NCBI RefSeq assembly: GCF_007474605.1
Contig: NZ_VHKL01000002.1
Span: forward strand, 310,001-374,000
Direction: 5' to 3'
Length of the DNA: 64,000 nucleotides
Origin: Rhodoligotrophos appendicifer
Lineage (GTDB): Bacteria; Pseudomonadota; Alphaproteobacteria; Rhizobiales; Im1
Shown here: one piece after another, positions 1-64,000 of the stretch
Position numbering within the stretch: the stretch's first letter is position 1
Layout: each line of letters opens with the position of its first letter
Position numbers and translations under genes: made by a program
Notes under the pieces: generated by a model
Told to the model about the DNA's origin: nothing
The model's database searches: none
The model's input: the letters and a program-made list of their open reading frames with translations, nothing else

Positions 1-1034
1 ACACCCCCGAGGATGCCCGGGGGATAGCGGTCGGAGAGGCGGCCCGCGATCGGACCCATCAATGCGACGACCGCAGGCCATGACGTCATCAGGAACCCCG
101 TCTCGACCTGGCTGCGGCCGAGGCCGGTCTGCAGCAGGAAGGGCAGCGCCACGAAGGCGATGGCCTGGGCGGCGAAGGCTCCCACAGCGGTCATTGCCGA
201 CAAGGCGAAGACCGGTCGCCTGAAGAGATCCACGGCCAGCATGGGGGCAGGGTGTCCGCGCTGCCACCAGATCAACAGGACGAGACAGACGACCGAACCC
301 AGACTTTCGACCCCAACCGAAGCCCAGGACGCCTGATGGGAGGCATCATTGATGCCCAGCATGAGCAGGGCGAAAAAGCCGGCACTTAGGATCGCCGCGC
401 CCAGTTGAAAACCATGGGCTGATCGCGGCGTCTGGGGGAGGTTGCGCAAGGAGAGGACGATCGCGGCCACGCCGATGGGCACATTGATCAGGAACAGCCA
501 GTGCCAGGAGCCGACCCACAGGATCAGAGAGGCGACGGTCGGACCGATCGTGAAGGACATCGCCACGACCAACGAGTTGAGGCCGAAGCCCTGGCCCAAC
601 ATCTTCGAGGGGTAGACGTAGCGCAGCAGGGCGGTGTTGACGGACATGATCGCCGCAGCGCCCAAACCCTGAAGCGCCCGGGCGGCAACGAGGGAAGGCA
701 GCGACCAGGCCAGGCCGCAGGCCAGGGAGGTCAATGTGAAGAGCACGAGGCCGGTGATATAGACCTTGCGATGGCCGACGATATCTCCCAAAGCCGCCAG
801 CGGCAGGATCGCGGCCAGCACAGCAATCTGATAGGAGCTGACGATCCAGATGGCGGTTGCGGAGTCCGTGCCGATATCGGTGGCAATGGTGGGCAGGGCC
901 GTGTTCGTGATCGCCGTGTCCAGCGTCGCCATGGCGATCGCTGCCGCGATCGCGAATGCGGCCTGGACGCGCTGCGGCGCAGGCAGGCCATCCTGGTGGG
1001 CCGGCGAGGTCGCATGCGCTTTCGGCTGGAGCAT
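1..1034 (-). CDS. MFS drug exporter, DHA2 (EmrB/QacA) type, partial
   Basis: The reading frame opens with ATG at 1034 and stays open to the window edge, giving 344 codons without a stop, so the C-terminus lies outside. The family exports drugs or other small molecules across the inner membrane by proton antiport. Visible hallmarks are the first-helix signature LDTAITNTALPTIA near residue 40, the loop motif GDIVGHRKVY, the antiporter-type motif around GFGLNSLVVAMSFTIGPTVA, and a second cytoplasmic loop motif GRLSDRYP at the window edge. The family is usually 14-helix and about 470-510 residues. The substrate cannot be told from sequence. It faces no obvious partner; a cytochrome b561 gene lies upstream on the same strand behind a terminator. 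Confidence 0.85.
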   Translation of the reverse strand, partial: MLQPKAHATSPAHQDGLPAPQRVQAAFAIAAAIAMATLDTAITNTALPTIATDIGTDSATAIWIVSSYQIAVLAAILPLAALGDIVGHRKVYITGLVLFTLTSLACGLAWSLPSLVAARALQGLGAAAIMSVNTALLRYVYPSKMLGQGFGLNSLVVAMSFTIGPTVASLILWVGSWHWLFLINVPIGVAAIVLSLRNLPQTPRSAHGFQLGAAILSAGFFALLMLGINDASHQASWASVGVESLGSVVCLVLLIWWQRGHPAPMLAVDLFRRPVFALSAMTAVGAFAAQAIAFVALPFLLQTGLGRSQVETGFLMTSWPAVVALMGPIAGRLSDRYPPGILGG

Positions 1035-1051
1035 CTGTGTTCCAAACACGG

Positions 1052-1079
1052 AAAAGGCCCCAGCTGGCGCCGGGGCCCT
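1052..1079 (-). terminator. Rho-independent terminator after the cytochrome b561 gene
   Basis: On the minus strand a GGCCCC/GGGGCC stem with a 10-base loop is followed directly by TTTT (AAAA at 1052-1055 on the plus strand). It lies between the b561 stop at 1135 and the MFS start at 1034, so it separates these two minus-strand genes. Confidence 0.6.
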
Positions 1080-1134
1080 CATTCACAGGAACATCTAGAG
1101 CAATGCCACAGGCATTTCTACCCAGGACCCATGC

Positions 1135-1707
1135 TCATGCATGGGGTCCGGTCTGCGGCGGAAGCATGCGATCGAGAAGCGCGTCGCGGCGCATAATGAG
1201 GTGGAATGCGGTCGCCCCGATATGGAGAGCAATGAGGCCGTAGACCGCCCACTGCCCCAGGAGATGGAGCTTTTCCGCCCATTCGGCCAAAGACTCGTTC
1301 TTCGGCAGAGCGGGAAGCTCAAAGAGACCGAAAAAGGGGACGGGCGAGCCACTCGAGGCCATGAGGTAGCCGGTGATCGGCATAATCAGAAGAATCAAAT
1401 AGAGCAGCCAGGGGCTGATCTTGGCGGAGACTTCCAGAGCGGCGCCAGCATGGCCCGGGAGCGGCGGTGCGGGATGCGTGGCCCGCCAGATGAGGCGGAG
1501 AACAATGACCGCAAAGATCGTCACCCCCAACGACATGTGGATGGTGAAATACTCATTCTGCAGCGCACCGGTCGCCGTTTCGGCCAGCCAGGCAATCGGC
1601 AAGATCGCCGCTATGAGAATGACGGTGAGCCAGTGCAGGGCCTGCGCAACGCCGGTGTATCGCTGGGGCTGAAGGGTCGCGGGAGTTCGGGCATTCCGTG
1701 GCGCCAT
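1135..1707 (-). CDS. Cytochrome b561 (CybB family)
   Basis: A 190-residue, four-helix inner-membrane di-heme b cytochrome of the bacterial b561 family, which passes electrons between quinone and periplasmic partners. The sequence shows ALHWLTVILIAAILP near residue 23 (heme-ligand His in helix 1), IHMSLGV in helix 2 and LHIGATAFHLIMRRD near the C-terminus, with hydrophobic segments between. The ATG at 1707 is preferred because GAGGA sits about 6 bases upstream; an in-frame GTG at 1710 would add one residue. The gene stands alone, with a terminator behind it and a divergent MATE gene in front. The natural electron partner is unknown. Confidence 0.85.
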   Translation of the reverse strand: MAPRNARTPATLQPQRYTGVAQALHWLTVILIAAILPIAWLAETATGALQNEYFTIHMSLGVTIFAVIVLRLIWRATHPAPPLPGHAGAALEVSAKISPWLLYLILLIMPITGYLMASSGSPVPFFGLFELPALPKNESLAEWAEKLHLLGQWAVYGLIALHIGATAFHLIMRRDALLDRMLPPQTGPHA

Positions 1708-1759
1708 CACCAGTCCTCGCGATAATCATGTCATTGAAAATGCTACAGATACGCTAGAG

Positions 1760-3181
1760 ATGACGGCGCTGCTTGTCGAGAGAGAAGTCTGGCTCAATGA
1801 AACGCTCTTTCGAGCCGTCATTCACGGCGCATTCGTGACGCAACTTCCCGCAACAGAGGCGCAAACCCGGCCTTTTCTGGTGACGAACCGGCTGGTGCTC
1901 TCCATCGCGGTGCCGATGACGCTCGCCTATGTGACGACCCCGTTGCTCGGCATCGTCGGGACGGTCGTGATTGGCCAACTCGGCAATGCAGCTTTGCTGG
2001 GCGGACTTGCAGCCGGGGCCATCGTCTTCGACGTGGTTTTCACCAGCTTCAATTTCCTGCGGTCGGGGACGACCGGGCTGACGGCCCAGGCGATGGGGCG
2101 CGGCGACATCTTGGGAGAGAAGACGGCGTTCTGGCACGCTTTCGTCATCGCGGTGGCCTCGGGTGTCGGTCTCGCCCTGCTCGGACCCCTGATCGCCCTG
2201 GGCGGCATTGCCTTCATGGGGGCCGATCCTGGGGTGGCCGAGGCCATGTCCACCTATATCCGGGTCCGCATGGTGGGCGCTCCCTTGGCCCTCATCAACT
2301 ATGCCGTCCTGGGCTACGTGCTGGGGCGCGGGGAGGGAGCTCTCGGCCTGCTGCTGCAGGTCATCCTCAATTCCACCAATGTCGGGCTCTGCATCCTGTT
2401 CGCTCTCGAGCTTCATTGGGGGGTGGCCGGGGTCGCCTGGGCCAGCGTGGCAGGCGAGGCTCTGGCTGCCGCCGTGGGCTTGAGCATTCTCGCCATCCGC
2501 TTTGCCACGTCGCACAGACTGCCGAGAAGCCGGCTGCTGGATCGGGCGGCGCTGACCAGGATGTTCTCCCTCAACCGCGACATCATGATCCGCTCGTTCC
2601 TGCTGCTGGCGGCCTTCGCCCTGTTCACCCGCCAGGGTGCGCAGCTCGGCACCAGCACTCTCGCGGCCAATGCGGTGCTGATGAATTTTTTCCTGGTGGC
2701 CGGCTATTTCCTGGATGGCTTTGCGAATGCCGCCGAGCAAATTGCGGGGCGGGCGATCGGCGCCCACAGCCGCGAGGCCTTCGATCGCGGGGTAAGCCTG
2801 ACCACGATCTGGGGCTTCGCGCTGGCAGGGTTGACCGCCACAGTCTTCCTCGTCGTCGGCAGCGACCTCATCGGCTTGGTGACGACGGAGCCCGTCATCC
2901 GGCAGGAGGCGCGCGAGGATCTCGTCTGGGCGGCGCTCACGGCCCTCAGCGGCGTGCTTGCTTTCCAGATGGATGGGGTCTTCATCGGTGCCACCTGGTC
3001 GCGCGACATGCGCAATATGATGGCCCTGTCCTTCGTCATTTATGTGGGGCTGCTGTTCGGTCTCGGTGCGACCTTCGGCAATGACGGCCTGTGGGCCGCT
3101 CTGCACCTGTTTTTGATCCTCAGAGGGGCGAGCCTGCTTGCGGTTCTGCCGGCACGACGCAGGTCTGCCTTCGGTGCGTGA
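1760..3181 (+). CDS. MATE family efflux transporter (DinF-like)
   Basis: A 473-residue, twelve-helix multidrug and toxic-compound exporter driven by an ion gradient. The DinF-type N-half is recognisable from NRLVLSIAVPMTLAYVTTPL near residue 50, followed by VGTVVIGQLGNAA and NFLRSGTTGLTAQAMGRGD. The second half repeats the pattern with LLLAAFALFTRQGAQLG and DGFANAAEQIAGRAIG. Length fits the DinF branch (about 440-470). The start is uncertain: the ATG at 1760 has a weak ribosome site, and a GTG near 1836 would remove a poorly conserved 25-residue leader. The gene is divergent from cytochrome b561 and ends at a 7-bp inverted repeat. Confidence 0.85.
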   Translation: MTALLVEREVWLNETLFRAVIHGAFVTQLPATEAQTRPFLVTNRLVLSIAVPMTLAYVTTPLLGIVGTVVIGQLGNAALLGGLAAGAIVFDVVFTSFNFLRSGTTGLTAQAMGRGDILGEKTAFWHAFVIAVASGVGLALLGPLIALGGIAFMGADPGVAEAMSTYIRVRMVGAPLALINYAVLGYVLGRGEGALGLLLQVILNSTNVGLCILFALELHWGVAGVAWASVAGEALAAAVGLSILAIRFATSHRLPRSRLLDRAALTRMFSLNRDIMIRSFLLLAAFALFTRQGAQLGTSTLAANAVLMNFFLVAGYFLDGFANAAEQIAGRAIGAHSREAFDRGVSLTTIWGFALAGLTATVFLVVGSDLIGLVTTEPVIRQEAREDLVWAALTALSGVLAFQMDGVFIGATWSRDMRNMMALSFVIYVGLLFGLGATFGNDGLWAALHLFLILRGASLLAVLPARRRSAFGA

Positions 3182-3182
3182 A

Positions 3183-3203
3183 GGCGGCCGCGCTCCGGCC
3201 GCC
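3183..3203. terminator. GC-rich inverted repeat between convergent genes
   Basis: GGCGGCC and GGCCGCC form a perfect 7-bp stem around a 7-base loop, placed between the converging stops of the MATE gene (3181) and the cytochrome c gene (3215). There is no clear U-run, so it is a weak or bidirectional terminator by position and structure only. Confidence 0.45.
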
Positions 3204-3214
3204 CTCATCTTGAA

Positions 3215-3862
3215 TTAGAGCGGCGGACACTCCGCCCCCGTCTCGGCCCAGGCGCTGATCAGGGCGCCGAACTCCTTCTGAGTGCCTGGGGCGGGCTCGC
3301 GACCCTTGCCGGGATGCCAGCCCCAGCCCACGAGGCTGTCTTCCGCCATGTGGTGCACAAGAGCGGCCATGTCCTTGCCGCCATTCCGGTCGACATCCTT
3401 GATCTGCCGGCAGATTTCACCCAGGGATTTTTTCTCCCAGGCCATTTCGATGGGCGCCAGATGCCAGCTTTCATGCCCGGGAATGCTCTCGACGCCGTCG
3501 GCCTGGGCCATGAGATCGACGTTCTGAGGTCCGTGGCAAGTGTTGCACTTCATGCCGGTGAGGCCGAAATTATCCTCGCCCCGGAACACGGGCGGCTGAT
3601 GGGGCAGCATGGCCATGCCCTGCAGCGGTCTGTCGCCGGCTGGATGGCAGTTCACGCAGCGGGGATGCTGCAGGACCTTTCCGGCTTCCTCGAACAGCGC
3701 CAGCGATCGCGCCTTGGGATCGGCGATGTCGGCAAAGGAGGCCGCCGGCCGCAGCTCCACAGTCTGTTCCTGGGCGGTGCCGTTCTGGCTCAGCCCGAGC
3801 CAGCCGGCCAGAGCCAAGCTCGCGGCAATGCCGGCGAGGGCGCAACGATGCGTCAGGGTCAT
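3215..3862 (-). CDS. Exported di-heme cytochrome c of the iorAB-like operon
   Basis: A 215-residue protein with a Sec-type signal peptide (hydrophobic stretch after MTLTHR, cleavage likely near NGTAQ) and two CxxCH heme sites, CVNCH and CNTCH. It should sit in the periplasm and accept electrons from the molybdenum hydroxylase encoded just upstream. Start and preceding stop overlap as ATGA (3859-3862), so translation is coupled. Such cytochromes commonly accompany membrane-side or periplasmic xanthine-dehydrogenase-family enzymes of the isoquinoline 1-oxidoreductase type and link them to the respiratory chain. The role as electron acceptor is inferred from context. Confidence 0.85.
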
Positions 3863-6057
3863 GAGAGACTCCGGCTGTCGACCGGGGGCAACATAGGCAG
3901 GCGCCGCACGGGTTTTCCCGTCAGCACCCGCCAGGCATTGGCGACCGCGGGGCCTATGGGAGGCACTCCCGGTTCGCCGACACCCGTCGGCTTCTCCCGT
4001 GAATCCATGATCGCCACCTCCACCTCGGGCATCTCGTCGATGCGGAGAGAGCGGTAGTCGTGGAAGTTCGACTGCACGATGCGGCCGCCTTCGCCCAGCG
4101 TGATCTCGCTGAACAGCATGGCGCCCAGACCGAAGCCGATGCCGCCTTCCATCTGACCGCGGATGATGGTCGGGTTGACGGGGACGCCGCAATCGACCGC
4201 GCACCACACCTTATGCACGCGCGGCAGGCCGTTCTCCCCTTGGGAGATCTCCGCGATCTGGGCGACATAGGTGTCGAAGCTCTTATGCACCGCCACCCCA
4301 CGCGCCCTGCCGGCCGGGACGGGCCCGCCCCAATCGGCGATCTCGGCGACCCGCTTCAGCACGCCGGCGTGGCGCGGCTGCTCGCCCAGGAGAGCCAGGC
4401 GGCCTTCCACGGCGTCCTTGCCCGCCGCAGCCAAGAGTTCGTCCATGAAGGCCTCGGTGGTGAAGCCGGTATGGGTGTGGCCGACGGAGCGCCACCAAAG
4501 CACGGGCACGTCCACCTTAGTGGTGTGCAAGGAGACTTGTCGGTGCGGCACCGCATAGGCGAGATCGCTGGCGCCCTCCACCGATGTCGGGTCGTAGCCG
4601 TCGCCCATCATGGCCTCGAAGGGGGTGCCGGTGATGATGGACTGGCCGACCACCACCTGTTGCCAGGAGGTGATCGACTTGTCGGCGCCGATGGTGCCCC
4701 GCAGGCGATGGACGTAAATCGGCCGGTAATAGCCGCCGCGAATGTCGTCCTCCCGCAGCCAGAGATGCTTCAGCGGCCGATCGCCGCCGCTGGCCTTGAA
4801 CACCTCGGCGGCCTCGATGGCGTAAGGCGAGCCCGCCTGGGCGCGGCGACCGAAGCTGCCGCCGGCGAATTGCACGTTCACGCGCACCTGCTCCGGCTTC
4901 AATCCCAGGATCTTGGCGGTTACCGCCTTGTCGCTGGTCGGGAACTGGGCTCCGGAATAGATGTCGATGGAGCCGTCGGCGGCCTTCACGAACACCGCAT
5001 CGAGGGGCTCCATCGGCGCATGCGCCAGGTAGGGAAAGACGTAGTCGGCTTCGATGACCTGCTCCGCCTCGTCAGAGGCCTTGGCCACATCGCCCGCACT
5101 GGTCACGACGAAGCCCGCGGATTTCGCCTTCGCCTCGTAATCGGCGATGATCTCGGCGGAGGAGCGTGTCTCCGCCTTTGACAGGTCCCATTCGATCTCG
5201 AGCACATCGCGGGCCTTCAGAGCCGCCCACATGGTCTCGGCATAGACCGCAACGCCTGCCGGCACTGGTTTGATGTCCACGACGCCCTTGACGGCGCGAG
5301 CCGCCTTGTCGTCGAAGCGGGCGACCGTCGCCCCGAAATAATCGGCATGGACGACCAGGGCCGTCAGCATCCCGGGCAGGGTCACATCGATGGTAAAGAC
5401 GGCGGTGCCGTCCGACTTGGCGGCGCTGTCGAGACGCTTGATGTCGGAGCCGATCAGGGTGAAATCGGCAGGATCCTTCAGCTTGGGTTCGGCTGGCGGC
5501 GTGATGCCGGAGGCTGCCTTGGCAAGTGCGCCGAACCCGCTCTCGCGGTTGGACGGGGCGTGGCGCACCCGCCCCTTGACCACTGTGATCTCGGAGGCTG
5601 GCACGTTCCATTGGCGGGCGGCCGCTTCGACAAGCATGGCGCGCGCCGTGGCTCCCGCCTTGCGAAGCTGCTCGTAGCTGTTGGCAATCGCCGTCGAGCC
5701 GCCGGTGCCCTGAATGCCGAAAGCGAGGTTCTTGTAGATCTCGTCATCAGCCGGAGAGGCTTCGGCCCGCATCTGGCTCCAGTCGGCATCGAGCTCTTCG
5801 GCCACGATGGTGGTGAGGCCCGTATAGGGTCCCTGGCCCATCTCGATATGCTTGCTCAGCACCGTCACCGTGTCATCGGGCGCGATATGGACGAAGGCAT
5901 TGGCCGCAAAACTGCCGGGTGCGCCTGCGGGTATTCCCTCAACGGTACGGGCGGCGGCCTGGGCCTTGCCCAAGGGCGCGAGGTGGAAGGCGATCACGAG
6001 TCCCGCACCCGCGGCGAAGAGGCCGCGCCGGGTCATGGTCATCGGTTTGTCCAGCAT
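3859..6057 (-). CDS. Molybdopterin-binding subunit, isoquinoline 1-oxidoreductase beta-like
   Basis: A 732-residue large subunit of a xanthine dehydrogenase-family molybdenum hydroxylase. The N-terminus carries a Tat signal (MTRRGLF followed by a hydrophobic stretch), so the enzyme is exported folded to the periplasm. Motifs include [16 protein letters not shown], the molybdopterin-binding AGGSFGRR near residue 400 and [12 protein letters not shown] near the C-terminus, whose Glu matches the catalytic Glu of the family. Family members hydroxylate N-heterocycles or oxidise aldehydes; the substrate here is not evident. It is 3 bases downstream of the 2Fe-2S subunit gene and overlaps the cytochrome gene, giving a complete three-part enzyme. 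Confidence 0.9.
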
Positions 6058-6060
6058 GGG

Positions 6061-6519
6061 TCAGCCCTCCAGCTTCGAGGCGGCTTCGTGGACCGCCTGG
6101 CGAATGCGGAAATAGGTGGCACAGCGGCAGATGTTTCCGGACAGGGCGCCGTCGATGTCGGCATCGCTCGGCTTGGGCTGGTTCTGCAGCAGGTTGACCG
6201 CCGACATGATCTGACCGGACTGGCAATAGCCGCATTGCGGCACGTCGACATTGACCCAGGCTGCGTAGACCGCCTCGGCCTCGGGACCTTCGATGCCCTC
6301 GATGGTCACGATGTCCGAGCCTTCAACGGTGCCGATGGGGGTGACGCAGGAGCGGCGCGTGGACCCATCCACATGCACGGTGCAGGCACCGCATTGGGCA
6401 ATGCCACAGCCGAATTTGGTGCCGGTGAGGCCCAGGGTCTCGCGGATGACCCATAAGAGCGGCGTGTCGGGCTCGACATCGACACTTTGCGTGGCCCCGT
6501 TTAAAGTGAATGAGATCAT
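6061..6519 (-). CDS. 2Fe-2S subunit, isoquinoline 1-oxidoreductase alpha-like
   Basis: A 152-residue iron-sulphur subunit with the two classic clusters of molybdenum hydroxylases: a plant-ferredoxin-type site (CGIAQCGAC plus a later Cys in RRSC, about residues 38-58) and the helical C-terminal site ([10 protein letters not shown] and ICRCATY, about residues 97-134). Length is normal for the IorA/CoxS-type subunit. It has no signal peptide and would be carried out with the Tat-exported large subunit. It is the first gene of the operon and is transcribed away from the HxlR regulator gene, 167 bases apart. Confidence 0.9.
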
Positions 6520-6610
6520 GTTATTCTCCTACACGCCCGGCGGAGATGCACGGGCGGGCGCAACGCAACGGGCGCTCCTCAGGATGCTCGTATTCTTCAC
6601 GTCGAGCATT

Positions 6611-6626
6611 AGATTAGAACCTATCT
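6611..6626. promoter_or_regulatory. Possible operator between the iorAB-like operon and the HxlR gene
   Basis: AGATTAGAACCTATCT is a 16-bp imperfect dyad (AGAT/ATCT ends) inside the 167-bp divergent intergenic region. HxlR proteins bind imperfect dyads next to their own genes. The assignment rests on position and weak symmetry only. Confidence 0.2.
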
Positions 6627-6686
6627 CATCTGCCTGGTGTCCGGCGAGAAGGCACTTTGAGGTTGCATAGTAACTGGGAGGAAACC

Positions 6687-7118
6687 ATGGATATCCCGAA
6701 TTCCCAGCTTTGTATGGATTCGCCGGGGCGCGATGCCCTGGTCCGCCAAATCCTTGAGCGTATTGCCGATAAGTGGACGCCTCTGGTGATCGACGCCCTG
6801 GAAGGCGAAAACGAATTGCGCTTTTCACGTTTGCGCGAGCAGGTCCCTGGAATCAGCCAGAAGATGCTGACGAAGACGCTGCGCGTCCTGGAGCGCGACG
6901 GGCTGGTTAGTCGGGTCGTGCATCCGGTCGTTCCGCCACGGGTGGAATATACACTGACGGCGCTAGGGGAAAGCCTGGCCGAGGCCGTCTGCTCGATCTG
7001 GGTCTGGGCGGGCGATCATCTCGAGGAGGTCGAGCGCGCCCGTAGCCTTTACGGCGGGGGTGCTGCGGAGGGGAAGGACGAGGGTGCGGACGTAGCGCGC
7101 CTCAGGATGGGGCGCTGA
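6687..7118 (+). CDS. HxlR family transcriptional regulator
   Basis: A 143-residue winged-helix regulator. The HxlR core is visible: an N-terminal Cys in SQLCM, then ADKWTPLVIDAL, RFSRLREQVPGISQKMLTKTLRVLERDGLV (helix-turn-helix), and the wing PPRVEYTLTALG. The ATG at 6687 has GGGAGGA 4 bases ahead and is preferred over an upstream TTG. The single Cys near the N-terminus is typical of HxlR proteins that sense aldehydes or redox state, such as YodB and HxlR. Its divergent position suggests that it controls the molybdenum hydroxylase operon. The 3' end overlaps the converging TetR gene by 17 bases. Confidence 0.88.
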   Translation: MDIPNSQLCMDSPGRDALVRQILERIADKWTPLVIDALEGENELRFSRLREQVPGISQKMLTKTLRVLERDGLVSRVVHPVVPPRVEYTLTALGESLAEAVCSIWVWAGDHLEEVERARSLYGGGAAEGKDEGADVARLRMGR

Positions 7119-7749
7119 GCTCGTAGCCTTTGGCCAGCAACTCGGCATAGTAGCGGGCGATCTCGTCGGGGCGGGTCGAGCCCTTCTCGCTGAACCACAC
7201 ATGCAACCAGTTGCACATGCCGAGGATTCCGCTCACGGCGATATGGGGCGGAATGTCCGAAAACAGGCCCTGGCGGACGCCGTCAGCATAGATCTCTTCG
7301 ATGATGGCATCATATTCACGCTTGCGGCGGCTGATCGTCTTCTGCTGCTCGGGCGTCAACTCGCCCTCCTCGCGGAAATAGATCGCCGTCCAGTCCCGCC
7401 GCTCGATGACCGACATGGCGTGCTGGTAAATCATCCGGTGCAGCGCCTCACGGGGCGCCAAGCCCTGATCGCGGACCTCCGAGACCATCTTGATGTAGCC
7501 GTCGTAAATGTCTTCGAAGATCTGCCAGAGGATCTGGGCCTTGTTCTCGAAATAATAATAGACGGCGGATTTGGTGAAACCCAATTCGTTGGCGATGTCG
7601 TCGATGGTCACGGCGCGATAGCCGCGGTCGGCGAACAGCCTGGATGCCACGCGGACGATCTCTTCGCGCACCTGGGCCTGCTTGCGCGCCTTCAGCGCCT
7701 CGCGCGGGCTCACGGCCGACTTGGTCTTCTTTCGCTCCTGCAGCGGCAT
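7102..7749 (-). CDS. TetR/AcrR family transcriptional regulator
   Basis: About 215 residues, with the TetR helix-turn-helix near the N-terminus (ASRLFADRGYRAVTIDDIA, LGFTKSAVYYYFENKAQIL) and a ligand-binding C-half ending KGYELSAPS. The C-half resembles regulators of acyl-CoA and fatty-acid catabolism, for example the stretch FREEGELTPEQQ. It is the last gene of the catabolic operon and probably controls it by sensing a pathway intermediate, most likely an acyl-CoA; that is inferred from location. The ATG at 7749 is chosen, but a GTG at 7764 would add five residues and cannot be excluded. Confidence 0.85.
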   Translation of the reverse strand: MPLQERKKTKSAVSPREALKARKQAQVREEIVRVASRLFADRGYRAVTIDDIANELGFTKSAVYYYFENKAQILWQIFEDIYDGYIKMVSEVRDQGLAPREALHRMIYQHAMSVIERRDWTAIYFREEGELTPEQQKTISRRKREYDAIIEEIYADGVRQGLFSDIPPHIAVSGILGMCNWLHVWFSEKGSTRPDEIARYYAELLAKGYELSAPS

Positions 7750-7771
7750 CGCCGTCTTCTTCACTCCCGCT

Positions 7772-8266
7772 TCACTTCGGCCGCCGCATCATCAGGACCT
7801 TCCACTGACCTTCCTGGGTGACCTCGCCGCGCTGATTAACAACAGAAACATCAAAGGTTACAAGCCCTTGTGTGGGCTTCTTGGATTCGCGCATGGCGGC
7901 CACTTTCTCATGCACGCGAATGGTGTCGCCGATGAGAATGGGGCCCCGCAGATCCCAGGTCATGCCCAGAAACGCGATCGCCGTCCCGTCCTTGATGCCC
8001 AGGCGGCTTTCGAGACCGGTCGCAATCGCGAAGCCGGCGGGCCCATGCAAAATGCGTCCACCGAAGACCGTCGTCTTGGCGAATTCCTCGTCGGTATGGA
8101 TGGGATTGTAGTCGCCGGTGAGGCCGGCAAAGGCAACCACGTCGGCCTCGGTGATGGTGCGGCCGGGACTGATCCAGCTCTCGCCGATGGTGAAATCATC
8201 ATAGTAACGGGCGGACGGGCCCGGCTTGAACACAGGCGGGGCTTGCTCGGCGACTTCGGTGCTCAT
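7772..8266 (-). CDS. MaoC family (R)-specific hydratase
   Basis: A 164-residue single hot-dog protein. The catalytic signature is present as AGLTGDYNPIHTDEEFA (Asp, Asn-Pro and His of the MaoC active site, about residues 47-63), followed by GGRILHGPAGFAIATGL. The family hydrates trans-2-enoyl-CoA to 3-hydroxyacyl-CoA or the reverse. Here it would act after the acyl-CoA dehydrogenase and before the SDR, both encoded in the same operon. The start lies 1 base after the stop of the deacetylase-fold gene. It is cytoplasmic with no signal peptide. The substrate is unknown. Confidence 0.88.
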   Translation of the reverse strand: MSTEVAEQAPPVFKPGPSARYYDDFTIGESWISPGRTITEADVVAFAGLTGDYNPIHTDEEFAKTTVFGGRILHGPAGFAIATGLESRLGIKDGTAIAFLGMTWDLRGPILIGDTIRVHEKVAAMRESKKPTQGLVTFDVSVVNQRGEVTQEGQWKVLMMRRPK

Positions 8267-8267
8267 C

Positions 8268-9095
8268 TCAGGTCCTTTTGCAATCTTGGGTTCTGGCGGC
8301 AGCCGCCATGGTGGAGAAAGTGACGTCGCCGGATGCCTTCATCCGCTCTATGAGCTGCTCCAGCATGAGGATGCGGGGGCCGCGACCGATAATCTGCGGG
8401 TGGGTGGTGAGGGTGAAGACGCCATCCGCCACGTGGCGACGACAGTAGTCGAACTCCTGAAACCAGATCTCGCCCACCTCCTCAGGATTGCGCAAGCCGG
8501 GAAAGATCGGCCGCGTCACATGGGCGAAATAGGGGAAATCGTCCAGCTCCCACGCGACGGGGAACTCCCAGAGGGGGGCCTCCACGCCGAAGGAGATGGT
8601 GCCATCCTCCGCCACCGTGTCCCGGAAGCGGGGCCGGTAGGGCGTGAAGTCATCGGCCATGCAGCTGCTGTCGTAGAGATAGCCGCGCTCAGCCAGCAGC
8701 TCGATCGTGTGAGGGCTCAGGTCCCAGGCCGGCGAACGATAGCCTCGGGGCCGTTCGCCCGTGATCCCTGCCAGGGAGGCTTCGGCGCGGTCCATGATCT
8801 CGACCTCCTTGGCGCGGCTCAGGCCTGAGGGGGACTCATGGACATCGTTATGGGCGCCGATCTCGTGCCCGGCGGCGGCGATCGCCCGCACCGAATCGGG
8901 GAAGGTTCGCGCGGTATGGCCGGGAACAAAGAACGTGGCCGAAACAGATTGGGCGTCCAGAGCCCGAAGGATGCGGTCGATCGCTACCCGGGCGCCGTAT
9001 TCGCCGCGCGACAGGGGCGTCGGTGTCACCTGTTTGAACGTGCCGATCCAGAGCGACAGGGCGTCGAAATCGAAGGTGAGGCAGACGGTGGTCAC
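8268..9095 (-). CDS. Polysaccharide deacetylase-fold amidohydrolase
   Basis: A 275-residue NodB-fold hydrolase. Visible motifs are LTFDFDA (metal-binding and catalytic Asp pair, residues 6-12), GHEIGAHNDVHE (the His-x-x-x-His metal site, near residue 77) and the RSPAWDLSP loop. There is no signal peptide, so it is cytoplasmic and unlikely to work on cell-wall glycans. It resembles the PuuE/allantoinase-like and imidase branch, which opens small cyclic or N-acyl amides. It starts within the ATGA overlap with the acyl-CoA dehydrogenase gene. In this operon it may release or open an amide-containing substrate, which is inference. Confidence 0.8.
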   Translation of the reverse strand: MTTVCLTFDFDALSLWIGTFKQVTPTPLSRGEYGARVAIDRILRALDAQSVSATFFVPGHTARTFPDSVRAIAAAGHEIGAHNDVHESPSGLSRAKEVEIMDRAEASLAGITGERPRGYRSPAWDLSPHTIELLAERGYLYDSSCMADDFTPYRPRFRDTVAEDGTISFGVEAPLWEFPVAWELDDFPYFAHVTRPIFPGLRNPEEVGEIWFQEFDYCRRHVADGVFTLTTHPQIIGRGPRILMLEQLIERMKASGDVTFSTMAAAARTQDCKRT

Positions 9096-10276
9096 GCGGC
9101 TCCCTCCCTGGCGGCCTCGAGCAGGCGCCGGGCGATGACCAGTTTCTGGATCTCGTTGGTGCCCTCGCCAACGATGTAAAGTGGGGCCTCGCGGAAGAAG
9201 CGCTCCACCGCATAGCCCCGGATATAGCCGTAGCCGCCATGGATCCGCAGGGCGCCGGTTGCGACCTCCAATGCCGTCTCGCTGGCGAAGAGCTTCGCCA
9301 TGCCGGAGATCATGTCGGCGCGGCCGTCGCTCTCCTTGCGGCGGGCGGCCTCGTAGGTGAGCTGACGGGCCGCCTCGATCTTCGTCGCCATGGTTGCGAG
9401 CTCGAGCTGCACCGCCTGGTGCTCGGCGATGGGCTTGCCGAAGGAGCAGCGCTCGAGACTGTATCGGGTTGCGGCGGCAAGGGCCGCCTCGCCGAGGCCG
9501 ACCGCGCTTGCAGCGATCATGATGCGGCCGAGCTCCAATCCGTCGAGGAGCCAGCTAAGACCGCGTCCCGGCTCACCGCCCAACAGGCTCTCGGCCGGCA
9601 GATCGACATCGGCGTAATGGATCTCGCAGGTATCGACCAGGCCGTGCGCCATCTTTGAGAAATCGCCGCCGACCTCCACGCCGGCACGCGCCTTGTCCAC
9701 GAGCATCAGGCTCATGCCGCGCGACGGCTTCGTGGCCGCAGGATCGGTCCTCGCAAGGGCGAGAAGCACTCCGGCGCGGCGGCCATTGGTGACGAAGATC
9801 TTGCTCCCGGACAAGCGGAAGCCGTCGCCCTGGGGACGGGCGGTCGTCTGGATCGCCTGAAGGTCCGAGCCGGCGCCGGCTTCCGTGAGCGTCAGAGCGC
9901 CCCGTATGTCCCCGGTCGCCATTCTCGGCAGGTAGTGGTCCTGTTGCGCCGGGGTGCCGTATTTCGTCAGAAGGTAGCTGACGGTTGCGTGGCTGTTGAC
10001 ATAGGTGGCCAGGCTCGCCCAACCGCCGGCAAGGATCTCCATGATCCGGGCGATGGTGCCGATGTCGAGGCCCAGTCCGCCGAAGCGCTCGGGGATGGCA
10101 AGGCCGAAGAGGCCGAGGTCGCGGAGCTGCCCGACGAGATGGTCGGGATAGTCTCCGGTCGCCTCCAGGCTCTCCACATGAGGGGCCACCTCGCGTCCGA
10201 TGAAATTGCGGATCGCCTCCAGGACGGGATCGTCTCCCTGCAGATGCACGGTCTCAGGTGGCAGACCAGCCTCCAT
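9092..10276 (-). CDS. Acyl-CoA dehydrogenase
   Basis: A 394-residue FAD-dependent acyl-CoA dehydrogenase of normal length. Family signatures are ALTLTEAGAGSDL near residue 130 (FAD and substrate contacts), the C-terminal RIHGGYGYIRGYAVERF, and GEGTNEIQKLVIAR, whose Glu aligns with the catalytic base of the medium-chain enzyme. It introduces the alpha-beta double bond in an acyl-CoA and passes electrons to an electron-transfer flavoprotein, which is not encoded in this window. It overlaps the SDR gene upstream by 23 bases and the deacetylase-fold gene downstream by 4. The chain or ring specificity is not visible. Confidence 0.9.
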   Translation of the reverse strand: MEAGLPPETVHLQGDDPVLEAIRNFIGREVAPHVESLEATGDYPDHLVGQLRDLGLFGLAIPERFGGLGLDIGTIARIMEILAGGWASLATYVNSHATVSYLLTKYGTPAQQDHYLPRMATGDIRGALTLTEAGAGSDLQAIQTTARPQGDGFRLSGSKIFVTNGRRAGVLLALARTDPAATKPSRGMSLMLVDKARAGVEVGGDFSKMAHGLVDTCEIHYADVDLPAESLLGGEPGRGLSWLLDGLELGRIMIAASAVGLGEAALAAATRYSLERCSFGKPIAEHQAVQLELATMATKIEAARQLTYEAARRKESDGRADMISGMAKLFASETALEVATGALRIHGGYGYIRGYAVERFFREAPLYIVGEGTNEIQKLVIARRLLEAAREGAA

Positions 10277-11036
10277 CGATGGTGAGGGTCTGGCCGGTCA
10301 CATAGCCCGCCTTCTTCGAGGCGAGGTAGAGGGCCAGTCCCGCGACCTCATCCGGCTGCCCGCGGCGCTGGGCCGGGACGAAGCGCTTGTAACCGTCGGG
10401 ATCGGCGCCGACACCCTGCTCCATGTCGGGTCCGATCTCGCCCAGCACGGCCGCCGAGTTGGCGCGGATCTGGGTCTGGATGACGCCGGGGCAGATCGCG
10501 TTGACGGTAATGCCATAGCCCGAATAGGTGGTCGCCAGCTGCTTCGTGAGGCCGATCACGGCAAATTTCGAGGCGGTGTAGCTGGTGCCGTCGGCGCCGC
10601 CCTTCAGGCCGCCCACGGAGGACATGTTGATGATGCGGCCATAGCCCGCCGGCACCATGTGCTGGAGGGCGCGCTTGCAGCCGAAGAACTGGCCCTTCAG
10701 GTTGATGTCGATGACCCGGTCCCACAGGGCCTCCGTCGTCTCCAGGCAGGAGGCAAAGCCGTCGAAGACGCCGGCATTGTTCACATAGACGTCGAGCCGG
10801 CCATGCTTGGCCAAGGTGCCCGAGACCAGGGCGTCGACAGCGTCCCAGACGCTAACGTCGGTCTTGACGAATTCCACCGTGCCGGACACGGCGGACAGCG
10901 TCTCCCGCGCCTTGTCCTCGAGGATACCGCCGATCACGACGGTCGCCCCCTCGGCCGCGAAGGCCTCGACGATGCCGCGGCCGATCCCCGATTCGCCGCC
11001 GGTGACGATCACCACCTGCCCCGTGAATTCGCTCAT
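10254..11036 (-). CDS. SDR family NAD(P)-dependent oxidoreductase
   Basis: A 260-residue classical short-chain dehydrogenase. It shows the cofactor loop TGGESGIGRG near residue 12, the NNAGVFDG stretch near 86, and the active-site Ser plus the YTASK Tyr-Lys pair near residue 153. It probably oxidises the 3-hydroxyacyl intermediate formed by the MaoC hydratase; this follows from operon content rather than sequence. An ATGA overlap couples it to the FAD-dependent oxidoreductase gene upstream. The cofactor preference was not resolved, although the absence of an Arg after the glycine loop is compatible with NAD. Confidence 0.88.
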   Translation of the reverse strand: MSEFTGQVVIVTGGESGIGRGIVEAFAAEGATVVIGGILEDKARETLSAVSGTVEFVKTDVSVWDAVDALVSGTLAKHGRLDVYVNNAGVFDGFASCLETTEALWDRVIDINLKGQFFGCKRALQHMVPAGYGRIINMSSVGGLKGGADGTSYTASKFAVIGLTKQLATTYSGYGITVNAICPGVIQTQIRANSAAVLGEIGPDMEQGVGADPDGYKRFVPAQRRGQPDEVAGLALYLASKKAGYVTGQTLTIDGGWSAT

Positions 11037-12628
11037 GCTCGCTTCCCCAGATCCTGCAACACCACCCGTGCCGCGTTATGGCCGGGCACACCTGACACGC
11101 CGCCGCCTGGATGGGTGGAGGCGCCGCACTGGTAAAGCCCGGAAATCGGGGACCGATAGTCGGAAAAATGACGGGCCGGACGCTTGAAGAAGATCTGATC
11201 CATCGACAGGTCACCATGATGGACATGGCCGCCGGGCAGGTCGAAGATGCGCTCAAGATCGACAGGCGTCAGCACCTGCTTGTGGATCACGCTGTTGCCA
11301 AAGCCCGGGGCATAGGCCGAGATCGTGGTCATGACGAGCTGGAACAGCTCCTCGCGGGCAGCGTCGTCCCATTCCCGGCCCTGGAGCTTGTAGGGCACGT
11401 GGCCGCCAAAGATGCTCATGACATGCTTGCCGGGCGGCGCCACGGTGGGGTCGAACATGCTGGGGGCGAGCATCCACAGATAGGGCTGCTTTGCCATCTC
11501 GCCATATTTGGCACTGTCGAAGGCGCGCTCCAACTCGTCCACACTGGGGGCGATCACCACAGCTCCAGGATAGGCAAATCCAGGGCTTTTGCGGGTGAAG
11601 GCGCTGTAACTGGGCAGTTGCTCGACGGCGACGTTGATCTTGAAGGACGTGGAGGTGGTACGGAAGTTCCGGATGTCCTGGAGAAAGCCGGCAGGAAGCT
11701 GATCCGGGGCCAACAGCCTGAGGAAGGTGGTCTTGGCACTGGCATTGGCGATGACCGTCTTGGCGCGGATCGTCTCGCCGGATGCGAGCTCCACGCCGAT
11801 CGCCTTGCCCTGCTCTACGAGGATGCGCGTCACCTCAGCATCGGTGCGCGTCTGAAGGCCGAAACGTTCGCCGGATCTGGCGATCGCCTGGGAAATCGAG
11901 CCCATGCCGCCGCGGACGAGGCCGCTGGCCCCCGCTGCCGTGGTCTGGTCGCGCAAGAAGGGCCTGGCCAGCACATAGGCCGAGCCCGGGCTCTTCGGTC
12001 CGATATTGCCGCCGCTGCCGGAGGCATAGGAGCCCAAGACCGCACGCATCTTCTCGCTCTCGAACCACCGGGAGAGGAAGTCGTGGGCACTCAGGGTCAG
12101 CAGGTCCCAAATGTCGTAGAATTTCGAGCCCAGATCGCGGAAACGCCAGGCGAGGGCCGCACTCCTGGCCATGTCGCGGGCTTTCAAAGTGGTCGGATCC
12201 ACAGGCGTCTCGAAGAGCAGCTTCCGCAAATGCGGAACCAGGCTTTCCATGTGGTCGAGATAGCGGGGATAGGCTTCGGCATCATGGGGCGAGAACTGCG
12301 CGATCTCAGCGCACATTTTCTCGGTCTCGGGCCAGAAGACGATCCCCGTGCCGTCAGGGAATGGCTGAAAACCTGGGGAAGTCTCTATGACTTCGAGGCC
12401 GAATTTTTGCAGCTCCAAGTCGAGCATGATCTTCGGCTGCAGGAGGGTCATGACGAAGGAGGCAACCGAGATCTTGTAGCCTGGCCAGAGTTCCTCGGTG
12501 ACGGCCGGGCCGCCGAGGACGTGGCGCCGCTCGAGCGCCAGAACCTTCAGTCCCGCCTTGGCAAGATAGGCGCCGCAGACCAAGCCATTGTGACCGGCAC
12601 CGACGATCAGCGCATCGTAATCCGCCAT
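11033..12628 (-). CDS. PYROXD2/CrtI-like FAD-dependent oxidoreductase
   Basis: A 531-residue flavoprotein with an N-terminal dinucleotide-binding motif (IVGAGHNGLVCGAYLAKAG) followed by ERRHVLGGPAVTEE, and a C-terminal FAD motif (YQCGASTHPGGGVSGVPG). This pattern is that of phytoene-desaturase-related proteins of the PYROXD2 type, which occur widely outside carotenoid pathways. No carotenoid genes are nearby, so a desaturase or amine-oxidase-like role in the surrounding catabolic operon is more likely. The ATG at 12628 is chosen; an upstream TTG at 12634 would add two residues. A 73-base gap separates it from the NMO gene, so an extra promoter is possible there. Confidence 0.85.
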   Translation of the reverse strand: MADYDALIVGAGHNGLVCGAYLAKAGLKVLALERRHVLGGPAVTEELWPGYKISVASFVMTLLQPKIMLDLELQKFGLEVIETSPGFQPFPDGTGIVFWPETEKMCAEIAQFSPHDAEAYPRYLDHMESLVPHLRKLLFETPVDPTTLKARDMARSAALAWRFRDLGSKFYDIWDLLTLSAHDFLSRWFESEKMRAVLGSYASGSGGNIGPKSPGSAYVLARPFLRDQTTAAGASGLVRGGMGSISQAIARSGERFGLQTRTDAEVTRILVEQGKAIGVELASGETIRAKTVIANASAKTTFLRLLAPDQLPAGFLQDIRNFRTTSTSFKINVAVEQLPSYSAFTRKSPGFAYPGAVVIAPSVDELERAFDSAKYGEMAKQPYLWMLAPSMFDPTVAPPGKHVMSIFGGHVPYKLQGREWDDAAREELFQLVMTTISAYAPGFGNSVIHKQVLTPVDLERIFDLPGGHVHHGDLSMDQIFFKRPARHFSDYRSPISGLYQCGASTHPGGGVSGVPGHNAARVVLQDLGKRA

Positions 12629-12701
12629 CTCCAACCCATGAACTGTCTTTAAAGGCTTAAAATTCGACTATGAAGTCAGAATAATTGACGATCGCGGCGT
12701 G

Positions 12702-13745
12702 TCAACCGCAAAGGCCGCTTTTCGCCTTCAGCACGCGCTCCGCCTCGGCTGTCATTCGCGACAGGATGTCGCTTGCCGGGAGGATGTCGCGCACGAGACC
12801 CAAGCCTTGCCCGGCGGGCATCATGCCCTCGGCCAGATCGCCATCCTGATAGCCCGTCTCCACCCGCTGCCCGGCAATGGCATATTGCGCAGGGAAGCTG
12901 CGTTTTTGTCGGTCATCCTCGTGAAGTGCCGTCCAGTCGTTGCGCAGGGCGCGGAGGTTCTTGCCGGTATAGGCGGTGGTGAGCGTCGTGTCCCGGGCCG
13001 AAGCGGAGGTGACGCGCTGCTTGTAGGCGGGATGGCCAAAGGCCTCCGCACTGGCGATGAAACGGGTGCCGCACCAGACGGCTTCCGCTCCGAGACAGAG
13101 GGCTGCAGCCAGACCGCGGCCGTCGACGATCCCTCCGGCTGCGATCACCGGCGCCTTCACGGCATCGATCACCGTGGGCACCAGAGCCAGGCTTCCCACA
13201 TGGCCGGTATGGCCGCCGCCCTCGGCCCCTTGCGCAATGATGTAATCGACCCCTGCCGCATCAGCGGTGACGGCGGCACCGACCGAGCCGCACAGGGCCA
13301 TGACCTTGATGCCGCGCGCCTGGCAGCGCTCGACCACGTGGCGCGGCACACCGAAGGTCAGGACCAGAGCGGCAGGACGCGTTTCCAGGACGACGTCCAA
13401 CTGGGCGGCGGAGACGCCCGGCGTCAGCATGGGTTCTATGCCTGCGAGCTTTGCCCTCTGCACCGGGGGCAGACTGGCCCAGGCCTCGCGGGCGGCAGTC
13501 CATTTCTCCGCGTCCTCATCCTCGGGCGGAAAAATGTTCACGGCAAAGGGCCGGTCCGTCGCCTTGCGGATCGCCTCGATCTCGGCGCGAAGGGCCTCGG
13601 GCATGAAGGTGACGCCGCCGAGGCAGCCCATGCCTCCGGCCGCGCTCACGGCCGCCACCAAGGGCGCCTGGGACACGCGCGCCATGCCGGCGGAGAAGAT
13701 CGGATGGACGAGCCCAAAATCCTCGGTGACCTTCGTGGAGATCAT
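12702..13745 (-). CDS. Nitronate monooxygenase-type flavin enzyme
   Basis: A 347-residue FMN-dependent TIM-barrel enzyme of the 2-nitropropane dioxygenase/NMO family. Typical elements are HPIFSAGMARVSQAPLVAAV at the N-terminus, AAGGMGCLGGV, the FMN-phosphate region IIAQGAEGGGHTGHVG near residue 180 and APVIAAGGIVDGRGLAAAL. Many members annotated this way are enoyl reductases or other flavin oxidoreductases rather than nitronate oxidases, so the reaction is open. Its ATGA overlap with the citryl-CoA-lyase-like gene places it in the catabolic operon. Confidence 0.85.
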   Translation of the reverse strand: MISTKVTEDFGLVHPIFSAGMARVSQAPLVAAVSAAGGMGCLGGVTFMPEALRAEIEAIRKATDRPFAVNIFPPEDEDAEKWTAAREAWASLPPVQRAKLAGIEPMLTPGVSAAQLDVVLETRPAALVLTFGVPRHVVERCQARGIKVMALCGSVGAAVTADAAGVDYIIAQGAEGGGHTGHVGSLALVPTVIDAVKAPVIAAGGIVDGRGLAAALCLGAEAVWCGTRFIASAEAFGHPAYKQRVTSASARDTTLTTAYTGKNLRALRNDWTALHEDDRQKRSFPAQYAIAGQRVETGYQDGDLAEGMMPAGQGLGLVRDILPASDILSRMTAEAERVLKAKSGLCG

Positions 13746-14563
13746 TTCCGACCCCAGCCAGCCGATGCCAGGTCCTCCTCGAGGTCCTTGCGGCTCCGCG
13801 GATATTCGGCGATGGAGTCGGGGACGACACGGATGCGCTGCTTCGATTGCAGCTCTTCGGACACATGCGCCACGACACCGGGCAGGCTGGAGATGATTGC
13901 CACGCCGGTCATTTCGGGCGGGGTGAAGCCCATCTGGGCCAGAACGGCCGCCATGATGCCGACCTCGTTGATGACGAGATCCGGCTTGCCCGCCAAACTG
14001 ATGAATGCCTTGTGAACCGCTTCATACCAGTCGCAGGCGTCGCCCCAGACGCCTTCCGCGATCGCGGTTTCCTTCAGGCGCTGGGCCCGGGGATCGATGA
14101 CGCGGAAATTGGGATGACCCAGACCCGGTATGCGCTTGCCCTCAGACTTCAGCGCTGCCACCAGCTTCTCGGCCTGCGCTGCCATGGGCTCGCCCGAGGC
14201 ACGATAGACCGCATAGGTCTCGGTGATGAAGCGGCCTGCGTCGTCGGGTGCCAAAGTGTATTCGCCCACGGACAGGACCGCCGTCGCCATGCCGGCCACC
14301 ATGGAGGGGTTGCCGGACACGCAATAGCGGGCTGCGACGGTGCCGGGCTTCTGCAGGGAATAATCCAAGACCGAACACAGGATCGCGTCCATCATCCTGG
14401 CCTCGCCGGGGCTGGGCAGGCGCGCGCGGATCAGCAGAAAGCAGGCCGCCGGAAAGGGGAGCCGGCCCACGATCTCCTTCAGGGGATAACCGCGGACATA
14501 GACATCCGAGCTGTCGACATCGCTGACCGCAGTCGTCCAATATGGCTTTGCTTCCGACGTCAT
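13742..14563 (-). CDS. Citryl-CoA lyase/citrate synthase-family protein
   Basis: A 273-residue short member of the citrate synthase superfamily. The key motif IPGLGHPNFRVIDPRAQRL near residue 145 carries the catalytic His (GLGH) and the DPRA signature. Citrate synthases are about 370-430 residues, whereas citryl-CoA lyases are about 260-290 and match this length. The reaction would be a retro-Claisen or aldol-type cleavage, or its reverse, on an acyl-CoA. The ATG at 14563 has AGAGG 8 bases upstream. The open frame continues far upstream, but that extension runs antisense to the AMP-ligase gene and is not coding. It is the promoter-proximal gene of the eight-gene operon. Confidence 0.82.
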   Translation of the reverse strand: MTSEAKPYWTTAVSDVDSSDVYVRGYPLKEIVGRLPFPAACFLLIRARLPSPGEARMMDAILCSVLDYSLQKPGTVAARYCVSGNPSMVAGMATAVLSVGEYTLAPDDAGRFITETYAVYRASGEPMAAQAEKLVAALKSEGKRIPGLGHPNFRVIDPRAQRLKETAIAEGVWGDACDWYEAVHKAFISLAGKPDLVINEVGIMAAVLAQMGFTPPEMTGVAIISSLPGVVAHVSEELQSKQRIRVVPDSIAEYPRSRKDLEEDLASAGWGRK

Positions 14564-14628
14564 CCCGTCATCCTCTGGTTCGCCTCGGCTCATTTCCTGC
14601 CCAGACGCTCCCTCAGCGTCAAGCGCAA

Positions 14629-14655
14629 TTGACTGGGGAGACGAATTTTTATACT
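14629..14655 (+). promoter_or_regulatory. Sigma-70-like promoter of the acyl-CoA ligase gene
   Basis: TTGACT (14629-14634) and TATACT (14650-14655) are separated by 15 bases and end 31 bases before the ATG at 14687. The spacing is short for the consensus, so strength is uncertain. It lies in the 123-bp divergent region that must also contain the promoter of the minus-strand catabolic operon. Confidence 0.4.
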
Positions 14656-14686
14656 CATTGGACAGCTGTGAGCCGTGAAGGTCTCG

Positions 14687-16201
14687 ATGAACATATCCTC
14701 CCGCCTGCAGGCCGTCGCCGAAGGCACTCCCGACAGAATTGCCCTGCGCACCAGCGCCAAGAGCCTGACTTATGGTGCAGTGGTTCGCCAAAGCACGGCA
14801 CTTGCCGCGACGCTGGCGAACCGTGGTGTCCAGGCGGGCCAGCCCCTGGTCGTGCTCTGCGAGAATTCGATCGAGATCATGCTGTTCTATTACGCCGCAG
14901 CCCGGCTCGGCGCGGTCTTCGTTCCGGTCAATCAAAGTCTCAGCGCCCCCGAGGTGCGCTTCATCCTGGACCATAGCGGAGCCTCCGTCCTCTATCACGA
15001 CGAGGCTCTCGCCGACGTGGCCGCCGTCGCCGTCGAGGCCTCGCAGCGCTGCTTGATCTCGACTTTGTTTGCCAAACTGGATGAGACCACAAGGACACCG
15101 GCTCCGGAGCGAAATCTGGACCATGGTGACTTCCTGGTGATCTATACGTCGGGCTCCACCGGCATCCCGAAGGCCGTCGTCTTCGATCAGGCGGCCGAAA
15201 GTGCCGGAAACGACATGCTGGCGGAGCTCTGGGGCCTCAGCCCCCAGGACGTCACGCTGGTGGCGCTGCCCATGGGCTTTCTCTACGGCCTGTCCACCGC
15301 CGCGGCTGCGGCGCTGCAGGCCGGGGGGGAGGTGGTCATCCTGCGGCGGTTCCATCCGGGCGAAGTGCTCGGGGCTCTGCAGCACGCCGGCGTCACCCTC
15401 TTCCATGGCGTCCCGACCATGTTCGCCATGCTGCTCGAATATGCCGAGCAGAACGATCTCGATGTCGATCTCTCGGGCCTGCGGCTCCTGATCTGCGCCG
15501 GCGCTCCCTTGTCGGAAGAGCTGCGGCAGCGGTTCGCCAGCCGCTTCCACAAGGAGATCGATGATTACTACGCCTTGACGGAGGTCCGGCCCATCTTCGG
15601 ACGGCCGTGGACGGATCGCGATCCCGTGCCCAAGGGCTCGCTGGGCAAATTGGCACCCCGGGTCGAAGCACGGGTCGTGGACGGCGAGGGCAGGGATGTC
15701 GCCGCCGGCGCCCAAGGCGAGCTCCTGGTGCGGGCTCCCTCCATGTTGAAGCGCTACCACAATGACGAGGCGCAGACCCGGGCAGCACTTCGGGACGGCT
15801 GGTTCAAGACGGGCGATCTCAGCCGCCGGGATGCCCAGGGCTATTATTTTCTCACCGGCCGAATCAAGGACATCATCATCCGGGGGGGTGCGAATATTGC
15901 CCCCGTCGAGATCGAGGAGATCCTCAACAGCCATGAGGCGGTGCTGACCGCGGCGGTCATCGGCGTGCCGGATGCCAAATATGGCGAAGTGCCCGTCGCC
16001 TACGTGATCCTGCGGGGCCAGGCCTTCGTGACCGGCGAGGATCTGCGCCGGTCCTGCGCCGAGCACCTGGCCGAGTTCAAGGTGCCGGCGCAGATCGTCC
16101 TGCTCGACAGCCTGCCCTTGGGGAGTACCGGCAAGGTGGACAAGAAAGCATTGAAGCAGATGTGGCTCGATCGACCCGCCACGGCGAGGACCCTGGCATG
16201 A
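14687..16201 (+). CDS. Acyl-CoA ligase (AMP-forming)
   Basis: A 504-residue ANL-superfamily adenylate-forming enzyme. Motifs in order are the P-loop YTSGSTGIPK near residue 152, the YYALTE motif near 290, FKTGDLSRRDAQGYY with the GRIKDIIIRGG hinge near 400, and the C-terminal catalytic Lys in GSTGKVDKKALK. It activates a carboxylic acid through an acyl-AMP to the CoA thioester, which would feed the divergent dehydrogenase-hydratase operon. The substrate class is not readable. ATG 14687 is preferred over GTG 14675 because GAAGG lies 5 bases ahead. The stop overlaps the start of the oxidase gene as ATGA. Confidence 0.9.
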   Translation: MNISSRLQAVAEGTPDRIALRTSAKSLTYGAVVRQSTALAATLANRGVQAGQPLVVLCENSIEIMLFYYAAARLGAVFVPVNQSLSAPEVRFILDHSGASVLYHDEALADVAAVAVEASQRCLISTLFAKLDETTRTPAPERNLDHGDFLVIYTSGSTGIPKAVVFDQAAESAGNDMLAELWGLSPQDVTLVALPMGFLYGLSTAAAAALQAGGEVVILRRFHPGEVLGALQHAGVTLFHGVPTMFAMLLEYAEQNDLDVDLSGLRLLICAGAPLSEELRQRFASRFHKEIDDYYALTEVRPIFGRPWTDRDPVPKGSLGKLAPRVEARVVDGEGRDVAAGAQGELLVRAPSMLKRYHNDEAQTRAALRDGWFKTGDLSRRDAQGYYFLTGRIKDIIIRGGANIAPVEIEEILNSHEAVLTAAVIGVPDAKYGEVPVAYVILRGQAFVTGEDLRRSCAEHLAEFKVPAQIVLLDSLPLGSTGKVDKKALKQMWLDRPATARTLA

Positions 16202-17421
16202 ACCAGTCCCACAGCGATGTCATCGTCATTGGCGGGGGCGTGGTGGGCACATCCTGCGCCTACTACCTGCGCAAGGCCGGGCATTCGGTCAGGCTGATCG
16301 AGCGGGAGCATCTTGCCTGGGGCGCGTCGGGGCGAAATGCCGGTTTTATCTGGCTGAGCCTGCGGCCGGCCGGGGTGCAGCTGGACTTCGCGCGTGCCGG
16401 CGGCAACCTGTATCCCGAGATCATCGCGGATATCGGCAATGAGTTCGAGTATCGCCGCAATGGCGGCATGATCTACTGCTTTGCCGAGGACGAGCTGCAG
16501 GTGTTGCGGGAACTCGCCGGTCGACGCCGCGCCGACGGATTGGCCATGGAAGTCGTCGACGGCAAGACCGCGCGCGAGTTGTGCCCGATCCTGCCGGACA
16601 GCGTCACAGGCGCCACCTTCTGCCCGGAAGATGCCCAGATCTATACTCCGAAATTCGTCCAGGCGCTGGGACGCGCGGTCCGCGGCGCGGGCGTCGACAT
16701 CCTCGAGGGGACAGGCGTCTCGGGCTTCATCACCGCGGGCGAGCGGATCACTGGCGTGGAGACGACGGCCGGCCGGTTCACGGCGGACACCACCGTGCTG
16801 GCAACCGGGTCCTGGGGCCCCATGCTGGCTGAGACGATCGGACTGAACCTGCCGATCCGCCCGATGCGGCTGCAGGCCGTTGCCACCAAGCCCCTGCCGC
16901 CCTTGTTCGACCGCCTGCTCTACGGGCCGCTGGCGCTCAAGCAATATACCATCATCCGGGAGCTGCCGAGCTACCGCGAGGGCATGTTCCGCTCGCTTAG
17001 CGAGGAGGGTCTGCGCCATGTGGACCTGCTGGAATGCATGGTGCAGCGGCATGATGGCACCGTCATGCTCGGCTTGCCCATGGATTATCCGGGCTATGAC
17101 CAGACGGCGACGCTGGAAGGGGTCGGCATCACCGCCAAAGTGTTCGCCGAGCATTTTCCCCAGCTCACCCGCGCCGAGGTCGCGACAAGCTGGGCGGGGC
17201 TCCTGCCGTCGACGCCCGACAGCCTGCCCTATATCGGTCCCCTGCCGGGTCACGAGGGCCTGATCGTGGCCGCCGGCCACGTCTTCGGCAATGCCGCGGG
17301 ACCCATCACCGGCAAGCTCGTGGCGGAGCTGGTCAGCGGAGTGGCGCCGAGCTTCGACATGGCCCCGTTCAAGGTCGACCGGCACCAGGATTACGCACCG
17401 GAGACAGAACGTCTCTGGTGA
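16198..17421 (+). CDS. DAO-type FAD-dependent oxidoreductase
   Basis: A 407-residue flavoprotein of the glycine/D-amino acid oxidase family. The N-terminal Rossmann motif is VIGGGVVGTSCAYYLRKAGH, followed by WGASGRNAGFIW; the C-terminal FAD element is LIVAAGHVFGNAAGPITGKL. Relatives oxidise amino acids, N-methylated amines or hydroxy acids. It is translationally coupled to the acyl-CoA ligase, so the pathway substrate probably contains an amine or alpha-amino group. That fits the presence of an amidohydrolase-fold gene in the divergent operon. It is cytoplasmic by sequence. Confidence 0.87.
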   Translation: MNQSHSDVIVIGGGVVGTSCAYYLRKAGHSVRLIEREHLAWGASGRNAGFIWLSLRPAGVQLDFARAGGNLYPEIIADIGNEFEYRRNGGMIYCFAEDELQVLRELAGRRRADGLAMEVVDGKTARELCPILPDSVTGATFCPEDAQIYTPKFVQALGRAVRGAGVDILEGTGVSGFITAGERITGVETTAGRFTADTTVLATGSWGPMLAETIGLNLPIRPMRLQAVATKPLPPLFDRLLYGPLALKQYTIIRELPSYREGMFRSLSEEGLRHVDLLECMVQRHDGTVMLGLPMDYPGYDQTATLEGVGITAKVFAEHFPQLTRAEVATSWAGLLPSTPDSLPYIGPLPGHEGLIVAAGHVFGNAAGPITGKLVAELVSGVAPSFDMAPFKVDRHQDYAPETERLW

Positions 17422-17448
17422 AGCGACGCACTCCTTCGGACGTCCGGC

Positions 17449-17871
17449 TCAGCGGATGACGAGTACGGAACAGGTGGCGTGGCGCACCACGCGATCGGCA
17501 TTCGAGCCGAGGAGAAAGCCGGTCATGCCGGAGCGATGCGACCCGACGACGATCAAGTCGGCATTGAAGCGGTCGGCGCATTCCAGGACATGTTCATACG
17601 CGCTGCCGACGGGACTGGAGGTGGTCAGCCGGTCAAGCGGCAGTTTCGCCTCTTTCGCCATGTCCTGCATCGTCTCCAGCGAGGTTCGCTCCTCGTCCTG
17701 GTAGTAGTTCTTCGGCAGGTAGGTCAGAACAGCCTCGATCAGCAGCGGTCGCACAAAGATCATATGCAGTTTGGCAGTCGCCGAGCCTGCAAGATCTGCG
17801 GTTTGTCTCAACGTCTCTGCGGAGCGCTGCATTTCCGTCAGATCGACGGCCACGACAATTCTATTGAACAT
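17449..17871 (-). CDS. Universal stress protein (single UspA domain), end of the cco operon
   Basis: A 140-residue UspA-domain protein. It begins NRIVVAVDLTE and ends with the ATP-binding type motif VVGSHRSGMTGFLLGSNADRVVRHATCSVLVI. Its ATG shares one base with the TAA of ccoS (TAATG at 17871), so it is the last gene of the cbb3 operon and should be made together with the oxidase. USPs support survival under low oxygen or energy stress. The linkage here suggests a role in microaerobic growth; a specific partner is not evident. Confidence 0.88.
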   Translation of the reverse strand: MFNRIVVAVDLTEMQRSAETLRQTADLAGSATAKLHMIFVRPLLIEAVLTYLPKNYYQDEERTSLETMQDMAKEAKLPLDRLTTSSPVGSAYEHVLECADRFNADLIVVGSHRSGMTGFLLGSNADRVVRHATCSVLVIR

Positions 17872-18086
17872 TATTCTTCTCCGCGCCCCTCATTGTTCCT
17901 GACCACCCCGCCGTCGGGGCGGGACGGAGGGCGGGGCGCTGCCATGGCGCCGTCATCGTTCAAAATTCGTACGGCGGCACCGTCCAGATCATCGAACTGT
18001 CCGGACCGCAAGGCCCAGATGAAGGCGCCGAGGCCAATCGCGCCGAGAAACAACGCCACGGGGATGAGGACAAGCAGGCCTATCAT
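17871..18086 (-). CDS. ccoS: Cbb3-type cytochrome oxidase assembly protein CcoS
   Basis: A 71-residue single-helix membrane protein: LLVLIPVALFLGAIGLGAFIWALRSGQFDDLD is the conserved CcoS/FixS core, with the helix directly followed by the RSGQFDDLDG motif. CcoS is required for insertion of copper and heme into the CcoN subunit. It overlaps the end of ccoI by 4 bases and ends on the first base of the USP start codon. The C-terminal 30 residues are Pro/Gly/Asn-rich and not conserved, as is usual for the family. Confidence 0.92.
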   Translation of the reverse strand: MIGLLVLIPVALFLGAIGLGAFIWALRSGQFDDLDGAAVRILNDDGAMAAPRPPSRPDGGVVRNNEGRGEE

Positions 18087-20374
18087 GCCACGGCCTCCTG
18101 GAGCAACGGCAGCTCCGATATGCGCCGCCCCAGCCGGCGCGTGGCCAAGGGCAGACGCAGGGCATTGGCCGTCACCAGGATGGAGGATGTCGACATGGCG
18201 ATGGCGGCGATGAGCGGGGTCGCGATGCCGGCCATGGCGATGGGCACTGCGATGGCGTTGTAGGCGATGGCCAAGGCGAAATTCTCGATGATGATCCTCC
18301 GCGCCACACGCGCCGTGCGCCAGGCCACGAGCACAGCGTCGAGCTTCTGGGTCGTGAACAGCAAGGATGCCGCCGTCTGGCTTACATCGGCGGCGCTGGA
18401 CGGCGACATGGAGACGAAGGCCGAGGCGAGCGCGGGAGCATCGTTGATCCCGTCGCCCACCATCAGAACGTGCCGACCCTGATGTCTCAGCTCGGTCAGG
18501 ACGGCAGCCTTCTCCGCCGGCGTCTGCTCTGCCCGCCAGTCCTGGATGCCAGCGCGGCTTGCCGTCTCCGAGACGCTCTGCCGGCGATCACCGGACAGGA
18601 GCTGGGTGTCAAGTCCGGCTTGGTTCAGGGTCGCGACGGTCGCGGCTGCATCTTCCCGCAACTGGTCCTGAAAGCGAAAGACCGAAGGAGCATCCCCCTC
18701 CAGGCTGACCCAGAGCTCGGGCTGCCGGCCCCCGGAAGATGAGGAAGGACCGGCGAATCCTTGGCGTCCCATCCGCGCCAGACGGCCCCCCAGCCGTCCC
18801 GTCAACCCAAAGCCTGGCGTCTCAACAATGTCCGTGAGCTGCGCCGGCTCGATGCCACGCGCCGCAGCGGCCGCTTGAAGGGCGCGAGACAGCGGGTGGC
18901 GGCTGGCTTGCGCGAGCGCGGCGGCCACCGGCCAGGCCGGCGAAGACCATCCCGGCTGCGATACGAGCTGCGGCTCGCCCCGCGTCAGGGTTCCGGTCTT
19001 GTCGAAGACGACCGTGTCGATCATGGCCAGGCGCTCCAGAGCGCCGCCGTCCTTCAGCATGATTCCGCGCCGCAGGAGATAGCCGCTTGCTACCACCTGG
19101 ACCGCGGGCACGGCGAGCCCCAGGGCACAGGGACAGGTGATGATGAGGACGGCCAGCGCTGCGGTCAGGCTCTCGTGCCAGCCGCCGCCGAGAGCCAGCC
19201 AGCCCAAGAGTGTCGCCAAGGCCAGAATGTGGACGGCCGGTGAATAGAGACGGGCGGCCCTGTCGGCAAGGCGAACGAAATCGCTATCGCCGCGCTCGGC
19301 GGCCTCCATGAGCCGGACGATCTCCGCCAGCAGCGTGTCCTTGGCGACAGCCGTTGCACGCAGCACCAGGCTGCCGGTCAGGTTGAGTGTTCCGGCATAG
19401 ACGCGATCGCCGACCCGCACCCGCTCGGGATCGGCTTCGCCGGTGAGCATGGAGCGGTCGACCTCGCTCAGCCCCTGGGTAATCCGGCCATCGATCGGCA
19501 CACGCTCGCCGGCCGCCACCTGGATCAGGTCGTCGATGGCGATCTCGGAGATCGGCACATGGGCGGCGCGTCCATCGGCTTCCAGGCGCATGGCGCTGCG
19601 GGCCGACAGCGACAGGAGCTGGGCTGCCGCCGACTTAGCGATGCCGCGCATGCGGTGGTCGAGATAACGGCCGAGCAGCAGGAAGAAAAGCAGGCCCACC
19701 GAAGCGTCGAACCAGGCGTGCTGGCCGCTCGTCGCAGTCTCGTAGAGGCTCATGGCGGACGCAAGGATGACCCCCAGGGAAATGGGCACATCCATGTTCA
19801 ACGTGCCCGCCTTCAGAGCGCGATAGGCGGAGCGGAAGAAGGGCTGCCCCGCATAGGCGATGCAGGGAAGGGCGATGAGGGCGGAGAGCCAGTGGAACAG
19901 GTCGCGCGTCGCCCCGTCGGCGCCGGACCATACCGAAACCGACAGCAGCATGACATTGCCGGCGGCAAAGCCTGCCACGGCCAGCGACGTCAAGAGCCGC
20001 GAGGCGGTCTTGTCCTCGGCGGAGGCGTCGAGGGCTGCCGCGTCGAAGGGGCGGGCCCGGTAGCCACAGCGCTCGATCGCCGCCAGCAGCTGGTCGGCAT
20101 CGCAGTCCTTTTCGGCAAAGTCGACACCGACGCGATGGGTGGTCAGATTGGCCCGGGCATGAGCGACCCCATCCCTGTCGCGCAGGGCCGCCTCGATCTT
20201 GGACATGCAGCCGGCGCAGTGCATCTCGGGCACCAGGAAGTCCACATGTGCCATTCCCGGCTCCAGAACGCGGATGAAGGATGCATCCACGCGCGGCCCC
20301 AGGTCCAGAGGCGCCGGTGCGACCGCACAGCATGCGGCCGGCGCCAAAGCGGGCAGGGAGAGGTTACCGGCCAT
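18083..20374 (-). CDS. ccoI: Copper-transporting P-type ATPase CcoI (FixI)
   Basis: About 763 residues. An N-terminal heavy-metal-associated domain holds MHCAGC near residue 55. Membrane helices include the CPC metal site (ITCPCALGLAVP), TGEA in the actuator domain, the phosphorylation site DKTGTLTRGE, and the hinge MVGDGINDAPALAS. CcoI exports copper to the periplasm for the binuclear centre of cbb3 oxidase, not for detoxification. The ATG at 20374 has GGAGGGG 6 bases ahead and is preferred over a TTG seven codons upstream. It overlaps ccoH by 11 bases and ccoS by 4. Confidence 0.93.
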   Translation of the reverse strand: MAGNLSLPALAPAACCAVAPAPLDLGPRVDASFIRVLEPGMAHVDFLVPEMHCAGCMSKIEAALRDRDGVAHARANLTTHRVGVDFAEKDCDADQLLAAIERCGYRARPFDAAALDASAEDKTASRLLTSLAVAGFAAGNVMLLSVSVWSGADGATRDLFHWLSALIALPCIAYAGQPFFRSAYRALKAGTLNMDVPISLGVILASAMSLYETATSGQHAWFDASVGLLFFLLLGRYLDHRMRGIAKSAAAQLLSLSARSAMRLEADGRAAHVPISEIAIDDLIQVAAGERVPIDGRITQGLSEVDRSMLTGEADPERVRVGDRVYAGTLNLTGSLVLRATAVAKDTLLAEIVRLMEAAERGDSDFVRLADRAARLYSPAVHILALATLLGWLALGGGWHESLTAALAVLIITCPCALGLAVPAVQVVASGYLLRRGIMLKDGGALERLAMIDTVVFDKTGTLTRGEPQLVSQPGWSSPAWPVAAALAQASRHPLSRALQAAAAARGIEPAQLTDIVETPGFGLTGRLGGRLARMGRQGFAGPSSSSGGRQPELWVSLEGDAPSVFRFQDQLREDAAATVATLNQAGLDTQLLSGDRRQSVSETASRAGIQDWRAEQTPAEKAAVLTELRHQGRHVLMVGDGINDAPALASAFVSMSPSSAADVSQTAASLLFTTQKLDAVLVAWRTARVARRIIIENFALAIAYNAIAVPIAMAGIATPLIAAIAMSTSSILVTANALRLPLATRRLGRRISELPLLQEAVA

Positions 20375-20870
20375 CAGCGGCCCCTCCGGCTGCAATCATC
20401 ACATCCTCGGTCCGACGGAAGACCAAGTCGCCGTTCCGCTCGGCCTGAAGATCCACTTCCCACAGGCCTGGGGGGAGGGATGCTTCGGACCGGTAGCTGT
20501 CGCCATCGGGCCGCAAGGTCAGGGTGCGGTCTTCCCGGGCCGTCGAGGGGCGGCCGACATGGACGGAGATTTCAAGGCCGGACAGAGGCTTGCCATCGGC
20601 CCCGGTCAGACGGAAACGCAGATATCCGCCTTCCGCCTCCATGCGAGCGACCAAGCCGCGTTTGTCCTGGGCGCGGCCCGCGGCGAGCAACGCGTTGTAG
20701 TGCTGGCTGGCGACATAGCTGTTCTGGACGACCAGGCCGGGAAACGTGCCGGTTGCGAAGCTCGCCATGATGAGATTGACCGTGATGATGGTTCCGAAGA
20801 ACAAGACCACGATCGCCAAAGCATGCCAGCCGGTCAGGGGATGCTCATCGTCGAGGCGCAGGATCCTCAT
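20364..20870 (-). CDS. ccoH: Cbb3 oxidase assembly protein CcoH (FixH)
   Basis: A 168-residue protein with one N-terminal membrane helix (GWHALAIVVLFFGTIITVN) and a periplasmic beta-rich domain, as in FixH. The conserved stretch NSYVASQHYN near residue 50 is typical. CcoH stays bound to the mature oxidase and is needed for its stability. The start overlaps the ccoG stop as ATGA (20867-20870). An in-frame extension upstream to 21083 lies inside ccoG and is rejected. Confidence 0.92.
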   Translation of the reverse strand: MRILRLDDEHPLTGWHALAIVVLFFGTIITVNLIMASFATGTFPGLVVQNSYVASQHYNALLAAGRAQDKRGLVARMEAEGGYLRFRLTGADGKPLSGLEISVHVGRPSTAREDRTLTLRPDGDSYRSEASLPPGLWEVDLQAERNGDLVFRRTEDVMIAAGGAADGR

Positions 20871-22420
20871 TTTCCCGCTCCAGGATCGGGGGCGTGGAAT
20901 TCGGTGGTTTCGGTCGAGACTTCCCCTGTCGAGAGGTTGCGGGCCGTGAGGGCGAAATTCTGCACGCCCGGGCGCACCGCATCCCTCGCCTGACGAACGA
21001 AGATCCGCATTTCCTTCACCTGGTCCGCACCGGCCTCCACCTCGAGATGGCTCCGACCGACATCTTCCTCGCCCGCCTGCCACAGGCTGCCGCCCTGCAG
21101 ATCGACGAGGGCGATCTCAAATCGTTGCGGCACGGTCTGCATGTTCAAGATCTTGATGGTGTAGCCGTTGCGGATCGACCCATCGGCGAGGGTCACGAAG
21201 AGCGGATTTCGATCGGGCAGGATGTTCAGGCCCAGCCGGTCGCGCATGGTGAGGGACACCATCATGGCAATGCCGACCGCCATCCACAGGGCGGAGTACA
21301 GGATGGTCCGCGGACGGAAGATCTTGCGCCAGGTGAAAGGCTGCTGCAGCTTCGTCGCCTCGACCCGGCCCAGACGCTCCGCCTGTTGGGTCGAGCGCTG
21401 GTAGTCGTCGAGGGTCGTGTAGGAGATCAGCCCCAAGGGCTTGTCCACCTTGGCCATGACGTCGTTGCAGGCGTCGATGCAGAGGGCGCAGGTGATGCAT
21501 TCGAGTTGCTCGCCGTCGCGGATATCGATGCCCATGGGGCAGACGGCGACGCAGGCATTGCAGTCGACGCAATCTCCCACCGGCAGCCCTTGCGCCTCCG
21601 CCCGTTTCTGGTGCCGGGACCGCGGCTCCCCGCGCCACCCATTATAGGTGACGATGAGCGAGCTCTCGTCCAGCATCGCGCCTTGGATGCGGGGCCAGGG
21701 ACACATATAGGTGCAGACCTGCTCACGCATGTAGCCGGCGAAGACAAAGGTCGTCGCCGTGAGGATCGCCATGGTCGTGTAGGCGATGGCCGGCGCCTCA
21801 AACGTGACGAGGCCGCGGGCCAAAGACGGGGCGTCGGCGAAATAGAAGATCCACGCGCCTCCGGTGCAGAGGCCGATCAACAGCCACAGGACGTTGACAG
21901 ACACCCGCTTGCGGAGCTTCTCAAAGGTCCAGGGGGCCTTGTCGAGCTTCATGCGCGCATTGCGATCCCCCTCGATCATGCGCTCAACCGCGATGAACAA
22001 GTCCGTCCACACCGTCTGCGGACAGGTGTATCCGCACCAGGCGCGGCCCAGCACCGAGGTCACCAGAAACAAGCCGAGCCCCGCCATAATCAGCAGCCCA
22101 GCCACGTAGTAGAATTCCTGCGGCCAGATCTCGATGAAAAAGAAATAGAAGCGGCGATTGGCGAGGTCGACCAGAACCGCCTGATCCGGCGCATAGGCGC
22201 CGCGATCCCAGCGGATCCAGGGGGTGATCCAATAGATCCCCAAGGTGACCGCCATGATCCACCATTTGAGCTGGCGATAGAAGCCCGCGGCGCGCTTGGG
22301 GAAGATCTTGATCCGCGGCGCATAGAGGGACTGGCGCTTGCGGCTGTTGACGGCCTCGACGTCGATCGTCTCGACCGGCGGATCCGGCGGGCGGTAATCC
22401 TTCATGACCACGATCGTCAT
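20867..22420 (-). CDS. ccoG: Cbb3 oxidase accessory ferredoxin CcoG (FixG/RdxA)
   Basis: A 517-residue membrane protein with N-terminal helices and two 4Fe-4S ferredoxin motifs, CVDCNACVAVCPMGIDI and CITCALCIDACNDVM, near residues 270-310. The C-terminal Ig-like domain follows. CcoG is thought to reduce Cu(II) for cbb3 assembly. The start codon lies within the ATGA overlap with ccoP at 22417-22420. Length and domain order match the family exactly. Confidence 0.93.
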   Translation of the reverse strand: MTIVVMKDYRPPDPPVETIDVEAVNSRKRQSLYAPRIKIFPKRAAGFYRQLKWWIMAVTLGIYWITPWIRWDRGAYAPDQAVLVDLANRRFYFFFIEIWPQEFYYVAGLLIMAGLGLFLVTSVLGRAWCGYTCPQTVWTDLFIAVERMIEGDRNARMKLDKAPWTFEKLRKRVSVNVLWLLIGLCTGGAWIFYFADAPSLARGLVTFEAPAIAYTTMAILTATTFVFAGYMREQVCTYMCPWPRIQGAMLDESSLIVTYNGWRGEPRSRHQKRAEAQGLPVGDCVDCNACVAVCPMGIDIRDGEQLECITCALCIDACNDVMAKVDKPLGLISYTTLDDYQRSTQQAERLGRVEATKLQQPFTWRKIFRPRTILYSALWMAVGIAMMVSLTMRDRLGLNILPDRNPLFVTLADGSIRNGYTIKILNMQTVPQRFEIALVDLQGGSLWQAGEEDVGRSHLEVEAGADQVKEMRIFVRQARDAVRPGVQNFALTARNLSTGEVSTETTEFHAPDPGAGK

Positions 22421-23343
22421 TTTGCCGCCTGCTGCTTGTTCGCCTCGCCGCCGCCCAGCGAATAGACGTACAGTGCGAGTTCCTTCAGCGTGGCCTCATC
22501 GAGCCGTGTCGACCAGGCCGGCATGACGCCGTGCCGCGGCCGGGTGACCTGGGCGAGGATCGATGCGCGGTCGCTCCCATAGAGGGCGATCGCGGTGTTC
22601 AGAGCGGGCGCACCGACCTCACGGTTGCCCTGGCCGTTGTCGCCATGGCAGGCTGCACAGTTATCGGCGAAGATCTGCTTGCCGGGCTCCAGGTTCACGC
22701 CTTGCGACTGCCGGCCGGATAGGGACAGGACGTAGTCGGCAACCTGGGCGAGCTGGGGGCGATCCAGGATCCCGTCGGCGCCAAAGGCCGGCATCTCGGA
22801 GGATCGCGTGTCGGGATCGGCGGTGAAGCGGATGCCATGGCGGATCGTCGTGTAGATATCCTCCAGGGTGCCGCCCCAGAGCCATTCGTCATCATTCAGA
22901 TTGGGATAGCCGGGGCTGCCTGCCGCGCCGGAGCCATGGCACTGGATGCAATTCACCTGGAATGCGGAATGGCCGCCGGACACGGCAAAGCGCAGCAGGT
23001 CTGGGTTATTCTGGATCTGCTCGAGGGAGCCTTGGGCGATCTGCTCGAGCTTTCCCGCCTGCGCCGTCTTCGCCGCCGCAATCTGCTGCTCGACGTCACC
23101 GCGGGTCGAATAGCCCAAGAGGCCCTTGGTCGAGGAGGTGACCATGGGAATGGCCGGATAGAGGATGACGTAGCCAATGGCCCAGACGATCGTCGCGTAG
23201 AAGGTCCAGAGCCACCAGCGGGGGAGCGGCCGGTCCAGCTCACGGATTCCGTCCCATTCGTGGCCGGTCGTCTCCTGGCCGGTGGCCGCATCAAAATCGC
23301 CGCCGCGATCGGCCCCGGCGTGAGGGGTTTGGCGATCGACCAT
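22417..23343 (-). CDS. ccoP: Cbb3 oxidase di-heme subunit CcoP (FixP)
   Basis: A 308-residue membrane-anchored cytochrome c. An N-terminal region ends in the helix WLWTFYATIVWAIGYVIL; two heme sites follow, CIQCH near residue 135 and CAACH near residue 225, each with a distal Met region (SEMPAFG and GVMPAW). It passes electrons from cytochrome bc1 or a soluble cytochrome to CcoO. The stop overlaps the ccoG start; ccoQ ends 2 bases upstream. The N-terminus starts at the ATG at 23343; a longer frame through ccoQ is not coding. Confidence 0.93.
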   Translation of the reverse strand: MVDRQTPHAGADRGGDFDAATGQETTGHEWDGIRELDRPLPRWWLWTFYATIVWAIGYVILYPAIPMVTSSTKGLLGYSTRGDVEQQIAAAKTAQAGKLEQIAQGSLEQIQNNPDLLRFAVSGGHSAFQVNCIQCHGSGAAGSPGYPNLNDDEWLWGGTLEDIYTTIRHGIRFTADPDTRSSEMPAFGADGILDRPQLAQVADYVLSLSGRQSQGVNLEPGKQIFADNCAACHGDNGQGNREVGAPALNTAIALYGSDRASILAQVTRPRHGVMPAWSTRLDEATLKELALYVYSLGGGEANKQQAAK

Positions 23344-23345
23344 GA

Positions 23346-23513
23346 TCAGTCCTCTTTCTCGTCTCGGAAGGGAATATTTGCCTGGTCGCGATAGTGAGCG
23401 GCAGCGCCGGGGCGCAGAACCCACAGGAAAATGCCCACCAGGATGCAGAACAGAAACACCAGCCCCCAGCTGTCGGCGAAATGGCGCAAGGCCTCGTAGC
23501 TGACATCCGACAT
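23346..23513 (-). CDS. ccoQ: Cbb3 oxidase small subunit CcoQ (FixQ)
   Basis: A 55-residue single-helix protein read directly from the sequence: it begins [18 protein letters not shown], contains the helix VFLFCILVGIFLWVLRPG and ends FRDEKED. This is the usual CcoQ layout, with a short periplasmic start, one helix and an acidic cytoplasmic tail. It stabilises CcoP association with the core. The ATG shares its T with the TGA of ccoO at 23513, and the stop is 2 bases before the ccoP start. It is small enough to be missed by length filters. Confidence 0.93.
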   Translation of the reverse strand: MSDVSYEALRHFADSWGLVFLFCILVGIFLWVLRPGAAAHYRDQANIPFRDEKED

Positions 23514-24250
23514 CAGCGCGCCTCCGCCTGGGTGCGTGGCTCATAGCTGGTAAAGTCAACCAGCGTGCCGAGCATTTGCAGATAGGCCACCAATGCGTCC
23601 ATCTCGGTCACCTCATGCGGCTTGCCGTCGAAATCGCGCACCTGGACCTTGTCGCCATAGCGCTCGGCGAGGGCCGTGGCGTCCCCGGCCGGGTCGGCCT
23701 GGGCCTTGAGATCCTGCCTCGCATTGGCGATCATATCGGCGGTATAGGGGACCCCGACCGCCGCATTGGCCTTCAGGTGGCCGGCGATGTCGCGCGTGTC
23801 CAGCGCTCGATCGGCGAGCTGTCCATAGGCTGGCATGATCGAGTCCGGCACCACGGCGCGGGGGTCCTTCAGATGCTCCACATGCCAGTCATCGGAGTAG
23901 CGGCCACCGACGCGGGCGAGGTCCGGTCCGGTCCGCTTCGAGCCCCATTGGAAGGGATGGTCATACATGGACTCCGCCGCCAGGCTGTAATGGCCATAGC
24001 GCTCGACCTCGTCGCGCATGGGGCGGATCATCTGGCTGTGGCAGGAGTAGCAGCCCTCGCGGACATAGATGTCCCGGCCCGCCAGTTCGAGAGGCGTGTA
24101 GGGGCGCATCCCCTCGACCTTCTCGATGGTGTTCTGGAGGTAGAACAGAGGCACGATCTCGACGATGCCGCCGACGGTGACCACCAGGAAGCTCAGCACG
24201 AGGAGCAGGGTCGCGTTGCGCTCGATGGTGCCGTGATTGAACTTGAACAT
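23513..24250 (-). CDS. ccoO: Cbb3 oxidase mono-heme subunit CcoO (FixO)
   Basis: A 245-residue membrane-anchored cytochrome c. The N-terminal helix ([20 protein letters not shown]) is followed by the heme site CYSCHSQM near residue 67 and the family stretch [16 protein letters not shown]. It carries electrons from CcoP to the CcoN active site. It starts 11 bases after ccoN and shares a base with ccoQ. Upstream in-frame codons to 24328 lie inside ccoN and are not used. Confidence 0.94.
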
Positions 24251-24261
24251 CTCGGCTTTCC

Positions 24262-25866
24262 TTATTCGGCAGCCTGGAGCGCCACGAGCGGTTCTCTCGC
24301 CCTGACATCGCCGCGGATCGTCTTCCACACGTTGATGGCCATGAGGATGCCGCCGGTGAGGTAGAGGACCCCGCCAAGGGTGCGGATCACATAATAGGGA
24401 TGCATGGCGGCGACGGTCTCGACGAAGGAGTAGACCAGGAAGCCGAGGCCATCATATTCGCGCCACATCAGGCCTTGCATGATGCCCGCCACCCACATGG
24501 CGGAGGCGTAGAGAACGATGCCGATGGTCGCGAGCCAGAAGTGCCAGTTGACCATGTTCATCGAGTAGAGCCGTTCCCGGTTCCAGAGCCGGGGCGTCAG
24601 AAAGTAGACCGCGCCGAAGGTGATCATGCCGACCCAGCCGAGGGCTCCGGAATGGACATGGCCGATCGTCCAGTCAGTATAGTGGCTCAGCGAATTCACC
24701 GCCTTGATCGACATCATCGGCCCCTCGAAGGTCGACATGCCGTAGAAGGCGACCGCGATGACCATCATGCGGATGATCGGGTCGGTCCTGAGCTTGTCCC
24801 AGGCGCCGGAGAGCGTCATCAGACCGTTGATCATGCCGCCCCAGGAGGGCATCCACAGCATGATCGAGAACACCATGCCAAGGGTCTGCGCCCAATCCGG
24901 CAGGGCCGTGTAATGAAGGTGATGGGGCCCGGCCCAAATGTAGAGAAAGATCAGCGACCAGAAATGGACGATCGACAGTCGGTAGGAATAGACCGGCCGC
25001 TCCGCCTGCTTGGGGATGAAGTAGTACATCATGCCCAGGAAGCCGGCGGTGAGGAAGAAGCCGACGGCGTTGTGGCCGTACCACCACTGGATCAGGGCAT
25101 CCTGGACGCCGGAGAAGATCGGATAGCTCTTCGAGCCGAGGAAGGACACCGGCATCGCCAGGTTGTTGATCACATGCAGCATCGCGATGGTCACGATGAA
25201 GGAGAGATAGAACCAGTTGGCGACGTAGATATGCGGTTCCTTGCGCTTGAAGAGCGTGCCGAGGAAGACCGCGAGATAGACCACCCAGACGATGGTCAGC
25301 CAGATGTCCGCATACCATTCCGGCTCGGCATATTCCTTCGACTGGGTGATGCCCAGGAGATAGCCGGTCGCTGCAATGACGATGAACAGCTGATAGCCCC
25401 AAAAGACGAACCATGCGGAATTGCCGAAAGCGAGCCGGGCGCCGGTGGTGCGCTGGACGACATAAAAGCTGGTGGCGATGAGCGCGTTGCCGCCAAAGGC
25501 GAAGATCACCGCCGAGGTGTGCAGCGGCCGTAGCCGGCTGAAGCTGGTATAGGCCAGGTCGAGATTGAGGGCCGGGAAGGCGAGCTGGCTCGCGATCACC
25601 ACGCCGACGAGGAAACCCACCACGCCCCAGAACACCGTCGCGATCACGCCGGCCCGGACGACGTCATCCATGTAACCGGTCTGCTCCTGGCGGAACGGGA
25701 TCATGCGGTCGGCCGTGAAATCCATTGTCCGCAGACGCCAGATCATGGCGCCCAGCATGATCAGCGCGATGAGCGCCATCTGGATCGCGAAGGGGGTGTC
25801 ATGCGCCTTGGCGCTGGCGACGATCGCCACCAGTGCGGTCAGCCCAAAAATAATGATGAGGTGCAT
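24262..25866 (-). CDS. ccoN: Cbb3 oxidase catalytic subunit CcoN (FixN)
   Basis: A 534-residue, twelve-helix heme-copper oxidase subunit that reduces oxygen to water with high affinity and pumps protons. Recognisable segments include [18 protein letters not shown] (low-spin heme His), [19 protein letters not shown] (copper and Tyr region), [18 protein letters not shown] (the His pair for copper) and [14 protein letters not shown] (heme ligands). ATG 25866 has GGGA 6 bases ahead and is preferred over GTG 25878. A perfect FNR/FixK box lies 62 bases upstream, so oxygen limitation should induce the whole ccoNOQPGHIS-usp operon. Confidence 0.95.
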
Positions 25867-25927
25867 CGGTCTTCCCACTCAGCCACGCGCTTTGGACCCA
25901 GAAATCCCGAGTCTCGAGGGGGTCGCC

Positions 25928-25941
25928 TTGATGCAGATCAA
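25928..25941 (-). promoter_or_regulatory. FNR/FixK box upstream of ccoN
   Basis: TTGATGCAGATCAA is a perfect TTGAT-N4-ATCAA site. Its centre is about 68 bases from the ccoN ATG, so a class II (-41.5) arrangement would put the transcript start some 27 bases before the gene. Eleven bases of the core and flanks (CCTTGATGCAGATCA) recur at the 43966 box. Confidence 0.88.
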
Positions 25942-25971
25942 TTCCGATGGAAAGGGCGCCAGAGCGCGGCG

Positions 25972-27675
25972 TCAGGACACGGGCGCCGCATAACGCCGCC
26001 AGATCGCCTTGCGCATGCGGCGACGACTCTCCGCCGCATCGAGGGTCGGATCCGCCTCGATCCTGGCGGCGGCGGCAGCAAGGCCCTCGTCCTTGATGAC
26101 CTTCCTGAACCAGGAGGAATAATCACCGGCGCGCAGGTGATGGTTCCAGGTCGCGTCGTCGACCGAATCGCCAATCTCGATGAAGCGAAACAGGTTCGGC
26201 GCCCGGAGGTTCACAGCGAGGTCCGGCCCACGAAAATAGAAGCTGTGCCAGTGGCCGACGTCGCCGACGGCATACTTGCCGGCATGGCGCTTATGGGTCT
26301 GGACCGGGACCTCCAGGATCACATGCTCCAATATGCCGGAGCGCAAGGACCAATAGAGCGCCTCGCCTGTCCTGGGTGCTGGAATGCGCTCCGGAACAGG
26401 CCTGCCGGTGGATTCGGCGAAGGCCTTGATGGCGTGCTCCGGAGATCCATCCAGCACGATCACCGTCGTCACCTGTCGCAGCGCCTCTATGGCAAGGGAG
26501 TTTGGGAAGAGCGTCAGGAGGATGGCGGTGGGGATGTCGTCACCGGACAGCAGATCCGTTACCGGACAGCAGGCGGGCAGCACCTGATGCGCCTCATCGA
26601 TGATGAGCCAATGGGGCCGGCCCGTCCTTTGCCGCAGCCGTGACGTCTGGAGCAAAACCGAGGCGAAGACCCTGCAGCGTTCCTCCAGGTTCAGCATCTG
26701 GGTGTTGATGACGATGCTCACGCCCGTCTCGTTGAGCAGCTTCAGCGCTTCATCCGCCCTCGGGGGGACCCCCGGGCTGCCGATGGGGACCGCATGCTGC
26801 AGATCGACGTAGTCGCCTTCCGGATCGAGAATGCAGAACTCGAAATTCTGCTCGGCCATGTGCTCCGTCAGTGCCGTCGCCAACGTCGATTTGCCCGAAC
26901 CGGAGGGGCCGACGATCAGCACGCTGCCGTCGGTCGACTGGAGGTCGATCGCTTCGCCGCCGGAACCGCGGCCGAGCCGGATGCCGGCGTTCCGGGGAGA
27001 CGCGAGCTTTGCATCTTCGCGAATGATACGCTCCACCAATTCGACGATGCCGGCGCCATGATCCCCGCGCAGGCAGATGTCCGCCGCCGCCTTGACGGCC
27101 GGGAGCGCATTGGCGACCGCAGCCGCGCAGCCGCAGGCCTGGAGGAAAGCGTGGTCGTTCTCGGCATCACCGACGGCGACCACATTCAGCCGAGAGATAT
27201 CGAGCTCATGGAGTGCCGCAGAGAGGCCGCTGGCTTTGTTGACGCCCGTCGGCAAAACCATCACCGCACCCTTGTTGAACACGATCTGCAGCTCGAGACC
27301 CAGCTCCTGGATGGCGCGGAGAACTTTTCCCTGGCAGGGCTCCCAGGTCGCGACAATGCCGCGGCCAACGGAAAGGGGTTCGACTTCGAGGGCTTTCAGC
27401 CGTTCGATGAAGGCGGCGGACGGCGGCGGCGCGAGCAGGCGCTCCTGCCCCGACAGGGGATCGAAGATGAGCGCCCCATTCTCCGCGACGACGCGGTCGA
27501 AGACCCCGATCCCAGGAAAGATCGGCAAGAGCTCCGGCAGCTCGCGGCCGGTCACCAGGATCAAGCGGCGCCCGGTCGACTTCAGGCGCTCAAGGGCTGC
27601 CAAAGTGGCCGGCGCAACGATGCCGTCCTTGGCGATGGTGCCGTCATAGTCTGCTGCGAGCGCCAGGAAATGCAC
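25972..27675 (-). CDS. HAD-IIB phosphatase fused to HerA/DUF87-like ATPase
   Basis: A 567-residue two-domain protein. Residues 1-215 form a HAD-IIB (Cof or sugar-phosphatase type) domain: nucleophile loop AADYDGTIAKDG (D9, D11), VTGR at 41 and the metal loop GDAENDHAFL at 169. Residues 240-about 470 form a P-loop ATPase: Walker A GPSGSGKST (256-264), LDPEGDYVDL and Walker B WLIIDEAHQV (356-365), as in HerA/DUF87 proteins. The C-terminal 100 residues are unassigned (YFRGPDLAVNLRAPNL). It follows the host-attachment gene by 5 bases and ends 30 bases from the ccoN FixK box. I know of no defined function; the pairing of a small-molecule phosphatase with a DNA-translocase-like ATPase is unusual. 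Confidence 0.8.
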   Translation of the reverse strand: MHFLALAADYDGTIAKDGIVAPATLAALERLKSTGRRLILVTGRELPELLPIFPGIGVFDRVVAENGALIFDPLSGQERLLAPPPSAAFIERLKALEVEPLSVGRGIVATWEPCQGKVLRAIQELGLELQIVFNKGAVMVLPTGVNKASGLSAALHELDISRLNVVAVGDAENDHAFLQACGCAAAVANALPAVKAAADICLRGDHGAGIVELVERIIREDAKLASPRNAGIRLGRGSGGEAIDLQSTDGSVLIVGPSGSGKSTLATALTEHMAEQNFEFCILDPEGDYVDLQHAVPIGSPGVPPRADEALKLLNETGVSIVINTQMLNLEERCRVFASVLLQTSRLRQRTGRPHWLIIDEAHQVLPACCPVTDLLSGDDIPTAILLTLFPNSLAIEALRQVTTVIVLDGSPEHAIKAFAESTGRPVPERIPAPRTGEALYWSLRSGILEHVILEVPVQTHKRHAGKYAVGDVGHWHSFYFRGPDLAVNLRAPNLFRFIEIGDSVDDATWNHHLRAGDYSSWFRKVIKDEGLAAAAARIEADPTLDAAESRRRMRKAIWRRYAAPVS

Positions 27676-27680
27676 GGCTC

Positions 27681-28133
27681 TCAGGTCCAGAGTCTCGCCA
27701 CGTGCTTCTCGATCTCATTGACGGGAAGATTGGTCAGCTCCTTGTCCAGCTCCGCCTTGACGGCGGAGGTGACAGCGGGATCGAGATGGCGCCTCAACTC
27801 GGCCAGGGCCTTGGGTGGTGCCGCAACGATCATGCCGCCTGCGGCGCGGTCGCGAAACGTGTCGTTGATCGCCTCGGCCACGCTGCGGACGAATTCGTCC
27901 TCGCCTTGCTGGTGCCAGTCCGTCTGCTCGACGGCGCTGGTGGGGAAGCTGCGGCCCTGCTGGCGGCCGGGACGCTCAGTGCCCTGGTCAGAGGTCTTGG
28001 GATTGCTGCCGCTTGAAAACTCCCGCTCCACCTGCAGGTTGAGGGCGATGGCATCGCCCTGATTCCGCAAGAGCAGAGCCTTGGTTCCGTCGCAGACCAG
28101 CACGTGTTCATCGTGGTGAAGCCGAACACTCAT
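27681..28133 (-). CDS. Host attachment family protein
   Basis: A 150-residue protein of the family named protein required for attachment to host cells. Features are an early VLVCDGTKALLLRN strand-turn, a charged, disordered middle rich in Ser, Gln and Arg, and the C-terminal MIVAAPPKALAELRRHLDPAV motif followed by DKELTNLPVNEIEKHV. It resembles release-factor eRF1 domain-like folds. The start at 28133 has GGAAGGA 7 bases upstream. It is the middle gene of a three-gene unit between the tandem USP and the HAD-ATPase fusion. The family name comes from one plant-pathogen study; the biochemical role is unknown. Confidence 0.85.
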   Translation of the reverse strand: MSVRLHHDEHVLVCDGTKALLLRNQGDAIALNLQVEREFSSGSNPKTSDQGTERPGRQQGRSFPTSAVEQTDWHQQGEDEFVRSVAEAINDTFRDRAAGGMIVAAPPKALAELRRHLDPAVTSAVKAELDKELTNLPVNEIEKHVARLWT

Positions 28134-28165
28134 TGAGGAATCCTTCCGCTGATTGGTGCGCGTGA

Positions 28166-29026
28166 TCAATGGGCCATCAGCATGGGCACCGGGCACTCGG
28201 TCAGGAAGTCTCGCGTCATCCCGCCGAGAACCGTTTCCCGCAAGCGGGAATGTCCATAGCCTCCCATGATAACGAGATCGGAGCCAAGGCGTTCGATCTC
28301 GTTCAAAAGACCCGCCGATTGGCTGTGCCATTCCGGGATATGTCTGAGCTCCGCCGCAATCCCGTGACGCGAAAGGTGACGGGCGAGGTCCGCACCTCGT
28401 TCCTCGCCCGCCTCCTCTGCCGGCCGCTCCACATCCGTGAGAGCGACCACCACCTGTTCCGCGCGTCGCAGAAAAGGCATGCCCTCGGCGATCGCCCGGG
28501 TCGCCTCGCGCGAACCGTTCCAGGCGATCAGAACCGATGCCGCAGCGTCGCGGGGTTCGCTTGCCGGGGGCACGACATAGACGCTGCGACCGGATTCGAA
28601 CAACGCGGCTTCGAAGACATTCGGCCAACGACTGTCGCGGTCATCCTTCGAGTAAGGGCGGGTCACCACGAAGAGATCGCTCGATCGTGACTGATCGGCG
28701 ATCGCGTCGCGCATCTCCATCATGAAGAGGTCCAGCTTGCGCACCTCGCCATTGACCTGCAGCAAGCGGAACCGCTCCGCGAGACGGTCCTTGACCCGCT
28801 CGGAATCGACGCGGCCCTTTTGCTGAAGCTCGGCCAGAAGAAGTGCACCGGAGAATTCCGGGGTCGGAGCCCAGACCTCGGCGGGGATCAAGTTCGTATA
28901 AAGTCCGGTCAGGTGGGCACCGAACCGGAGGGCGAGGCTTTCAGCATGTTTGATGCGGGCCTCGTCGCCGGACGTGCCATCGAGATGCACCATCACGTCC
29001 CTGATTTCCGAAAGTCTCTGGTTCAC
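28166..29026 (-). CDS. Tandem universal stress protein
   Basis: A 286-residue protein with two UspA-like halves. The first begins IRDVMVHLDGTSGDEARIKHAESLA. The second contains VLIAWNGSREATRAIAEGMPFL and ends with the ATP-type motif MGGYGHSRLRETVLGGMT. The start is a GTG at 29026 with AGGAGG 7 bases upstream. It is the first gene of the unit leading to the host-attachment and HAD-ATPase genes, and lies 58 bases from the centre of a perfect FixK box. A close paralogue lies at 47074-47919, also next to such a box, which points to shared oxygen control. Confidence 0.9.
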   Translation of the reverse strand: MNQRLSEIRDVMVHLDGTSGDEARIKHAESLALRFGAHLTGLYTNLIPAEVWAPTPEFSGALLLAELQQKGRVDSERVKDRLAERFRLLQVNGEVRKLDLFMMEMRDAIADQSRSSDLFVVTRPYSKDDRDSRWPNVFEAALFESGRSVYVVPPASEPRDAAASVLIAWNGSREATRAIAEGMPFLRRAEQVVVALTDVERPAEEAGEERGADLARHLSRHGIAAELRHIPEWHSQSAGLLNEIERLGSDLVIMGGYGHSRLRETVLGGMTRDFLTECPVPMLMAH

Positions 29027-29077
29027 GGTGGATCCTCCTATGCGCCCCAACAACAGCGTCACACTTGTCCTGCCGCA

Positions 29078-29091
29078 TTGATCGATATCAA
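29078..29091. promoter_or_regulatory. FNR/FixK box in the divergent region
   Basis: TTGATCGATATCAA matches TTGAT-N4-ATCAA perfectly. The centre lies 58 bases from the USP GTG on the minus strand and 60 bases from the ATG at 29145 on the plus strand, so one dimer could in principle serve both operons. Confidence 0.85.
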
Positions 29092-29144
29092 GGCGCTCCC
29101 TCGCTCGAACGTCAATTCTCGGCTGTAACAGGAGGAGATCGACC

Positions 29145-29573
29145 ATGCTTCATCACATCACCCTGCATCTCGCCCGCAACGCAGAGTTTCCCGCAGGCAG
29201 CGTCCGACACGGCTACAATCTTGTGGCGCCGCTGACGGAGGCCGGCCATCTCGATCCGGACGTCTGGGCGGGAGCTCGCGATCGCTGCACCGTCCGCAGG
29301 TTCTGGGCCAATGAGGACGACCGGCACGGCCTGCTACGGCACAAGGCCGGAGGTGCCCATGGAGCCACGTGGATCATCGATTACGACCCCGACTCGAGCG
29401 ACGATGACGAGCCTGGCTATCGGTTGGAGTCGCATGTCTTCGCGCCAGGCGAATATGTGACGATCAAAGACCAACAGGGTGCGCACACCTTTCGGATCGC
29501 AAGCGTTTCAGCGGTCCCGTCACCCCAACCGTCCTCCGCCGCGGTCAGCGGCATCGCGGGCCCGCGGCCGTGA
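29145..29573 (+). CDS. Conserved hypothetical protein, first gene of the cytochrome c/P-type ATPase operon
   Basis: A 142-residue soluble protein that I cannot assign to a named family. It starts MLHHITLHLARNAEFP and has an acidic middle (DPDSSDDDEPGY) and a C-terminal beta-type segment (HVFAPGEYVTIKDQQGAHTFRI). The tail is Pro/Ser/Ala-rich. It has no signal peptide or membrane helix. AGGAGG lies about 10 bases upstream of the ATG, and a FixK box 60 bases upstream. Its stop overlaps the start of the cytochrome gene (GTGA), so the two are co-translated. A function in microaerobic metabolism is suggested only by context. Confidence 0.8.
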   Translation: MLHHITLHLARNAEFPAGSVRHGYNLVAPLTEAGHLDPDVWAGARDRCTVRRFWANEDDRHGLLRHKAGGAHGATWIIDYDPDSSDDDEPGYRLESHVFAPGEYVTIKDQQGAHTFRIASVSAVPSPQPSSAAVSGIAGPRP

Positions 29574-29902
29574 GGGCGGCAGTCACGGGGATGGTGCTGA
29601 TGCTCGCGGGGGTGACCGCAGCTCAGGCCGAGACCCCATCCGAGACTCCATCCATCCGCCGCGGCCGGGCACTGGTGCAGCTCTATTGCTCTTCCTGCCA
29701 CGCCATCGGCCTGACCGGTGAGAGCCCGCTCGCCATCGCGCCGAAGTTCCGCGACCTGCACAAGAACTATCCCGTGGAAGATCTCAGCGAAGCGCTGGCG
29801 GAAGGGATCGTCACCGGGCATCCGTCAATGCCGGAATTCCAGCTTCACCCCGCCGAGATCATTGATGTGATAGGCTATCTAAAGACCCTCGAAGAGCCTT
29901 GA
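29570..29902 (+). CDS. Small exported mono-heme cytochrome c
   Basis: A 110-residue protein with an N-terminal signal peptide (MVLMLAGVTAAQAE) and one CxxCH site, CSSCHAIG near residue 41, with a distal Met in HPSMPEF near residue 85. It is a class I periplasmic cytochrome. The GTG start overlaps the previous stop. The P-type ATPase starts 22 bases downstream. It could feed electrons to the cbb3 oxidase under low oxygen; the FixK box upstream of the operon fits this, but the partner is not proven. Confidence 0.88.
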   Translation: MRAAVTGMVLMLAGVTAAQAETPSETPSIRRGRALVQLYCSSCHAIGLTGESPLAIAPKFRDLHKNYPVEDLSEALAEGIVTGHPSMPEFQLHPAEIIDVIGYLKTLEEP

Positions 29903-29924
29903 GCAGAAAGTTTAGGCGAGCAGG

Positions 29925-32462
29925 ATGATTTCTGCTGTAGATGCCCGCTCGCCCGAGATGGGGCTGACGTCGGCGGAAGCGGCCATCCGTCTGCGTCGAG
30001 ACGGACCCAATGAGCTGCCGCGCGCGGAGCACCGCTCTTCCTTGCGCATCGTGCTCGATACGGTGCGCGAGCCCATGTTCATGCTGCTGCTCGCGGCCGG
30101 TGTTCTCTATTTCATCATCGGCGATCCGCTCGAGGCCGCAATCCTGTTCGGTTTTGCGACCCTTTCGGTGGTCATCGCCGTAGTCCAAGAACTGCGGACA
30201 GAGCGAGCGCTCGAAGCCCTGCGCGATCTCTCGAGCCCGCGCGCGCTAGTCCTGCGAGACGGTGTGGAACGGCGCATTCCGGGGCGGGAGGTGGTGGAGG
30301 GCGATGTCATCCTCATCGCCGAGGGTGATCGCATTCCGGCGGATGGCATGCTGCTGGCCGCCGCCAGCCTGGAGGTGGACGAGTCGCTCCTGACGGGCGA
30401 ATCGATCTCGGTGCGCAAGTCGGCAAGCCATGGTGCACCTTCGGGCGCCGTTCGGGCGGGCAGCGACACTCCCAGCGCCATCTTCTCCGGTGCCCTTGTC
30501 GTGGGCGGCCATGGCCGCGCCCGCGTGGTGAATACCGGCGGGCGCACGGAGCTCGGGCGCATCGGCCAGAGTCTCAGCGACATCGAGCGTGAGCCGCCCC
30601 GGCTGCGCGCCGAGACGCGGCGACTTGTCCGCCTTTTCGCCATCGTTGCCGTCTTCGTGAGCGTGCTGGCTGGCCTCCTCTATTACACGCTTGCGGGCGA
30701 GGACTGGTCCACGGCCACGCTCGCCGGCATCGCCTTGGCCATGGCAATGCTGCCGGAAGAATTTCCCCTCATCCTCACCGTGTTCACGGTCATGGGCGCC
30801 ATTCGCATCGCGAAAGCCCGCGTCCTGACGCGGCGTGCCGCGGCGATCGAGGCGCTTGGCGCGGCGACCGTCCTGTGCACGGACAAGACCGGGACACTGA
30901 CCGAGAACAGAATGAAGGTGGTGGAGCTGCGCAACGCCCATGGCCGGCTCGTCACCATTCCTTCTGGCCCGGACCGGGATCGCGCGGGTGCACCGCTGAT
31001 GCAAATTGCGGTGCGGGCCAGTCGCGACAACAGCTTCGATCCCATGGAACGCGCCATTCACCAGGTCGGCGCATCCGCCGATGTCGAATCGCTGGCGCCA
31101 GTTCGCGATTTCGGTCTGCGCGAAGACCTGCCGGTCATGGCACGGGCCTGGCAAGAGGCTGGCTCGGAGCGCAGGATCCTGGCCGCAAAGGGGGCGCCAG
31201 AAGCCGTGGTCAGGCTTTGCCGCCTGTCGGATCCGGAGGCCACCACCGCCCTTGCCGCCGCGCGCGAGATGGCGATGCGGGGCCTGCGCGTCCTCGGGCT
31301 TGCGGATGGTGAGTTCATCGATCGTGGCAGCGCCCGGCTGGAAGACCAGACACTTCAGTTCCGAGGACTGCTCGCCCTGGCCGATCCGCTGCGCGAAGGC
31401 ATTCCCGATGCCGTGCGAGAGTGCCGCGCCGCCGGCATCCGCATCGCCATGGTCACGGGCGACCATCCCGGCACGGCGGCGGCCATTGCAGGCGAGGCGG
31501 GCCTTGCCGCCGAACCGGTGGTCACCGGTCTCGAGCTCGCTGCCCTGGATGATGAGGGCTTCGACAGAAAAGTTCGCGAGGCGGCCGTGTTCGCCCGCAT
31601 CCTGCCGGAACAGAAGCTGCGCATCGTGCAACGGCTGAAGGCGCAAGGGGCGATCGTCGCCATGACGGGGGACGGGGTGAATGATGCCCCCGCCCTCAAG
31701 GCCGCCCATATCGGGATCGCCATGGGCGGACGCGGCACGGATGTCGCCCGCGAAGCCGCCGCCATGGTGCTCCTCGACGATGATTTCAGCTCGATCGTGC
31801 GCACCATAAGGCTGGGACGGCGCACCTTCGATAATCTTCGCAAGGCCATGAGCTATGTCATGGCGATGCATGTCCCCATCGCCGGCATCGCCTTCCTGCC
31901 CTTGGTCATGGGTCTGCCGCCCTTGCTGGGGCCCTTACACATCGCCTTCGTGGAGATGTTCATCGATCCGGTGTGCTCCATCGCCTTCGAAGCCGAGCCT
32001 GAGGAGCGCGATCTCATGGACCGGCCGCCGCGTCCGGCAGCGGCACCGCTCCTGCCGCTCTCGCTCATGTTGTGGAGCCTGGTGCAAGGACTGGCCGCCT
32101 TCGCTGCGGCCGGCACGGTCTATGTCCTGTCGCTAGAGCTCGATGCGCCTCAGGACATTGTTCGCAGCCGCACCTTCCTCGCGCTGGTCCTTTCGAACCT
32201 CGCGCTGATCATCGTGGACCGCTCTTTCAGCTCGTCGCTCTGGACGGCCCTGACGCGGCCGAACAGGGCGCTGATGCTGGTGGTCGCGGCGGCCCTTTCC
32301 ATCCTCGCCTTGGTCTTCGGCGTGCCCCAGCTCGCGCGGCTGTTCCAGTTCGGCGCCGTCGGAATGGCCGGCTTCGGCATGTCGATCGGCGCAGCGGTTG
32401 CCGTCGTTCTGCTGCTCGAGGGGGCAAAGGCTGCAGGGATCGCCGCACGCCTTCGGCGGTGA
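29925..32462 (+). CDS. P-type cation-transporting ATPase (type II)
   Basis: An 845-residue P2-type ATPase of normal length. In order: N-terminal cation-ATPase domain (LTSAEAAIRLRRDGPNELP), actuator motif DESLLTGESISVRKS, M4 metal-site helix with PEEFPLILTVF, phosphorylation site CTDKTGTLTENRM, hinge MTGDGVNDAPALKAAHIG, and the M6 stretch EMFIDPVCSIAFEAEP. The PEEFP in place of the SERCA PEGLP and the acidic M6 suggest transport of a divalent cation such as calcium or manganese; this cannot be fixed from sequence. It is the last gene of a FixK-box operon with a cytochrome c. Confidence 0.9.
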   Translation: MISAVDARSPEMGLTSAEAAIRLRRDGPNELPRAEHRSSLRIVLDTVREPMFMLLLAAGVLYFIIGDPLEAAILFGFATLSVVIAVVQELRTERALEALRDLSSPRALVLRDGVERRIPGREVVEGDVILIAEGDRIPADGMLLAAASLEVDESLLTGESISVRKSASHGAPSGAVRAGSDTPSAIFSGALVVGGHGRARVVNTGGRTELGRIGQSLSDIEREPPRLRAETRRLVRLFAIVAVFVSVLAGLLYYTLAGEDWSTATLAGIALAMAMLPEEFPLILTVFTVMGAIRIAKARVLTRRAAAIEALGAATVLCTDKTGTLTENRMKVVELRNAHGRLVTIPSGPDRDRAGAPLMQIAVRASRDNSFDPMERAIHQVGASADVESLAPVRDFGLREDLPVMARAWQEAGSERRILAAKGAPEAVVRLCRLSDPEATTALAAAREMAMRGLRVLGLADGEFIDRGSARLEDQTLQFRGLLALADPLREGIPDAVRECRAAGIRIAMVTGDHPGTAAAIAGEAGLAAEPVVTGLELAALDDEGFDRKVREAAVFARILPEQKLRIVQRLKAQGAIVAMTGDGVNDAPALKAAHIGIAMGGRGTDVAREAAAMVLLDDDFSSIVRTIRLGRRTFDNLRKAMSYVMAMHVPIAGIAFLPLVMGLPPLLGPLHIAFVEMFIDPVCSIAFEAEPEERDLMDRPPRPAAAPLLPLSLMLWSLVQGLAAFAAAGTVYVLSLELDAPQDIVRSRTFLALVLSNLALIIVDRSFSSSLWTALTRPNRALMLVVAAALSILALVFGVPQLARLFQFGAVGMAGFGMSIGAAVAVVLLLEGAKAAGIAARLRR

Positions 32463-32497
32463 GCCCCCACAGGGCATCAGCAGCTGCAGCAGCATGG

Positions 32498-33481
32498 TCA
32501 CGGCACCAGAACGGCAGCACCTTGGAAGCGGCCTTCGCGCAGATCCTCCAGCGCCTCGTTGGCGCGCTCGAGAGGATAGACGGTGGTGGTCATCTCGATT
32601 CCCATCTGCGGTGCCAGCTTCAGGAATTCGACGGCGTCGCGACGGGTCAGGTTGGCGACCGAAACGAGCTCCCGCTCCTCCCAGAGGAGATCGTAGGAAA
32701 ATTGCGGGATGTCGCTCATGTGGATCCCGCCGCAGACCACGCGGCCGCCCTTGCGGACCGCCCGCAGCGCCAGGGGGACAAGGGCGCCGACGGGCGCAAA
32801 GATGATGGCCGTGTCCAGGGGCTCGGGCGGCGGCTCGTGAGAGGCGCCCGCCCATTTGACGCCGAGGGATCGGGCCAGCGCCTGGGCCGCCTCATCGCCG
32901 TCGCGGGTGAAGGCATAGACCTCGCGGCCTTGCCAGCGACAGACCTGCGCGAGGATGTGGGCCGCAGCGCCGAAACCGTAGAGGCCGATCCGGTGGCCGT
33001 CGCCGGCGATGCAGAGGGAACGCCAGCCGATCAGGCCCGCGCACATCAGCGGTGCCGCAGCGACCGGATCGCCACCCTCCTCCAGAGGGAACGCGAAGTC
33101 GGCGTCCGCCACCACGTGAGTGGCAAAGCCGCCGTCGCGGGTGTAGCCGGTGAAGGCGGGGTGGTCGCACAGGTTCTCCCGGCCCGCACGGCAGTAGCTG
33201 CACTGGCCGCAGGTATGCCCCAGCCAGGGAATGCCGACGCGGGTGCCGACGGCGTGGGTGGTGACCCCGGCGCCGAGCGCGTCGACGCGGCCGACGATCT
33301 CATGGCCGGGAATGATGGGCAGGCTCGCTTGCGTCAGATCGCCATCGACGACATGAAGGTCGGTGCGACAGACGGCGCAGGCCTCCACCTTCACCCGGAT
33401 CTCGCCCTGCCCGGGAACGGGATCGGGTCGCTCCTCCAGCTGGAGCGGCCGGCCGATTGCTGCGAGCACCATCGCCTTCAT
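32498..33481 (-). CDS. Zinc-dependent alcohol dehydrogenase (MDR family)
   Basis: A 327-residue medium-chain dehydrogenase. It has the catalytic zinc site (CAVCRTDLH and PGHEIVGRVD), the structural zinc loop CGQCSYCRAGRENLC, and a Rossmann part beginning LYGFGAAAHILAQ. This is the AdhA/AdhP-type arrangement found in fermentative or microaerobic bacteria. It would interconvert primary alcohols and aldehydes with NAD(H). Its start overlaps the end of the CBS-BON gene (ATGA at 33478-33481), so both respond to the promoter near the FixK-type box at 34336. The Rossmann glycine motif is GFGAAA rather than GxGxxG. Confidence 0.88.
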   Translation of the reverse strand: MKAMVLAAIGRPLQLEERPDPVPGQGEIRVKVEACAVCRTDLHVVDGDLTQASLPIIPGHEIVGRVDALGAGVTTHAVGTRVGIPWLGHTCGQCSYCRAGRENLCDHPAFTGYTRDGGFATHVVADADFAFPLEEGGDPVAAAPLMCAGLIGWRSLCIAGDGHRIGLYGFGAAAHILAQVCRWQGREVYAFTRDGDEAAQALARSLGVKWAGASHEPPPEPLDTAIIFAPVGALVPLALRAVRKGGRVVCGGIHMSDIPQFSYDLLWEERELVSVANLTRRDAVEFLKLAPQMGIEMTTTVYPLERANEALEDLREGRFQGAAVLVP

Positions 33482-34248
33482 CGTGGGCTACCTGACTGAT
33501 CCTCCATTTCGGGGGCGGTGACGGCCATGCCCGACATGGGCTCGATCCATTGCAGATTGTTGGTGACCGACTTCACGCCGCTAATATTTTCCGCTAGCAC
33601 CCGGGCCGCCAGGCGCTCGCGCTCATCCAGGACGCTGCCGGTCAGTTCCACATGGCCAAAGCGGACGATCGCATCGATCATGCCGCTGCGGCCCCAGCTC
33701 TGGTGCTTGAGCTCCGCCAGGATGGCTGACCTTATCTGCTGGTCATCGAGGAACGCGGATCCGCTTTCCGGGAGGACGTTCAACAAAGCGCGCAGGATGT
33801 CGGCACGGGCGATAATTCCCACCAGCCTGCCCCTATCCACGACAGGCAGGCGCTTGATATTATAGGTCTCGATGGATTCGACCACATCGAGGAGTTCGGC
33901 ATCGAGACTGGTCACCTTCACGTCCGTCGACATCAACTCGCCGACCCTGCAACCATGGGCGTGGACATATTCCTCCGCACTCCTGCCCGGGCTCATCAGG
34001 ATGTCGCGCCACCACGGGCGCTTGCGGTCGGTTCGCAGTTCGCTGCGGTGAAGGAGATCACCCTCGGTGATCATGCCGAGGAGCTCGCCATTGCCATCCA
34101 CGACGGGAAGGCCGCTGATATGGTGGTCGAGCATCAGCTGAACCGCCTGCTTGATGGACGCCGACGGTGCGACGGTCACGGGTCTCGTGGTCATCACGTT
34201 GGCAACGCAAAGGCGCGGTCCTCTCGCGCTCAATCGCATGTCTGACAT
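33478..34248 (-). CDS. CBS-domain pair with C-terminal BON domain
   Basis: A 256-residue protein. Two CBS motifs are clear (VANVMTTRPVTVAPSASI through LLGMITEGDLLHR, and VGELMSTDVKVTS through LVGIIARADILRALL). A BON-type domain follows (FGHVELTGSVLDERERLAARV, SGVKSVTNNL). CBS pairs bind adenosyl compounds and sense energy state; BON domains usually bind membranes or phospholipids. The combination is common in rhizobia. It is co-transcribed with the alcohol dehydrogenase, and a FixK-type box is centred 94 bases upstream. The ATG at 34248 is chosen; a much longer frame upstream is antisense to the Nudix gene. Confidence 0.87.
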   Translation of the reverse strand: MSDMRLSARGPRLCVANVMTTRPVTVAPSASIKQAVQLMLDHHISGLPVVDGNGELLGMITEGDLLHRSELRTDRKRPWWRDILMSPGRSAEEYVHAHGCRVGELMSTDVKVTSLDAELLDVVESIETYNIKRLPVVDRGRLVGIIARADILRALLNVLPESGSAFLDDQQIRSAILAELKHQSWGRSGMIDAIVRFGHVELTGSVLDERERLAARVLAENISGVKSVTNNLQWIEPMSGMAVTAPEMEDQSGSPR

Positions 34249-34335
34249 GGCTACATTCCTCATTCCGGTCGGGCTCGGGGAGCGAGCCGCTGGTCGATCC
34301 CACCCCCATGATGGCATGCCTCCCGCACAAGCGGC

Positions 34336-34349
34336 TTGACGTCGATCAA
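34336..34349. promoter_or_regulatory. FixK-type box between the CBS-BON and Nudix genes
   Basis: TTGACGTCGATCAA fits TTGA-N6-TCAA and differs from the FNR consensus by one base (TTGAC for TTGAT). Its centre is 94 bases from the CBS-BON ATG and about 107 from the Nudix ATG, so either or both genes may be targets. Confidence 0.65.
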
Positions 34350-34449
34350 AGGTGATGGCCGCCGGCGATCTGCGAGGCTTGTCACACCGAACAGGTCTTC
34401 GATATGAAGAGAGCTCTCGCCGCTCCCGGTGAGACGGGAGACACCAGCC

Positions 34450-34917
34450 ATGGCCGTCAGGAGCGCCGGGATCGTATTGTACCAGGTGGAGGATGGCGAG
34501 ATCTTCGTCCTCCTGGTGCATCCCGGGGGACCGTTCTGGAGGCGGCGGGATCTCGGGGCGTGGTCGATCCCGAAGGGCCAATATGGCCGTGAGGAGGATC
34601 CCGAGGACGCAGCCCGGCGGGAATTTTCGGAAGAGGTGGGATGCCTGCCGGAGTGCGCGCTTCAGCCTCTCGGCAGCATCCGGCAGGGCAATGGGAAGCA
34701 GGTCACGGCCTTCGCTGCCGAGGCGGCGTTCGACCCGGCGGAGTTCCGAAGCAATTCCTTCGAGATGGAGTGGCCGGCGCGGAGCGGGAGCATGCAAAGC
34801 TTTCCCGAAGTCGACAGGGTCGAATGGTTCGCCCTGCCGGTGGCGCAGAGAAAGATCCTGAAGGCGCAGCAACCTTTGCTCGAGAGGCTGCAGGCGCTCG
34901 TCCTCGGCCGGGGCTAG
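34450..34917 (+). CDS. NUDIX hydrolase
   Basis: A 155-residue Nudix protein. The box is complete: GQYGREEDPEDAARREFSEEVG (spaced G-x5-E-x7-REFSEEVG), about residues 44-66, with the acidic triad for metal binding. The N-terminus (AVRSAGIVLYQ) and the insert GGPFWRRRDLGAWSIPKG resemble predicted NTP pyrophosphohydrolases. It would cleave a nucleoside diphosphate linked to another moiety. ATG 34450 has GGGAG 9 bases ahead; GTG 34429 would add seven residues. It converges on the hybrid kinase gene with a 4-base overlap of the stops. Confidence 0.88.
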   Translation: MAVRSAGIVLYQVEDGEIFVLLVHPGGPFWRRRDLGAWSIPKGQYGREEDPEDAARREFSEEVGCLPECALQPLGSIRQGNGKQVTAFAAEAAFDPAEFRSNSFEMEWPARSGSMQSFPEVDRVEWFALPVAQRKILKAQQPLLERLQALVLGRG

Positions 34918-36830
34918 TCCAACAATTCCCGCAGACGGATGGCGAGATCCTTCGCCGTGTAGGGCTTCTTCAGCCAGCTGCCGGTCTCGGCAAGCTCGCG
35001 GCCGGCGATGCTCGGCTCGGCATAGCCGGACGTGAACAACACCTTGATCTCAGGCCGCGTGGCGCGAACCTTCCTGGCGAGTTCATCGCCGCTCAGTCCC
35101 CCCGGCATCACGACATCGGTGAACAGCAACCGGATCTCGGGATGCCCGCCGATGAGGGCCAGTGCATCGAGACCATTGCTCGCTTCCAGGACCGTGTATC
35201 CGGCCTCCTGCAAACGCGCCACAGCGATGCGGCGGACACGCGGGTCGTCCTCGACGACGAGGATCGTCTCATGCCCGCGAGGAAGGTCGGACCGGGCACT
35301 ATCGGCCAGTTCAAGACTCACGGCCGGCATCTGGTTCTTGGCTGCCGGGAGGAACAGCCGCACGCTCGTGCCCTTCCCGAGCTCGCTGTAGATCTGGACA
35401 TGGCCGCCGGACTGCCGCACGAAGCCGTAGACCATGCTCAGACCGAGGCCGGTTCCAGACCCCGGTCCCTTCGTGGTGAAGAACGGCTCGAAAGCGCGCT
35501 GCCGGACCTCCGCCGACATGCCCTTACCGGTGTCTGTCACGGAGACGAGAACGAAATCACCGGTTCGCACTTCGGGATACAGGCGGGCATAGTCGACGTC
35601 GATCTGGCTGCGCGCGATCTCGATGGACAACTGGCCGCCCCGGGGCATGGCATCGCGGGCATTGATCGCCAGATTGAGCAGGGCATTCTGGAGCTGCGAG
35701 GCATCGACAAGGGCATCATTGGCGGCGCCGACGACGACGGTGCGCAGCTCGATGGTCTCACCAAGGGCGCGACGTAACAGGTCGGAGAAGTTCGTCACCA
35801 GCCGGCCGATATCAGCGAGCTTCGGGTTGAGAGGCTGCCGTCGGCCGAAGGCCAGCAATTGCCCCGTGAGCTTGGCGCCATCATTCGCCGCGTCCTGGGC
35901 CTCCTGCAGCAGGATGCGGAGGTTCTCGTCGCGAATCCGGCTCTCCAGCATCTCGAGATTGCCGCTGATGACCGTCAAAAGATTATTGAAATCATGGGCA
36001 ATGCCCCCGGTCAGCTGACCTACTGCCTCCATCTTCTGGGCCTGACGCAGTTCCTCCTCCATCTTGTGGCGGCTGGTGAGATCCCGGATGAAGCCGGTGA
36101 AGATGCGTTCTCCCTCGGCGATGGCCTCGCCAATCGCCAGCTCCATGGGAAAGACAGTTCCATCCTTCTTCAGACCGTTCACGACCCGGCCATAGCCGAT
36201 GATGCGGCGCTCTCCGGTGTGGAGATAGCGACTGAGATACTGGTCATGCGCCTCGCGGTCGGGGTTGGGCATCAGCATCTTCACGTTCTGTCCGCGAACC
36301 TGATGGGCGGTATATCCGAACAGCTTCTCCGCCGCGGCGCTAAACGAGGTCACCGTCCCGCGCTCGTCGATGACAACCATGGCTTCGGGTATGGTATCGA
36401 GAATGGAACTCAGATGCGCCTCGCGGGTCGCGAGAACCCCCTGGGCGAGCTTGAGATCGCTGATGTCGTTGCTGGTCTGGACGATCACCAGCTCGCTGGC
36501 CTGGCTCGGATTGGGGACGACCCAGCGGCTGGCGACGTGGACCGCCTGGTGGTTCTTATGGCGATGGAGAAGCTCGCCTTCCCAACTGCCGAACCGCTGA
36601 ATCCAGGAACGGATCTCGGCTACGGGAATCGGGAATTCGGTGCGCAGAAGCTCGTGAAAGACCTGGCCAATGGCTTCGTTGCGGCTCCAGCCATAAAGCT
36701 GCTCGCAACCGCCCGTCCAGCGGCTGATGCGGCCTGAGAAATCATGCACGATGATGTTCGTGCCATCGAGAACCTGGACAATCTCATCCAGAATCCGATC
36801 ATTCGGCGCGACCCGCTCAGTCGTCGTCAC
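34914..36830 (-). CDS. fixL: FixL-like heme-PAS hybrid sensor histidine kinase
   Basis: A 638-residue soluble hybrid kinase: PAS1 (about 10-125), PAS2 (135-255), kinase core (phospho-His H279 in GGIAHDFNN; ATP motifs DTGKGMS and GTGLGLSMVYG), and a C-terminal receiver (phospho-Asp D572 in TDVVMPGG). PAS2 is strongly FixL-like: heme-ligand H195 in REAHDQYL, plus R201 and R215, keeping the +6 and +20 spacing of H200, R206 and R220 in Bradyrhizobium FixL. It should bind oxygen on heme and be active at low oxygen. It lies 18 bases behind fixK in the same operon. There is no fixJ partner; the divergent OmpR-type regulator is the likely output, as in rhizobia with hFixL-FxkR. Confidence 0.88.
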   Translation of the reverse strand: MTTTERVAPNDRILDEIVQVLDGTNIIVHDFSGRISRWTGGCEQLYGWSRNEAIGQVFHELLRTEFPIPVAEIRSWIQRFGSWEGELLHRHKNHQAVHVASRWVVPNPSQASELVIVQTSNDISDLKLAQGVLATREAHLSSILDTIPEAMVVIDERGTVTSFSAAAEKLFGYTAHQVRGQNVKMLMPNPDREAHDQYLSRYLHTGERRIIGYGRVVNGLKKDGTVFPMELAIGEAIAEGERIFTGFIRDLTSRHKMEEELRQAQKMEAVGQLTGGIAHDFNNLLTVISGNLEMLESRIRDENLRILLQEAQDAANDGAKLTGQLLAFGRRQPLNPKLADIGRLVTNFSDLLRRALGETIELRTVVVGAANDALVDASQLQNALLNLAINARDAMPRGGQLSIEIARSQIDVDYARLYPEVRTGDFVLVSVTDTGKGMSAEVRQRAFEPFFTTKGPGSGTGLGLSMVYGFVRQSGGHVQIYSELGKGTSVRLFLPAAKNQMPAVSLELADSARSDLPRGHETILVVEDDPRVRRIAVARLQEAGYTVLEASNGLDALALIGGHPEIRLLFTDVVMPGGLSGDELARKVRATRPEIKVLFTSGYAEPSIAGRELAETGSWLKKPYTAKDLAIRLRELLD

Positions 36831-36848
36831 AGAGATCGGTTCCGCAGA

Positions 36849-37607
36849 TCATGCATGGGGCCATACGGCCTGATGGACATTCGCGTGGATGGTGGGGCGA
36901 AAATCCTCGTCGTCGTCCCCCGCAATGGTGGCAAGTTCCTTCATGTTGCGGATGATGATGGCATGGCGACCACTCGGAGCGATGATCTTCCGGTTGAAGA
37001 GCTTCGTCATCGTGCGCGAGACCGTCTCGATGGTCAGGCCCAGATAGTCGGCCATGTCCAGCCGGGTCATAGGGAGCTCGATTTCCGGGCAGAGTGCAGC
37101 ATCCTGGCACAGGCGCCGGGCCAGCATCAGGAGAAAGCTCGCGACCCGCTCCTCGGCATTCTTGCGCGCGAGGAGCACCATCTGATCCTGGGCCGCGGCC
37201 ATCTCGTCGCAGAGCCTGGCAAAGAGCTGCGGTCGGAGCTCGGGACTTTCGTTGATTTCGGTTTCGAAACGCATGCGGGTGAAGCGACGGACCTTCGTCG
37301 GTGTGATAGCCTCAGCGGTATAAAGGTAACGCTTTTTCAGGGAGACGCCAACCAGATCGCCGGGATAAATGAAACCGGTGATGACCCGCCGACCGTCCCC
37401 GAGGATCCTGAAGATGCGCAGGACGCCTTCCAGGACTTCGAAGACATGGGTGGCATCGTCACCCTCCCAGAACAGGGCAGCTCCGCAGTCAAACTTCTCC
37501 ACCGGCTGGTTGGAAAACAACGCTTGCAGCGTGGGCGCGGGCATATCCGTCGGCGCGACAGCCTTGCTGGCGTCGGCAAACCGTGCGAGTGCGTGTTCCA
37601 CATACAT
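36849..37607 (-). CDS. fixK: FixK-type Crp/Fnr family regulator
   Basis: A 252-residue Crp/Fnr protein with an N-terminal cyclic-nucleotide-type beta barrel (LFWEGDDATHVFEVLEGVLRI, near 45-65) and a C-terminal HTH. The recognition helix reads LTIETVSRTM with E194, S197 and R198, the E-x-x-S-R set that reads TTGAT half-sites. The N-terminal Cys cluster of oxygen-sensing FNR is absent, so oxygen control must come from transcription, that is, from the FixL route. The start at 37607 has GGGA 8 bases ahead. The upstream region holds a K-box (37697-37712). It is the first gene of the fixK-fixL operon and the likely activator of the FixK boxes in this window. Confidence 0.9.
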   Translation of the reverse strand: MYVEHALARFADASKAVAPTDMPAPTLQALFSNQPVEKFDCGAALFWEGDDATHVFEVLEGVLRIFRILGDGRRVITGFIYPGDLVGVSLKKRYLYTAEAITPTKVRRFTRMRFETEINESPELRPQLFARLCDEMAAAQDQMVLLARKNAEERVASFLLMLARRLCQDAALCPEIELPMTRLDMADYLGLTIETVSRTMTKLFNRKIIAPSGRHAIIIRNMKELATIAGDDDEDFRPTIHANVHQAVWPHA

Positions 37608-37696
37608 GGCGGTGTTCCCGTGATGACGTTGACAGCGCCATCTGACGGGCGTCACGTAACTGCAGAACGATTGTGTTGTGACGGATCGTGCAAAAT

Positions 37697-37712
37697 TGTA
37701 ACCGTTTGTGAC
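37697..37712 (-). promoter_or_regulatory. K-box (FxkR-type direct repeat) upstream of fixK
   Basis: Read on the minus strand, GTCACA-AACG-GTTACA is a direct hexamer repeat with a 4-base spacer, one base from the K-box GTTACA-N4-GTTACA reported for FxkR in Rhizobium etli. A further GTCACA copy lies at 37677-37682, two helical turns away. It is centred 98 bases upstream of the fixK ATG and 33 bases before the divergent fxkR-like gene. Confidence 0.7.
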
Positions 37713-37737
37713 AGCGGACAGAAGTTCGGGGGCCCAA

Positions 37738-38463
37738 ATGGCTGAGCCGCAAGCCGATCCGGAGCATGTGCTCGTCGTCGACGACGATGCACGCATCCGG
37801 CAGATGCTCCTCCGCTATCTCGAGGGCGAGGGTTATCGGGTGTCCGCCGTCGCCGACGCGCAGGCTGCGCATGACTGCCTGGCGCGCCACTCCATCGACA
37901 TCATCCTCCTCGACCTGCAACTCCCTGGCGGCGATGACGGCCTCAGCGTCGCCCGAGCGATCCGCAGCGGCTCCGACGTGCCGATCATCATGGTGACCGG
38001 GCGCGACGACGTGGTCGACCGAATCGTCGGTCTCGAGATCGGAGCCGATGACTATGTGACCAAGCCTTTCCATCTGCGGGAAGTGCTGGCGCGCATGAAG
38101 ACCGTCATGCGCCGCCGCAAGCCGGCTGCAGCACCCAGCAGCGAGTCGAAGAGGAGCCTCCAGTTCGACGGTTGGAGCCTCGATCTGGATCGGCGTCAGC
38201 TGATCTCGGACGAGGGCGTCGACGTCGCGCTGACGACGGCGGAGTTCGATCTCCTCGCCATCATGGCCCGCCATCCAGGGCGCGTGTTCACCCGCGAGAC
38301 CTTGATGGATTTGACAAGGGGGAGGGCCTTCGACGCCTTCGACAGGGTCATCGACGCGCAGGTGGCGCGGCTGCGCAAGAAAATCGAAAAGGATCCGAAA
38401 TCACCCGCGCTCATCAAGTCGGTGCGCGGCGTCGGCTATGTCTTCACCGGGAAGATGTCCTGA
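37738..38463 (+). CDS. OmpR/PhoB-family response regulator, FxkR-like
   Basis: A 241-residue response regulator. The receiver has the acidic pocket VVDDDARI and phospho-Asp D59 in ILLDLQLPG, with the conserved Thr and Lys (MVTGRDD, TKPF). The C-terminal winged helix is OmpR-type (LTTAEFDLLAIMARHPGRVFTRE, DRVIDAQVARLRKKIE, VRGVGYVF). ATG 37738 has GGGGG 6 bases ahead. It is divergent from fixK, with the K-box in between. In rhizobia with a hybrid FixL and no FixJ, FxkR takes this place and activates fixK. The name is given by analogy, not by a sequence search. The 3' end overlaps a convergent gene by 63 bases. Confidence 0.82.
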   Translation: MAEPQADPEHVLVVDDDARIRQMLLRYLEGEGYRVSAVADAQAAHDCLARHSIDIILLDLQLPGGDDGLSVARAIRSGSDVPIIMVTGRDDVVDRIVGLEIGADDYVTKPFHLREVLARMKTVMRRRKPAAAPSSESKRSLQFDGWSLDLDRRQLISDEGVDVALTTAEFDLLAIMARHPGRVFTRETLMDLTRGRAFDAFDRVIDAQVARLRKKIEKDPKSPALIKSVRGVGYVFTGKMS

Positions 38464-38943
38464 TCGGCCGCTGTTCTGCGGCTCGACGGCAAGAAGCTGA
38501 ATGCTGGACGCCTCATGAGGCTCATTGCGGAGATACTGAGCCACCGCCTCCCAGGACAAGGTCATCAGCCGCAGCGTGCGGCAATCGAGGCCCCAAGCGA
38601 TCGCCTTCAGATGGTCGATCAACTCCGCTGTGACGCCAGCCTCGTCGGCGGCACTGCTGATGATGAGAATCGGAACGTCGAGGACGTCACCCTGGCTAGG
38701 GTCGCGGCTCACGGCGACCAGGCACAGGCCGCGTATGTAACCCTTGGGAGCGACGGCCACGTAAAGGCTGCGGCCGCCAGAGAGGATTCCTCCCGAAGCG
38801 AACACCAGATCACAAAAACCGCGCCAGTCCGTCAGCTCCATTGGCGGCCACAGGGCCTGCACCAACGGAAAGGCCAAGTCCGTCTGGTCTCGCACCATGA
38901 CGTCGATCTTGTAGGTTGGCGGCGCCGAGGGCTTGGTCATCAT
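38401..38943 (-). CDS. Hypothetical protein, possibly GNAT-like
   Basis: A 180-residue soluble protein not firmly recognised. The segments YVAVAPKGYIRGLCLVAVS and DVPILIISSAADEAGVTAELIDHLKAIAWGLDCRTLRL resemble the beta4-alpha3 core of GNAT acyltransferases, with conserved bulk at WEAVAQYLRNEPHEAS, but a clear acetyl-CoA loop is not visible. Two ATG codons are adjacent (38943 and 38940). Its 3' end is antisense to the last 63 bases of the fxkR-like gene, an unusually long convergent overlap. It has no signal peptide. Function remains open. Confidence 0.65.
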   Translation of the reverse strand: MMTKPSAPPTYKIDVMVRDQTDLAFPLVQALWPPMELTDWRGFCDLVFASGGILSGGRSLYVAVAPKGYIRGLCLVAVSRDPSQGDVLDVPILIISSAADEAGVTAELIDHLKAIAWGLDCRTLRLMTLSWEAVAQYLRNEPHEASSIQLLAVEPQNSGRSGHLPGEDIADAAHRLDERG

Positions 38944-39012
38944 GGTGCAACATTAGCCTGCGGATCCGGTTCCACTATGATCTAGCGCAAAGTCCGCGGC
39001 CTCGCGGAGGCC

Positions 39013-40134
39013 TCAGCGCATGGTCAGCAGCGCCTTTCGGAAGCGCAGCTTGGCGAAGAGAAAGAACGCCACGCCGAAGACCACCAGGAGCGTCAGTTGC
39101 GGCCACACCGTCGACAGCCCGGCGCCACGGTAGAGGATCGCCTGGGACAGGCTCACGAAATGCAGGGCAGGCGAGACCTGCATGATCGCCTGGAGCCATG
39201 TCGGCATGCTTTCCAGCGGAGTGGTGCTGCCGGACAGGAGGTTCATGATGATCAGCACCGGCATGACGATCAGGCCGAACTGGGCCATGGAGCTGGAGAC
39301 GGTGGCGATCAGGATGCCGAGGGCGGTGATCGAGAACAAATAGAGCGCCGTTGCCAGAAGGAAGAGGGAAATCGAACCGGCGATCGGCACGCCGAGCATG
39401 ATCTCGACGACGACCATGAGCGAGACGGCGGCCGCAACGATTATGACGAGACCATTCGCCCAGATCTTGGCCAGCATGATCTGAGTGGCCGACACGGGCA
39501 TGACCAGCAGATGTTCGATCGTTCCGTGCTCGCGTTCGCGGATCAAAGCGGCACCGGTGAGGATCGCCGCGAGCATGGTGATATTGTTGATGACCTGCAT
39601 GACCGAGGTGAACCAGGCGGATTTCAGGTTCGGATTGAATTTGGCGCGGACGACGACTTCGATGGGCTGCTCCCTGGCGGCCTGGGGAACCGTCGCCAGC
39701 ACCTCCTGGACGAGAATGTTCTGGATGTAAGCGGCACCATTGCCGGCCAGGGACATGGCGGTCGCGTCGATGTCGAGCTGGATGGATGGTTGCAGGCCGG
39801 CAACGACGTCCTGCTGGAATTTTGGGGGAATCTCGATGACGAAGATGTAGCGGCCGGCATCCATGGCGGGATCGATTTCGTCGGCGTCGATGAGAACCGG
39901 CTCCTTGAAGAACGGTTGGAGCAAGGCATCGCGCAGACGGAAGGAGAGAGCCGAGCGATCTTCGTCAACCACCGCGACGGAGGCGTTCTCGACCTCGAAC
40001 TTGGCACTGGTGCCGACGGTGTAGACTGCAATGGTGAACGTATAGAGGATCAACAACGCCAGCACCGGATCGGCCTTGAGGCTGTACAGCTCCTTGATGC
40101 CGAGGCGGAAGACCGTCTTGAGGCTGCTCAGCAT
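39013..40134 (-). CDS. ABC-2 type permease, YhhJ-like
   Basis: A 373-residue membrane protein: one N-terminal helix (PVLALLILYTFTIAVYTVG), a large periplasmic domain (about 45-180), then five to six C-terminal helices with the ABC-2 signature LTGAALIREREHGTIEHLLVMP and SGSTTPLESMPTWLQ. It is the second permease half of an exporter with the ATPase-permease fusion encoded upstream (stop 1 base before this start). The set HlyD, RbbA-type and YhhJ-type matches the E. coli yhiI-rbbA-yhhJ order. The substrate is unknown; such systems are thought to export drugs, lipids or heme-type compounds. Confidence 0.87.
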   Translation of the reverse strand: MLSSLKTVFRLGIKELYSLKADPVLALLILYTFTIAVYTVGTSAKFEVENASVAVVDEDRSALSFRLRDALLQPFFKEPVLIDADEIDPAMDAGRYIFVIEIPPKFQQDVVAGLQPSIQLDIDATAMSLAGNGAAYIQNILVQEVLATVPQAAREQPIEVVVRAKFNPNLKSAWFTSVMQVINNITMLAAILTGAALIREREHGTIEHLLVMPVSATQIMLAKIWANGLVIIVAAAVSLMVVVEIMLGVPIAGSISLFLLATALYLFSITALGILIATVSSSMAQFGLIVMPVLIIMNLLSGSTTPLESMPTWLQAIMQVSPALHFVSLSQAILYRGAGLSTVWPQLTLLVVFGVAFFLFAKLRFRKALLTMR

Positions 40135-40135
40135 C

Positions 40136-42850
40136 TCACGGCCTCTGCTTGCGGAGTGCGAGCGCGGAGGCTGCAATGAAGCCGATCGCGAACAGGGCCA
40201 GCACCAGGATATCCAACCAGAGCGCCTCGAAACCCAGTCCCTTGGTGAAGACGCCGACGGTGACGGGTTGATACCAGGCGGAGGGGAAGCCCAGGCCGAT
40301 CACCCGACCGGCGCCGGTGAGAGAGGAGACGGGGACCAGGAGGCCGGAGAAATTGACGGCAGGAATGATGGCGATGATGGCGGTGGCGAAAATGGCCGCG
40401 ACTTGGCTGCTGACGAAACTCGACAAGAAGAGGCCGAAGCCGGTGGTGGCAAAAATATAGACGATCGAGGCGAGCACCAGGGTCGCCAGGGAGCCCTTGA
40501 CCGGTACGTCGAAGACGAAGCGGGTCAGAAGGACCAGCGATATGAAGCTCAGAAACGCGATGACCACATAAGGGAGCTGCTTGCCGAGGAGAAATTCCAG
40601 CTTGGTGACCGGGGTCGACTGGAAATTCGCGATGGACCCGGTCTCCTTCTCCTTCACGATGCCGAGGGCCGACATGATGGCGGGGATCAGCACCAGCATG
40701 AGCATGATGACGCTGGGCACGATGGCATTGACGCTTTTGAAGGCCTGATTGTAACGGAAGCGGGGCTCAATGGTGATGGGGTAGGGCGCCTGCGCGATGC
40801 CGTATCGGCGAAGCGACTGATCCGCCATGTAGCTCAAGGCGATGCCGGTCACGTAGCTGCGGGTGGTCTCGGCGCGGAACGGCATGGCGCCGTCGAGCCA
40901 GACGCCCAGTTCGGGGCGCAGACCGCGCAGCAGGTCGCGGCCGAAATCGGGTGGGATCTCGATCGCCAGCTTGAGCTCCCCGCTCTTCAGCCGGCTCTCG
41001 AGATCGGCGGCATTGGCAATGGGTGGCCGTTCCTCGAAATAGCGCGAGCCCTGGAAGCTCTCCAACAGTTCCCGGCTCTGGGTGGATTGATCCTGGTCGA
41101 AGACCGCGAAGGGGAGGTCCTCCACGTCAAAGGAAATGCCGAAGCCGAAGGTGAGGAGCAGGAGCGCTGGACCCAGAAGCGCGAAGGCGAGGCGTGCGGG
41201 ATCACGCAGGATCTCCAGAGTCTCGCGCCAGGAATAGGCCCAGAGCCGTCGGGGATCGAAGAGGCGGGATTTCTGCTCCCGGGAATGGACGACCGGGGCG
41301 GGGGGCGCAGCGGCCGCACCGGGGACCGTCTCCTTCTCGAGCACCGCGATGAAGACATCCTCAAGCGTTCCATCCCCATGGGCCGCCTTCAGCTCCGCTG
41401 GACTGCCGACGGCGAGGACCTTGCCGGCATGCATCAGGGAAATGCGGTCGCAGCGTTCGGCCTCATTCATGAAATGGGTGGAGAGGAAGATCGTCACTCC
41501 GTCCTTGCGGGAGAGCTCGATCAGGCTGCGCCAGAAGGTGTCGCGCGCCACAGGATCAACGCCGGAGGTCGGCTCGTCGAGGATAAGGATCTCCGGGCCA
41601 TGAATGAGCGCCACGGCCAGCTGCAACCTCTGGCGGATCCCCAAGGGCAAGGCGTCGGGCCGGCTGTCGGCGCTCGCGACCAGATCGAAACGCTCGAGCA
41701 TCTCGCGCACGCGGGGGCCGACCTCCGACGGCGGAAGGTCGAACAATTGCGCATGCAGCACGAGGTTCTGCCGCACCGTCAATTCAGCATAGAGGGAAAA
41801 CGATTGGGACATGTAGCCAACGCGGCGACGGGTGTTCATGTCGTTGGCATCGAGCGTGTGGCCGAACAGCTTGGCCTCGCCTTCGGTGGCCGGAAGCAGC
41901 CCGGTGAGCATCTTCATGGTGGTGCTCTTGCCGCTCCCGTTGGAGCCGAGGAAGCCGAAGATCTCGCCCTTGCCAATCCGGAAGCTCACATGATCGACGG
42001 CGGTGAAGGTCCCGAACCGGCACGTCAAGCCCTCCGCTTCGATGGCTGGGGGCCCCTCATGGCGCATCGGCGGCGGATCGGGAAACGGCTCGGCCGTGCC
42101 GCGCTGGCCGTCCGGGAGGAGGGCGATGAAGGCCCGTTCGAGATCGACCGCGCCCGTGCGCGCCTTGATCTCCGAGGAGGTGCCGGTGGCGATGACCCGG
42201 CCCTTGTCCAGAGCGGCCAGCCAGTCGAAGCCGTCAGCCTCTTCCATATAGGCGGTAGCAACGACGACACTCATCTGTGGCCGCCGAAGGCGCATTCGAT
42301 TGATGAGTTCCCAGAACTGCCGGCGCGACAGCGGATCGACGCCGGTGGTCGGCTCGTCAAGGATCAGAAGGTCAGGATCGTGAATGAGGGCGGCGCAGAT
42401 GCCGAGCTTCTGCTTCATTCCGCCGGAGAGCTTCTGGGCCGGGCGGTCGGCAAAGGCGCGAAGGTCGGTTGCGGCCAGCAACTCGTCGATTCGCTCGCGT
42501 CGTTCCGCACCACCCTGGCCGAAGAGACGGCCAAAGAAATGCAGGTTTTCCTCTACGCTCAGGGTGGGATAGAGGTTGCGACCCAATCCTTGCGGCATGT
42601 AGGCGATCCGCGCGACCCGGGCGCGACGGACGGCTGCCTTCGACATGTCGCCGCCCAGCACCTGCACCGCGCCATTTTGAAGACGGGTGACGCCGGCTGC
42701 CAGCGACAGCAGCGTGGATTTGCCAACACCGTCGGGCCCGATCACGCCGGCGAGGCAGCCGCCGGGAATGGCGAGCTCGATCTTCTCCAGTGCTATCGTC
42801 TTGCCATAGCGATGGCTGACCTGGCCGAAGGTGACGACGGGGTCGGTCAT
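40136..42850 (-). CDS. RbbA-like ATPase-permease fusion (two ABC domains plus ABC-2 permease)
   Basis: A 904-residue fusion. The first ATPase domain (residues 1-about 230) has Walker A GPDGVGKSTL, signature KLSGGMKQKLG and LLILDEPTTGVDPL. The second (about 265-500) has GSNGSGKSTTMK and LILDEPTSGVDPVARD; its signature is LGIRQRLQLA rather than LSGGQ. The C-terminal third (about 540-904) carries six helices and the ABC-2 motif NFQSTPVTKLEFLLGKQLPY. Size and order match RbbA (about 911 residues). It overlaps the HlyD gene by 4 bases. RbbA was described as ribosome-associated, but in this operon an export role is more natural. Confidence 0.9.
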   Translation of the reverse strand: MTDPVVTFGQVSHRYGKTIALEKIELAIPGGCLAGVIGPDGVGKSTLLSLAAGVTRLQNGAVQVLGGDMSKAAVRRARVARIAYMPQGLGRNLYPTLSVEENLHFFGRLFGQGGAERRERIDELLAATDLRAFADRPAQKLSGGMKQKLGICAALIHDPDLLILDEPTTGVDPLSRRQFWELINRMRLRRPQMSVVVATAYMEEADGFDWLAALDKGRVIATGTSSEIKARTGAVDLERAFIALLPDGQRGTAEPFPDPPPMRHEGPPAIEAEGLTCRFGTFTAVDHVSFRIGKGEIFGFLGSNGSGKSTTMKMLTGLLPATEGEAKLFGHTLDANDMNTRRRVGYMSQSFSLYAELTVRQNLVLHAQLFDLPPSEVGPRVREMLERFDLVASADSRPDALPLGIRQRLQLAVALIHGPEILILDEPTSGVDPVARDTFWRSLIELSRKDGVTIFLSTHFMNEAERCDRISLMHAGKVLAVGSPAELKAAHGDGTLEDVFIAVLEKETVPGAAAAPPAPVVHSREQKSRLFDPRRLWAYSWRETLEILRDPARLAFALLGPALLLLTFGFGISFDVEDLPFAVFDQDQSTQSRELLESFQGSRYFEERPPIANAADLESRLKSGELKLAIEIPPDFGRDLLRGLRPELGVWLDGAMPFRAETTRSYVTGIALSYMADQSLRRYGIAQAPYPITIEPRFRYNQAFKSVNAIVPSVIMLMLVLIPAIMSALGIVKEKETGSIANFQSTPVTKLEFLLGKQLPYVVIAFLSFISLVLLTRFVFDVPVKGSLATLVLASIVYIFATTGFGLFLSSFVSSQVAAIFATAIIAIIPAVNFSGLLVPVSSLTGAGRVIGLGFPSAWYQPVTVGVFTKGLGFEALWLDILVLALFAIGFIAASALALRKQRP

Positions 42851-43914
42851 TGCGGCAGCTTGACTGCGAGTTTCTCCGGCCATGTGGCCGCCTGACTGGT
42901 GCGGACATAGGCAATGCCGCGGACGCCGATCTTCACCCGGCTCTCATATTGCTTCAGGAGGGCGGAGGAGAGCTGCAGCTTGACCCGGAACATGAGCTTC
43001 TCGCGCTCGTCGGCGGTCTCGACGGATTTCGGCGTGAACTGGGCGCCCGCGGCCACGAAGGAGATGGTGGCCGGGATCACATAGTCCGGGGCGGGGTCGA
43101 GGACGATGCGGGCTTCGTCGCCGAGCGCCAGGCGGCCGGCGGCATAGGCGGGCAGGAAGATCGTCATGTAGACGTCGGAGAGATCGAGCAGCGTCACGAC
43201 CGGCGCGCCGGCGGCGACCACCTCGCCGGCATGGGCAAGGCGGTACTCCACCCGCCCCCGGCGGGGTGCCGTCAGGACCGCATCGTCCAGCAGCGAGCGG
43301 ATGCGCGCCACCTCGGCGCGGGCGACGTCGGCACCGGCTTGCGCTTCATCGTAGCTGGCATGGGCGGCGCGCTCGCCAGCCTCCGCCACATTCAGCCGGC
43401 TGCGGCGGTTGTCGAGCTCCTGTTGCGTGGCATAGCCCCGGGACTGGAGGGTTTCCGTGCGACGAAACTCCTGCTGGGTGAGAAGCAATTCGCTCTGCCG
43501 CTGGGCGATGGCGGCCTCCGATTCCGCTATGGCCCGCTCACTGCGCCGGACCTGGGCCTCGGCCCCCTTGAGCTGCGCTTCCAATTCGGAGGTGTCCATG
43601 CGTCCGACGACGCTGCCGGCCTCGACCGTCTGGCCCTCCTCCACGAGCAGCTCTGCGATGCGGCCGGCAAACTTCGCCGAGACCAGGATCTGCTCGGCCT
43701 CGATGCGGCCGTTGGAGGAAGCGACGTCGCGAGGCAGCCGGTCGCCACCGAACCGCTGCCACAGCTCCTGCAGACGCTGCTTGAAATTCGCTTCCTGGGC
43801 ATGGGTGGTGGGGGTTCCGGAGAACGAAACGACCCCGAGGATCGCCATGAGAAGGAGTGCAATTCTGCCTGTCCGCAAAGCCGAGAGTCCCGAATGATCG
43901 CTGCCGTGATGCAT
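42847..43914 (-). CDS. HlyD family membrane fusion protein, YhiI-like
   Basis: About 355 residues with one N-terminal membrane anchor (GRIALLLMAILGVVSFSG), a lipoyl-type half (ASSNGRIEAEQILVSAKFAGRI), a long Ala/Glu/Arg-rich coiled coil (about 115-215) and the returning lipoyl and beta-barrel part (LTAPRRGRVEYRLAHAGEVV). It links the ABC permease pair to an outer-membrane channel. Tandem ATG codons (43917 and 43914) are possible; GGAAG lies 3 or 6 bases ahead. A FixK-like box is centred about 55-58 bases upstream, so the exporter may be induced under low oxygen. Confidence 0.88.
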   Translation of the reverse strand: MHHGSDHSGLSALRTGRIALLLMAILGVVSFSGTPTTHAQEANFKQRLQELWQRFGGDRLPRDVASSNGRIEAEQILVSAKFAGRIAELLVEEGQTVEAGSVVGRMDTSELEAQLKGAEAQVRRSERAIAESEAAIAQRQSELLLTQQEFRRTETLQSRGYATQQELDNRRSRLNVAEAGERAAHASYDEAQAGADVARAEVARIRSLLDDAVLTAPRRGRVEYRLAHAGEVVAAGAPVVTLLDLSDVYMTIFLPAYAAGRLALGDEARIVLDPAPDYVIPATISFVAAGAQFTPKSVETADEREKLMFRVKLQLSSALLKQYESRVKIGVRGIAYVRTSQAATWPEKLAVKLPQ

Positions 43915-43965
43915 CATGAGCTTCCGATGAGCTTGCCTCTTTAGCGAGGTGTGCGGATCCTGGCC

Positions 43966-43979
43966 TTGATGCAGATCAG
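43966..43979 (-). promoter_or_regulatory. FixK-like box upstream of the ABC exporter operon
   Basis: TTGATGCAGATCAG differs from the FNR/FixK consensus in the last base only and shares the core of the ccoN box. The centre lies about 55-58 bases upstream of the HlyD start and 96 bases from the divergent synthetase gene. Confidence 0.6.
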
Positions 43980-44009
43980 TTCCATGCCGCAATGCATCTG
44001 TCATGTGCT

Positions 44010-44023
44010 TTGATGCAGATTCT
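44010..44023 (+). promoter_or_regulatory. Degenerate second FixK-like box
   Basis: TTGATGCAGATTCT repeats 11 bases of the 43966 box exactly 44 bases further on, but the second half-site is lost. Its centre is 52 bases from the ATG at 44069. It could be a weak half-site for the synthetase gene or a decayed duplicate. Confidence 0.3.
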
Positions 44024-44068
44024 GTTTCGCTCACTCTATCGACAGCGCAATCGTCACGTCAGGACCCA

Positions 44069-46747
44069 ATGACCATCCGAAACCTCGATCATGCCTTGCA
44101 TCCCCGCTCCGTCGCCGTCATCGGCGCTTCGCAACGCCCCGGAGCCGTGGGAACGGTGGTTCTGAACAACATCCTGGCCGGCGGATTCGAGGGCGACATC
44201 TGGCCGGTCAACCCGAAATACCGCCACATCGGTGACCTCCCCTGCCATGGGGAGGTCAAGGACATTCCCGGCGTGCCGGATCTCGCCGTCATCATCACGC
44301 CGCCAGCTTCGGTGCCGGCCCTCATCCACGCACTCGGCGAGAAGGGGACGCGGGCCGCAGTGGTCATTACGGCGGGACTGAGCGAGAGCAACGGGCTGCG
44401 CCAAGCGATGCTGGATGCGGCCAAGCCTTATCTGTTCCGCATCATCGGCCCCAATACCGTGGGTCTCGTGATTCCGCCGGCCAAGCTCAATGCGAGCTTC
44501 TCCCATATGGGCGCAGAGCCCGGCAATATCGCGCTCCTGTCGCAATCGGGGGCGATCGCCGTGTCGCTCATCGACTGGGCCGCAGACAATCAATTGGGCT
44601 TCTCGCAGATCGTCTCGCTGGGCGACATGGCAGATGTGGATGTGGGGGATTTTCTCGATCTGCTGGCGCGCGATCCCCGCACGCGGGCGATCGTCATGTA
44701 TCTGGAATCGATCCCCAGCCCGCGCAAGTTCATGTCCGCGGCCCGGGCGGCCGCGCGGCTCAAGCCGGTCATCGTCATCAAGCCAGGGCGGCATAAGGAG
44801 GCCGCCAAGGCTGCAGCGACCCATACGGGCGCCCTGTCGGGCTCCGACCGTGTCGTCGAGGCCGTCTTCGCCCGCGCCGGCGTGCTGCGGGTCGGCGGCC
44901 TGGGCGAGCTGTTCGACGCCACCGAAACCATCTCCCGTTTCCGGCCGCTCACCCAGCTGCGCACCGCAATCGTCACCAATGGCGGTGGGGCAGGGGTTCT
45001 CGCCGTCGACCAGCTGATGGACGGCAAGGGAGTGCTTGCCGAGTTGTCAGAGGAGACGATCATGCGGCTCAACGCCGTGCTCCCGGCGAACTGGTCGCAT
45101 GGCAATCCGGTGGACATCATCGGGGACGCACCGCCCGAGCGCTACACATCCGCACTGGCGATCGTGGCGGCAGATCCGGGGGTGGACGCGCTGATGGTCT
45201 TGAACTGCCCCACGGGCCTTGCCTCGGCGGAGGCGGCAGCGCATGCGGTCGCATCGCTGGCAAAGCAGGGCCTGATCGAGGGAAAACCGGTGCTGTCATG
45301 CTGGCTTGGCGAACATACCGCGCGGGAGGGACGGCGGATCCTGCAGGACAGCGGCGTCGCCAGCTATGAGACGCCGGCCGCCACGGCAGTGGCCATGACC
45401 TATTTGAGCAGCTGGTCGCGAACCCAGGCGCTGCTGACGCGGGTGCCGCAAAGCGAAAGCGAGATCCCCGGCGACGGTCGGAAGAGGGTCGAAAAGCTGC
45501 TGCGACAGGTGGCGGCGGAGGGCCGGCGCATGCTGACGGAGCCGGAGGCGAAAGCGGCCATCCAGGCCTATGGCATCCCCGTGCCGGACACATTCGTGGC
45601 CTCCTCGATCGAGGACGTGGAGGTGGCTGCCGCCCAATTGCTCGAGAGTGCCGACAAGATCGTGGTCAAGCTCCTGTCGAAGACCATCACGCATAAATCC
45701 GACATTGGCGGCGTGGTGCTGAATATCGAGACGCCTGAGGCTGCCAGAGACGCTGCGGCGGCGATCGCCCGACGGCTGCAGGACGTCGGACAGCAAAGCG
45801 CCATCGAGGGCTATGCGGTGCAGCCGATGATCGCGCGCAGCCGAGCCCAGGAGCTGATCCTCGGCATCAACCGGGACCCTCTCTTCGGCCCCGTCATCCT
45901 GTTCGGTGCCGGCGGGGTTTCGGTCGAGGTCGTCGACGACACGGCGATCGGTCTGCCGCCGCTGGACGACGTGCTGGCGGGGGATCTGATCGACCAGACG
46001 CGGATCGCGCGCCTGCTCGCGGGCTATCGCGACCGTAAACCCGCCGACCGGCCGGCGATCATCGGCGCGCTCCTCGGGCTGTCGCAAATGATCGTGGATT
46101 TCCCCTGCATCGTCGCCATGGACATCAATCCGCTGCTTGCCGACAGCGACGGCATCATCGCCCTCGATGCGCGGGTCGAGATCGAGCCCGCGGAAATCGA
46201 CCGGACCGGACCCAATCCGGATCTCATCATCCAGCCTTATCCCTCGGGATGGTCGAAGGAGGTCGAACGGAAGGGCAACCACTACCGGCTCAGGCCGATA
46301 CGGCCAGCCGATGCCGCGCTCTATGAGACCTTCCTCCGCCATGTCTCCCAGGACGACATGCGGCTTCGCTTCTTCTCGACCCAAAAAAGCGTTTCGGAAG
46401 ACATGCTGGTGCGGCTCACCCAGCTCGATTACGACCGGGACATGGCCTTCATTGCCCTCGATCCCTCGGGGGAACTCGCAGGTGTCGCCCGGATCTCCGC
46501 CGACCCTGATCACCAAATCGCCGAGTATGGAATTCTGGTGCGAAGCAATCTCCAGGGGCAGGGCCTCGGCTGGGCCCTCTTGCAGCAGCTGATCGAGTAT
46601 GGCCGTGCCGATGGGCTGCATCGCATTGACGGCGTGATCCTCAGAGAGAATACCCGCATGCTGCAGATGTGCCGGGAGCTCGGGTTCAACATGAAGACCC
46701 ATCCCGAGGAGCCCACGCTTACCCTGGCAAGCTTGCACCTCAGGTGA
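44069..46747 (+). CDS. Acyl-CoA synthetase (NDP-forming) fused to a GNAT acetyltransferase
   Basis: An 892-residue protein: CoA-binding domain (PRSVAVIGASQRPGAVG), ligase-CoA domain (LIDWAADNQLGFSQIVSLGD), ATP-grasp domain (about 480-700) and a C-terminal GNAT domain (about 745-892; EYGILVRSNLQGQGLGWALL binds acetyl-CoA). This is the layout of protein lysine acetyltransferases of the Pat/PatZ type. The His of ADP-forming synthetases is retained at H252 in THTGALSG, so ligase activity may remain. ATG 44069 has AGGA 4 bases ahead. The gene is divergent from the exporter operon across a region with FixK-like boxes, which suggests oxygen-linked control of protein acetylation or of an acyl-CoA/ATP reaction. 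Confidence 0.87.
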   Translation: MTIRNLDHALHPRSVAVIGASQRPGAVGTVVLNNILAGGFEGDIWPVNPKYRHIGDLPCHGEVKDIPGVPDLAVIITPPASVPALIHALGEKGTRAAVVITAGLSESNGLRQAMLDAAKPYLFRIIGPNTVGLVIPPAKLNASFSHMGAEPGNIALLSQSGAIAVSLIDWAADNQLGFSQIVSLGDMADVDVGDFLDLLARDPRTRAIVMYLESIPSPRKFMSAARAAARLKPVIVIKPGRHKEAAKAAATHTGALSGSDRVVEAVFARAGVLRVGGLGELFDATETISRFRPLTQLRTAIVTNGGGAGVLAVDQLMDGKGVLAELSEETIMRLNAVLPANWSHGNPVDIIGDAPPERYTSALAIVAADPGVDALMVLNCPTGLASAEAAAHAVASLAKQGLIEGKPVLSCWLGEHTAREGRRILQDSGVASYETPAATAVAMTYLSSWSRTQALLTRVPQSESEIPGDGRKRVEKLLRQVAAEGRRMLTEPEAKAAIQAYGIPVPDTFVASSIEDVEVAAAQLLESADKIVVKLLSKTITHKSDIGGVVLNIETPEAARDAAAAIARRLQDVGQQSAIEGYAVQPMIARSRAQELILGINRDPLFGPVILFGAGGVSVEVVDDTAIGLPPLDDVLAGDLIDQTRIARLLAGYRDRKPADRPAIIGALLGLSQMIVDFPCIVAMDINPLLADSDGIIALDARVEIEPAEIDRTGPNPDLIIQPYPSGWSKEVERKGNHYRLRPIRPADAALYETFLRHVSQDDMRLRFFSTQKSVSEDMLVRLTQLDYDRDMAFIALDPSGELAGVARISADPDHQIAEYGILVRSNLQGQGLGWALLQQLIEYGRADGLHRIDGVILRENTRMLQMCRELGFNMKTHPEEPTLTLASLHLR

Positions 46748-46773
46748 GGATCCCTACCGGACAGTCGAGGCGT

Positions 46774-46971
46774 CTACTTTTGCCGCGTCTTGCCCGTCAG
46801 CCATTCTGTCCAGCGCGCGGGCCAGAATGCCGCCGCGCCCACTAAGCCGACAACCAGGATGATGGTGATCATCGCCTGAACCAGGCCGTAATTCGGTGAA
46901 TCGGTCGCGATCATCCAGGCTGCGATGACGCCAGCCAAAGCGAGGATCGGTCTCAGCAACCAGTTAATCAT
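46774..46971 (-). CDS. Small inner-membrane protein
   Basis: A 65-residue protein with two predicted helices (LLRPILALAGVIAAWMIA and AMITIILVVGLVGAAAFWP) joined by a short loop, and a basic C-terminus (GKTRQK). GGAG lies 5 bases ahead of the ATG at 46971. I do not recognise a family. A FixK-type box is centred 68 bases upstream, the same distance as for ccoN, so it is likely to be made under low oxygen. It lies between the acetyltransferase and tandem-USP genes. Confidence 0.7.
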   Translation of the reverse strand: MINWLLRPILALAGVIAAWMIATDSPNYGLVQAMITIILVVGLVGAAAFWPARWTEWLTGKTRQK

Positions 46972-47032
46972 GTTCGCTCCGAGTAAAACCCAGCACCTCG
47001 CTAGATGAATAGTCCCGTCCGTTCGGTCCACA

Positions 47033-47046
47033 TTGATCAACCGCAA
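47033..47046 (-). promoter_or_regulatory. FixK-type box upstream of the small membrane protein gene
   Basis: TTGATCAACCGCAA reads as TTGC-N6-TCAA on the gene strand and fits the looser FixK2 consensus TTG(A/C)-N6-(T/G)CAA rather than the strict FNR site. Centre-to-ATG distance is 68 bases. Confidence 0.5.
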
Positions 47047-47073
47047 AGTACAGCCGATTTATGAGATGCTCCG

Positions 47074-47919
47074 TCAGCGGGCCATCAGCATCGGAACGGG
47101 ACATTTCTTCAGGAAATCTCGTGTGACGCCCCCCAGCATCCATTCCTGCAGGCGGGAATGGCCATAGGCTCCCATCACCACCAGATCGCAACCCAGGCGT
47201 TCGATTTCATTCAACAGGGCCGCCGAGCGGCGATGCCAGTCGGCGACATGCCGAATCTCGACCGCTATGCCATGGCGCGACAGATGCCGCGCCAAGTCGG
47301 CGCCATTCTCCTCGCCGCGCTCCTCCGCCGCTCCGTCCTCGACAAGGGCGATATGAACCTGCTTGGCACGCTGCATGAACGGGATCGCCTCGGCGACGGC
47401 CCGAGACGCCTGGCGCGAGCCGTTCCAGGCGACCAAGACGCTGTCTCCAGCAGTCGGCTGACGTCCGGGTGGCAGAATGTAGGCGGCTCGTCCCGAATGA
47501 TAGAGCGCGGTCTCGAACACCCCTGTCCAACGATCCTCGCCAGTGGCGTCGTAGGGCCTGCTGGCAATGAACAGATCCGTGCACCGTGTCTGCACTGCGA
47601 TCGCGTGATACAGCTCCACCAGATACAGATCGAGCCGTTTCAATTGGTTCGGCACCGCCAATCGCTGGAACCTCTGATCGAGGCGGGTCTCCACCCGATT
47701 GCCGTCGTCGCGGGTTTTCTCCTGAAGCTCGACCAGAAGCTCGCTCAGGAATTCCGGCGCCAAGGGCCAGCCATCTCCAGGGATCAAGTTGATGTACAAG
47801 CCCGTGAGATAGGCCTCGAAGCTCGATGCCAGGGCCTCGGCATGGGCGAGGCGAACCTCATCTTCATCCGTTCCATCGAGATGCACCATGATATCTTTGA
47901 TCGTGGAAACCGTGCTCAT
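47074..47919 (-). CDS. Tandem universal stress protein, paralogue of 28166-29026
   Basis: A 281-residue two-domain USP. The first half opens IKDIMVHLDGTDEDEVRLAHAEALA. The second contains VLVAWNGSRQASRAVAEAIPFM and ends with MGAYGHSRLQEWMLGGVTRDFLKKCPVPML. Both halves align closely with the other tandem USP of this window. ATG 47919 has a perfect AGGAGG 4 bases upstream. A symmetric FixK-type box is centred 61 bases before the start and may also serve the divergent dehydrogenase. Expression in oxygen limitation is likely. Confidence 0.9.
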   Translation of the reverse strand: MSTVSTIKDIMVHLDGTDEDEVRLAHAEALASSFEAYLTGLYINLIPGDGWPLAPEFLSELLVELQEKTRDDGNRVETRLDQRFQRLAVPNQLKRLDLYLVELYHAIAVQTRCTDLFIASRPYDATGEDRWTGVFETALYHSGRAAYILPPGRQPTAGDSVLVAWNGSRQASRAVAEAIPFMQRAKQVHIALVEDGAAEERGEENGADLARHLSRHGIAVEIRHVADWHRRSAALLNEIERLGCDLVVMGAYGHSRLQEWMLGGVTRDFLKKCPVPMLMAR

Positions 47920-47973
47920 AATGCCTCCTGGACGCTCCATCACTGCACTTTGGGCGCGATCCCGCGGGCAGGT

Positions 47974-47987
47974 GTTGACACAAGTCA
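47974..47987. promoter_or_regulatory. Symmetric FixK-type box between the USP and alcohol dehydrogenase genes
   Basis: TTGACACAAGTCAA is a perfect dyad (TTGAC/GTCAA) of the TTGA-N6-TCAA form. It is centred 61 bases from the USP ATG and 76 bases from the dehydrogenase ATG. Confidence 0.65.
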
Positions 47988-48056
47988 AGGTCGGCGAGTT
48001 TCAGCGGGGATACTTCAACAATCGCCCGGAAAGGCGACAATGATTTGGAGTTTCCC

Positions 48057-49130
48057 ATGAAAATGATGAAGGCGGCAGTATTCGTCGAGAAGGGCAGGAT
48101 TGTCCTCGAAGACAAGCCCGTCCCGGATGTGGGGCCCCTGGACGCCCTGGTGCGGATTACGACCACCACCATCTGCGGTACCGACATCCATATCCTCAAG
48201 GGTGAATATCCTGTCGCGAAGGGACTCACCATCGGGCATGAACCCGTCGGCATCATCGAAAAGCTGGGGTCCGCCGTGTCCGGCTATCGGGAGGGCCAAC
48301 GGGTCATCGCGGGCGCCATCACCCCCTCGGGGCACAGCTATGCCAGCCTCTGCGGCTGCCACTCCCAGGATGGAGGCAGTTCGCGCCACGGGTTCAAGCC
48401 TGCCGGCGGCTGGCGCTTCGGCAATACGATCGACGGCGCCCAGGCGGATTATGTCCTGGTTCCCGACGCAATGGTCAATCTGAGCCCGATTCCGGACGCA
48501 CTGACGGACGAACAGGTGCTGATGTGCCCGGACATCATGTCCACGGGTTTTTCCGGCGCCGAGAGCGCCTCCATCCGCATCGGCGATACAGTCGCTGTCT
48601 TCGCGCTGGGTCCGATCGGCCTCTGCGCGGTCGCCGGCGCGAAGCTGATGGGTGCCACCACCATCATCGGCGTGGACACCGTCCCGGAGCGTTTGGCCAT
48701 GGCTCGGCAGCTCGGAGCAGACGTCGCCGTCGACTTCAAGCAGGGTGATCCCGTGGCCCAGATCATGGAGCTCACGGACGGACGCGGAGTCGATGCCGCC
48801 ATCGAGGCCCTCGGGACCCAGGGAACCTTCGAAGCCGCCCTGCGGGTCCTGCGGCCAGGAGGCACGCTGTCGAGCCTGGGGGTCTACTCGACGGATCTTC
48901 GCATCCCCCTGGACGCGTTCTCGGCGGGATTGGGCGATACCAAGATCGTCACCACGCTGTGTCCGGGCGGCAAGGAACGGATGCGTCGGCTGATGGAGGT
49001 GGTGGCGTCGGGTCGGGTCGACCTCAAGCCGCTGGTCACGCATCGCTTCAAACTCGAGGAGATCGAGACCGCGTATGATCTTTTCGGACATCAGCGGGAG
49101 GGCGTTCTGAAGGTGGCGATCAGGCCGTGA
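48057..49130 (+). CDS. Zinc-dependent alcohol dehydrogenase (secondary-alcohol type)
   Basis: A 357-residue MDR enzyme. The catalytic zinc ligands are visible in TTICGTDIHILKGEYP and GHEPVGIIE. The four-Cys structural zinc loop is missing, replaced by LCGCHSQDGGSSRHG, as in tetrameric Clostridium/Thermoanaerobacter-type secondary alcohol dehydrogenases. The Rossmann motif is ALGPIGLCAVAGAKLMGA. It would interconvert alcohols and aldehydes or ketones. GGAG is 6 bases before ATG 48057. The shared FixK-type box links it to fermentative or microaerobic metabolism together with the tandem USP. Confidence 0.88.
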   Translation: MKMMKAAVFVEKGRIVLEDKPVPDVGPLDALVRITTTTICGTDIHILKGEYPVAKGLTIGHEPVGIIEKLGSAVSGYREGQRVIAGAITPSGHSYASLCGCHSQDGGSSRHGFKPAGGWRFGNTIDGAQADYVLVPDAMVNLSPIPDALTDEQVLMCPDIMSTGFSGAESASIRIGDTVAVFALGPIGLCAVAGAKLMGATTIIGVDTVPERLAMARQLGADVAVDFKQGDPVAQIMELTDGRGVDAAIEALGTQGTFEAALRVLRPGGTLSSLGVYSTDLRIPLDAFSAGLGDTKIVTTLCPGGKERMRRLMEVVASGRVDLKPLVTHRFKLEEIETAYDLFGHQREGVLKVAIRP

Positions 49131-49290
49131 CGCGCTTCATCAGAAGCCGGGAGAAGCGCCGGCGCGGCTCGAGATAGGGCACTTTTACCGCGCCGGCATG
49201 GCGCCTGTGCGGGCACAGCCACCAGAAAAACAATCGTCCAGGTAGCCTATCAGTTGCAGGCTAAGCAAAAGATCGCCTGATCTAGTCATG

Positions 49291-49316
49291 AAAACGGGGC
49301 GCCGAAGCGCCCCGTT
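49291..49316 (-). terminator. Strong terminator with TTCG tetraloop
   Basis: A perfect 10-bp stem (AACGGGGCGC/GCGCCCCGTT) closes a TTCG loop on the minus strand and is followed by TTTT. It lies 21 bases after the stop of the glycine-rich repeat gene. On the plus strand the U-run is lacking. Confidence 0.85.
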
Positions 49317-49336
49317 GCTGTCGCTATTGTCGTTTT

Positions 49337-50455
49337 CTAAAGTGAGGCAACGATGCGGCAGACGGCCACCTGTTCGCGCGAATAACGGTCCGGCCGCTGC
49401 ATCACGGTCTGGCAGGTCCGCCGAAGCTCGGCGCGATCGACCCCAGACAGGCCGGAGACCGCACCCGCCACGCTGCCAGGGTTCAGACCCCCTGACCCAG
49501 GGTTGCCCGAGCCGCCGCCTGGGGAGCCGCCGCCCGGTGCCCCGCCATTGCCGCCGCCGGCCATGCCGCCGCCACCGCCCGGCGTGCCACCATTTCCTCC
49601 GCCGCCCGGGGTGCTGCCGCCTCCACCAGAGCCGCCTCCCCCGGAGCCACCACCGATGCCTATGCCGACGCCGGCGTTAATTCCTCCGCCCCCGCCGATC
49701 GAGGCGCCCGCGCCGGCATTCACGCCCTTGGAGCCGCCCAGGGAGGCGCCGAGGCCAGCCTGTACGCCTTTGCTGCCGCCGATTGATGCGCCAGCGCCGG
49801 CCTTCACGCCCTTAGATCCCCCTAAGGATGCTCCGAGTCCAGCCTGGATGCCTTTGCCGCCGCCAATGGAGGCTCCCGCTCCGGCCTTGATGTCCTGAGA
49901 ATTTCCGATGGTCGTGCCTAGGCCTGCCTGGATGCCCTGCCCACCGCCGATGGCACTGCCTAGACCCGCATTGACACCGTTCGACCCTCCGATCGAGGCG
50001 CCGAGCCCGGCGTTCACTCCTGACGAGCCGCCGATCGATGTTCCGGCACCAGCGCTCACGCCCTTGGAGCCGCCCACCGAGGCGCCGAGCCCGGCGCTCA
50101 CGCCCTTGGAGCCGCCAACCGATGCTCCTGCTCCGGCGCTCACGCCTTTCGATCCGCCCGCGGACGCGCCGGCCCCAACGCCTACACCCTTGCTCCCGCC
50201 GGCCGAGGCTCCTGCGCCGACGCCGACACCCTTGCCGCCGCCAACGCCGACGCCTGCACCCACACCGACGCCCTTACCGCCGCCCACTCCGACGCCAGCG
50301 CCCACTCCCAACCCTTTGCCACCGCCTGCGCCAGCGCCGACGCCCACTCCAACTCCGGCCGCGGAGACCGAGTGAACCTGGAAGGACGCTGCCGACAGGA
50401 AAACAACACTTAGAAGCACCGCCATATGCTTTGACTTGATTTTTGTTGAATGCAT
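49337..50455 (-). CDS. Secreted glycine-rich protein with sixteen 14-residue repeats
   Basis: A 372-residue protein. A signal peptide (MAVLLSVVFLSAASFQVHSVSA) is followed by sixteen tandem 14-residue repeats (residues 44-267; typical unit GGSKGVSAGAGASV), a Gly/Pro/Ser-rich linker (about 268-325) and a conserved-looking C-terminus with two Cys (RRTCQTVMQRPDRYSREQVAVC). Alternate units carry AGAG and AGLG. The 14-residue period with Gly at fixed sites suggests a beta-roll or the YadA-head type of fold, but the outer-membrane anchor of trimeric autotransporters is absent. GGAGG lies 8 bases before the ATG. Its own terminator follows. A surface or matrix role is inferred. Confidence 0.85.
   Translation of the reverse strand: MHSTKIKSKHMAVLLSVVFLSAASFQVHSVSAAGVGVGVGAGAGGGKGLGVGAGVGVGGGKGVGVGAGVGVGGGKGVGVGAGASAGGSKGVGVGAGASAGGSKGVSAGAGASVGGSKGVSAGLGASVGGSKGVSAGAGTSIGGSSGVNAGLGASIGGSNGVNAGLGSAIGGGQGIQAGLGTTIGNSQDIKAGAGASIGGGKGIQAGLGASLGGSKGVKAGAGASIGGSKGVQAGLGASLGGSKGVNAGAGASIGGGGGINAGVGIGIGGGSGGGGSGGGGSTPGGGGNGGTPGGGGGMAGGGNGGAPGGGSPGGGSGNPGSGGLNPGSVAGAVSGLSGVDRAELRRTCQTVMQRPDRYSREQVAVCRIVASL
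49655..50326 (-). repeat. Sixteen tandem 42-bp coding repeats
   Basis: Units of 42 bp encode the 14-residue repeats of the glycine-rich protein. Copies are diverged at the nucleotide level but hold frame and the GG-x-x-G-[VI]-x-[AV]-G-x-G pattern. The first units are GV-rich, the middle ones rich in Ser and Lys. Variation in copy number is likely between strains. Confidence 0.85.
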
Positions 50456-50735
50456 TGGTCTTACCTCCGAATTAACAATATCGACGGATGCAAAAGCTCC
50501 ACCCGATATTGATAAATCGTGCTGGTGCGACATTTAGTTCCGATAAAGACAGAAGATAATGGAGATTTCGTAATATAAAAATGTTTTAAAATTTTATTTT
50601 TGGTAGTTATAGGGGTGGATGATTAGAGGTGTTGTTGATGATTGTGAAAATTGCCGGCTCCCATCCCGGCCGGTACCGTTTTTATGGTCTGGTTGTTACT
50701 CGGGGCTGGGATCGGCGCAGAACTCATCTGCACCG
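50456..50735. other. AT-rich, gene-poor region upstream of the repeat protein gene
   Basis: Positions 50540-50620 are strikingly AT-rich against a GC-rich background (runs such as AAAATTTTATTTTTGG). The stretch probably holds the promoter and upstream element of the glycine-rich protein gene. A short plus-strand frame from ATG 50684 would give a small hydrophobic peptide (MVWLLLGAGIGAELIC), but there is no other support for it. No further gene is visible. Confidence 0.5.
50476..50511. promoter_or_regulatory. Inverted repeat in the leader of the repeat protein gene
   Basis: CAATATCG (50476-50483) and CGATATTG (50504-50511) form a perfect 8-bp inverted repeat separated by 20 bases, 21-56 bases before the ATG on the minus strand. 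It could be an operator or an RNA hairpin close to the ribosome site. Confidence 0.4.
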
Positions 50736-51026
50736 TCAATAGGCGATCCGACGTCGGGCCAAGCCTCTTGGCGGCCTCTGCGCATGGGCCCCTTTGGGTG
50801 GACTGGGGCGCAGGTTTCCTCCAGGGGGCGTTCCGGAGATGAAAGGCTGAGCCGTCAGCGAGCCGTCCAGCGTCTGGAGGAGAGTGAGAAGATCGCCAGC
50901 CGACGGATTCATGGCGGGAACCTCTCCGGCGATACGCTCCCAGAGTCGGTTACGTTCTTGCTGCGAAAGACTGCCGAGCCAAAGGCTCTGCGTCTCAAGA
51001 ATTGCCACCCCGTTCTCCCACCCCAC
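50736..51026 (-). CDS. Doubtful hypothetical protein
   Basis: A GTG-started frame of 96 codons. The first half reads as plausible protein (SLSQQERNRLWERIAGEVPA, SAGDLLTLLQTLDGSL), while the second half is Pro/Arg-rich and looks like non-coding translation. Another minus frame just upstream (near 50930-51130; ENRKIAYKSLLEHLEVW) also looks protein-like. The patch may therefore be a decayed gene with frameshifts. No family is recognised. Confidence 0.25.
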   Translation of the reverse strand: MGWENGVAILETQSLWLGSLSQQERNRLWERIAGEVPAMNPSAGDLLTLLQTLDGSLTAQPFISGTPPGGNLRPSPPKGAHAQRPPRGLARRRIAY

Positions 51027-51184
51027 CTCGCGGGTGCATCAAGCCGCCAAACCTCCAGATGTTCCAGAAGAGATTTATACGCAATTTTACGGTTTTCCGC
51101 GGCTTCGCCGGGAATCGTGGCTCGCTGGAGCATTTAGGACTGCGTTCACATTCCCGTGATCGACTCACCCATAGGCCCGCCGGA

Positions 51185-51424
51185 TCAGTTCTGTTGGATT
51201 TGCTGAAGCGTCGCCTTGCACAGCGGATTCGTGCCGAGGAAGTGCGGCGAGAGACATGCCCACAGAGCATGGATGCTATCCCTGTCCACCTTCGGGCAAT
51301 ATTTGCGAATGGCGTCACCGCAGAAGGTTTCGAGATCGAATTTCTGCTTCTGCATCAGGATTGCCGAGGCCGGCTGGCTCGAGAGGGTCACGGCCACACT
51401 CACCAGGAGAAAGATCTTCTTCAT
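51185..51424 (-). CDS. Small secreted cysteine-rich repeat protein
   Basis: A 79-residue protein with a clear signal peptide (MKKIFLLVSVAVTLSSQPASA). The mature part has the spacing C-x7-C-P, then CLSPHF and a last Cys. This recalls the cysteine-rich GLG1/FGFR-type repeat (KYCP...D...CL...L...C) found in small exported proteobacterial proteins. The mature region is about 58 residues and probably holds two disulphides. GAGGAG is 7 bases before ATG 51424. It is divergent from the proline racemase-family gene. Function unknown. Confidence 0.75.
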   Translation of the reverse strand: MKKIFLLVSVAVTLSSQPASAILMQKQKFDLETFCGDAIRKYCPKVDRDSIHALWACLSPHFLGTNPLCKATLQQIQQN

Positions 51425-51537
51425 CGAATTGCTCCTCAGGGGCACTGGAAGGGCTGACATTCCCCGTCGCAATATTGTAGCGTCCCGGCGCAGGGGTTAC
51501 AGCAAAACGCCGCAAGTCTCACAGGGTGCCATTCGTC

Positions 51538-52572
51538 ATGCGCTTTTCCCGAATGATCAACGTCGTCGGCGTCCATGCCTGCGGCGAGCTGAACGAGGTC
51601 ATCACCGGCGGCGTCCTGGATGTTCCGGGGCGAACGGTGTTCGAGAAGATGAAACATCTGGAGACCAAAGCCGACGCGCTGCGGCTGTTCCTGCTCAACG
51701 AGCCGCGGGGCCGGGTGACGCAATGCGTCAATCTCATCGTGCCAGCGACGGATCCCGATGCGGATTTCGGATTCATCATCATGGAATCCGAATATTACGT
51801 GCCCATGTCGGGATCGAACACGATCTGCACCGTCACGGCGATGCTCGAGACCGGCATGTTCCCGATGACGGAGCCCGTGACCGAGCTCACCCTGGAGGCG
51901 CCGGCCGGGCTCGTGCGGGTGACGGCGGAGTGCCGGGATGGCAAATGCCGCTCGGTGCGTTTCGTCAACGTCCCCAGCTTCGTCTTCGGGCTCGATTGCC
52001 CGGTCGATGTGCCGGGGCTCGGCACGATCAGCGTGGACGTCGCCTATGGCGGGATGATCTATGCCGTGGTCGACGCCGAAAGTCTCGGGTTCCAGATCGT
52101 CCCCTCGGAAGGGAGAGCCCTGGTGGAGCTCGGTGAGCGCATCAAGAAAGCTGCGGCCGAACAGGTTCCCGCGGTCCATCCGGAGAATAGCGAGATCCAC
52201 ACCATCAACCAGACCCTGTTCACGGGGCCGGTTGAGACGGTGGAGGGCGGGCTCGCCAGCCGCAACACGGTGGTCGTCTCGCCGGGTAGACTGGACCGCT
52301 CGCCCTGCGGCACCGGGACCTGCGCCCGGCTGGCAGTCATGAATGCGCGCGGACTGATCGAGCCCGGCCAAAAACTCTTCCACCGGTCCATCATCGGCAC
52401 CGAGTTCATCGGCGAAATCGTCGAGACCACCGACATGGCCGGAGCTCCTGCGATCCGGCCGGCGATCACGGGCTCCGGATGGATCACCGCGTTTCACCAA
52501 TATGTCCTCGATCCGAGCGACCCGTTTCCCACGGGCTTCAACCTGCCCGACGGCTACCCACCAACCCGCTGA
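51538..52572 (+). CDS. Proline racemase-family enzyme with Ser/Cys active site
   Basis: A 344-residue protein of the proline racemase superfamily (proline racemase, 4-hydroxyproline 2-epimerase, trans-3-hydroxyproline dehydratase). The first catalytic residue, Cys in canonical M-C-G-H, is Ser91 here (PMSGSNTIC). The second is kept as Cys257 (DRSPCGTGTC). The other family signatures are present (GGVLDVPGRTVFEK, SRNTVVVSPG, GTEFIGEIVE). Ser/Cys members exist in rhizobial genomes and are reported as epimerase or dehydratase; the reaction cannot be settled from sequence. ATG 51538 is chosen; GTG 51526 would add four residues. The AraC-type gene downstream may regulate it. Confidence 0.85.
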   Translation: MRFSRMINVVGVHACGELNEVITGGVLDVPGRTVFEKMKHLETKADALRLFLLNEPRGRVTQCVNLIVPATDPDADFGFIIMESEYYVPMSGSNTICTVTAMLETGMFPMTEPVTELTLEAPAGLVRVTAECRDGKCRSVRFVNVPSFVFGLDCPVDVPGLGTISVDVAYGGMIYAVVDAESLGFQIVPSEGRALVELGERIKKAAAEQVPAVHPENSEIHTINQTLFTGPVETVEGGLASRNTVVVSPGRLDRSPCGTGTCARLAVMNARGLIEPGQKLFHRSIIGTEFIGEIVETTDMAGAPAIRPAITGSGWITAFHQYVLDPSDPFPTGFNLPDGYPPTR

Positions 52573-52593
52573 CCGCCGCCTGAGCCGTGTCCC

Positions 52594-52609
52594 CTATACT
52601 TGTGTATAG
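52594..52609. promoter_or_regulatory. Palindrome between the proline racemase-family and AraC genes
   Basis: CTATAC-TTGT-GTATAG is a perfect 6-bp inverted repeat with a 4-base loop, extended by C-runs and G-runs (CCC/GGG) with one bulge. It is 22 bases after the racemase stop and 104 bases before the AraC start. It is either a weak terminator hairpin or an operator. Confidence 0.4.
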
Positions 52610-52712
52610 AGGGCGGTAGACCAAGCGATACCTCCACGAACCTCCTGTAGAATGGATGTTCCGGCACCGGCGGGTGAAGCTTTCTCTGCAATTTCCCCGA
52701 AGGAGTGCAGAG

Positions 52713-53561
52713 ATGCTTATAGAGCTCAGTTCCGCCCCCACCGATCTTGCCGCCGAATGGCAGCTCACCGTCAAGGCCGGCTCTGCGTCCTGGGCCGCGC
52801 ATGAGAGGGTGCCGGCGGACCCCTTGACGGTCCGGATGGACATCGACCATGTCCGTTTCGAATTCCTCGTGTCACCCGCCGGCTTCGGTCACGGGCATCC
52901 GGCCGGTGCCACCATGCTGGAACACCTGCGCACCGAAGACGGGACGACGATCCGCATCTGTCTCACCAGCAGTGCCCTGCTCGACCGCCTCAAGAACTTG
53001 CACCCGAGCGAAGGCGGCTTGATCGACCTCACCGCCCAATTTCACGACGAGACAGCAGAGCGCCTGGCCAGAACGCTGATCCGCATGGAGGAGGCGCAAG
53101 GCGAGTGGGATGCGCTGTTCGTCGAAGCGGCAAGCCTTGCGCTCGTGGCACGGGTCGTCGGTCTGCGTCAGGAAAGCGCCGACGGCGGCCGCCGGAAGCT
53201 CTGGCCGTTGCCAAAATGGCGGCTCAAGCGGGCTCTGGAGTTCATCGACGCCAATCTGTCCGAGCCGGTCGGAGCCGAGGACCTCGCTCAGTCGGCGGGG
53301 TTGACGCGCATGCATTTCGCCGCCCAGTTCAGGCTGGCCACCGGCCTCCGACCGCATGAATTCCTGCTGCGTCGCCGGATCGAGCGGGCGCAGGACATGA
53401 TGCGTAACTCCGAGGACAGTCTCGTCGAAATCGCCCTCAATGTCGGCTTCCAGACCCAGGCGCATTTCACGACGGTGTTCAAACGCTTCGTGGGGGAAAC
53501 TCCCTATCGCTGGCGCCGGCAGGATGCGGCTGACCTCTGCCGCAGGCGTTTTGCAGCCTAG
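52713..53561 (+). CDS. AraC family transcriptional regulator
   Basis: A 282-residue regulator with an unassigned N-terminal domain and a C-terminal AraC/XylS double HTH (about residues 180-275): RALEFIDANLSEPVGAEDLAQSAGLTRMHFAAQFRLATG and the second HTH with SLVEIALNVGFQTQAHFTTVFKRFVGETPYRWRR. ATG 52713 has AGGAG 7 bases upstream; the longer frame from 52656 is not needed. It follows the proline racemase-family gene and probably controls it or neighbouring uptake. A terminator hairpin lies 33 bases after the stop. Confidence 0.87.
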   Translation: MLIELSSAPTDLAAEWQLTVKAGSASWAAHERVPADPLTVRMDIDHVRFEFLVSPAGFGHGHPAGATMLEHLRTEDGTTIRICLTSSALLDRLKNLHPSEGGLIDLTAQFHDETAERLARTLIRMEEAQGEWDALFVEAASLALVARVVGLRQESADGGRRKLWPLPKWRLKRALEFIDANLSEPVGAEDLAQSAGLTRMHFAAQFRLATGLRPHEFLLRRRIERAQDMMRNSEDSLVEIALNVGFQTQAHFTTVFKRFVGETPYRWRRQDAADLCRRRFAA

Positions 53562-53593
53562 CGCGCTCGATCCGAGCCATACCCAGCAGCAGA

Positions 53594-53619
53594 AAAGGCG
53601 GTCCGAGCGGGCCGCCTTT
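53594..53619 (+). terminator. Rho-independent terminator after the AraC gene
   Basis: An 8-bp stem AAAGGCGG/CCGCCTTT with a 10-base loop. The U-run is TTT followed by CGTTT. It lies 33 bases after the stop at 53561. Confidence 0.65.
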
Positions 53620-53661
53620 CGTTTAGGTATGAAGCCTGAGGAGGAGAGCTTTCGCACTTCC

Positions 53662-53868
53662 TCAGGCATGGAGCCGACGGACTGCAGGATCGTCGTAAAC
53701 CCACTGGCTCGGGACGGGAGCCTTCGACTGATCTTGCAACTGCGTGCGCAAACGCGAGTTTGGGTTTTCAAGGGCCGGCAGGTCCGGACCAGAATAGGTC
53801 GCCATTGGGAGGAAGGCTGCGGAAAGCAGTCCAAGGCCGGCGATCAGGGCTGCGAGGGGTCGGCTCAT
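53662..53868 (-). CDS. Small exported hypothetical protein
   Basis: A 68-residue protein with a signal peptide (LAALIAGLGLLSAAFLPMA) and a short mature part with an Asn/Arg/Gln-rich helix and the end PSQWVYDDPAVRRLHA. There is no Cys lipobox, so it is secreted or anchored by the uncleaved signal. GGGAG lies 6 bases before ATG 53868. No family is recognised. The gene stands alone, converging on the AraC gene. Confidence 0.6.
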   Translation of the reverse strand: MSRPLAALIAGLGLLSAAFLPMATYSGPDLPALENPNSRLRTQLQDQSKAPVPSQWVYDDPAVRRLHA

Positions 53869-54019
53869 GATGTTCTCCCGTCTCATATGTCCGGACATTC
53901 CGGGTTTCATCGACAGGGTCAGAGTGAGCCTTGCGGCCGGTTTCAGCCATTGTACGCCAGGGTGATCAGATGAGCTCTGAGTACAGGTGACCTAAATCAA
54001 AGTATAGGAGAGACAGGCC

Positions 54020-54403
54020 TCACAGCGATCCAGTAGAGGCCGAAAGCGCCGCGTGCATTTCCGAGATCAGGATCTCGTCATCCACGGGCTTGCTGAGAAA
54101 GCAATGGGCTCCCGCCTTCAAGGCCTTGGAGCGGGTCGTCTCATCGAAATACGAACTCATGAAGATCATCGGGGGCTTTCCGCCCTCCCGATTCAGCTGC
54201 GCCTGCAGCTCCAAACCGCTGAGGCCCGGCATCTGGACGTCGACCACCATGCAGCCGACGGCGTCCCGATCGGCATCGGCCAGAAAGGCCTCGGCGGAAC
54301 AGAACAGCGCACTTCGATAGCCGAGCGACCGGATCAGATCGTCGAGGGCTTCGCGAATGGCATGATCGTCGTCCACGACGGCGATGAGCGGAACACGAGA
54401 CAC
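54020..54403 (-). CDS. Stand-alone response regulator receiver, FixJ-like
   Basis: A receiver domain of about 127 residues without an output domain. The acidic pocket is VVDDDHAIREAL, the phospho-Asp lies in MVVDVQMPGLSG, and the Lys in LSKPVDDE. It resembles the receiver of FixJ/NarL proteins (SGLELQAQL). The start is uncertain: GTG 54403 has AGAGGG 8 bases ahead, while GTG 54412 and TTG 54424 also keep the frame. It is downstream of the dctR-like gene but about 100 bases away, so it may have its own promoter. It could act as a phosphate sink or adaptor for the neighbouring kinase. Confidence 0.82.
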   Translation of the reverse strand: MSRVPLIAVVDDDHAIREALDDLIRSLGYRSALFCSAEAFLADADRDAVGCMVVDVQMPGLSGLELQAQLNREGGKPPMIFMSSYFDETTRSKALKAGAHCFLSKPVDDEILISEMHAALSASTGSL

Positions 54404-54472
54404 GGCCGGCACCCTCTTGGTCAAACTCCAGACTTCAACCCATTATGTGCGGCGTAATCTAAAAGAATGATA

Positions 54473-54483
54473 CCATACGTAGG
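54473..54483. promoter_or_regulatory. TACGTA palindrome upstream of the receiver gene
   Basis: CCATACGTAGG is an almost symmetric site with a TACGTA core, 70-80 bases before the receiver GTG and 23 bases past the dctR-like stop. LuxR/FixJ-type regulators often bind such short dyads. The assignment is tentative. Confidence 0.25.
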
Positions 54484-54505
54484 TTTAGGCGGGCAGGACA
54501 TGAGG

Positions 54506-55141
54506 TCAGGTCGGCTCGAGCAGCGTCACCTTGCGCACCAGGTCCGCCACGGAGCGAACCTGCATCTTGCGCATGACATTGCCGCGGTGCAGCTTGACTG
54601 TGATCTCGCTGATACCGAGCTCGCCTGCGATCTGCTTGTTCATCAAGCCGCGAACAACGGCGGCCATGACATCCTTCTCCCGCGCCGTGAGAGTATCGGC
54701 CAATAGTTTCGCCTGCTCCGCCGCCTGCATCTCGAGGCGACGCGCAACATCCTTGTCGATGGCTGCCGCCACTGCGTCCAGCATGTCCTGGTCGCGAAAG
54801 GGCTTGGTGAGAAAATCGGATGCGCCAGCCTTCATCGCCCGAACCGTCATGGGGATATCGCCGTGGCCGGTCATGAACACGATGGGCATCCGGTTGCCCT
54901 GTTTCGTGAGCTGCGCCTGCAGATCCAAGCCGCTGCCGCCGGGCAGGCGCACATCCAGCACGATGCAGCCGGGCCGGTCGGGCACCTTGGCGTCCAACAT
55001 CTCCCGGGTCGAGGCAAAGCACATGGCATCCGTTCCCACCGATTTCAGCAGATCGCACAGCGCTTCGCGAATGGCTTCGTCATCGTCGACCACCAGAACG
55101 ATCGGCTCTCGCGACTTTGCGGCTGAGATGGGTTGCTGCAT
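54506..55141 (-). CDS. FixJ/NarL-family response regulator, DctR-like
   Basis: A 211-residue regulator: receiver (VVDDDEAIREAL; phospho-Asp D63 in IVLDVRLPGG; MTGHGDIPMTVRAMKAGASDFLTKPF) and a C-terminal LuxR-type HTH (LTAREKDVMAAVVRGLMNKQIAGELGISEITVKLHR). Receiver and HTH match the FixJ/StyR class. It is 12 bases downstream of the sensor kinase gene, and the pair is divergent from TRAP transporter genes. This layout is that of dctSR and dctPQM in Rhodobacter capsulatus. The symbol is not assigned because the TRAP substrate is not known. Confidence 0.88.
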   Translation of the reverse strand: MQQPISAAKSREPIVLVVDDDEAIREALCDLLKSVGTDAMCFASTREMLDAKVPDRPGCIVLDVRLPGGSGLDLQAQLTKQGNRMPIVFMTGHGDIPMTVRAMKAGASDFLTKPFRDQDMLDAVAAAIDKDVARRLEMQAAEQAKLLADTLTAREKDVMAAVVRGLMNKQIAGELGISEITVKLHRGNVMRKMQVRSVADLVRKVTLLEPT

Positions 55142-55153
55142 TGATGAGCCCGG

Positions 55154-56713
55154 CTAAGAGATGGGAATCGTAAATTCGAAGACAGCACCGCCATCCTGAT
55201 CATTTCGCGCTGAAAGTCGACCGCCGAGACCCTCGATGGTCGAGCGGCAGATCGCCAAGCCCATGCCCATGCCTCCGCTCTTGGTCGTGAAGAAGGGATC
55301 AAACAGGCGCGCAAGGCTCTCCTCGGCGATGCCCGTGCCGCGATCACGAATGGACACGGCGATGTCATCGGCCTCTTCGCGCGCGACGGTGATCGTCAAG
55401 AGCCGCGCTCCCCGCGTCTCCGCCATCGCCTGCAGGCCATTGTTCATCAGGTTGAGGAGCACCTGCTGGAGATTGGTCCGGTTGACGTGGATGGAGGGAA
55501 TGCCGGGGGCGACATTGGTCACCACCCGTGCTTCGACCATGGCGATCTCCCGATCGAGGAGAGCCACCGTATCCTCAATGAGGGTCGCCAAGTCGACCGG
55601 TTCATCCTCGGGCAGTCCTCTGACCACTTGGCTTCGCGTGTGTTGAACGATCTCGCTGGCACGCTTGGCATCGCGCACGATGCGCTCGCCCGCATTGATG
55701 GCGGCCGTGATGTCCGGTGGCTCGCGGCGCAGCCAGCGCAGGCAGGTCTGGGCATTCATGACGAGGGCCCCCAATGGCTGGTTGAGCTCGTGGGCGATGG
55801 AGGCCGACAGGGCGCCCAGAGTGGCCGCTCGGGATGCCCGGGCAAGTTCGGACTGCGCCGCCATCAACGCCTCGCGCGTCTGCTCCCGCTGGGTGATATC
55901 GGCAATTCCCGCCACGATCCGGTCGAAGCCTCCCGGATCATCGGGAAAGGTCATGCCCAGTAGGACGGTGAGGGGAGTTCCGTCGTGACGCAGAAGCCTT
56001 CCCGTGCCCTCAAATTGATTGGCGCCGCGATAGATCGCGTCCAGAACGCCCAGCAGCGCGGGATCGTCAGGGTTCACATAGCGTTCGAGACTGCCAATGA
56101 TGTCGGCCCGTGACGGCGCATCGAGGAGTTCGACCGTCGCGTCATTCACATCAAGCGTGACGATGTCACGGAGGAGCTGTCGCGCAACGTCAGGATGGTG
56201 CTCCAGGTGACCCCGAAGATCGTCCACGCCCGCTCCACGAAGCTCGTCCAGTCTCACCATCACCTTGCTGAAGTCTTGTTCCCACAGCGAAAAGCGGGTC
56301 TGTTCGAACATTGAGCGGTAGCGGCTCTCGCTCCGGCTCAACGCCGCGTGGGACTGGATCAGAAGCTGCCTTGCGCTGTCGTTCTGCAGCAGCAGGCCGG
56401 CGGTGATGACGATCGCAGCGATGGCGACGGCACAGCGCAGCAGGGTGGAGGTGTCCGCGTCGAGGCCGTGGGCGATCAGGAACGACAGAAAGGTCAGGCC
56501 GCAGCAGATGCTCGCCAGCACGATGATGCCCCGGCGGGAGAGCGCCGGACCGGCCAGCAACAGCACCAGCACATAAAGAACCGCAATGGCGCTGCGGATA
56601 TCGGTAAACGTATCCACGGAGAAAACGCCCAGAGCCAGAACGGGCGCTGCCCAATGGATGCCCCATCGATGCGAGGCGCCAGAGGCGAGTAAGCGGAAAC
56701 CACCGTGGGTCAT
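55154..56713 (-). CDS. Membrane-bound PAS sensor histidine kinase, DctS-like
   Basis: A 519-residue kinase. The N-terminus has about five hydrophobic segments (HWAAPVLALGVFSVDTFTDIR, SAIAVLYVLVLLLAGPAL, GIIVLASICCGLTFLSFLI, CAVAIAAIVITAGLLL) without a large periplasmic loop. A PAS region with the tail PGGFDRIVAGIADITQRE follows, then the kinase core (SIAHELNQPLGALVMNAQTC; NNGLQAMAE; RDRGTGI; GGMGMGLAICRSTIEGLGG). The N-Q-P-L-G after the His is typical of FixL/DctS-type kinases. ATG 56713 is preferred; the frame runs further upstream but enters the divergent promoter region. Confidence 0.85.
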   Translation of the reverse strand: MTHGGFRLLASGASHRWGIHWAAPVLALGVFSVDTFTDIRSAIAVLYVLVLLLAGPALSRRGIIVLASICCGLTFLSFLIAHGLDADTSTLLRCAVAIAAIVITAGLLLQNDSARQLLIQSHAALSRSESRYRSMFEQTRFSLWEQDFSKVMVRLDELRGAGVDDLRGHLEHHPDVARQLLRDIVTLDVNDATVELLDAPSRADIIGSLERYVNPDDPALLGVLDAIYRGANQFEGTGRLLRHDGTPLTVLLGMTFPDDPGGFDRIVAGIADITQREQTREALMAAQSELARASRAATLGALSASIAHELNQPLGALVMNAQTCLRWLRREPPDITAAINAGERIVRDAKRASEIVQHTRSQVVRGLPEDEPVDLATLIEDTVALLDREIAMVEARVVTNVAPGIPSIHVNRTNLQQVLLNLMNNGLQAMAETRGARLLTITVAREEADDIAVSIRDRGTGIAEESLARLFDPFFTTKSGGMGMGLAICRSTIEGLGGRLSARNDQDGGAVFEFTIPIS

Positions 56714-56747
56714 GACTCTGTCAGGTGCCGAGCTGCCACATGGTGCA

Positions 56748-56765
56748 GCAACTAGCCCAAGTTGC
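56748..56765. promoter_or_regulatory. Inverted repeat between the kinase and dctP-like genes
   Basis: GCAACT-AGCCCA-AGTTGC is a perfect 6-bp inverted repeat with a 6-base spacer. It lies 35 bases before the kinase ATG and 166 bases before dctP, inside the 217-bp divergent region. It is a candidate site for the FixJ-type regulator. Confidence 0.45.
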
Positions 56766-56930
56766 GGCCGTTGGCCAGTTAGCGAAAAGTCGTCCAGCGC
56801 AGAGCCTCGGGCGATGCAGTCAAACGAAAGTAGCATTGGAAGGCCGGACTGGAATGGCGAGGGTAAATCAGGGTAAGCTTCGTCACCCATGGCGAGGGCA
56901 GGACAAAAGCAACATGAGGGAGCCGTCTCG

Positions 56931-57905
56931 ATGAAATTCCTGAACAGAGTGGCAATGGCAGCCGCATTGGCGACCACTTCGGCAACAGCGGCGCTGGCGG
57001 AGACGTGGGACATGCCCATGGCCTATCCCGCCACCAACTTCCATTCGGAGAACGCCGTCGCGTTTGCCGCCTGCGTGAAGGATGCTTCGGGCGGCAAGAT
57101 CGAGATCGTCACCCATCCCAATGGCGCCCTGTTCAGCGGCAATGACATCAAGCGCGCGGTGCAGACGGGGCAGGCGCCCATCGGCGAGCGGCTGCTCTCG
57201 GCCCATGCCAATGAGAACCCTCTCTACGGCATCGACAGCATTCCGTTCCTGGCGACCTCCTTCGAGGCCTCGGACAAGCTTTGGGCGGCTGCCAGCGAGA
57301 AGCTGAAGGCGGCGTTGGAGAAGGACAATCTGGTCTATGTCTACGCCGTGCCGTGGCCGGCTCAGGGGCTCTTCACCAAGAAAGATGTGGGTTCGGTCGC
57401 CGATCTAAAGGGGGTCAAGTTCCGCGCCTATAACGCCGCGACGGCCCGGATCGCCGATCTCGCCGGCATGGCGCCGGTGCAGATCGAAGCGGCCGAGCTG
57501 AGCCAGGCCCTCGCCACCGGAGTCGTCGAGAGCTTCATTTCCTCAGGAGCGACCGGCGTTGATTCGAAGGTCTGGGAGCAGCTGACCCATTTCTATGACG
57601 TGCAGGCCTGGGTGCCGCGCAATGTGGTTTTCGTCAACAAGGACGCCTGGGACGGCCTTGACGATGCCGGCAAGGCGGCGCTGACCTCCTGCGGGGAAAA
57701 GGCCGCCGCCAGCGGGCTGGCAAAGGTCAAGGAGTTGACCGGAGTCTATCTGAAGACACTGGCCGACAACGGCATGAAGGTCGCTCCCGCCGGCGAGCCA
57801 CTGGCTGGCGAGCTGAAGGGCTTCGGCCAGACCATGACCGAGGAATGGCTCGCCAAGGCCGGCGACGACGGCAAGGTGATCATCGAGGCCTATCGCGCCA
57901 ATTAA
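56931..57905 (+). CDS. dctP: TRAP transporter solute-binding protein (DctP family)
   Basis: A 324-residue periplasmic binding protein with a signal peptide (FLNRVAMAAALATTSATAALA). The TRAP hallmark is GVKFRAYNAATARIADLAGM near residue 160, whose Arg makes the salt bridge with the ligand carboxylate, followed by ALATGVVESFISSGATG. It belongs to a branch with diverse carboxylate ligands, so C4-dicarboxylate is not certain. ATG 56931 has GAGGGAG 8 bases upstream. It is the first gene of the dctPQM-like operon, divergent from a kinase-regulator pair. Confidence 0.9.
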   Translation: MKFLNRVAMAAALATTSATAALAETWDMPMAYPATNFHSENAVAFAACVKDASGGKIEIVTHPNGALFSGNDIKRAVQTGQAPIGERLLSAHANENPLYGIDSIPFLATSFEASDKLWAAASEKLKAALEKDNLVYVYAVPWPAQGLFTKKDVGSVADLKGVKFRAYNAATARIADLAGMAPVQIEAAELSQALATGVVESFISSGATGVDSKVWEQLTHFYDVQAWVPRNVVFVNKDAWDGLDDAGKAALTSCGEKAAASGLAKVKELTGVYLKTLADNGMKVAPAGEPLAGELKGFGQTMTEEWLAKAGDDGKVIIEAYRAN

Positions 57906-57953
57906 AGGCGAAGGCGTGAACGCGCACCGCCCCCATGACTGCGAGCGCCCCTC

Positions 57954-58469
57954 ATGATCCGGCGCGGCCTCAATGCCCTCTATGACAGCGCGGCGGTCCT
58001 CGCCGCGCTGTGCCTCCTTGCCATCCTCGTGGTCATCTCAGCGCAGGTGGTCGCGCGTTGGGCCGGCATTCCCTTCAACGGCTCCAGCGAATATGCCGGC
58101 TATTTCATGGCGTCGGCCTCTTTCCTCGCCTTCGCGCATGCCCTGAACCGAGGGGCCCATATCCGGGTCGGATTGCTGCTCAATGCCCTGGGCGCCCGGC
58201 GTTTCTGGGGTGAGCTCGGCTGCCTGATCGTCGCCTCTGCGGCGGCCTCCTTTCTCGCCTGGTATGCGGTCAAGCTCGTCTACTGGTCCTTCAGGCTGAA
58301 GGATGTGAGCCAAGGCCAGGACATGACGCCGCTATGGATCGCGCAGGCGCCGATGGCCGTGGGCGCCGTGATCCTGGCGCTCTGCGTCATCGACAATCTC
58401 GTCAGCCTCGTCGTCTCGGGCCGCGACAATATCCGCGAGGATAGCGTCGAACAGAGCCACGCGGAGTAG
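57954..58469 (+). CDS. dctQ: TRAP transporter small permease (DctQ family)
   Basis: A 171-residue four-helix membrane protein. Helix 1 is AVLAALCLLAILVVISAQVVARW, and helix 2 lies near GYFMASASFLAFAHALNRGAHIRV, a standard DctQ pattern. Together with DctM it forms the membrane part of a sodium-driven TRAP carrier. It starts 48 bases after dctP, and its stop is 3 bases before the dctM start. Confidence 0.9.
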   Translation: MIRRGLNALYDSAAVLAALCLLAILVVISAQVVARWAGIPFNGSSEYAGYFMASASFLAFAHALNRGAHIRVGLLLNALGARRFWGELGCLIVASAAASFLAWYAVKLVYWSFRLKDVSQGQDMTPLWIAQAPMAVGAVILALCVIDNLVSLVVSGRDNIREDSVEQSHAE

Positions 58470-58472
58470 GCG

Positions 58473-59780
58473 ATGGAGCCCTTCTTCGCCATCGGACTGT
58501 TCCTCCTGGTGCTCTTCGTCCTGCTCGGGTCGGGCGTGTGGATCGGCTTTGCCCTGCTCGGCGTGGCCTATGTGGGCATGGAAATGTTCACGGGCCGACC
58601 GACCGGAGACGCCATGATGACGGTGATCTGGCGAGCGGCCTCGTCCTGGTCGCTCACGGCCCTCCCCATGTTCATCTGGATGGGGGAAATCCTCTACCGG
58701 ACGCGGCTGTCGGAGGACATGTTCAAGGGGCTCGCCCCGTGGATGGGACGGTTGCCCGGTGGGCTACTTCATACCAATGTGGCGGGCTGCACGATCTTCG
58801 CTGCGGTGTCCGGCTCCTCGGCCGCGACCCTGACCACGGTCGGCAAGATGACGATCCCGGAGCTGCGCCGCCGCAATTACCCGGAGCAGCTGACAATCGG
58901 CACTCTGGCAGGCTCGGCAACGCTGGGGTTGATGATCCCGCCTTCCCTGACCCTGATCGTCTATGGCGTGGCCATCAACGAATCCATCACCAAGCTCTTC
59001 ATCGCCGGCATCGTGCCGGGGCTCGTGCTCGCCGCCGCCTTCGCCGGCTACGTGGTCGCCATGTCGAAGCTCTCCAAGAGCTACAATCCCGACATCGAGC
59101 CGGCGGTGCCGTTCCTGGAGAAGGTCAAACGATCGCGCTTCCTGGTGCCCGTTCTGCTGTTGATCGTCGTCGTCATCGGCTCGATGTATCTCGGCCTTGC
59201 CACCGCCACCGAGGCTGCCGCCATCGGCGTCATCGGCGCGCTGGTGCTGGCTGCCGCGCAAGGCACACTGACCTGGCAGACATTCACCGAAAGCCTGATG
59301 GGGGCGACCCGAACCTCAGCCATGATCGCCTTCATCCTGGCCGGTGCCGCGTTCCTGTCCCTGTCGATGGGATTCACCGGCCTGCCGCGGGCGCTTGCCG
59401 AATGGATCGGGGCGCTGCAGCTCAGTCGCTTCGAACTGCTGATGGTGCTGCTCGTCTTCTACATCATTCTCGGCTGCTTCCTGGACGGCATCTCGGTGGT
59501 CGTGCTGACGATCGCCATCGTGGAGCCGATGATCCGGCAGGCGGGCATCGACATCATCTGGTTCGGCATCTTCATCGTCGTGGTGGTGGAGATGGCGCAG
59601 ATCACGCCGCCCATCGGCTTCAACCTCTTCGTGCTGCAGGGCATGACGAAGCATTCCATGAGCTATATCGCCCGGGCGGCGCTGCCGATGTTCGCGATCA
59701 TGCTGCTGATGGTGTTCGTCCTCATCGCCGTGCCCGAACTCGCCACCTGGCTGCCGGAGAACATGCGACAGATCCGCTGA
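58473..59780 (+). CDS. dctM: TRAP transporter large permease (DctM family)
   Basis: A 435-residue permease with about twelve helices. Family landmarks are LPMFIWMGEILYRT, GRLPGGLLHTNVAGCTIFAAVSGSSAATLTTVG, and GSATLGLMIPPSLTLIVYG, and near the C-terminus EMAQITPPIGFNLFVLQG. These match the inverted repeats of DctM with its Na and substrate-gating sites. Length is normal. It is the last gene of the operon, converging on a small frameshifted gene 17 bases downstream. Confidence 0.92.
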   Translation: MEPFFAIGLFLLVLFVLLGSGVWIGFALLGVAYVGMEMFTGRPTGDAMMTVIWRAASSWSLTALPMFIWMGEILYRTRLSEDMFKGLAPWMGRLPGGLLHTNVAGCTIFAAVSGSSAATLTTVGKMTIPELRRRNYPEQLTIGTLAGSATLGLMIPPSLTLIVYGVAINESITKLFIAGIVPGLVLAAAFAGYVVAMSKLSKSYNPDIEPAVPFLEKVKRSRFLVPVLLLIVVVIGSMYLGLATATEAAAIGVIGALVLAAAQGTLTWQTFTESLMGATRTSAMIAFILAGAAFLSLSMGFTGLPRALAEWIGALQLSRFELLMVLLVFYIILGCFLDGISVVVLTIAIVEPMIRQAGIDIIWFGIFIVVVVEMAQITPPIGFNLFVLQGMTKHSMSYIARAALPMFAIMLLMVFVLIAVPELATWLPENMRQIR

Positions 59781-59797
59781 GTGACGGTTGCGCAGCC

Positions 59798-60105
59798 TCA
59801 ATGGCTCTGAATCGATTGGGCTCCCAGTGACCGCATGGTCTCCTCCACCCGGCCGGCGGCGCCTGCATCCTGAATGTCGGCGGAGACTTCGATAATCCGT
59901 TGAGCGCCGTTGCCTCGCTCTTCGCCGGGTCGGGACCGCCGCGCTCGGCTTCAACGATGTCGAATTCTTCACCCGCCGTATTCTCCGCTTCGGCTGCGGC
60001 AACGAAGACGTCGCTGCGGTCAAGGCCGAGTTCCTGCACCAGGTGCTCGACGGCGAGCTCGGCCTGCTCCCGGGTCTCGAAGGTTCCAACGATCGTCTTG
60101 CCCAT
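59798..60105 (-). pseudogene. Small conserved stress-type protein, broken by a single-base frameshift
   Basis: The first 69 codons read a DUF-type small protein (MGKTIVGTFETREQAELAVEHL, then ALNG). At 59891-59901 the minus strand reads AACGGATTATC, after which the homologous frame is lost. In the next frame the expected continuation IIEVSADIQDAGAAG and a stop follow directly (59798). One missing base would restore a 102-residue protein, normal for this general-stress-protein-17M-like family. Either the gene is a recent pseudogene or the sequence has an indel. In the uncorrected frame the protein would run on to 59722 with an unrelated tail. Confidence 0.75.
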
Positions 60106-60262
60106 GATGTCCTCGCTGCGTTGCCTGAAAGTCTCCAGTCAATCGCTCGTGCGCGAACAGGTTCCAAGCGCAGCAAAAAGTGAGGAGGGCTTGCAAGCCG
60201 GTTGCGAACGAAATTCCGGCTGGAGGGTTCTTCCTAGAGCAATTGATCATGAGGAGATTTGA

Positions 60263-60442
60263 ATGGATGCGGAAGCTGGCGGCCTGCAATGGCTGATCAT
60301 CGATGTCATCGCCGTGGTGGTGCTTGCCGGAGCCATGATCTACGGCATCATGATGTGGCGAAGAAAGAACCAGACCCCGGCGCAGAAGGCCCGGACCGAC
60401 GAAATCGTCAAAAAGAACTATCGCGATCCGGACCAGCAATGA
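60263..60442 (+). CDS. Small single-helix membrane protein
   Basis: A 59-residue protein read directly: MDAEAGGLQWLIIDVIAVVV begins it, the helix continues to about residue 30 (GAMIYGIMMW), and a basic, charged tail ends YRDPDQQ. GAGGAG lies 6 bases before ATG 60263. It is short and easily missed. The pattern of a short N-terminal periplasmic part, a helix and a Lys/Arg-rich tail suggests an N-out inner-membrane peptide. Family and role unknown. Confidence 0.7.
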   Translation: MDAEAGGLQWLIIDVIAVVVLAGAMIYGIMMWRRKNQTPAQKARTDEIVKKNYRDPDQQ

Positions 60443-60515
60443 TCCGGCGACTCGGCTCCTGAGCCCGTGGGGAGAGAGACCCACCGGCCAGGAGCCGCGC
60501 GCCGATGGTCGCCCA

Positions 60516-60857
60516 TCAGTCCGACATCCGGCCGCCCTGCAGGGAGGGCGCCCCGGCTGCTTCCGCCACCACCAGCTTGCGAGTCCGGAGATCGACCGTG
60601 ACCGTCCCGCCGGAGGCCAATCCCTCGGCCGGTACATGCAACACGTCGACGGTGTCCAGGCGGGTGAGTTGCGTTTCTCGGGCGAATGCCCGGAAGTGGT
60701 TCAACGCCTGCGCCGCCAGCGCCTCGGGCGAGGGCGGATCGGCTCCTTGGAGTGTGATGCTCTCATGGATATGCGCAACTGCGCCGGAGCGGGTGTCGAA
60801 GACCACGCAGGCCTGGTGAGCCTTGACCTCAACGCCGCCTGAAAAATCAACCTGCAT
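60516..60857 (-). CDS. Hypothetical protein
   Basis: A 113-residue soluble protein with no signal peptide. The sequence has a beta-type N-terminus (MQVDFSGGVEVKAHQACVVF), an Ala/Glu/Arg-rich helix (PEALAAQALNHFRAFARET) and a strand-rich C-terminus (GTVTVDLRTRKLVVAE). GGGAGG is 5 bases before the ATG. It starts 21 bases after the stop of the upstream gene, so the two form an operon. I do not recognise the family. Confidence 0.65.
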   Translation of the reverse strand: MQVDFSGGVEVKAHQACVVFDTRSGAVAHIHESITLQGADPPSPEALAAQALNHFRAFARETQLTRLDTVDVLHVPAEGLASGGTVTVDLRTRKLVVAEAAGAPSLQGGRMSD

Positions 60858-60878
60858 TGCATCCTCCCATCATGGACG

Positions 60879-61199
60879 TCAGAAAAACGACAGCGTGAAC
60901 AGGCCCTGGGCCGTCTGGTCCTCTCCCGTGGCAATGCCGCAGGTCACGGAGGTCATGTTCTGTCTGAACAAGGATGACCGCCATTGAAACCAGTTGCCGA
61001 AGGTCTCGGGGAATTCCTCGCCACCGGGACGCGGCCGGGTTCGCGCTCCGACGATGCCGCAGAACTGGGTGCCTCTTCCCGTCGTACCGCTGAGCGCGGC
61101 CGTCACAAAGGTGTGGGTCGGTGCGAAGTTGAGGTCCACCGTGTGGATCTGGCTTCCGCTCTGCTGCCAAAACCGGGTCATCATGTCATTGACGGGCAC
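60879..61199 (-). CDS. Hypothetical protein, cotranscribed with 60516-60857
   Basis: A 106-residue protein. The GTG at 61199 is preferred because GGGAGG lies 8 bases upstream; longer in-frame starts upstream lack one. The segments IHTVDLNFAPTHTFVTAALSG and FPETFGNWFQWRSSLF are rich in aromatic residues; three Cys are spread along the chain (FCGIVG, VTCGIA). It has no signal peptide. No family was recognised. The gene is the first of a two-gene unit facing the Asp/Glu racemase-fold gene on the other strand. Confidence 0.6.
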   Translation of the reverse strand: MPVNDMMTRFWQQSGSQIHTVDLNFAPTHTFVTAALSGTTGRGTQFCGIVGARTRPRPGGEEFPETFGNWFQWRSSLFRQNMTSVTCGIATGEDQTAQGLFTLSFF

Positions 61200-61393
61200 G
61201 ACTTCATCCTCCCTTTCCAGGTCAGAACCGTCCGCGATCGTTGGAGCTCCTCTGTTCGTGGGATCGCTGCGGTCAACGCCGATAGAGTGATGCCGTGAAG
61301 CAAAGCTGTATGTGGCAATTGCCACAATCTCATCTATGAATGCAGACGCGCTCGCTCGCGGAGCGGTCGGCACGATTCAGGCGGAAGGCAAAC

Positions 61394-62161
61394 ATGAGCA
61401 GCAACGGAAACTGGGGACGTTCGCAAAGCAGCTTCGACGACGGTGTCGGACCCGTGGCATCCATCGGCGTGATCGCGCTGAGCACGGATCGGGTCGGGGT
61501 ATGGGACGTGGAACAATTCCTGGCGAGCGCCAAAGGCGTGGCCGTGTTCTCGACCCGGGTCGCCATGAGCACAGTCGCCACGCCCGAGACCCTGCGCCAG
61601 CTCGGCGATCATCTGGAAGGGGCCGCCAGTCTGCTCGTTCCGGGATCACCCCTCGACGTCATCGGCTTCAGCTGCACCTCTGGCACTGTCGCCGTCGGGC
61701 TCGACCGCGTCCATGCCAGCATCGGCAAGGGGCGCCCGGGACTTCCCATCGCCACACCCATCGAGGCAGGCGCCAAGGGGCTGAGCCAGTTCGGCGCACG
61801 GCGCATCTCGCTGCTCGTGCCCTATCTCGTGGACACCGCCAATCTCATCGGGAATTATTTCGAGAGCAATGGCTGGACCATCGACAAACGCTCCACCTTC
61901 GACCTCGGCGGCGATCCGGAAATGAACAGGGTCAGCGGCGACGCCATCCTCGAAGCGGCCATTGCCTCCACCGATCCCGACAGCGATGCCCTGTTCATCT
62001 CCTGCACCGGGCTTCGCACCTCGTCACTCATCGACCGGATCGAAGCGGCTATCGGCAAGCCGGTGGTCACCAGCAACCAGGCGCTGGCCTGGGACTGCCT
62101 GCGGCTGGCGGGCGTGAAGGACAAGATTGCCGGACAGGGACGGCTTTTCGCCGAGCACTAG
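61394..62161 (+). CDS. Asp/Glu racemase superfamily protein, maleate isomerase/arylmalonate decarboxylase-like
   Basis: A 255-residue member of the Asp/Glu racemase superfamily. The two-domain fold with two Cys active sites is visible: GFSCTSGTVAVG near residue 93 and FISCTGLRTSS near 205, with the typical PIATPIEAGAKGLSQFGARRISLLVPY between them. The sequence resembles maleate cis-trans isomerases and arylmalonate decarboxylases more than true racemases. GGAAGG is 5 bases before ATG 61394. The ligand is likely a dicarboxylate or malonate-type acid. No partner gene is adjacent. Confidence 0.82.
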   Translation: MSSNGNWGRSQSSFDDGVGPVASIGVIALSTDRVGVWDVEQFLASAKGVAVFSTRVAMSTVATPETLRQLGDHLEGAASLLVPGSPLDVIGFSCTSGTVAVGLDRVHASIGKGRPGLPIATPIEAGAKGLSQFGARRISLLVPYLVDTANLIGNYFESNGWTIDKRSTFDLGGDPEMNRVSGDAILEAAIASTDPDSDALFISCTGLRTSSLIDRIEAAIGKPVVTSNQALAWDCLRLAGVKDKIAGQGRLFAEH

Positions 62162-62186
62162 CCGAGCTTTGGAAAGTCGCGTGGGT

Positions 62187-63076
62187 CTAGGCCAAGGCGG
62201 TCCGGATGAAATCGGCCGCCTTGGCGATCGCTTGGCGCCCCGGCTCCAGGCGGGCGGCCCAAAGCGGCCAGGCATGGATCATCTTCGGCCAGACTTCCAG
62301 GATGACCCGGCACTCCGCGGCCCCCGCTCGGCCCGCCAGGCGCACCGCGTCGTCGAGAAGCGTCTCGTCACTTCCCACCTGGATCAGCATCGGAGGAAGC
62401 CCGCGGAGCTCAGCGTAGAGCGGGGAGGCGAGGGGGGCATCCGGCGCCGTGGTGCCGAGATAGGCCGCGGCGAGCTCGTGCAAATAGGCCTCGTGGATCA
62501 AAGGATCGACCGCATCCTTTGACTTCAGAGTCGCCCCGGTCATCTTAAGATCGGTCCAGGGCGAGATCAGCCAGGCGCAGGCCGGCAGCGGTTCATTCGC
62601 CTCACGCAATGAGATCATCAACGCCAGCGCCAGGCCGGTCCCGGCGCTGTCGCCGCCCAGCACCAGGCGTCGCGGAGAAAAACCCTTGGCCAGCAGCGTT
62701 CGATAGGCCAGCAGGGCATCGTCCAGGGCGGCGGGGAAGGGATGCTCAGGGCTAGGCGATAGCCGACGGCCAGCGTCGAGATGGACGCCGCACGGCCGGC
62801 CGCCGTCACGAGGCCACGATGGCTGGCGATCGATCCCGAGCAATAGCCGCCGCCGTGAAAATAGATCAGGACCGAGGACGGATCGGCCGTGGCGGTGCGT
62901 GACCATTCGACCGGAACCTCACCGAAGCGTTCGCCCTGCAGCGTCACGTCGCTGCCGATCGGATCGAGCGTTGCCACCGTGTCCAGCCGCATCCGACGTT
63001 CTGACCAGCCCTGCGGGCGGGGCGCAGCGGACAGAAGCGCCCTGAGTGCATCGATTTCCGTCGTCATGGCCGTCAT
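62187..63076 (-). pseudogene. Alpha/beta hydrolase (HSL family), broken by a single-base frameshift
   Basis: The N-terminal part (from 63076; AAGGAG 7 bases upstream) reads well as an HSL/BFAE-type esterase up to VLIYFHGGGYCSGS (oxyanion HGGG) and AVGYRLA. The homologous sequence then continues in another frame as EHPFPAALDDALLAY, LVLGGDSAGTGLAL (catalytic Ser in G-D-S-A-G) and MIHAWPL (catalytic His) to 62187. One extra base near the GGG at 62749-62751 would restore a 296-residue enzyme. It is a single-base deletion or a sequencing indel in a G-run. Confidence 0.8.
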
Positions 63077-63402
63077 GCACGGGCTCCTTGAAAGGTACAG
63101 GCGGCTCTCAGTCGAGGCCCATGGGCGCGGGGTTCATCTGCCGACGCGTTGCACATTGCGATCTCGGCACATTCGCTCCGTCGCAAGTCTAGTGAAGTCG
63201 AACAGCGTCGCGAAAGGTTGTTTTCGTGGCCTAAAATGTCAAGCAAACAATTTCAGGACGGCCTTTGCTGTCGGCGCAGGTCGCGGGGGGTCGCACTGCA
63301 TCACGGTTGCTTGCAAACGATTAACTCATACGGTTAGCTTTATTGGTGCTGCCTGCACAGTCGCACTAGGCTTTGCGGCGGGGCGGATGCGAGGGTGGGG
63401 TG
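63077..63402. other. Intergenic region before the patatin-like lipoprotein
   Basis: A stretch of 326 bases with no supported gene. A promoter-like area occurs near 63302-63345 (TTGCTTGCAAACGATTAACT). No terminator, tRNA or known box was found. A non-coding RNA cannot be excluded. Confidence 0.4.
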
Positions 63403-64000
63403 ATGTTCAAGAGAGTGGCGTTCGCGCTTGCCGCCCTGGCTATGCTTGGGCTTTCCGGCTGCATGCATCCCGGTCGGGTGCCCGCGGTCACCGTAGCAGA
63501 TGCCGCCGAACCCACGGTCCTCGGCTTGCCGAACGCCCGCTTCTACATCGACACCGACGTCGCCCTCATGCAGGAGGAAGGCGCCAAATCCGTCCAACGA
63601 GAGTTCGCCGCACTGCGTCTGAGGCCGGGAGCGCCCCTGCCTCCGGCGCGGTTCCTCGCCTTGTCGGGCGGCGGTGACGATGGCGCCTTCGGGGCCGGCC
63701 TGCTCGTCGGCTGGACGGCCACAGGGCGGCGGCCGTCCTTCAAGATCGTCACGGGCATCAGCACCGGTGCCCTCATCGCGCCCTTCGCGTTTCTCGGTTC
63801 CGACTATGACGGGGTTCTGCGCGCCGTCTATACCGAGACCTCGCAGAAGGACATCTTCACGCCGAGGATGGTGTTTGCGGCCCTCACCAACGACGCCATG
63901 TCGGACACCACGCCGCTCTATCGCATGATCTCGAGATATGTCGACGCCAACCTGATGGCGCGGATCGCTAAGGAGTATCGCAAAGGGCGGCTGCTGCTCA
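63403..64000 (+). CDS. Patatin-like phospholipase lipoprotein, partial
   Basis: The first 199 codons of a patatin-family lipid acyl hydrolase that runs off the window. It begins with a lipoprotein signal (lipobox LSGC, Cys at about residue 20). The oxyanion loop is GGGDDGAFGAG near residue 90, and the nucleophile elbow GISTGAL with its G-x-S-x-G Ser near 119. The catalytic Asp lies beyond the edge. Such lipoproteins cleave phospholipids or other acyl esters at the outer membrane. The start ATG 63403 has GGTGGGG ahead. Confidence 0.85.
   Translation, partial: MFKRVAFALAALAMLGLSGCMHPGRVPAVTVADAAEPTVLGLPNARFYIDTDVALMQEEGAKSVQREFAALRLRPGAPLPPARFLALSGGGDDGAFGAGLLVGWTATGRRPSFKIVTGISTGALIAPFAFLGSDYDGVLRAVYTETSQKDIFTPRMVFAALTNDAMSDTTPLYRMISRYVDANLMARIAKEYRKGRLLL

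Follow-up and report, generated by a model that had tools for sequence, protein, structure and literature searches.

We found that the 64-kb window analysed here, meaning the whole stretch of DNA at its full length, carries what is, with a probability of about 0.87, an hFixL-FxkR-FixK oxygen cascade accompanied by some members of its FixK regulon. The cascade locus lies on a 595-kb contig of a 5.59-Mb genome. Its parts and motifs are in place, the motifs are rare in the genome, and both recur in other loci. The locus adds one more case to a type of system already familiar from rhizobia, and passages of PMC7888657 and PMC4999443 describe the cascade in Rhizobium etli and R. leguminosarum. Shared with R. 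leguminosarum 3841 pRL9 and R. etli, as these passages present them, are the hybrid FixL, FxkR and FixK, their clustering with fixNOQP, the K-box GTTACA-N4-GTTACA and FixK boxes of the form TTGAT-N4-ATCAA. Here, in contrast, all three regulators stand in one block with one exact K-box, no FnrN was recognised among the strong PF13545 matches, and the source organism, judged by family labels only, falls in the same order but in a different family, probably outside the Rhizobiaceae.

Sensor, relay and activator

The putative sensor is a hybrid histidine kinase, hFixL (34914..36830, minus strand; Pfam PAS, HisKA, HATPase_c and Response_reg), in which an N-terminal segment of approximately 130 residues that matches no Pfam family is followed by a FixL-type heme PAS, the HisKA/HATPase portion and a C-terminal receiver. 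The PAS aligns with the solved FixL PAS at E 9e-44, and His195 (counted by hand) falls on the FixL position that we take to be the heme ligand, and the PAS is a predicted heme/O2 sensor domain. The kinase matches those of 17 rhizobial plasmid loci at 63-71%; 16 of these loci came from the best 30 of 731 matching records and S. meliloti pSymA was added by accession, with flanks of about 20 kb for 12 loci (pSymA as 49 kb) and 4 kb for five.

The putative relay is an OmpR/PhoB-type response regulator, FxkR (37738..38463, plus strand; Pfam Response_reg and Trans_reg_C). Its first in-frame start, at 37708, overlaps the K-box, and the ATG at 37738 is preferred. FxkR matches a regulator near hFixL at 56-67% in 9 of the 12 long plasmid loci and in 11/11 genome loci, while in the other three long plasmid loci (L133, L152 and L153) no match above 34% was found within 42 kb. 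Between fxkR and fixK lies GTCACAAACGGTTACA (37697..37712, minus strand), the predicted FxkR operator and the only exact GTYACA-N4-GTYACA in the genome. Its centre is 97.5 nt away from the ATG of fixK and 33.5 nt from that of fxkR. K-boxes with one mismatch show no genome-wide enrichment (14 sites in total, compared with 30 for the control). When 29 fixK upstream regions were scored, leaving aside the genus-mate G001, whose FixK homolog is weak and whose K-box score is 8 at best, 27 reached at least 11/12, compared with 0.2% of shuffles that preserve base composition only, and in 27/29 loci the K-box lies 67-104 nt upstream of fixK by our own arithmetic. The two misses were G086 (10/12) and G210 (9/12).

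These features also bear on whether the kinase could be an ordinary FixL with FixJ as its partner, in a FixLJ-FixK system. Its heme PAS does resemble FixL, and FixL-, FixJ- and FixK-like genes exist in both G001 and G003, a member of the same family as the source organism, where FixL and FixJ were recognised from translations and a FixL query search. However, the kinase bears a C-terminal receiver, the adjacent regulator is of the OmpR rather than the LuxR type, and the operator is a K-box. Moreover, the FixL of G001 used as query finds a 67% match in G003, but its best match here is hFixL at 44%. We consider this explanation extremely improbable, and FixLJ identity was rejected because the partner is OmpR-type, not LuxR/GerE, and the rest of the genome contains no close FixL.

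The putative activator is a Crp/Fnr protein, FixK (36849..37607, minus strand; Pfam HTH_Crp_2 and cNMP_binding), whose best solved relative is FixK2 (4i2o, E 5e-34) and which matches hFixL-linked FixK proteins at 45-70%. The E-T-V-S-R segment is present. An N-terminal Cys cluster is absent, the first Cys being residue 41 from the ATG at 37607, and FNR identity was rejected on this ground. Conceivably, an oxygen-sensing FNR/FnrN encoded elsewhere reads the boxes and FixK is secondary, given that FNR, FnrN and FixK have their box in common (passages of PMC7888657; section 9 of PMC2908626) and that cbb3 oxidase, Usp and metal P-type ATPase genes stand under FNR in a table of PMC2908626. Against this, a PF13545 search of the genome gave 14 matches, four over the cut-off and only two strong (the other 12 at no more than 27.5 bits), and the second strong match (C7:21060, 48 bits) also has no N-terminal Cys cluster, a feature judged in the two strong matches only. 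The window fixK is the sole strong FNR/FixK-type regulator among these matches, and a separate FNR reader appears quite improbable.

The preliminary description had counted fixK itself among the boxed targets, but its best upstream FixK-box site scores 8/10 and was rejected; the K-box stands there instead. The same description did observe correctly that the sensor and relay stand together with the activator and a number of FixK-box promoters. Its view that they are seldom gathered this tightly did not hold, given that clustering is published for R. leguminosarum in passages of PMC7888657 and that hFixL, FxkR and FixK all lie inside the 14-38 kb stretches compared around hFixL in 10/10 further genome loci, and are adjacent in eight.

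From these parts we infer heme and O2 binding, phosphotransfer, promoter activation and a physiological aim along the following lines. As oxygen declines, the heme PAS of hFixL would shed O2 and the kinase would become active and phosphorylate the OmpR-type FxkR. FxkR would then bind the single K-box in the fxkR-fixK intergenic region, switching on fixK and probably dampening fxkR, because the K-box is close to the fxkR start. FixK would in turn activate promoters in which TTGAY-N4-RTCAA precedes the start codon by about 55-90 nt, including those of the cbb3 oxidase, stress proteins, exporter and dehydrogenases, and of further targets elsewhere in the genome. The aim may be high-affinity respiration and survival of energy stress.

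FixK boxes and linked genes in the window

Exact TTGA-N6-TCAA sites number four in the window (25928, 29078, 34336 and 47975) against 0.35 expected by chance, a count that 0/100 shuffles of the window reached; sites with at most one mismatch number 25 against 11.8 expected. Locally, the 22.06 kb that contain the four boxes would be expected to hold 0.11 of them (P 6e-6), a figure that is optimistic because the span was picked by the sites themselves. All four fit the stricter TTGAY-N4-RTCAA and stand 56-86 nt from the starts of seven genes.

The box TTGATGCAGATCAA (25928..25941, no strand assigned, exact) lies in the promoter of ccoN, which encodes cbb3 oxidase subunit I (24262..25878, minus strand) and is followed by ccoO, ccoP and ccoG, to 20867, and then by a metal P-type ATPase gene (18083-20395), all assigned by Pfam. 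Three further minus-strand genes with Pfam assignments encode a HAD phosphatase - P-loop ATPase fusion protein (25972..27675; homologs at 65% in G001 and 46% on an Agrobacterium plasmid), a baeRF family 12 or "host attachment" protein (27681..28133) and UspA, a universal stress protein of 286 aa (28166..29026). The exact box TTGATCGATATCAA (29078..29091) separates UspA from a plus-strand series of three genes. The first, orf142 (29145..29573), belongs to no named family; neither Pfam nor NCBIfam matched it at E 0.001, and it has only one sub-threshold Pfam match (E 0.015) and a 53% homolog in G001. It is followed by a small cytochrome c (29570..29902) and a cation (Ca-like) P-type ATPase (29925..32462), both from Pfam, the latter reaching no NCBIfam equivalog cut-off.

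The third exact box, TTGACGTCGATCAA (34336..34349), lies between genes for a CBS-BON protein (33478..34263, minus strand) and a NUDIX hydrolase (34429..34917, plus strand), with a zinc alcohol dehydrogenase, ADH1 (32498..33481, minus strand), next to the former. Beyond the regulators lie exporter genes for HlyD, RbbA and an ABC-2 permease (39013..43917, minus strand), of which RbbA exceeds its NCBIfam cut-off, and a gene for an ADP-forming type acyl-CoA synthetase fused to GNAT, or PatZ (44069..46747, plus strand; NCBIfam match below cut-off). The fourth exact box, TTGACACAAGTCAA (47975..47988), separates UspB, a universal stress protein of 281 aa (47074..47919, minus strand), from a second zinc alcohol dehydrogenase, ADH2 (48057..49130, plus strand). 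All of these assignments are from Pfam. Outside this region, a LuxR-type regulator at 54506-55141 adjoins a kinase in which Pfam found no PAS.

The region between HlyD and PatZ holds TTGATGCAGATCAG (43966..43979), which has one mismatch and is probably a real FixK box. The corresponding intergenic region of G001 has a 9/10 site, TTGATGCAGATCAC, which in the alignment of the HlyD/PatZ regions is not at the position of 43966 but opposite a second, poorer window motif at about 44010, and an Agrobacterium plasmid has an exact box before HlyD. By contrast, TTGATCAACCGCAA at 47033 was rejected as a FixK box, having one mismatch and lying between converging gene ends. These are the stops of the acyl-CoA synthetase/GNAT gene (46747, plus strand) and UspB (47074, minus strand), and the site is therefore in the promoter of neither.

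Box centres lie 56 nt from the ccoN start (a GTG; counted by hand, the following ATG is 68 nt away), 58 from UspA, 60 from orf142, 62 from UspB, 55 from HlyD, 75 from ADH2, 79 from CBS-BON, 86 from NUDIX and 96 from PatZ, using the start codons judged most plausible rather than the longest mechanical ORFs. The longest ORFs of UspA, CBS-BON, HlyD and UspB extend across the boxes, and for this reason automatic calls placed 34336 within a gene and left two others with an uncertain start. The preliminary description had listed six sites, all intergenic and most centred 55-70 bases from a start codon, in a 32-kb island. Four of these are exact, although the one given as 47974 is one base off, 43966 is probable and 47033 falls away; the intergenic placement holds for the five promoter sites with trimmed starts only. 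The spacing was a fair description of the measured 55-96 nt, whereas the span given is in fact 22 kb and the two supposedly tandem Usp genes lie about 18 kb apart.

Many of the linked genes have counterparts among published FixK or FNR targets, or among microoxia-induced genes, and may respond to oxygen. The alphaproteobacterial FixK/FNR core regulon that Dufour et al. (2010; PMC2908626) predicted over 87 genomes includes HlyD, ABC transporter subunits, a CBS protein, cytochrome c class I, zinc alcohol dehydrogenase and Hsp20, with cbb3, Usp and metal P-type ATPase listed under FNR. It differs in having FixL and FixJ among the FixK targets, and the first part of its section 9 does not name hFixL or FxkR. 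On S. meliloti pSymA, homologs of hFixL, FixK, FxkR, Usp, ADH2 (77%) and the acyl-CoA synthetase-GNAT (63%) lie within the 49 kb compared, but the gene order differs and S. meliloti also has FixLJ, according to a passage of PMC4999443. FixK of S. meliloti controls 97 genes, as PMC3596328 states in citing Bobik 2006.

FixK boxes in the genome and in related loci

A genome scan for the box, proposed in the preliminary description, found 28 strict TTGAY-N4-RTCAA sites against three for the reversed pattern. The regulon is not self-contained, as had been suggested, in that 24 of the 28 lie outside the window (11 intergenic, five at an uncertain gene start and eight within genes), including a second cluster of four on the same contig (C2:471985-479907) near genes for Hsp20, BON, beta-CASP and FtsH proteins. 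Around hFixL, 12 plasmid loci gave 73 boxes and 11 genome loci gave 27, in both cases with 0 reversed; at four of the genome loci (G086, G294, G224 and G129) the 38 kb scanned held no strict box.

Across 13 loci examined, ccoN was boxed in 4/4 that hold a homolog, CBS-BON in 4/7, NUDIX in 1/1 and P-type ATPase homologs, with an exact box, in 2/11, while no exact box was found before homologs of ADH1 (0/3), ADH2 (0/6), PatZ (0/3) or the HAD-ATPase (0/1). In G001, 9/10 sites precede the UspB and ADH2 homologs. Overall, boxes accompanied 25 of 105 ORFs with homology to the window module and 49 of 332 others (odds 1.8, P 0.025), a weak link. This weakness would suit the view that the boxes arose by chance within a generic accessory cluster, as would the one of six listed sites that lies outside promoters, the one more that is inexact, and the eight of 24 outside sites that fall inside genes as chance sites would. 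The excess over reversed patterns in both the genome and the related loci argues against chance, as do the 9-10/10 sites before several G001 homologs, and we judge it very improbable.

Distribution and a possible exchange of the oxygen input

Of 397 genomes of the order, 13 carry a strong hFixL ortholog, source genome included, and these span five families and six genera; a passage of PMC4999443 describes the cascade as arising in a Rhizobiaceae ancestor. Segments from a scan of genome contigs, the best at 35-52% identity among the matches listed, were excluded from the counts. In a tree built from 19 hFixL-type kinases with a single, very long FixL outgroup, the window hFixL forms its own branch among rhizobial plasmid copies, and the tree says nothing firm on the direction of transfer. 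As regards a delimited island, a comparison with G001-G003 gave only scattered matches for the window flanks too, and no tRNA was found in the window.

G001 has a FixL/FixJ/FixK-like cluster at C1:2.195-2.245 Mb. Ten output genes are shared with it at 53-81% identity, several preceded by 9-10/10 sites, but its FixL has no receiver, its regulator is FixJ and its FixK matches at 37%; the K-box and cbb3 genes are absent in the 50 kb examined. A best match in G001 for an output gene refers to these 50 kb compared with the hFixL stretches (10-49 kb each) and two G003 stretches. The presence of the ten output genes near FixL and FixJ in G001 suggests that the oxygen input was exchanged and the outputs kept. 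Tentatively, and at somewhat less than even odds, the exporter, acyl-CoA synthetase-GNAT, Usp genes, dehydrogenase and HAD-ATPase may have been retained with their FixK boxes, while a FixL-FixJ-FixK input as in G001 and G003 was replaced by a laterally acquired fxkR-fixK-hfixL-CBS-ADH1 cassette.

If this is true, common FixK boxes would permit a sensor to be replaced without touching the outputs. G001 and the source genome form a natural comparison, with much the same outputs seemingly wired to two oxygen inputs, and this genus-mate pair would make the survival of a regulon after sensor replacement testable.

The regulators and their K-box

The histidine kinase hFixL (34914-36830, minus strand) carries a PAS domain, HisKA/HATPase domains and a C-terminal receiver. 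Over its whole length, the PAS domain aligned with the heme PAS domains of solved FixL structures (E 9e-44), and His195 (residue number counted by hand) occupies the place of the heme ligand of FixL. The adjoining Crp/Fnr protein, encoded by fixK (36849-37607, minus strand), is closest to FixK2 among solved structures and has none of FNR's N-terminal cysteines. Adjoining fixK in the same block is the gene for FxkR (37738-38463, plus strand), a response regulator of the OmpR type. Between fixK and fxkR lies GTCACAAACGGTTACA (37697-37712), a predicted FxkR operator overlooked in the preliminary description and the sole exact GTYACA-N4-GTYACA in the genome; one-mismatch sites were not enriched genome-wide (14 versus 30 in the control). 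Published K-boxes are GTTACA-N4-GTTACA (PMC7888657, PMC4999443). A K-box score of at least 11/12 was found upstream of fixK in 27 of 29 loci, the window being one of the 29, compared with 0.2% of shuffled sequences, the lower scores being those of genomes G086 (10) and G210 (9). The account of R. leguminosarum fixK9b/fxkR9 in PMC7888657 describes one K-box common to the divergent fixK and fxkR genes, thought to activate the former and repress the latter, and the window likewise has a single K-box between the divergent pair. Because of this shared arrangement, the K-box itself and the domain content, the system is assigned to the hFixL-FxkR-FixK type.

Convergent to fxkR is a gene for an unnamed 180-aa protein (38401-38943), with homologs of 26-35% in 10 of 28 hFixL loci. 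A separate two-component system (54020-57019) comprises a LuxR-type regulator, a single receiver protein and a kinase with HATPase_c alone by Pfam.

FixK boxes and candidate target genes

The window spans C2:310001-374000 of the genome. Exact TTGA-N6-TCAA sites occur four times in it (25928, 29078, 34336 and 47975; 0.35 expected). Two further sites of the six listed in the preliminary description, 43966 and 47033, each have one mismatch. The former, between the divergent HlyD and acyl-CoA synthetase-GNAT (PatZ; 44069-46747, plus strand) genes, is probably a real FixK box; the latter lies between converging gene ends, so it is a promoter site of neither gene. With what we judged the best starts, the distance from a box to the start codon of its likely target is 55-86 nt, and the PatZ start, across the HlyD site, lies 96 nt away. 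A second, poorer TTGATGCAGAT motif at 44010 in this intergenic region aligns with a site in the genus-mate G001.

The regulon had been called self-contained, but of the 28 strict boxes (TTGAY-N4-RTCAA) in the 5.59 Mb genome the window holds just four. An automatic caller placed 11 of the other 24 between genes, 8 within genes and 5 at a gene start that is uncertain. Four of the 24 form a second cluster at C2:471985-479907, by Hsp20, triple-BON, beta-CASP and FtsH-like genes; one is near a Usp gene and one near a PRC-barrel gene.

The gene set proposed earlier was largely correct. Predicted FixK targets with window counterparts include HlyD, ABC subunits, a CBS protein, cytochrome c and a zinc alcohol dehydrogenase, and predicted FNR targets include cbb3 and Usp (PMC2908626); microoxia-induced Bradyrhizobium genes include Usp, 'host attachment', CBS, HlyD and AdhP (PMC6515984). 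Many linked genes of the window resemble such targets, matched by annotation with no orthology implied. In 13 loci (12 plasmids and genome G025), exact boxes precede homologs of ccoN (4/4), ccoG (4/4), CBS-BON (4/7), UspA (2/4), UspB (5/11), HlyD (1/2), baeRF (1/1), NUDIX (1/1), the P-type ATPase (2/11) and FixK (1/14). None was found there before homologs of ADH1 (0/3), ADH2 (0/6), PatZ (0/3), HAD-ATPase (0/1), hFixL (0/13) or FxkR (0/9). The association between boxes and module homologs across these loci is modest (odds 1.8, P 0.025).

The orf142 gene (29145-29573), with no named Pfam/NCBIfam family, has a FixK box in common with UspA (28166-29026, minus strand) and a 53% homolog in G001. 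A HAD-IIB phosphatase-P-loop ATPase fusion (25972-27675) is also present in G001 and on an Agrobacterium plasmid.

Grouping of the regulators in other loci

Such tight gathering had been considered rare, yet all three regulators lie inside the fetched stretch in 10/10 further genome loci (G086, G294, G346, G395, G224, G099, G186, G129, G277 and G210), and their clustering is already in print for R. leguminosarum (PMC7888657). In eight they are neighbours; in G395 they span ~7 kb and in G186 ~13 kb. In G025, FxkR (61%) lies ~16 kb from hFixL. Among 12 long plasmid loci, nine have FxkR of 56-65%, L133 and L153 have matches of only 32-34%, and L152 has no match in the fetched stretch. Strict boxes around hFixL numbered 73 in the plasmid loci and 27 in 11 genome loci, versus 0 reversed patterns in each, with none around hFixL in G086, G294, G224 and G129. 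The G086 and G294 trios have neither a strict box nor another listed module homolog within 38 kb. G395 has, on its contig C12, two hFixL-like kinases less than ~20 kb apart (67% and 72% to the window).

Tight grouping of the three regulators is common, and the window system is a real, well-formed low-oxygen regulatory block of an ordinary kind. The preliminary description saw the boxes largely correctly, while overcounting sites, overrating rarity and missing the K-box.

Histories of input and output genes

Among 397 genomes of the order, 13 from five families, this one included, carry an hFixL ortholog (E <= 1e-190); genome searches found none in the genus-mates G001 and G002 or the family member G003. 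G001 has a FixL without receiver, FixJ and a 37% FixK in place of the hFixL system, and G003 has FixL, FixJ and FixK as well as a cbb3 operon. For ten of the window's output genes the nearest match is in G001, at 53-81%: HAD-ATPase, baeRF, UspA, orf142, ABC permease, RbbA, HlyD, PatZ, UspB (47074-47919, minus strand) and ADH2 (48057-49130, plus strand). The best matches of hFixL, FixK, FxkR, CBS-BON and ADH1 (32498-33481, minus strand) are other hFixL loci; in G346, CBS-BON and ADH1 come ~2.4 kb after fxkR, fixK and hfixL, an order much like that of the window. Some genes do not follow this division. The P-type ATPase is no closer to one locus than to another (34-36%). The G001 stretch has no homolog of cytochrome c or NUDIX and lacks the cbb3 genes, whose matches in G003 and on rhizobial plasmids are of about the same strength.

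In G001, sites of 9-10 of 10 precede the UspB, baeRF, PatZ/HlyD, ADH2 and UspA homologs, and only 7-8 of 10 those of ADH1, HAD-ATPase, orf142, P-type ATPases and FixK; 4% of random 220-bp pieces of the region score at least 9. The literature searched, in the portions available, held no description of an exchange of input inside one conserved cluster. PMC4999443 describes hFixL-FxkR as a substitute for FixLJ in certain species. From one genome of each kind, with outputs compared within the fetched stretches, the simplest reading is that the oxygen input has been exchanged and the outputs kept.
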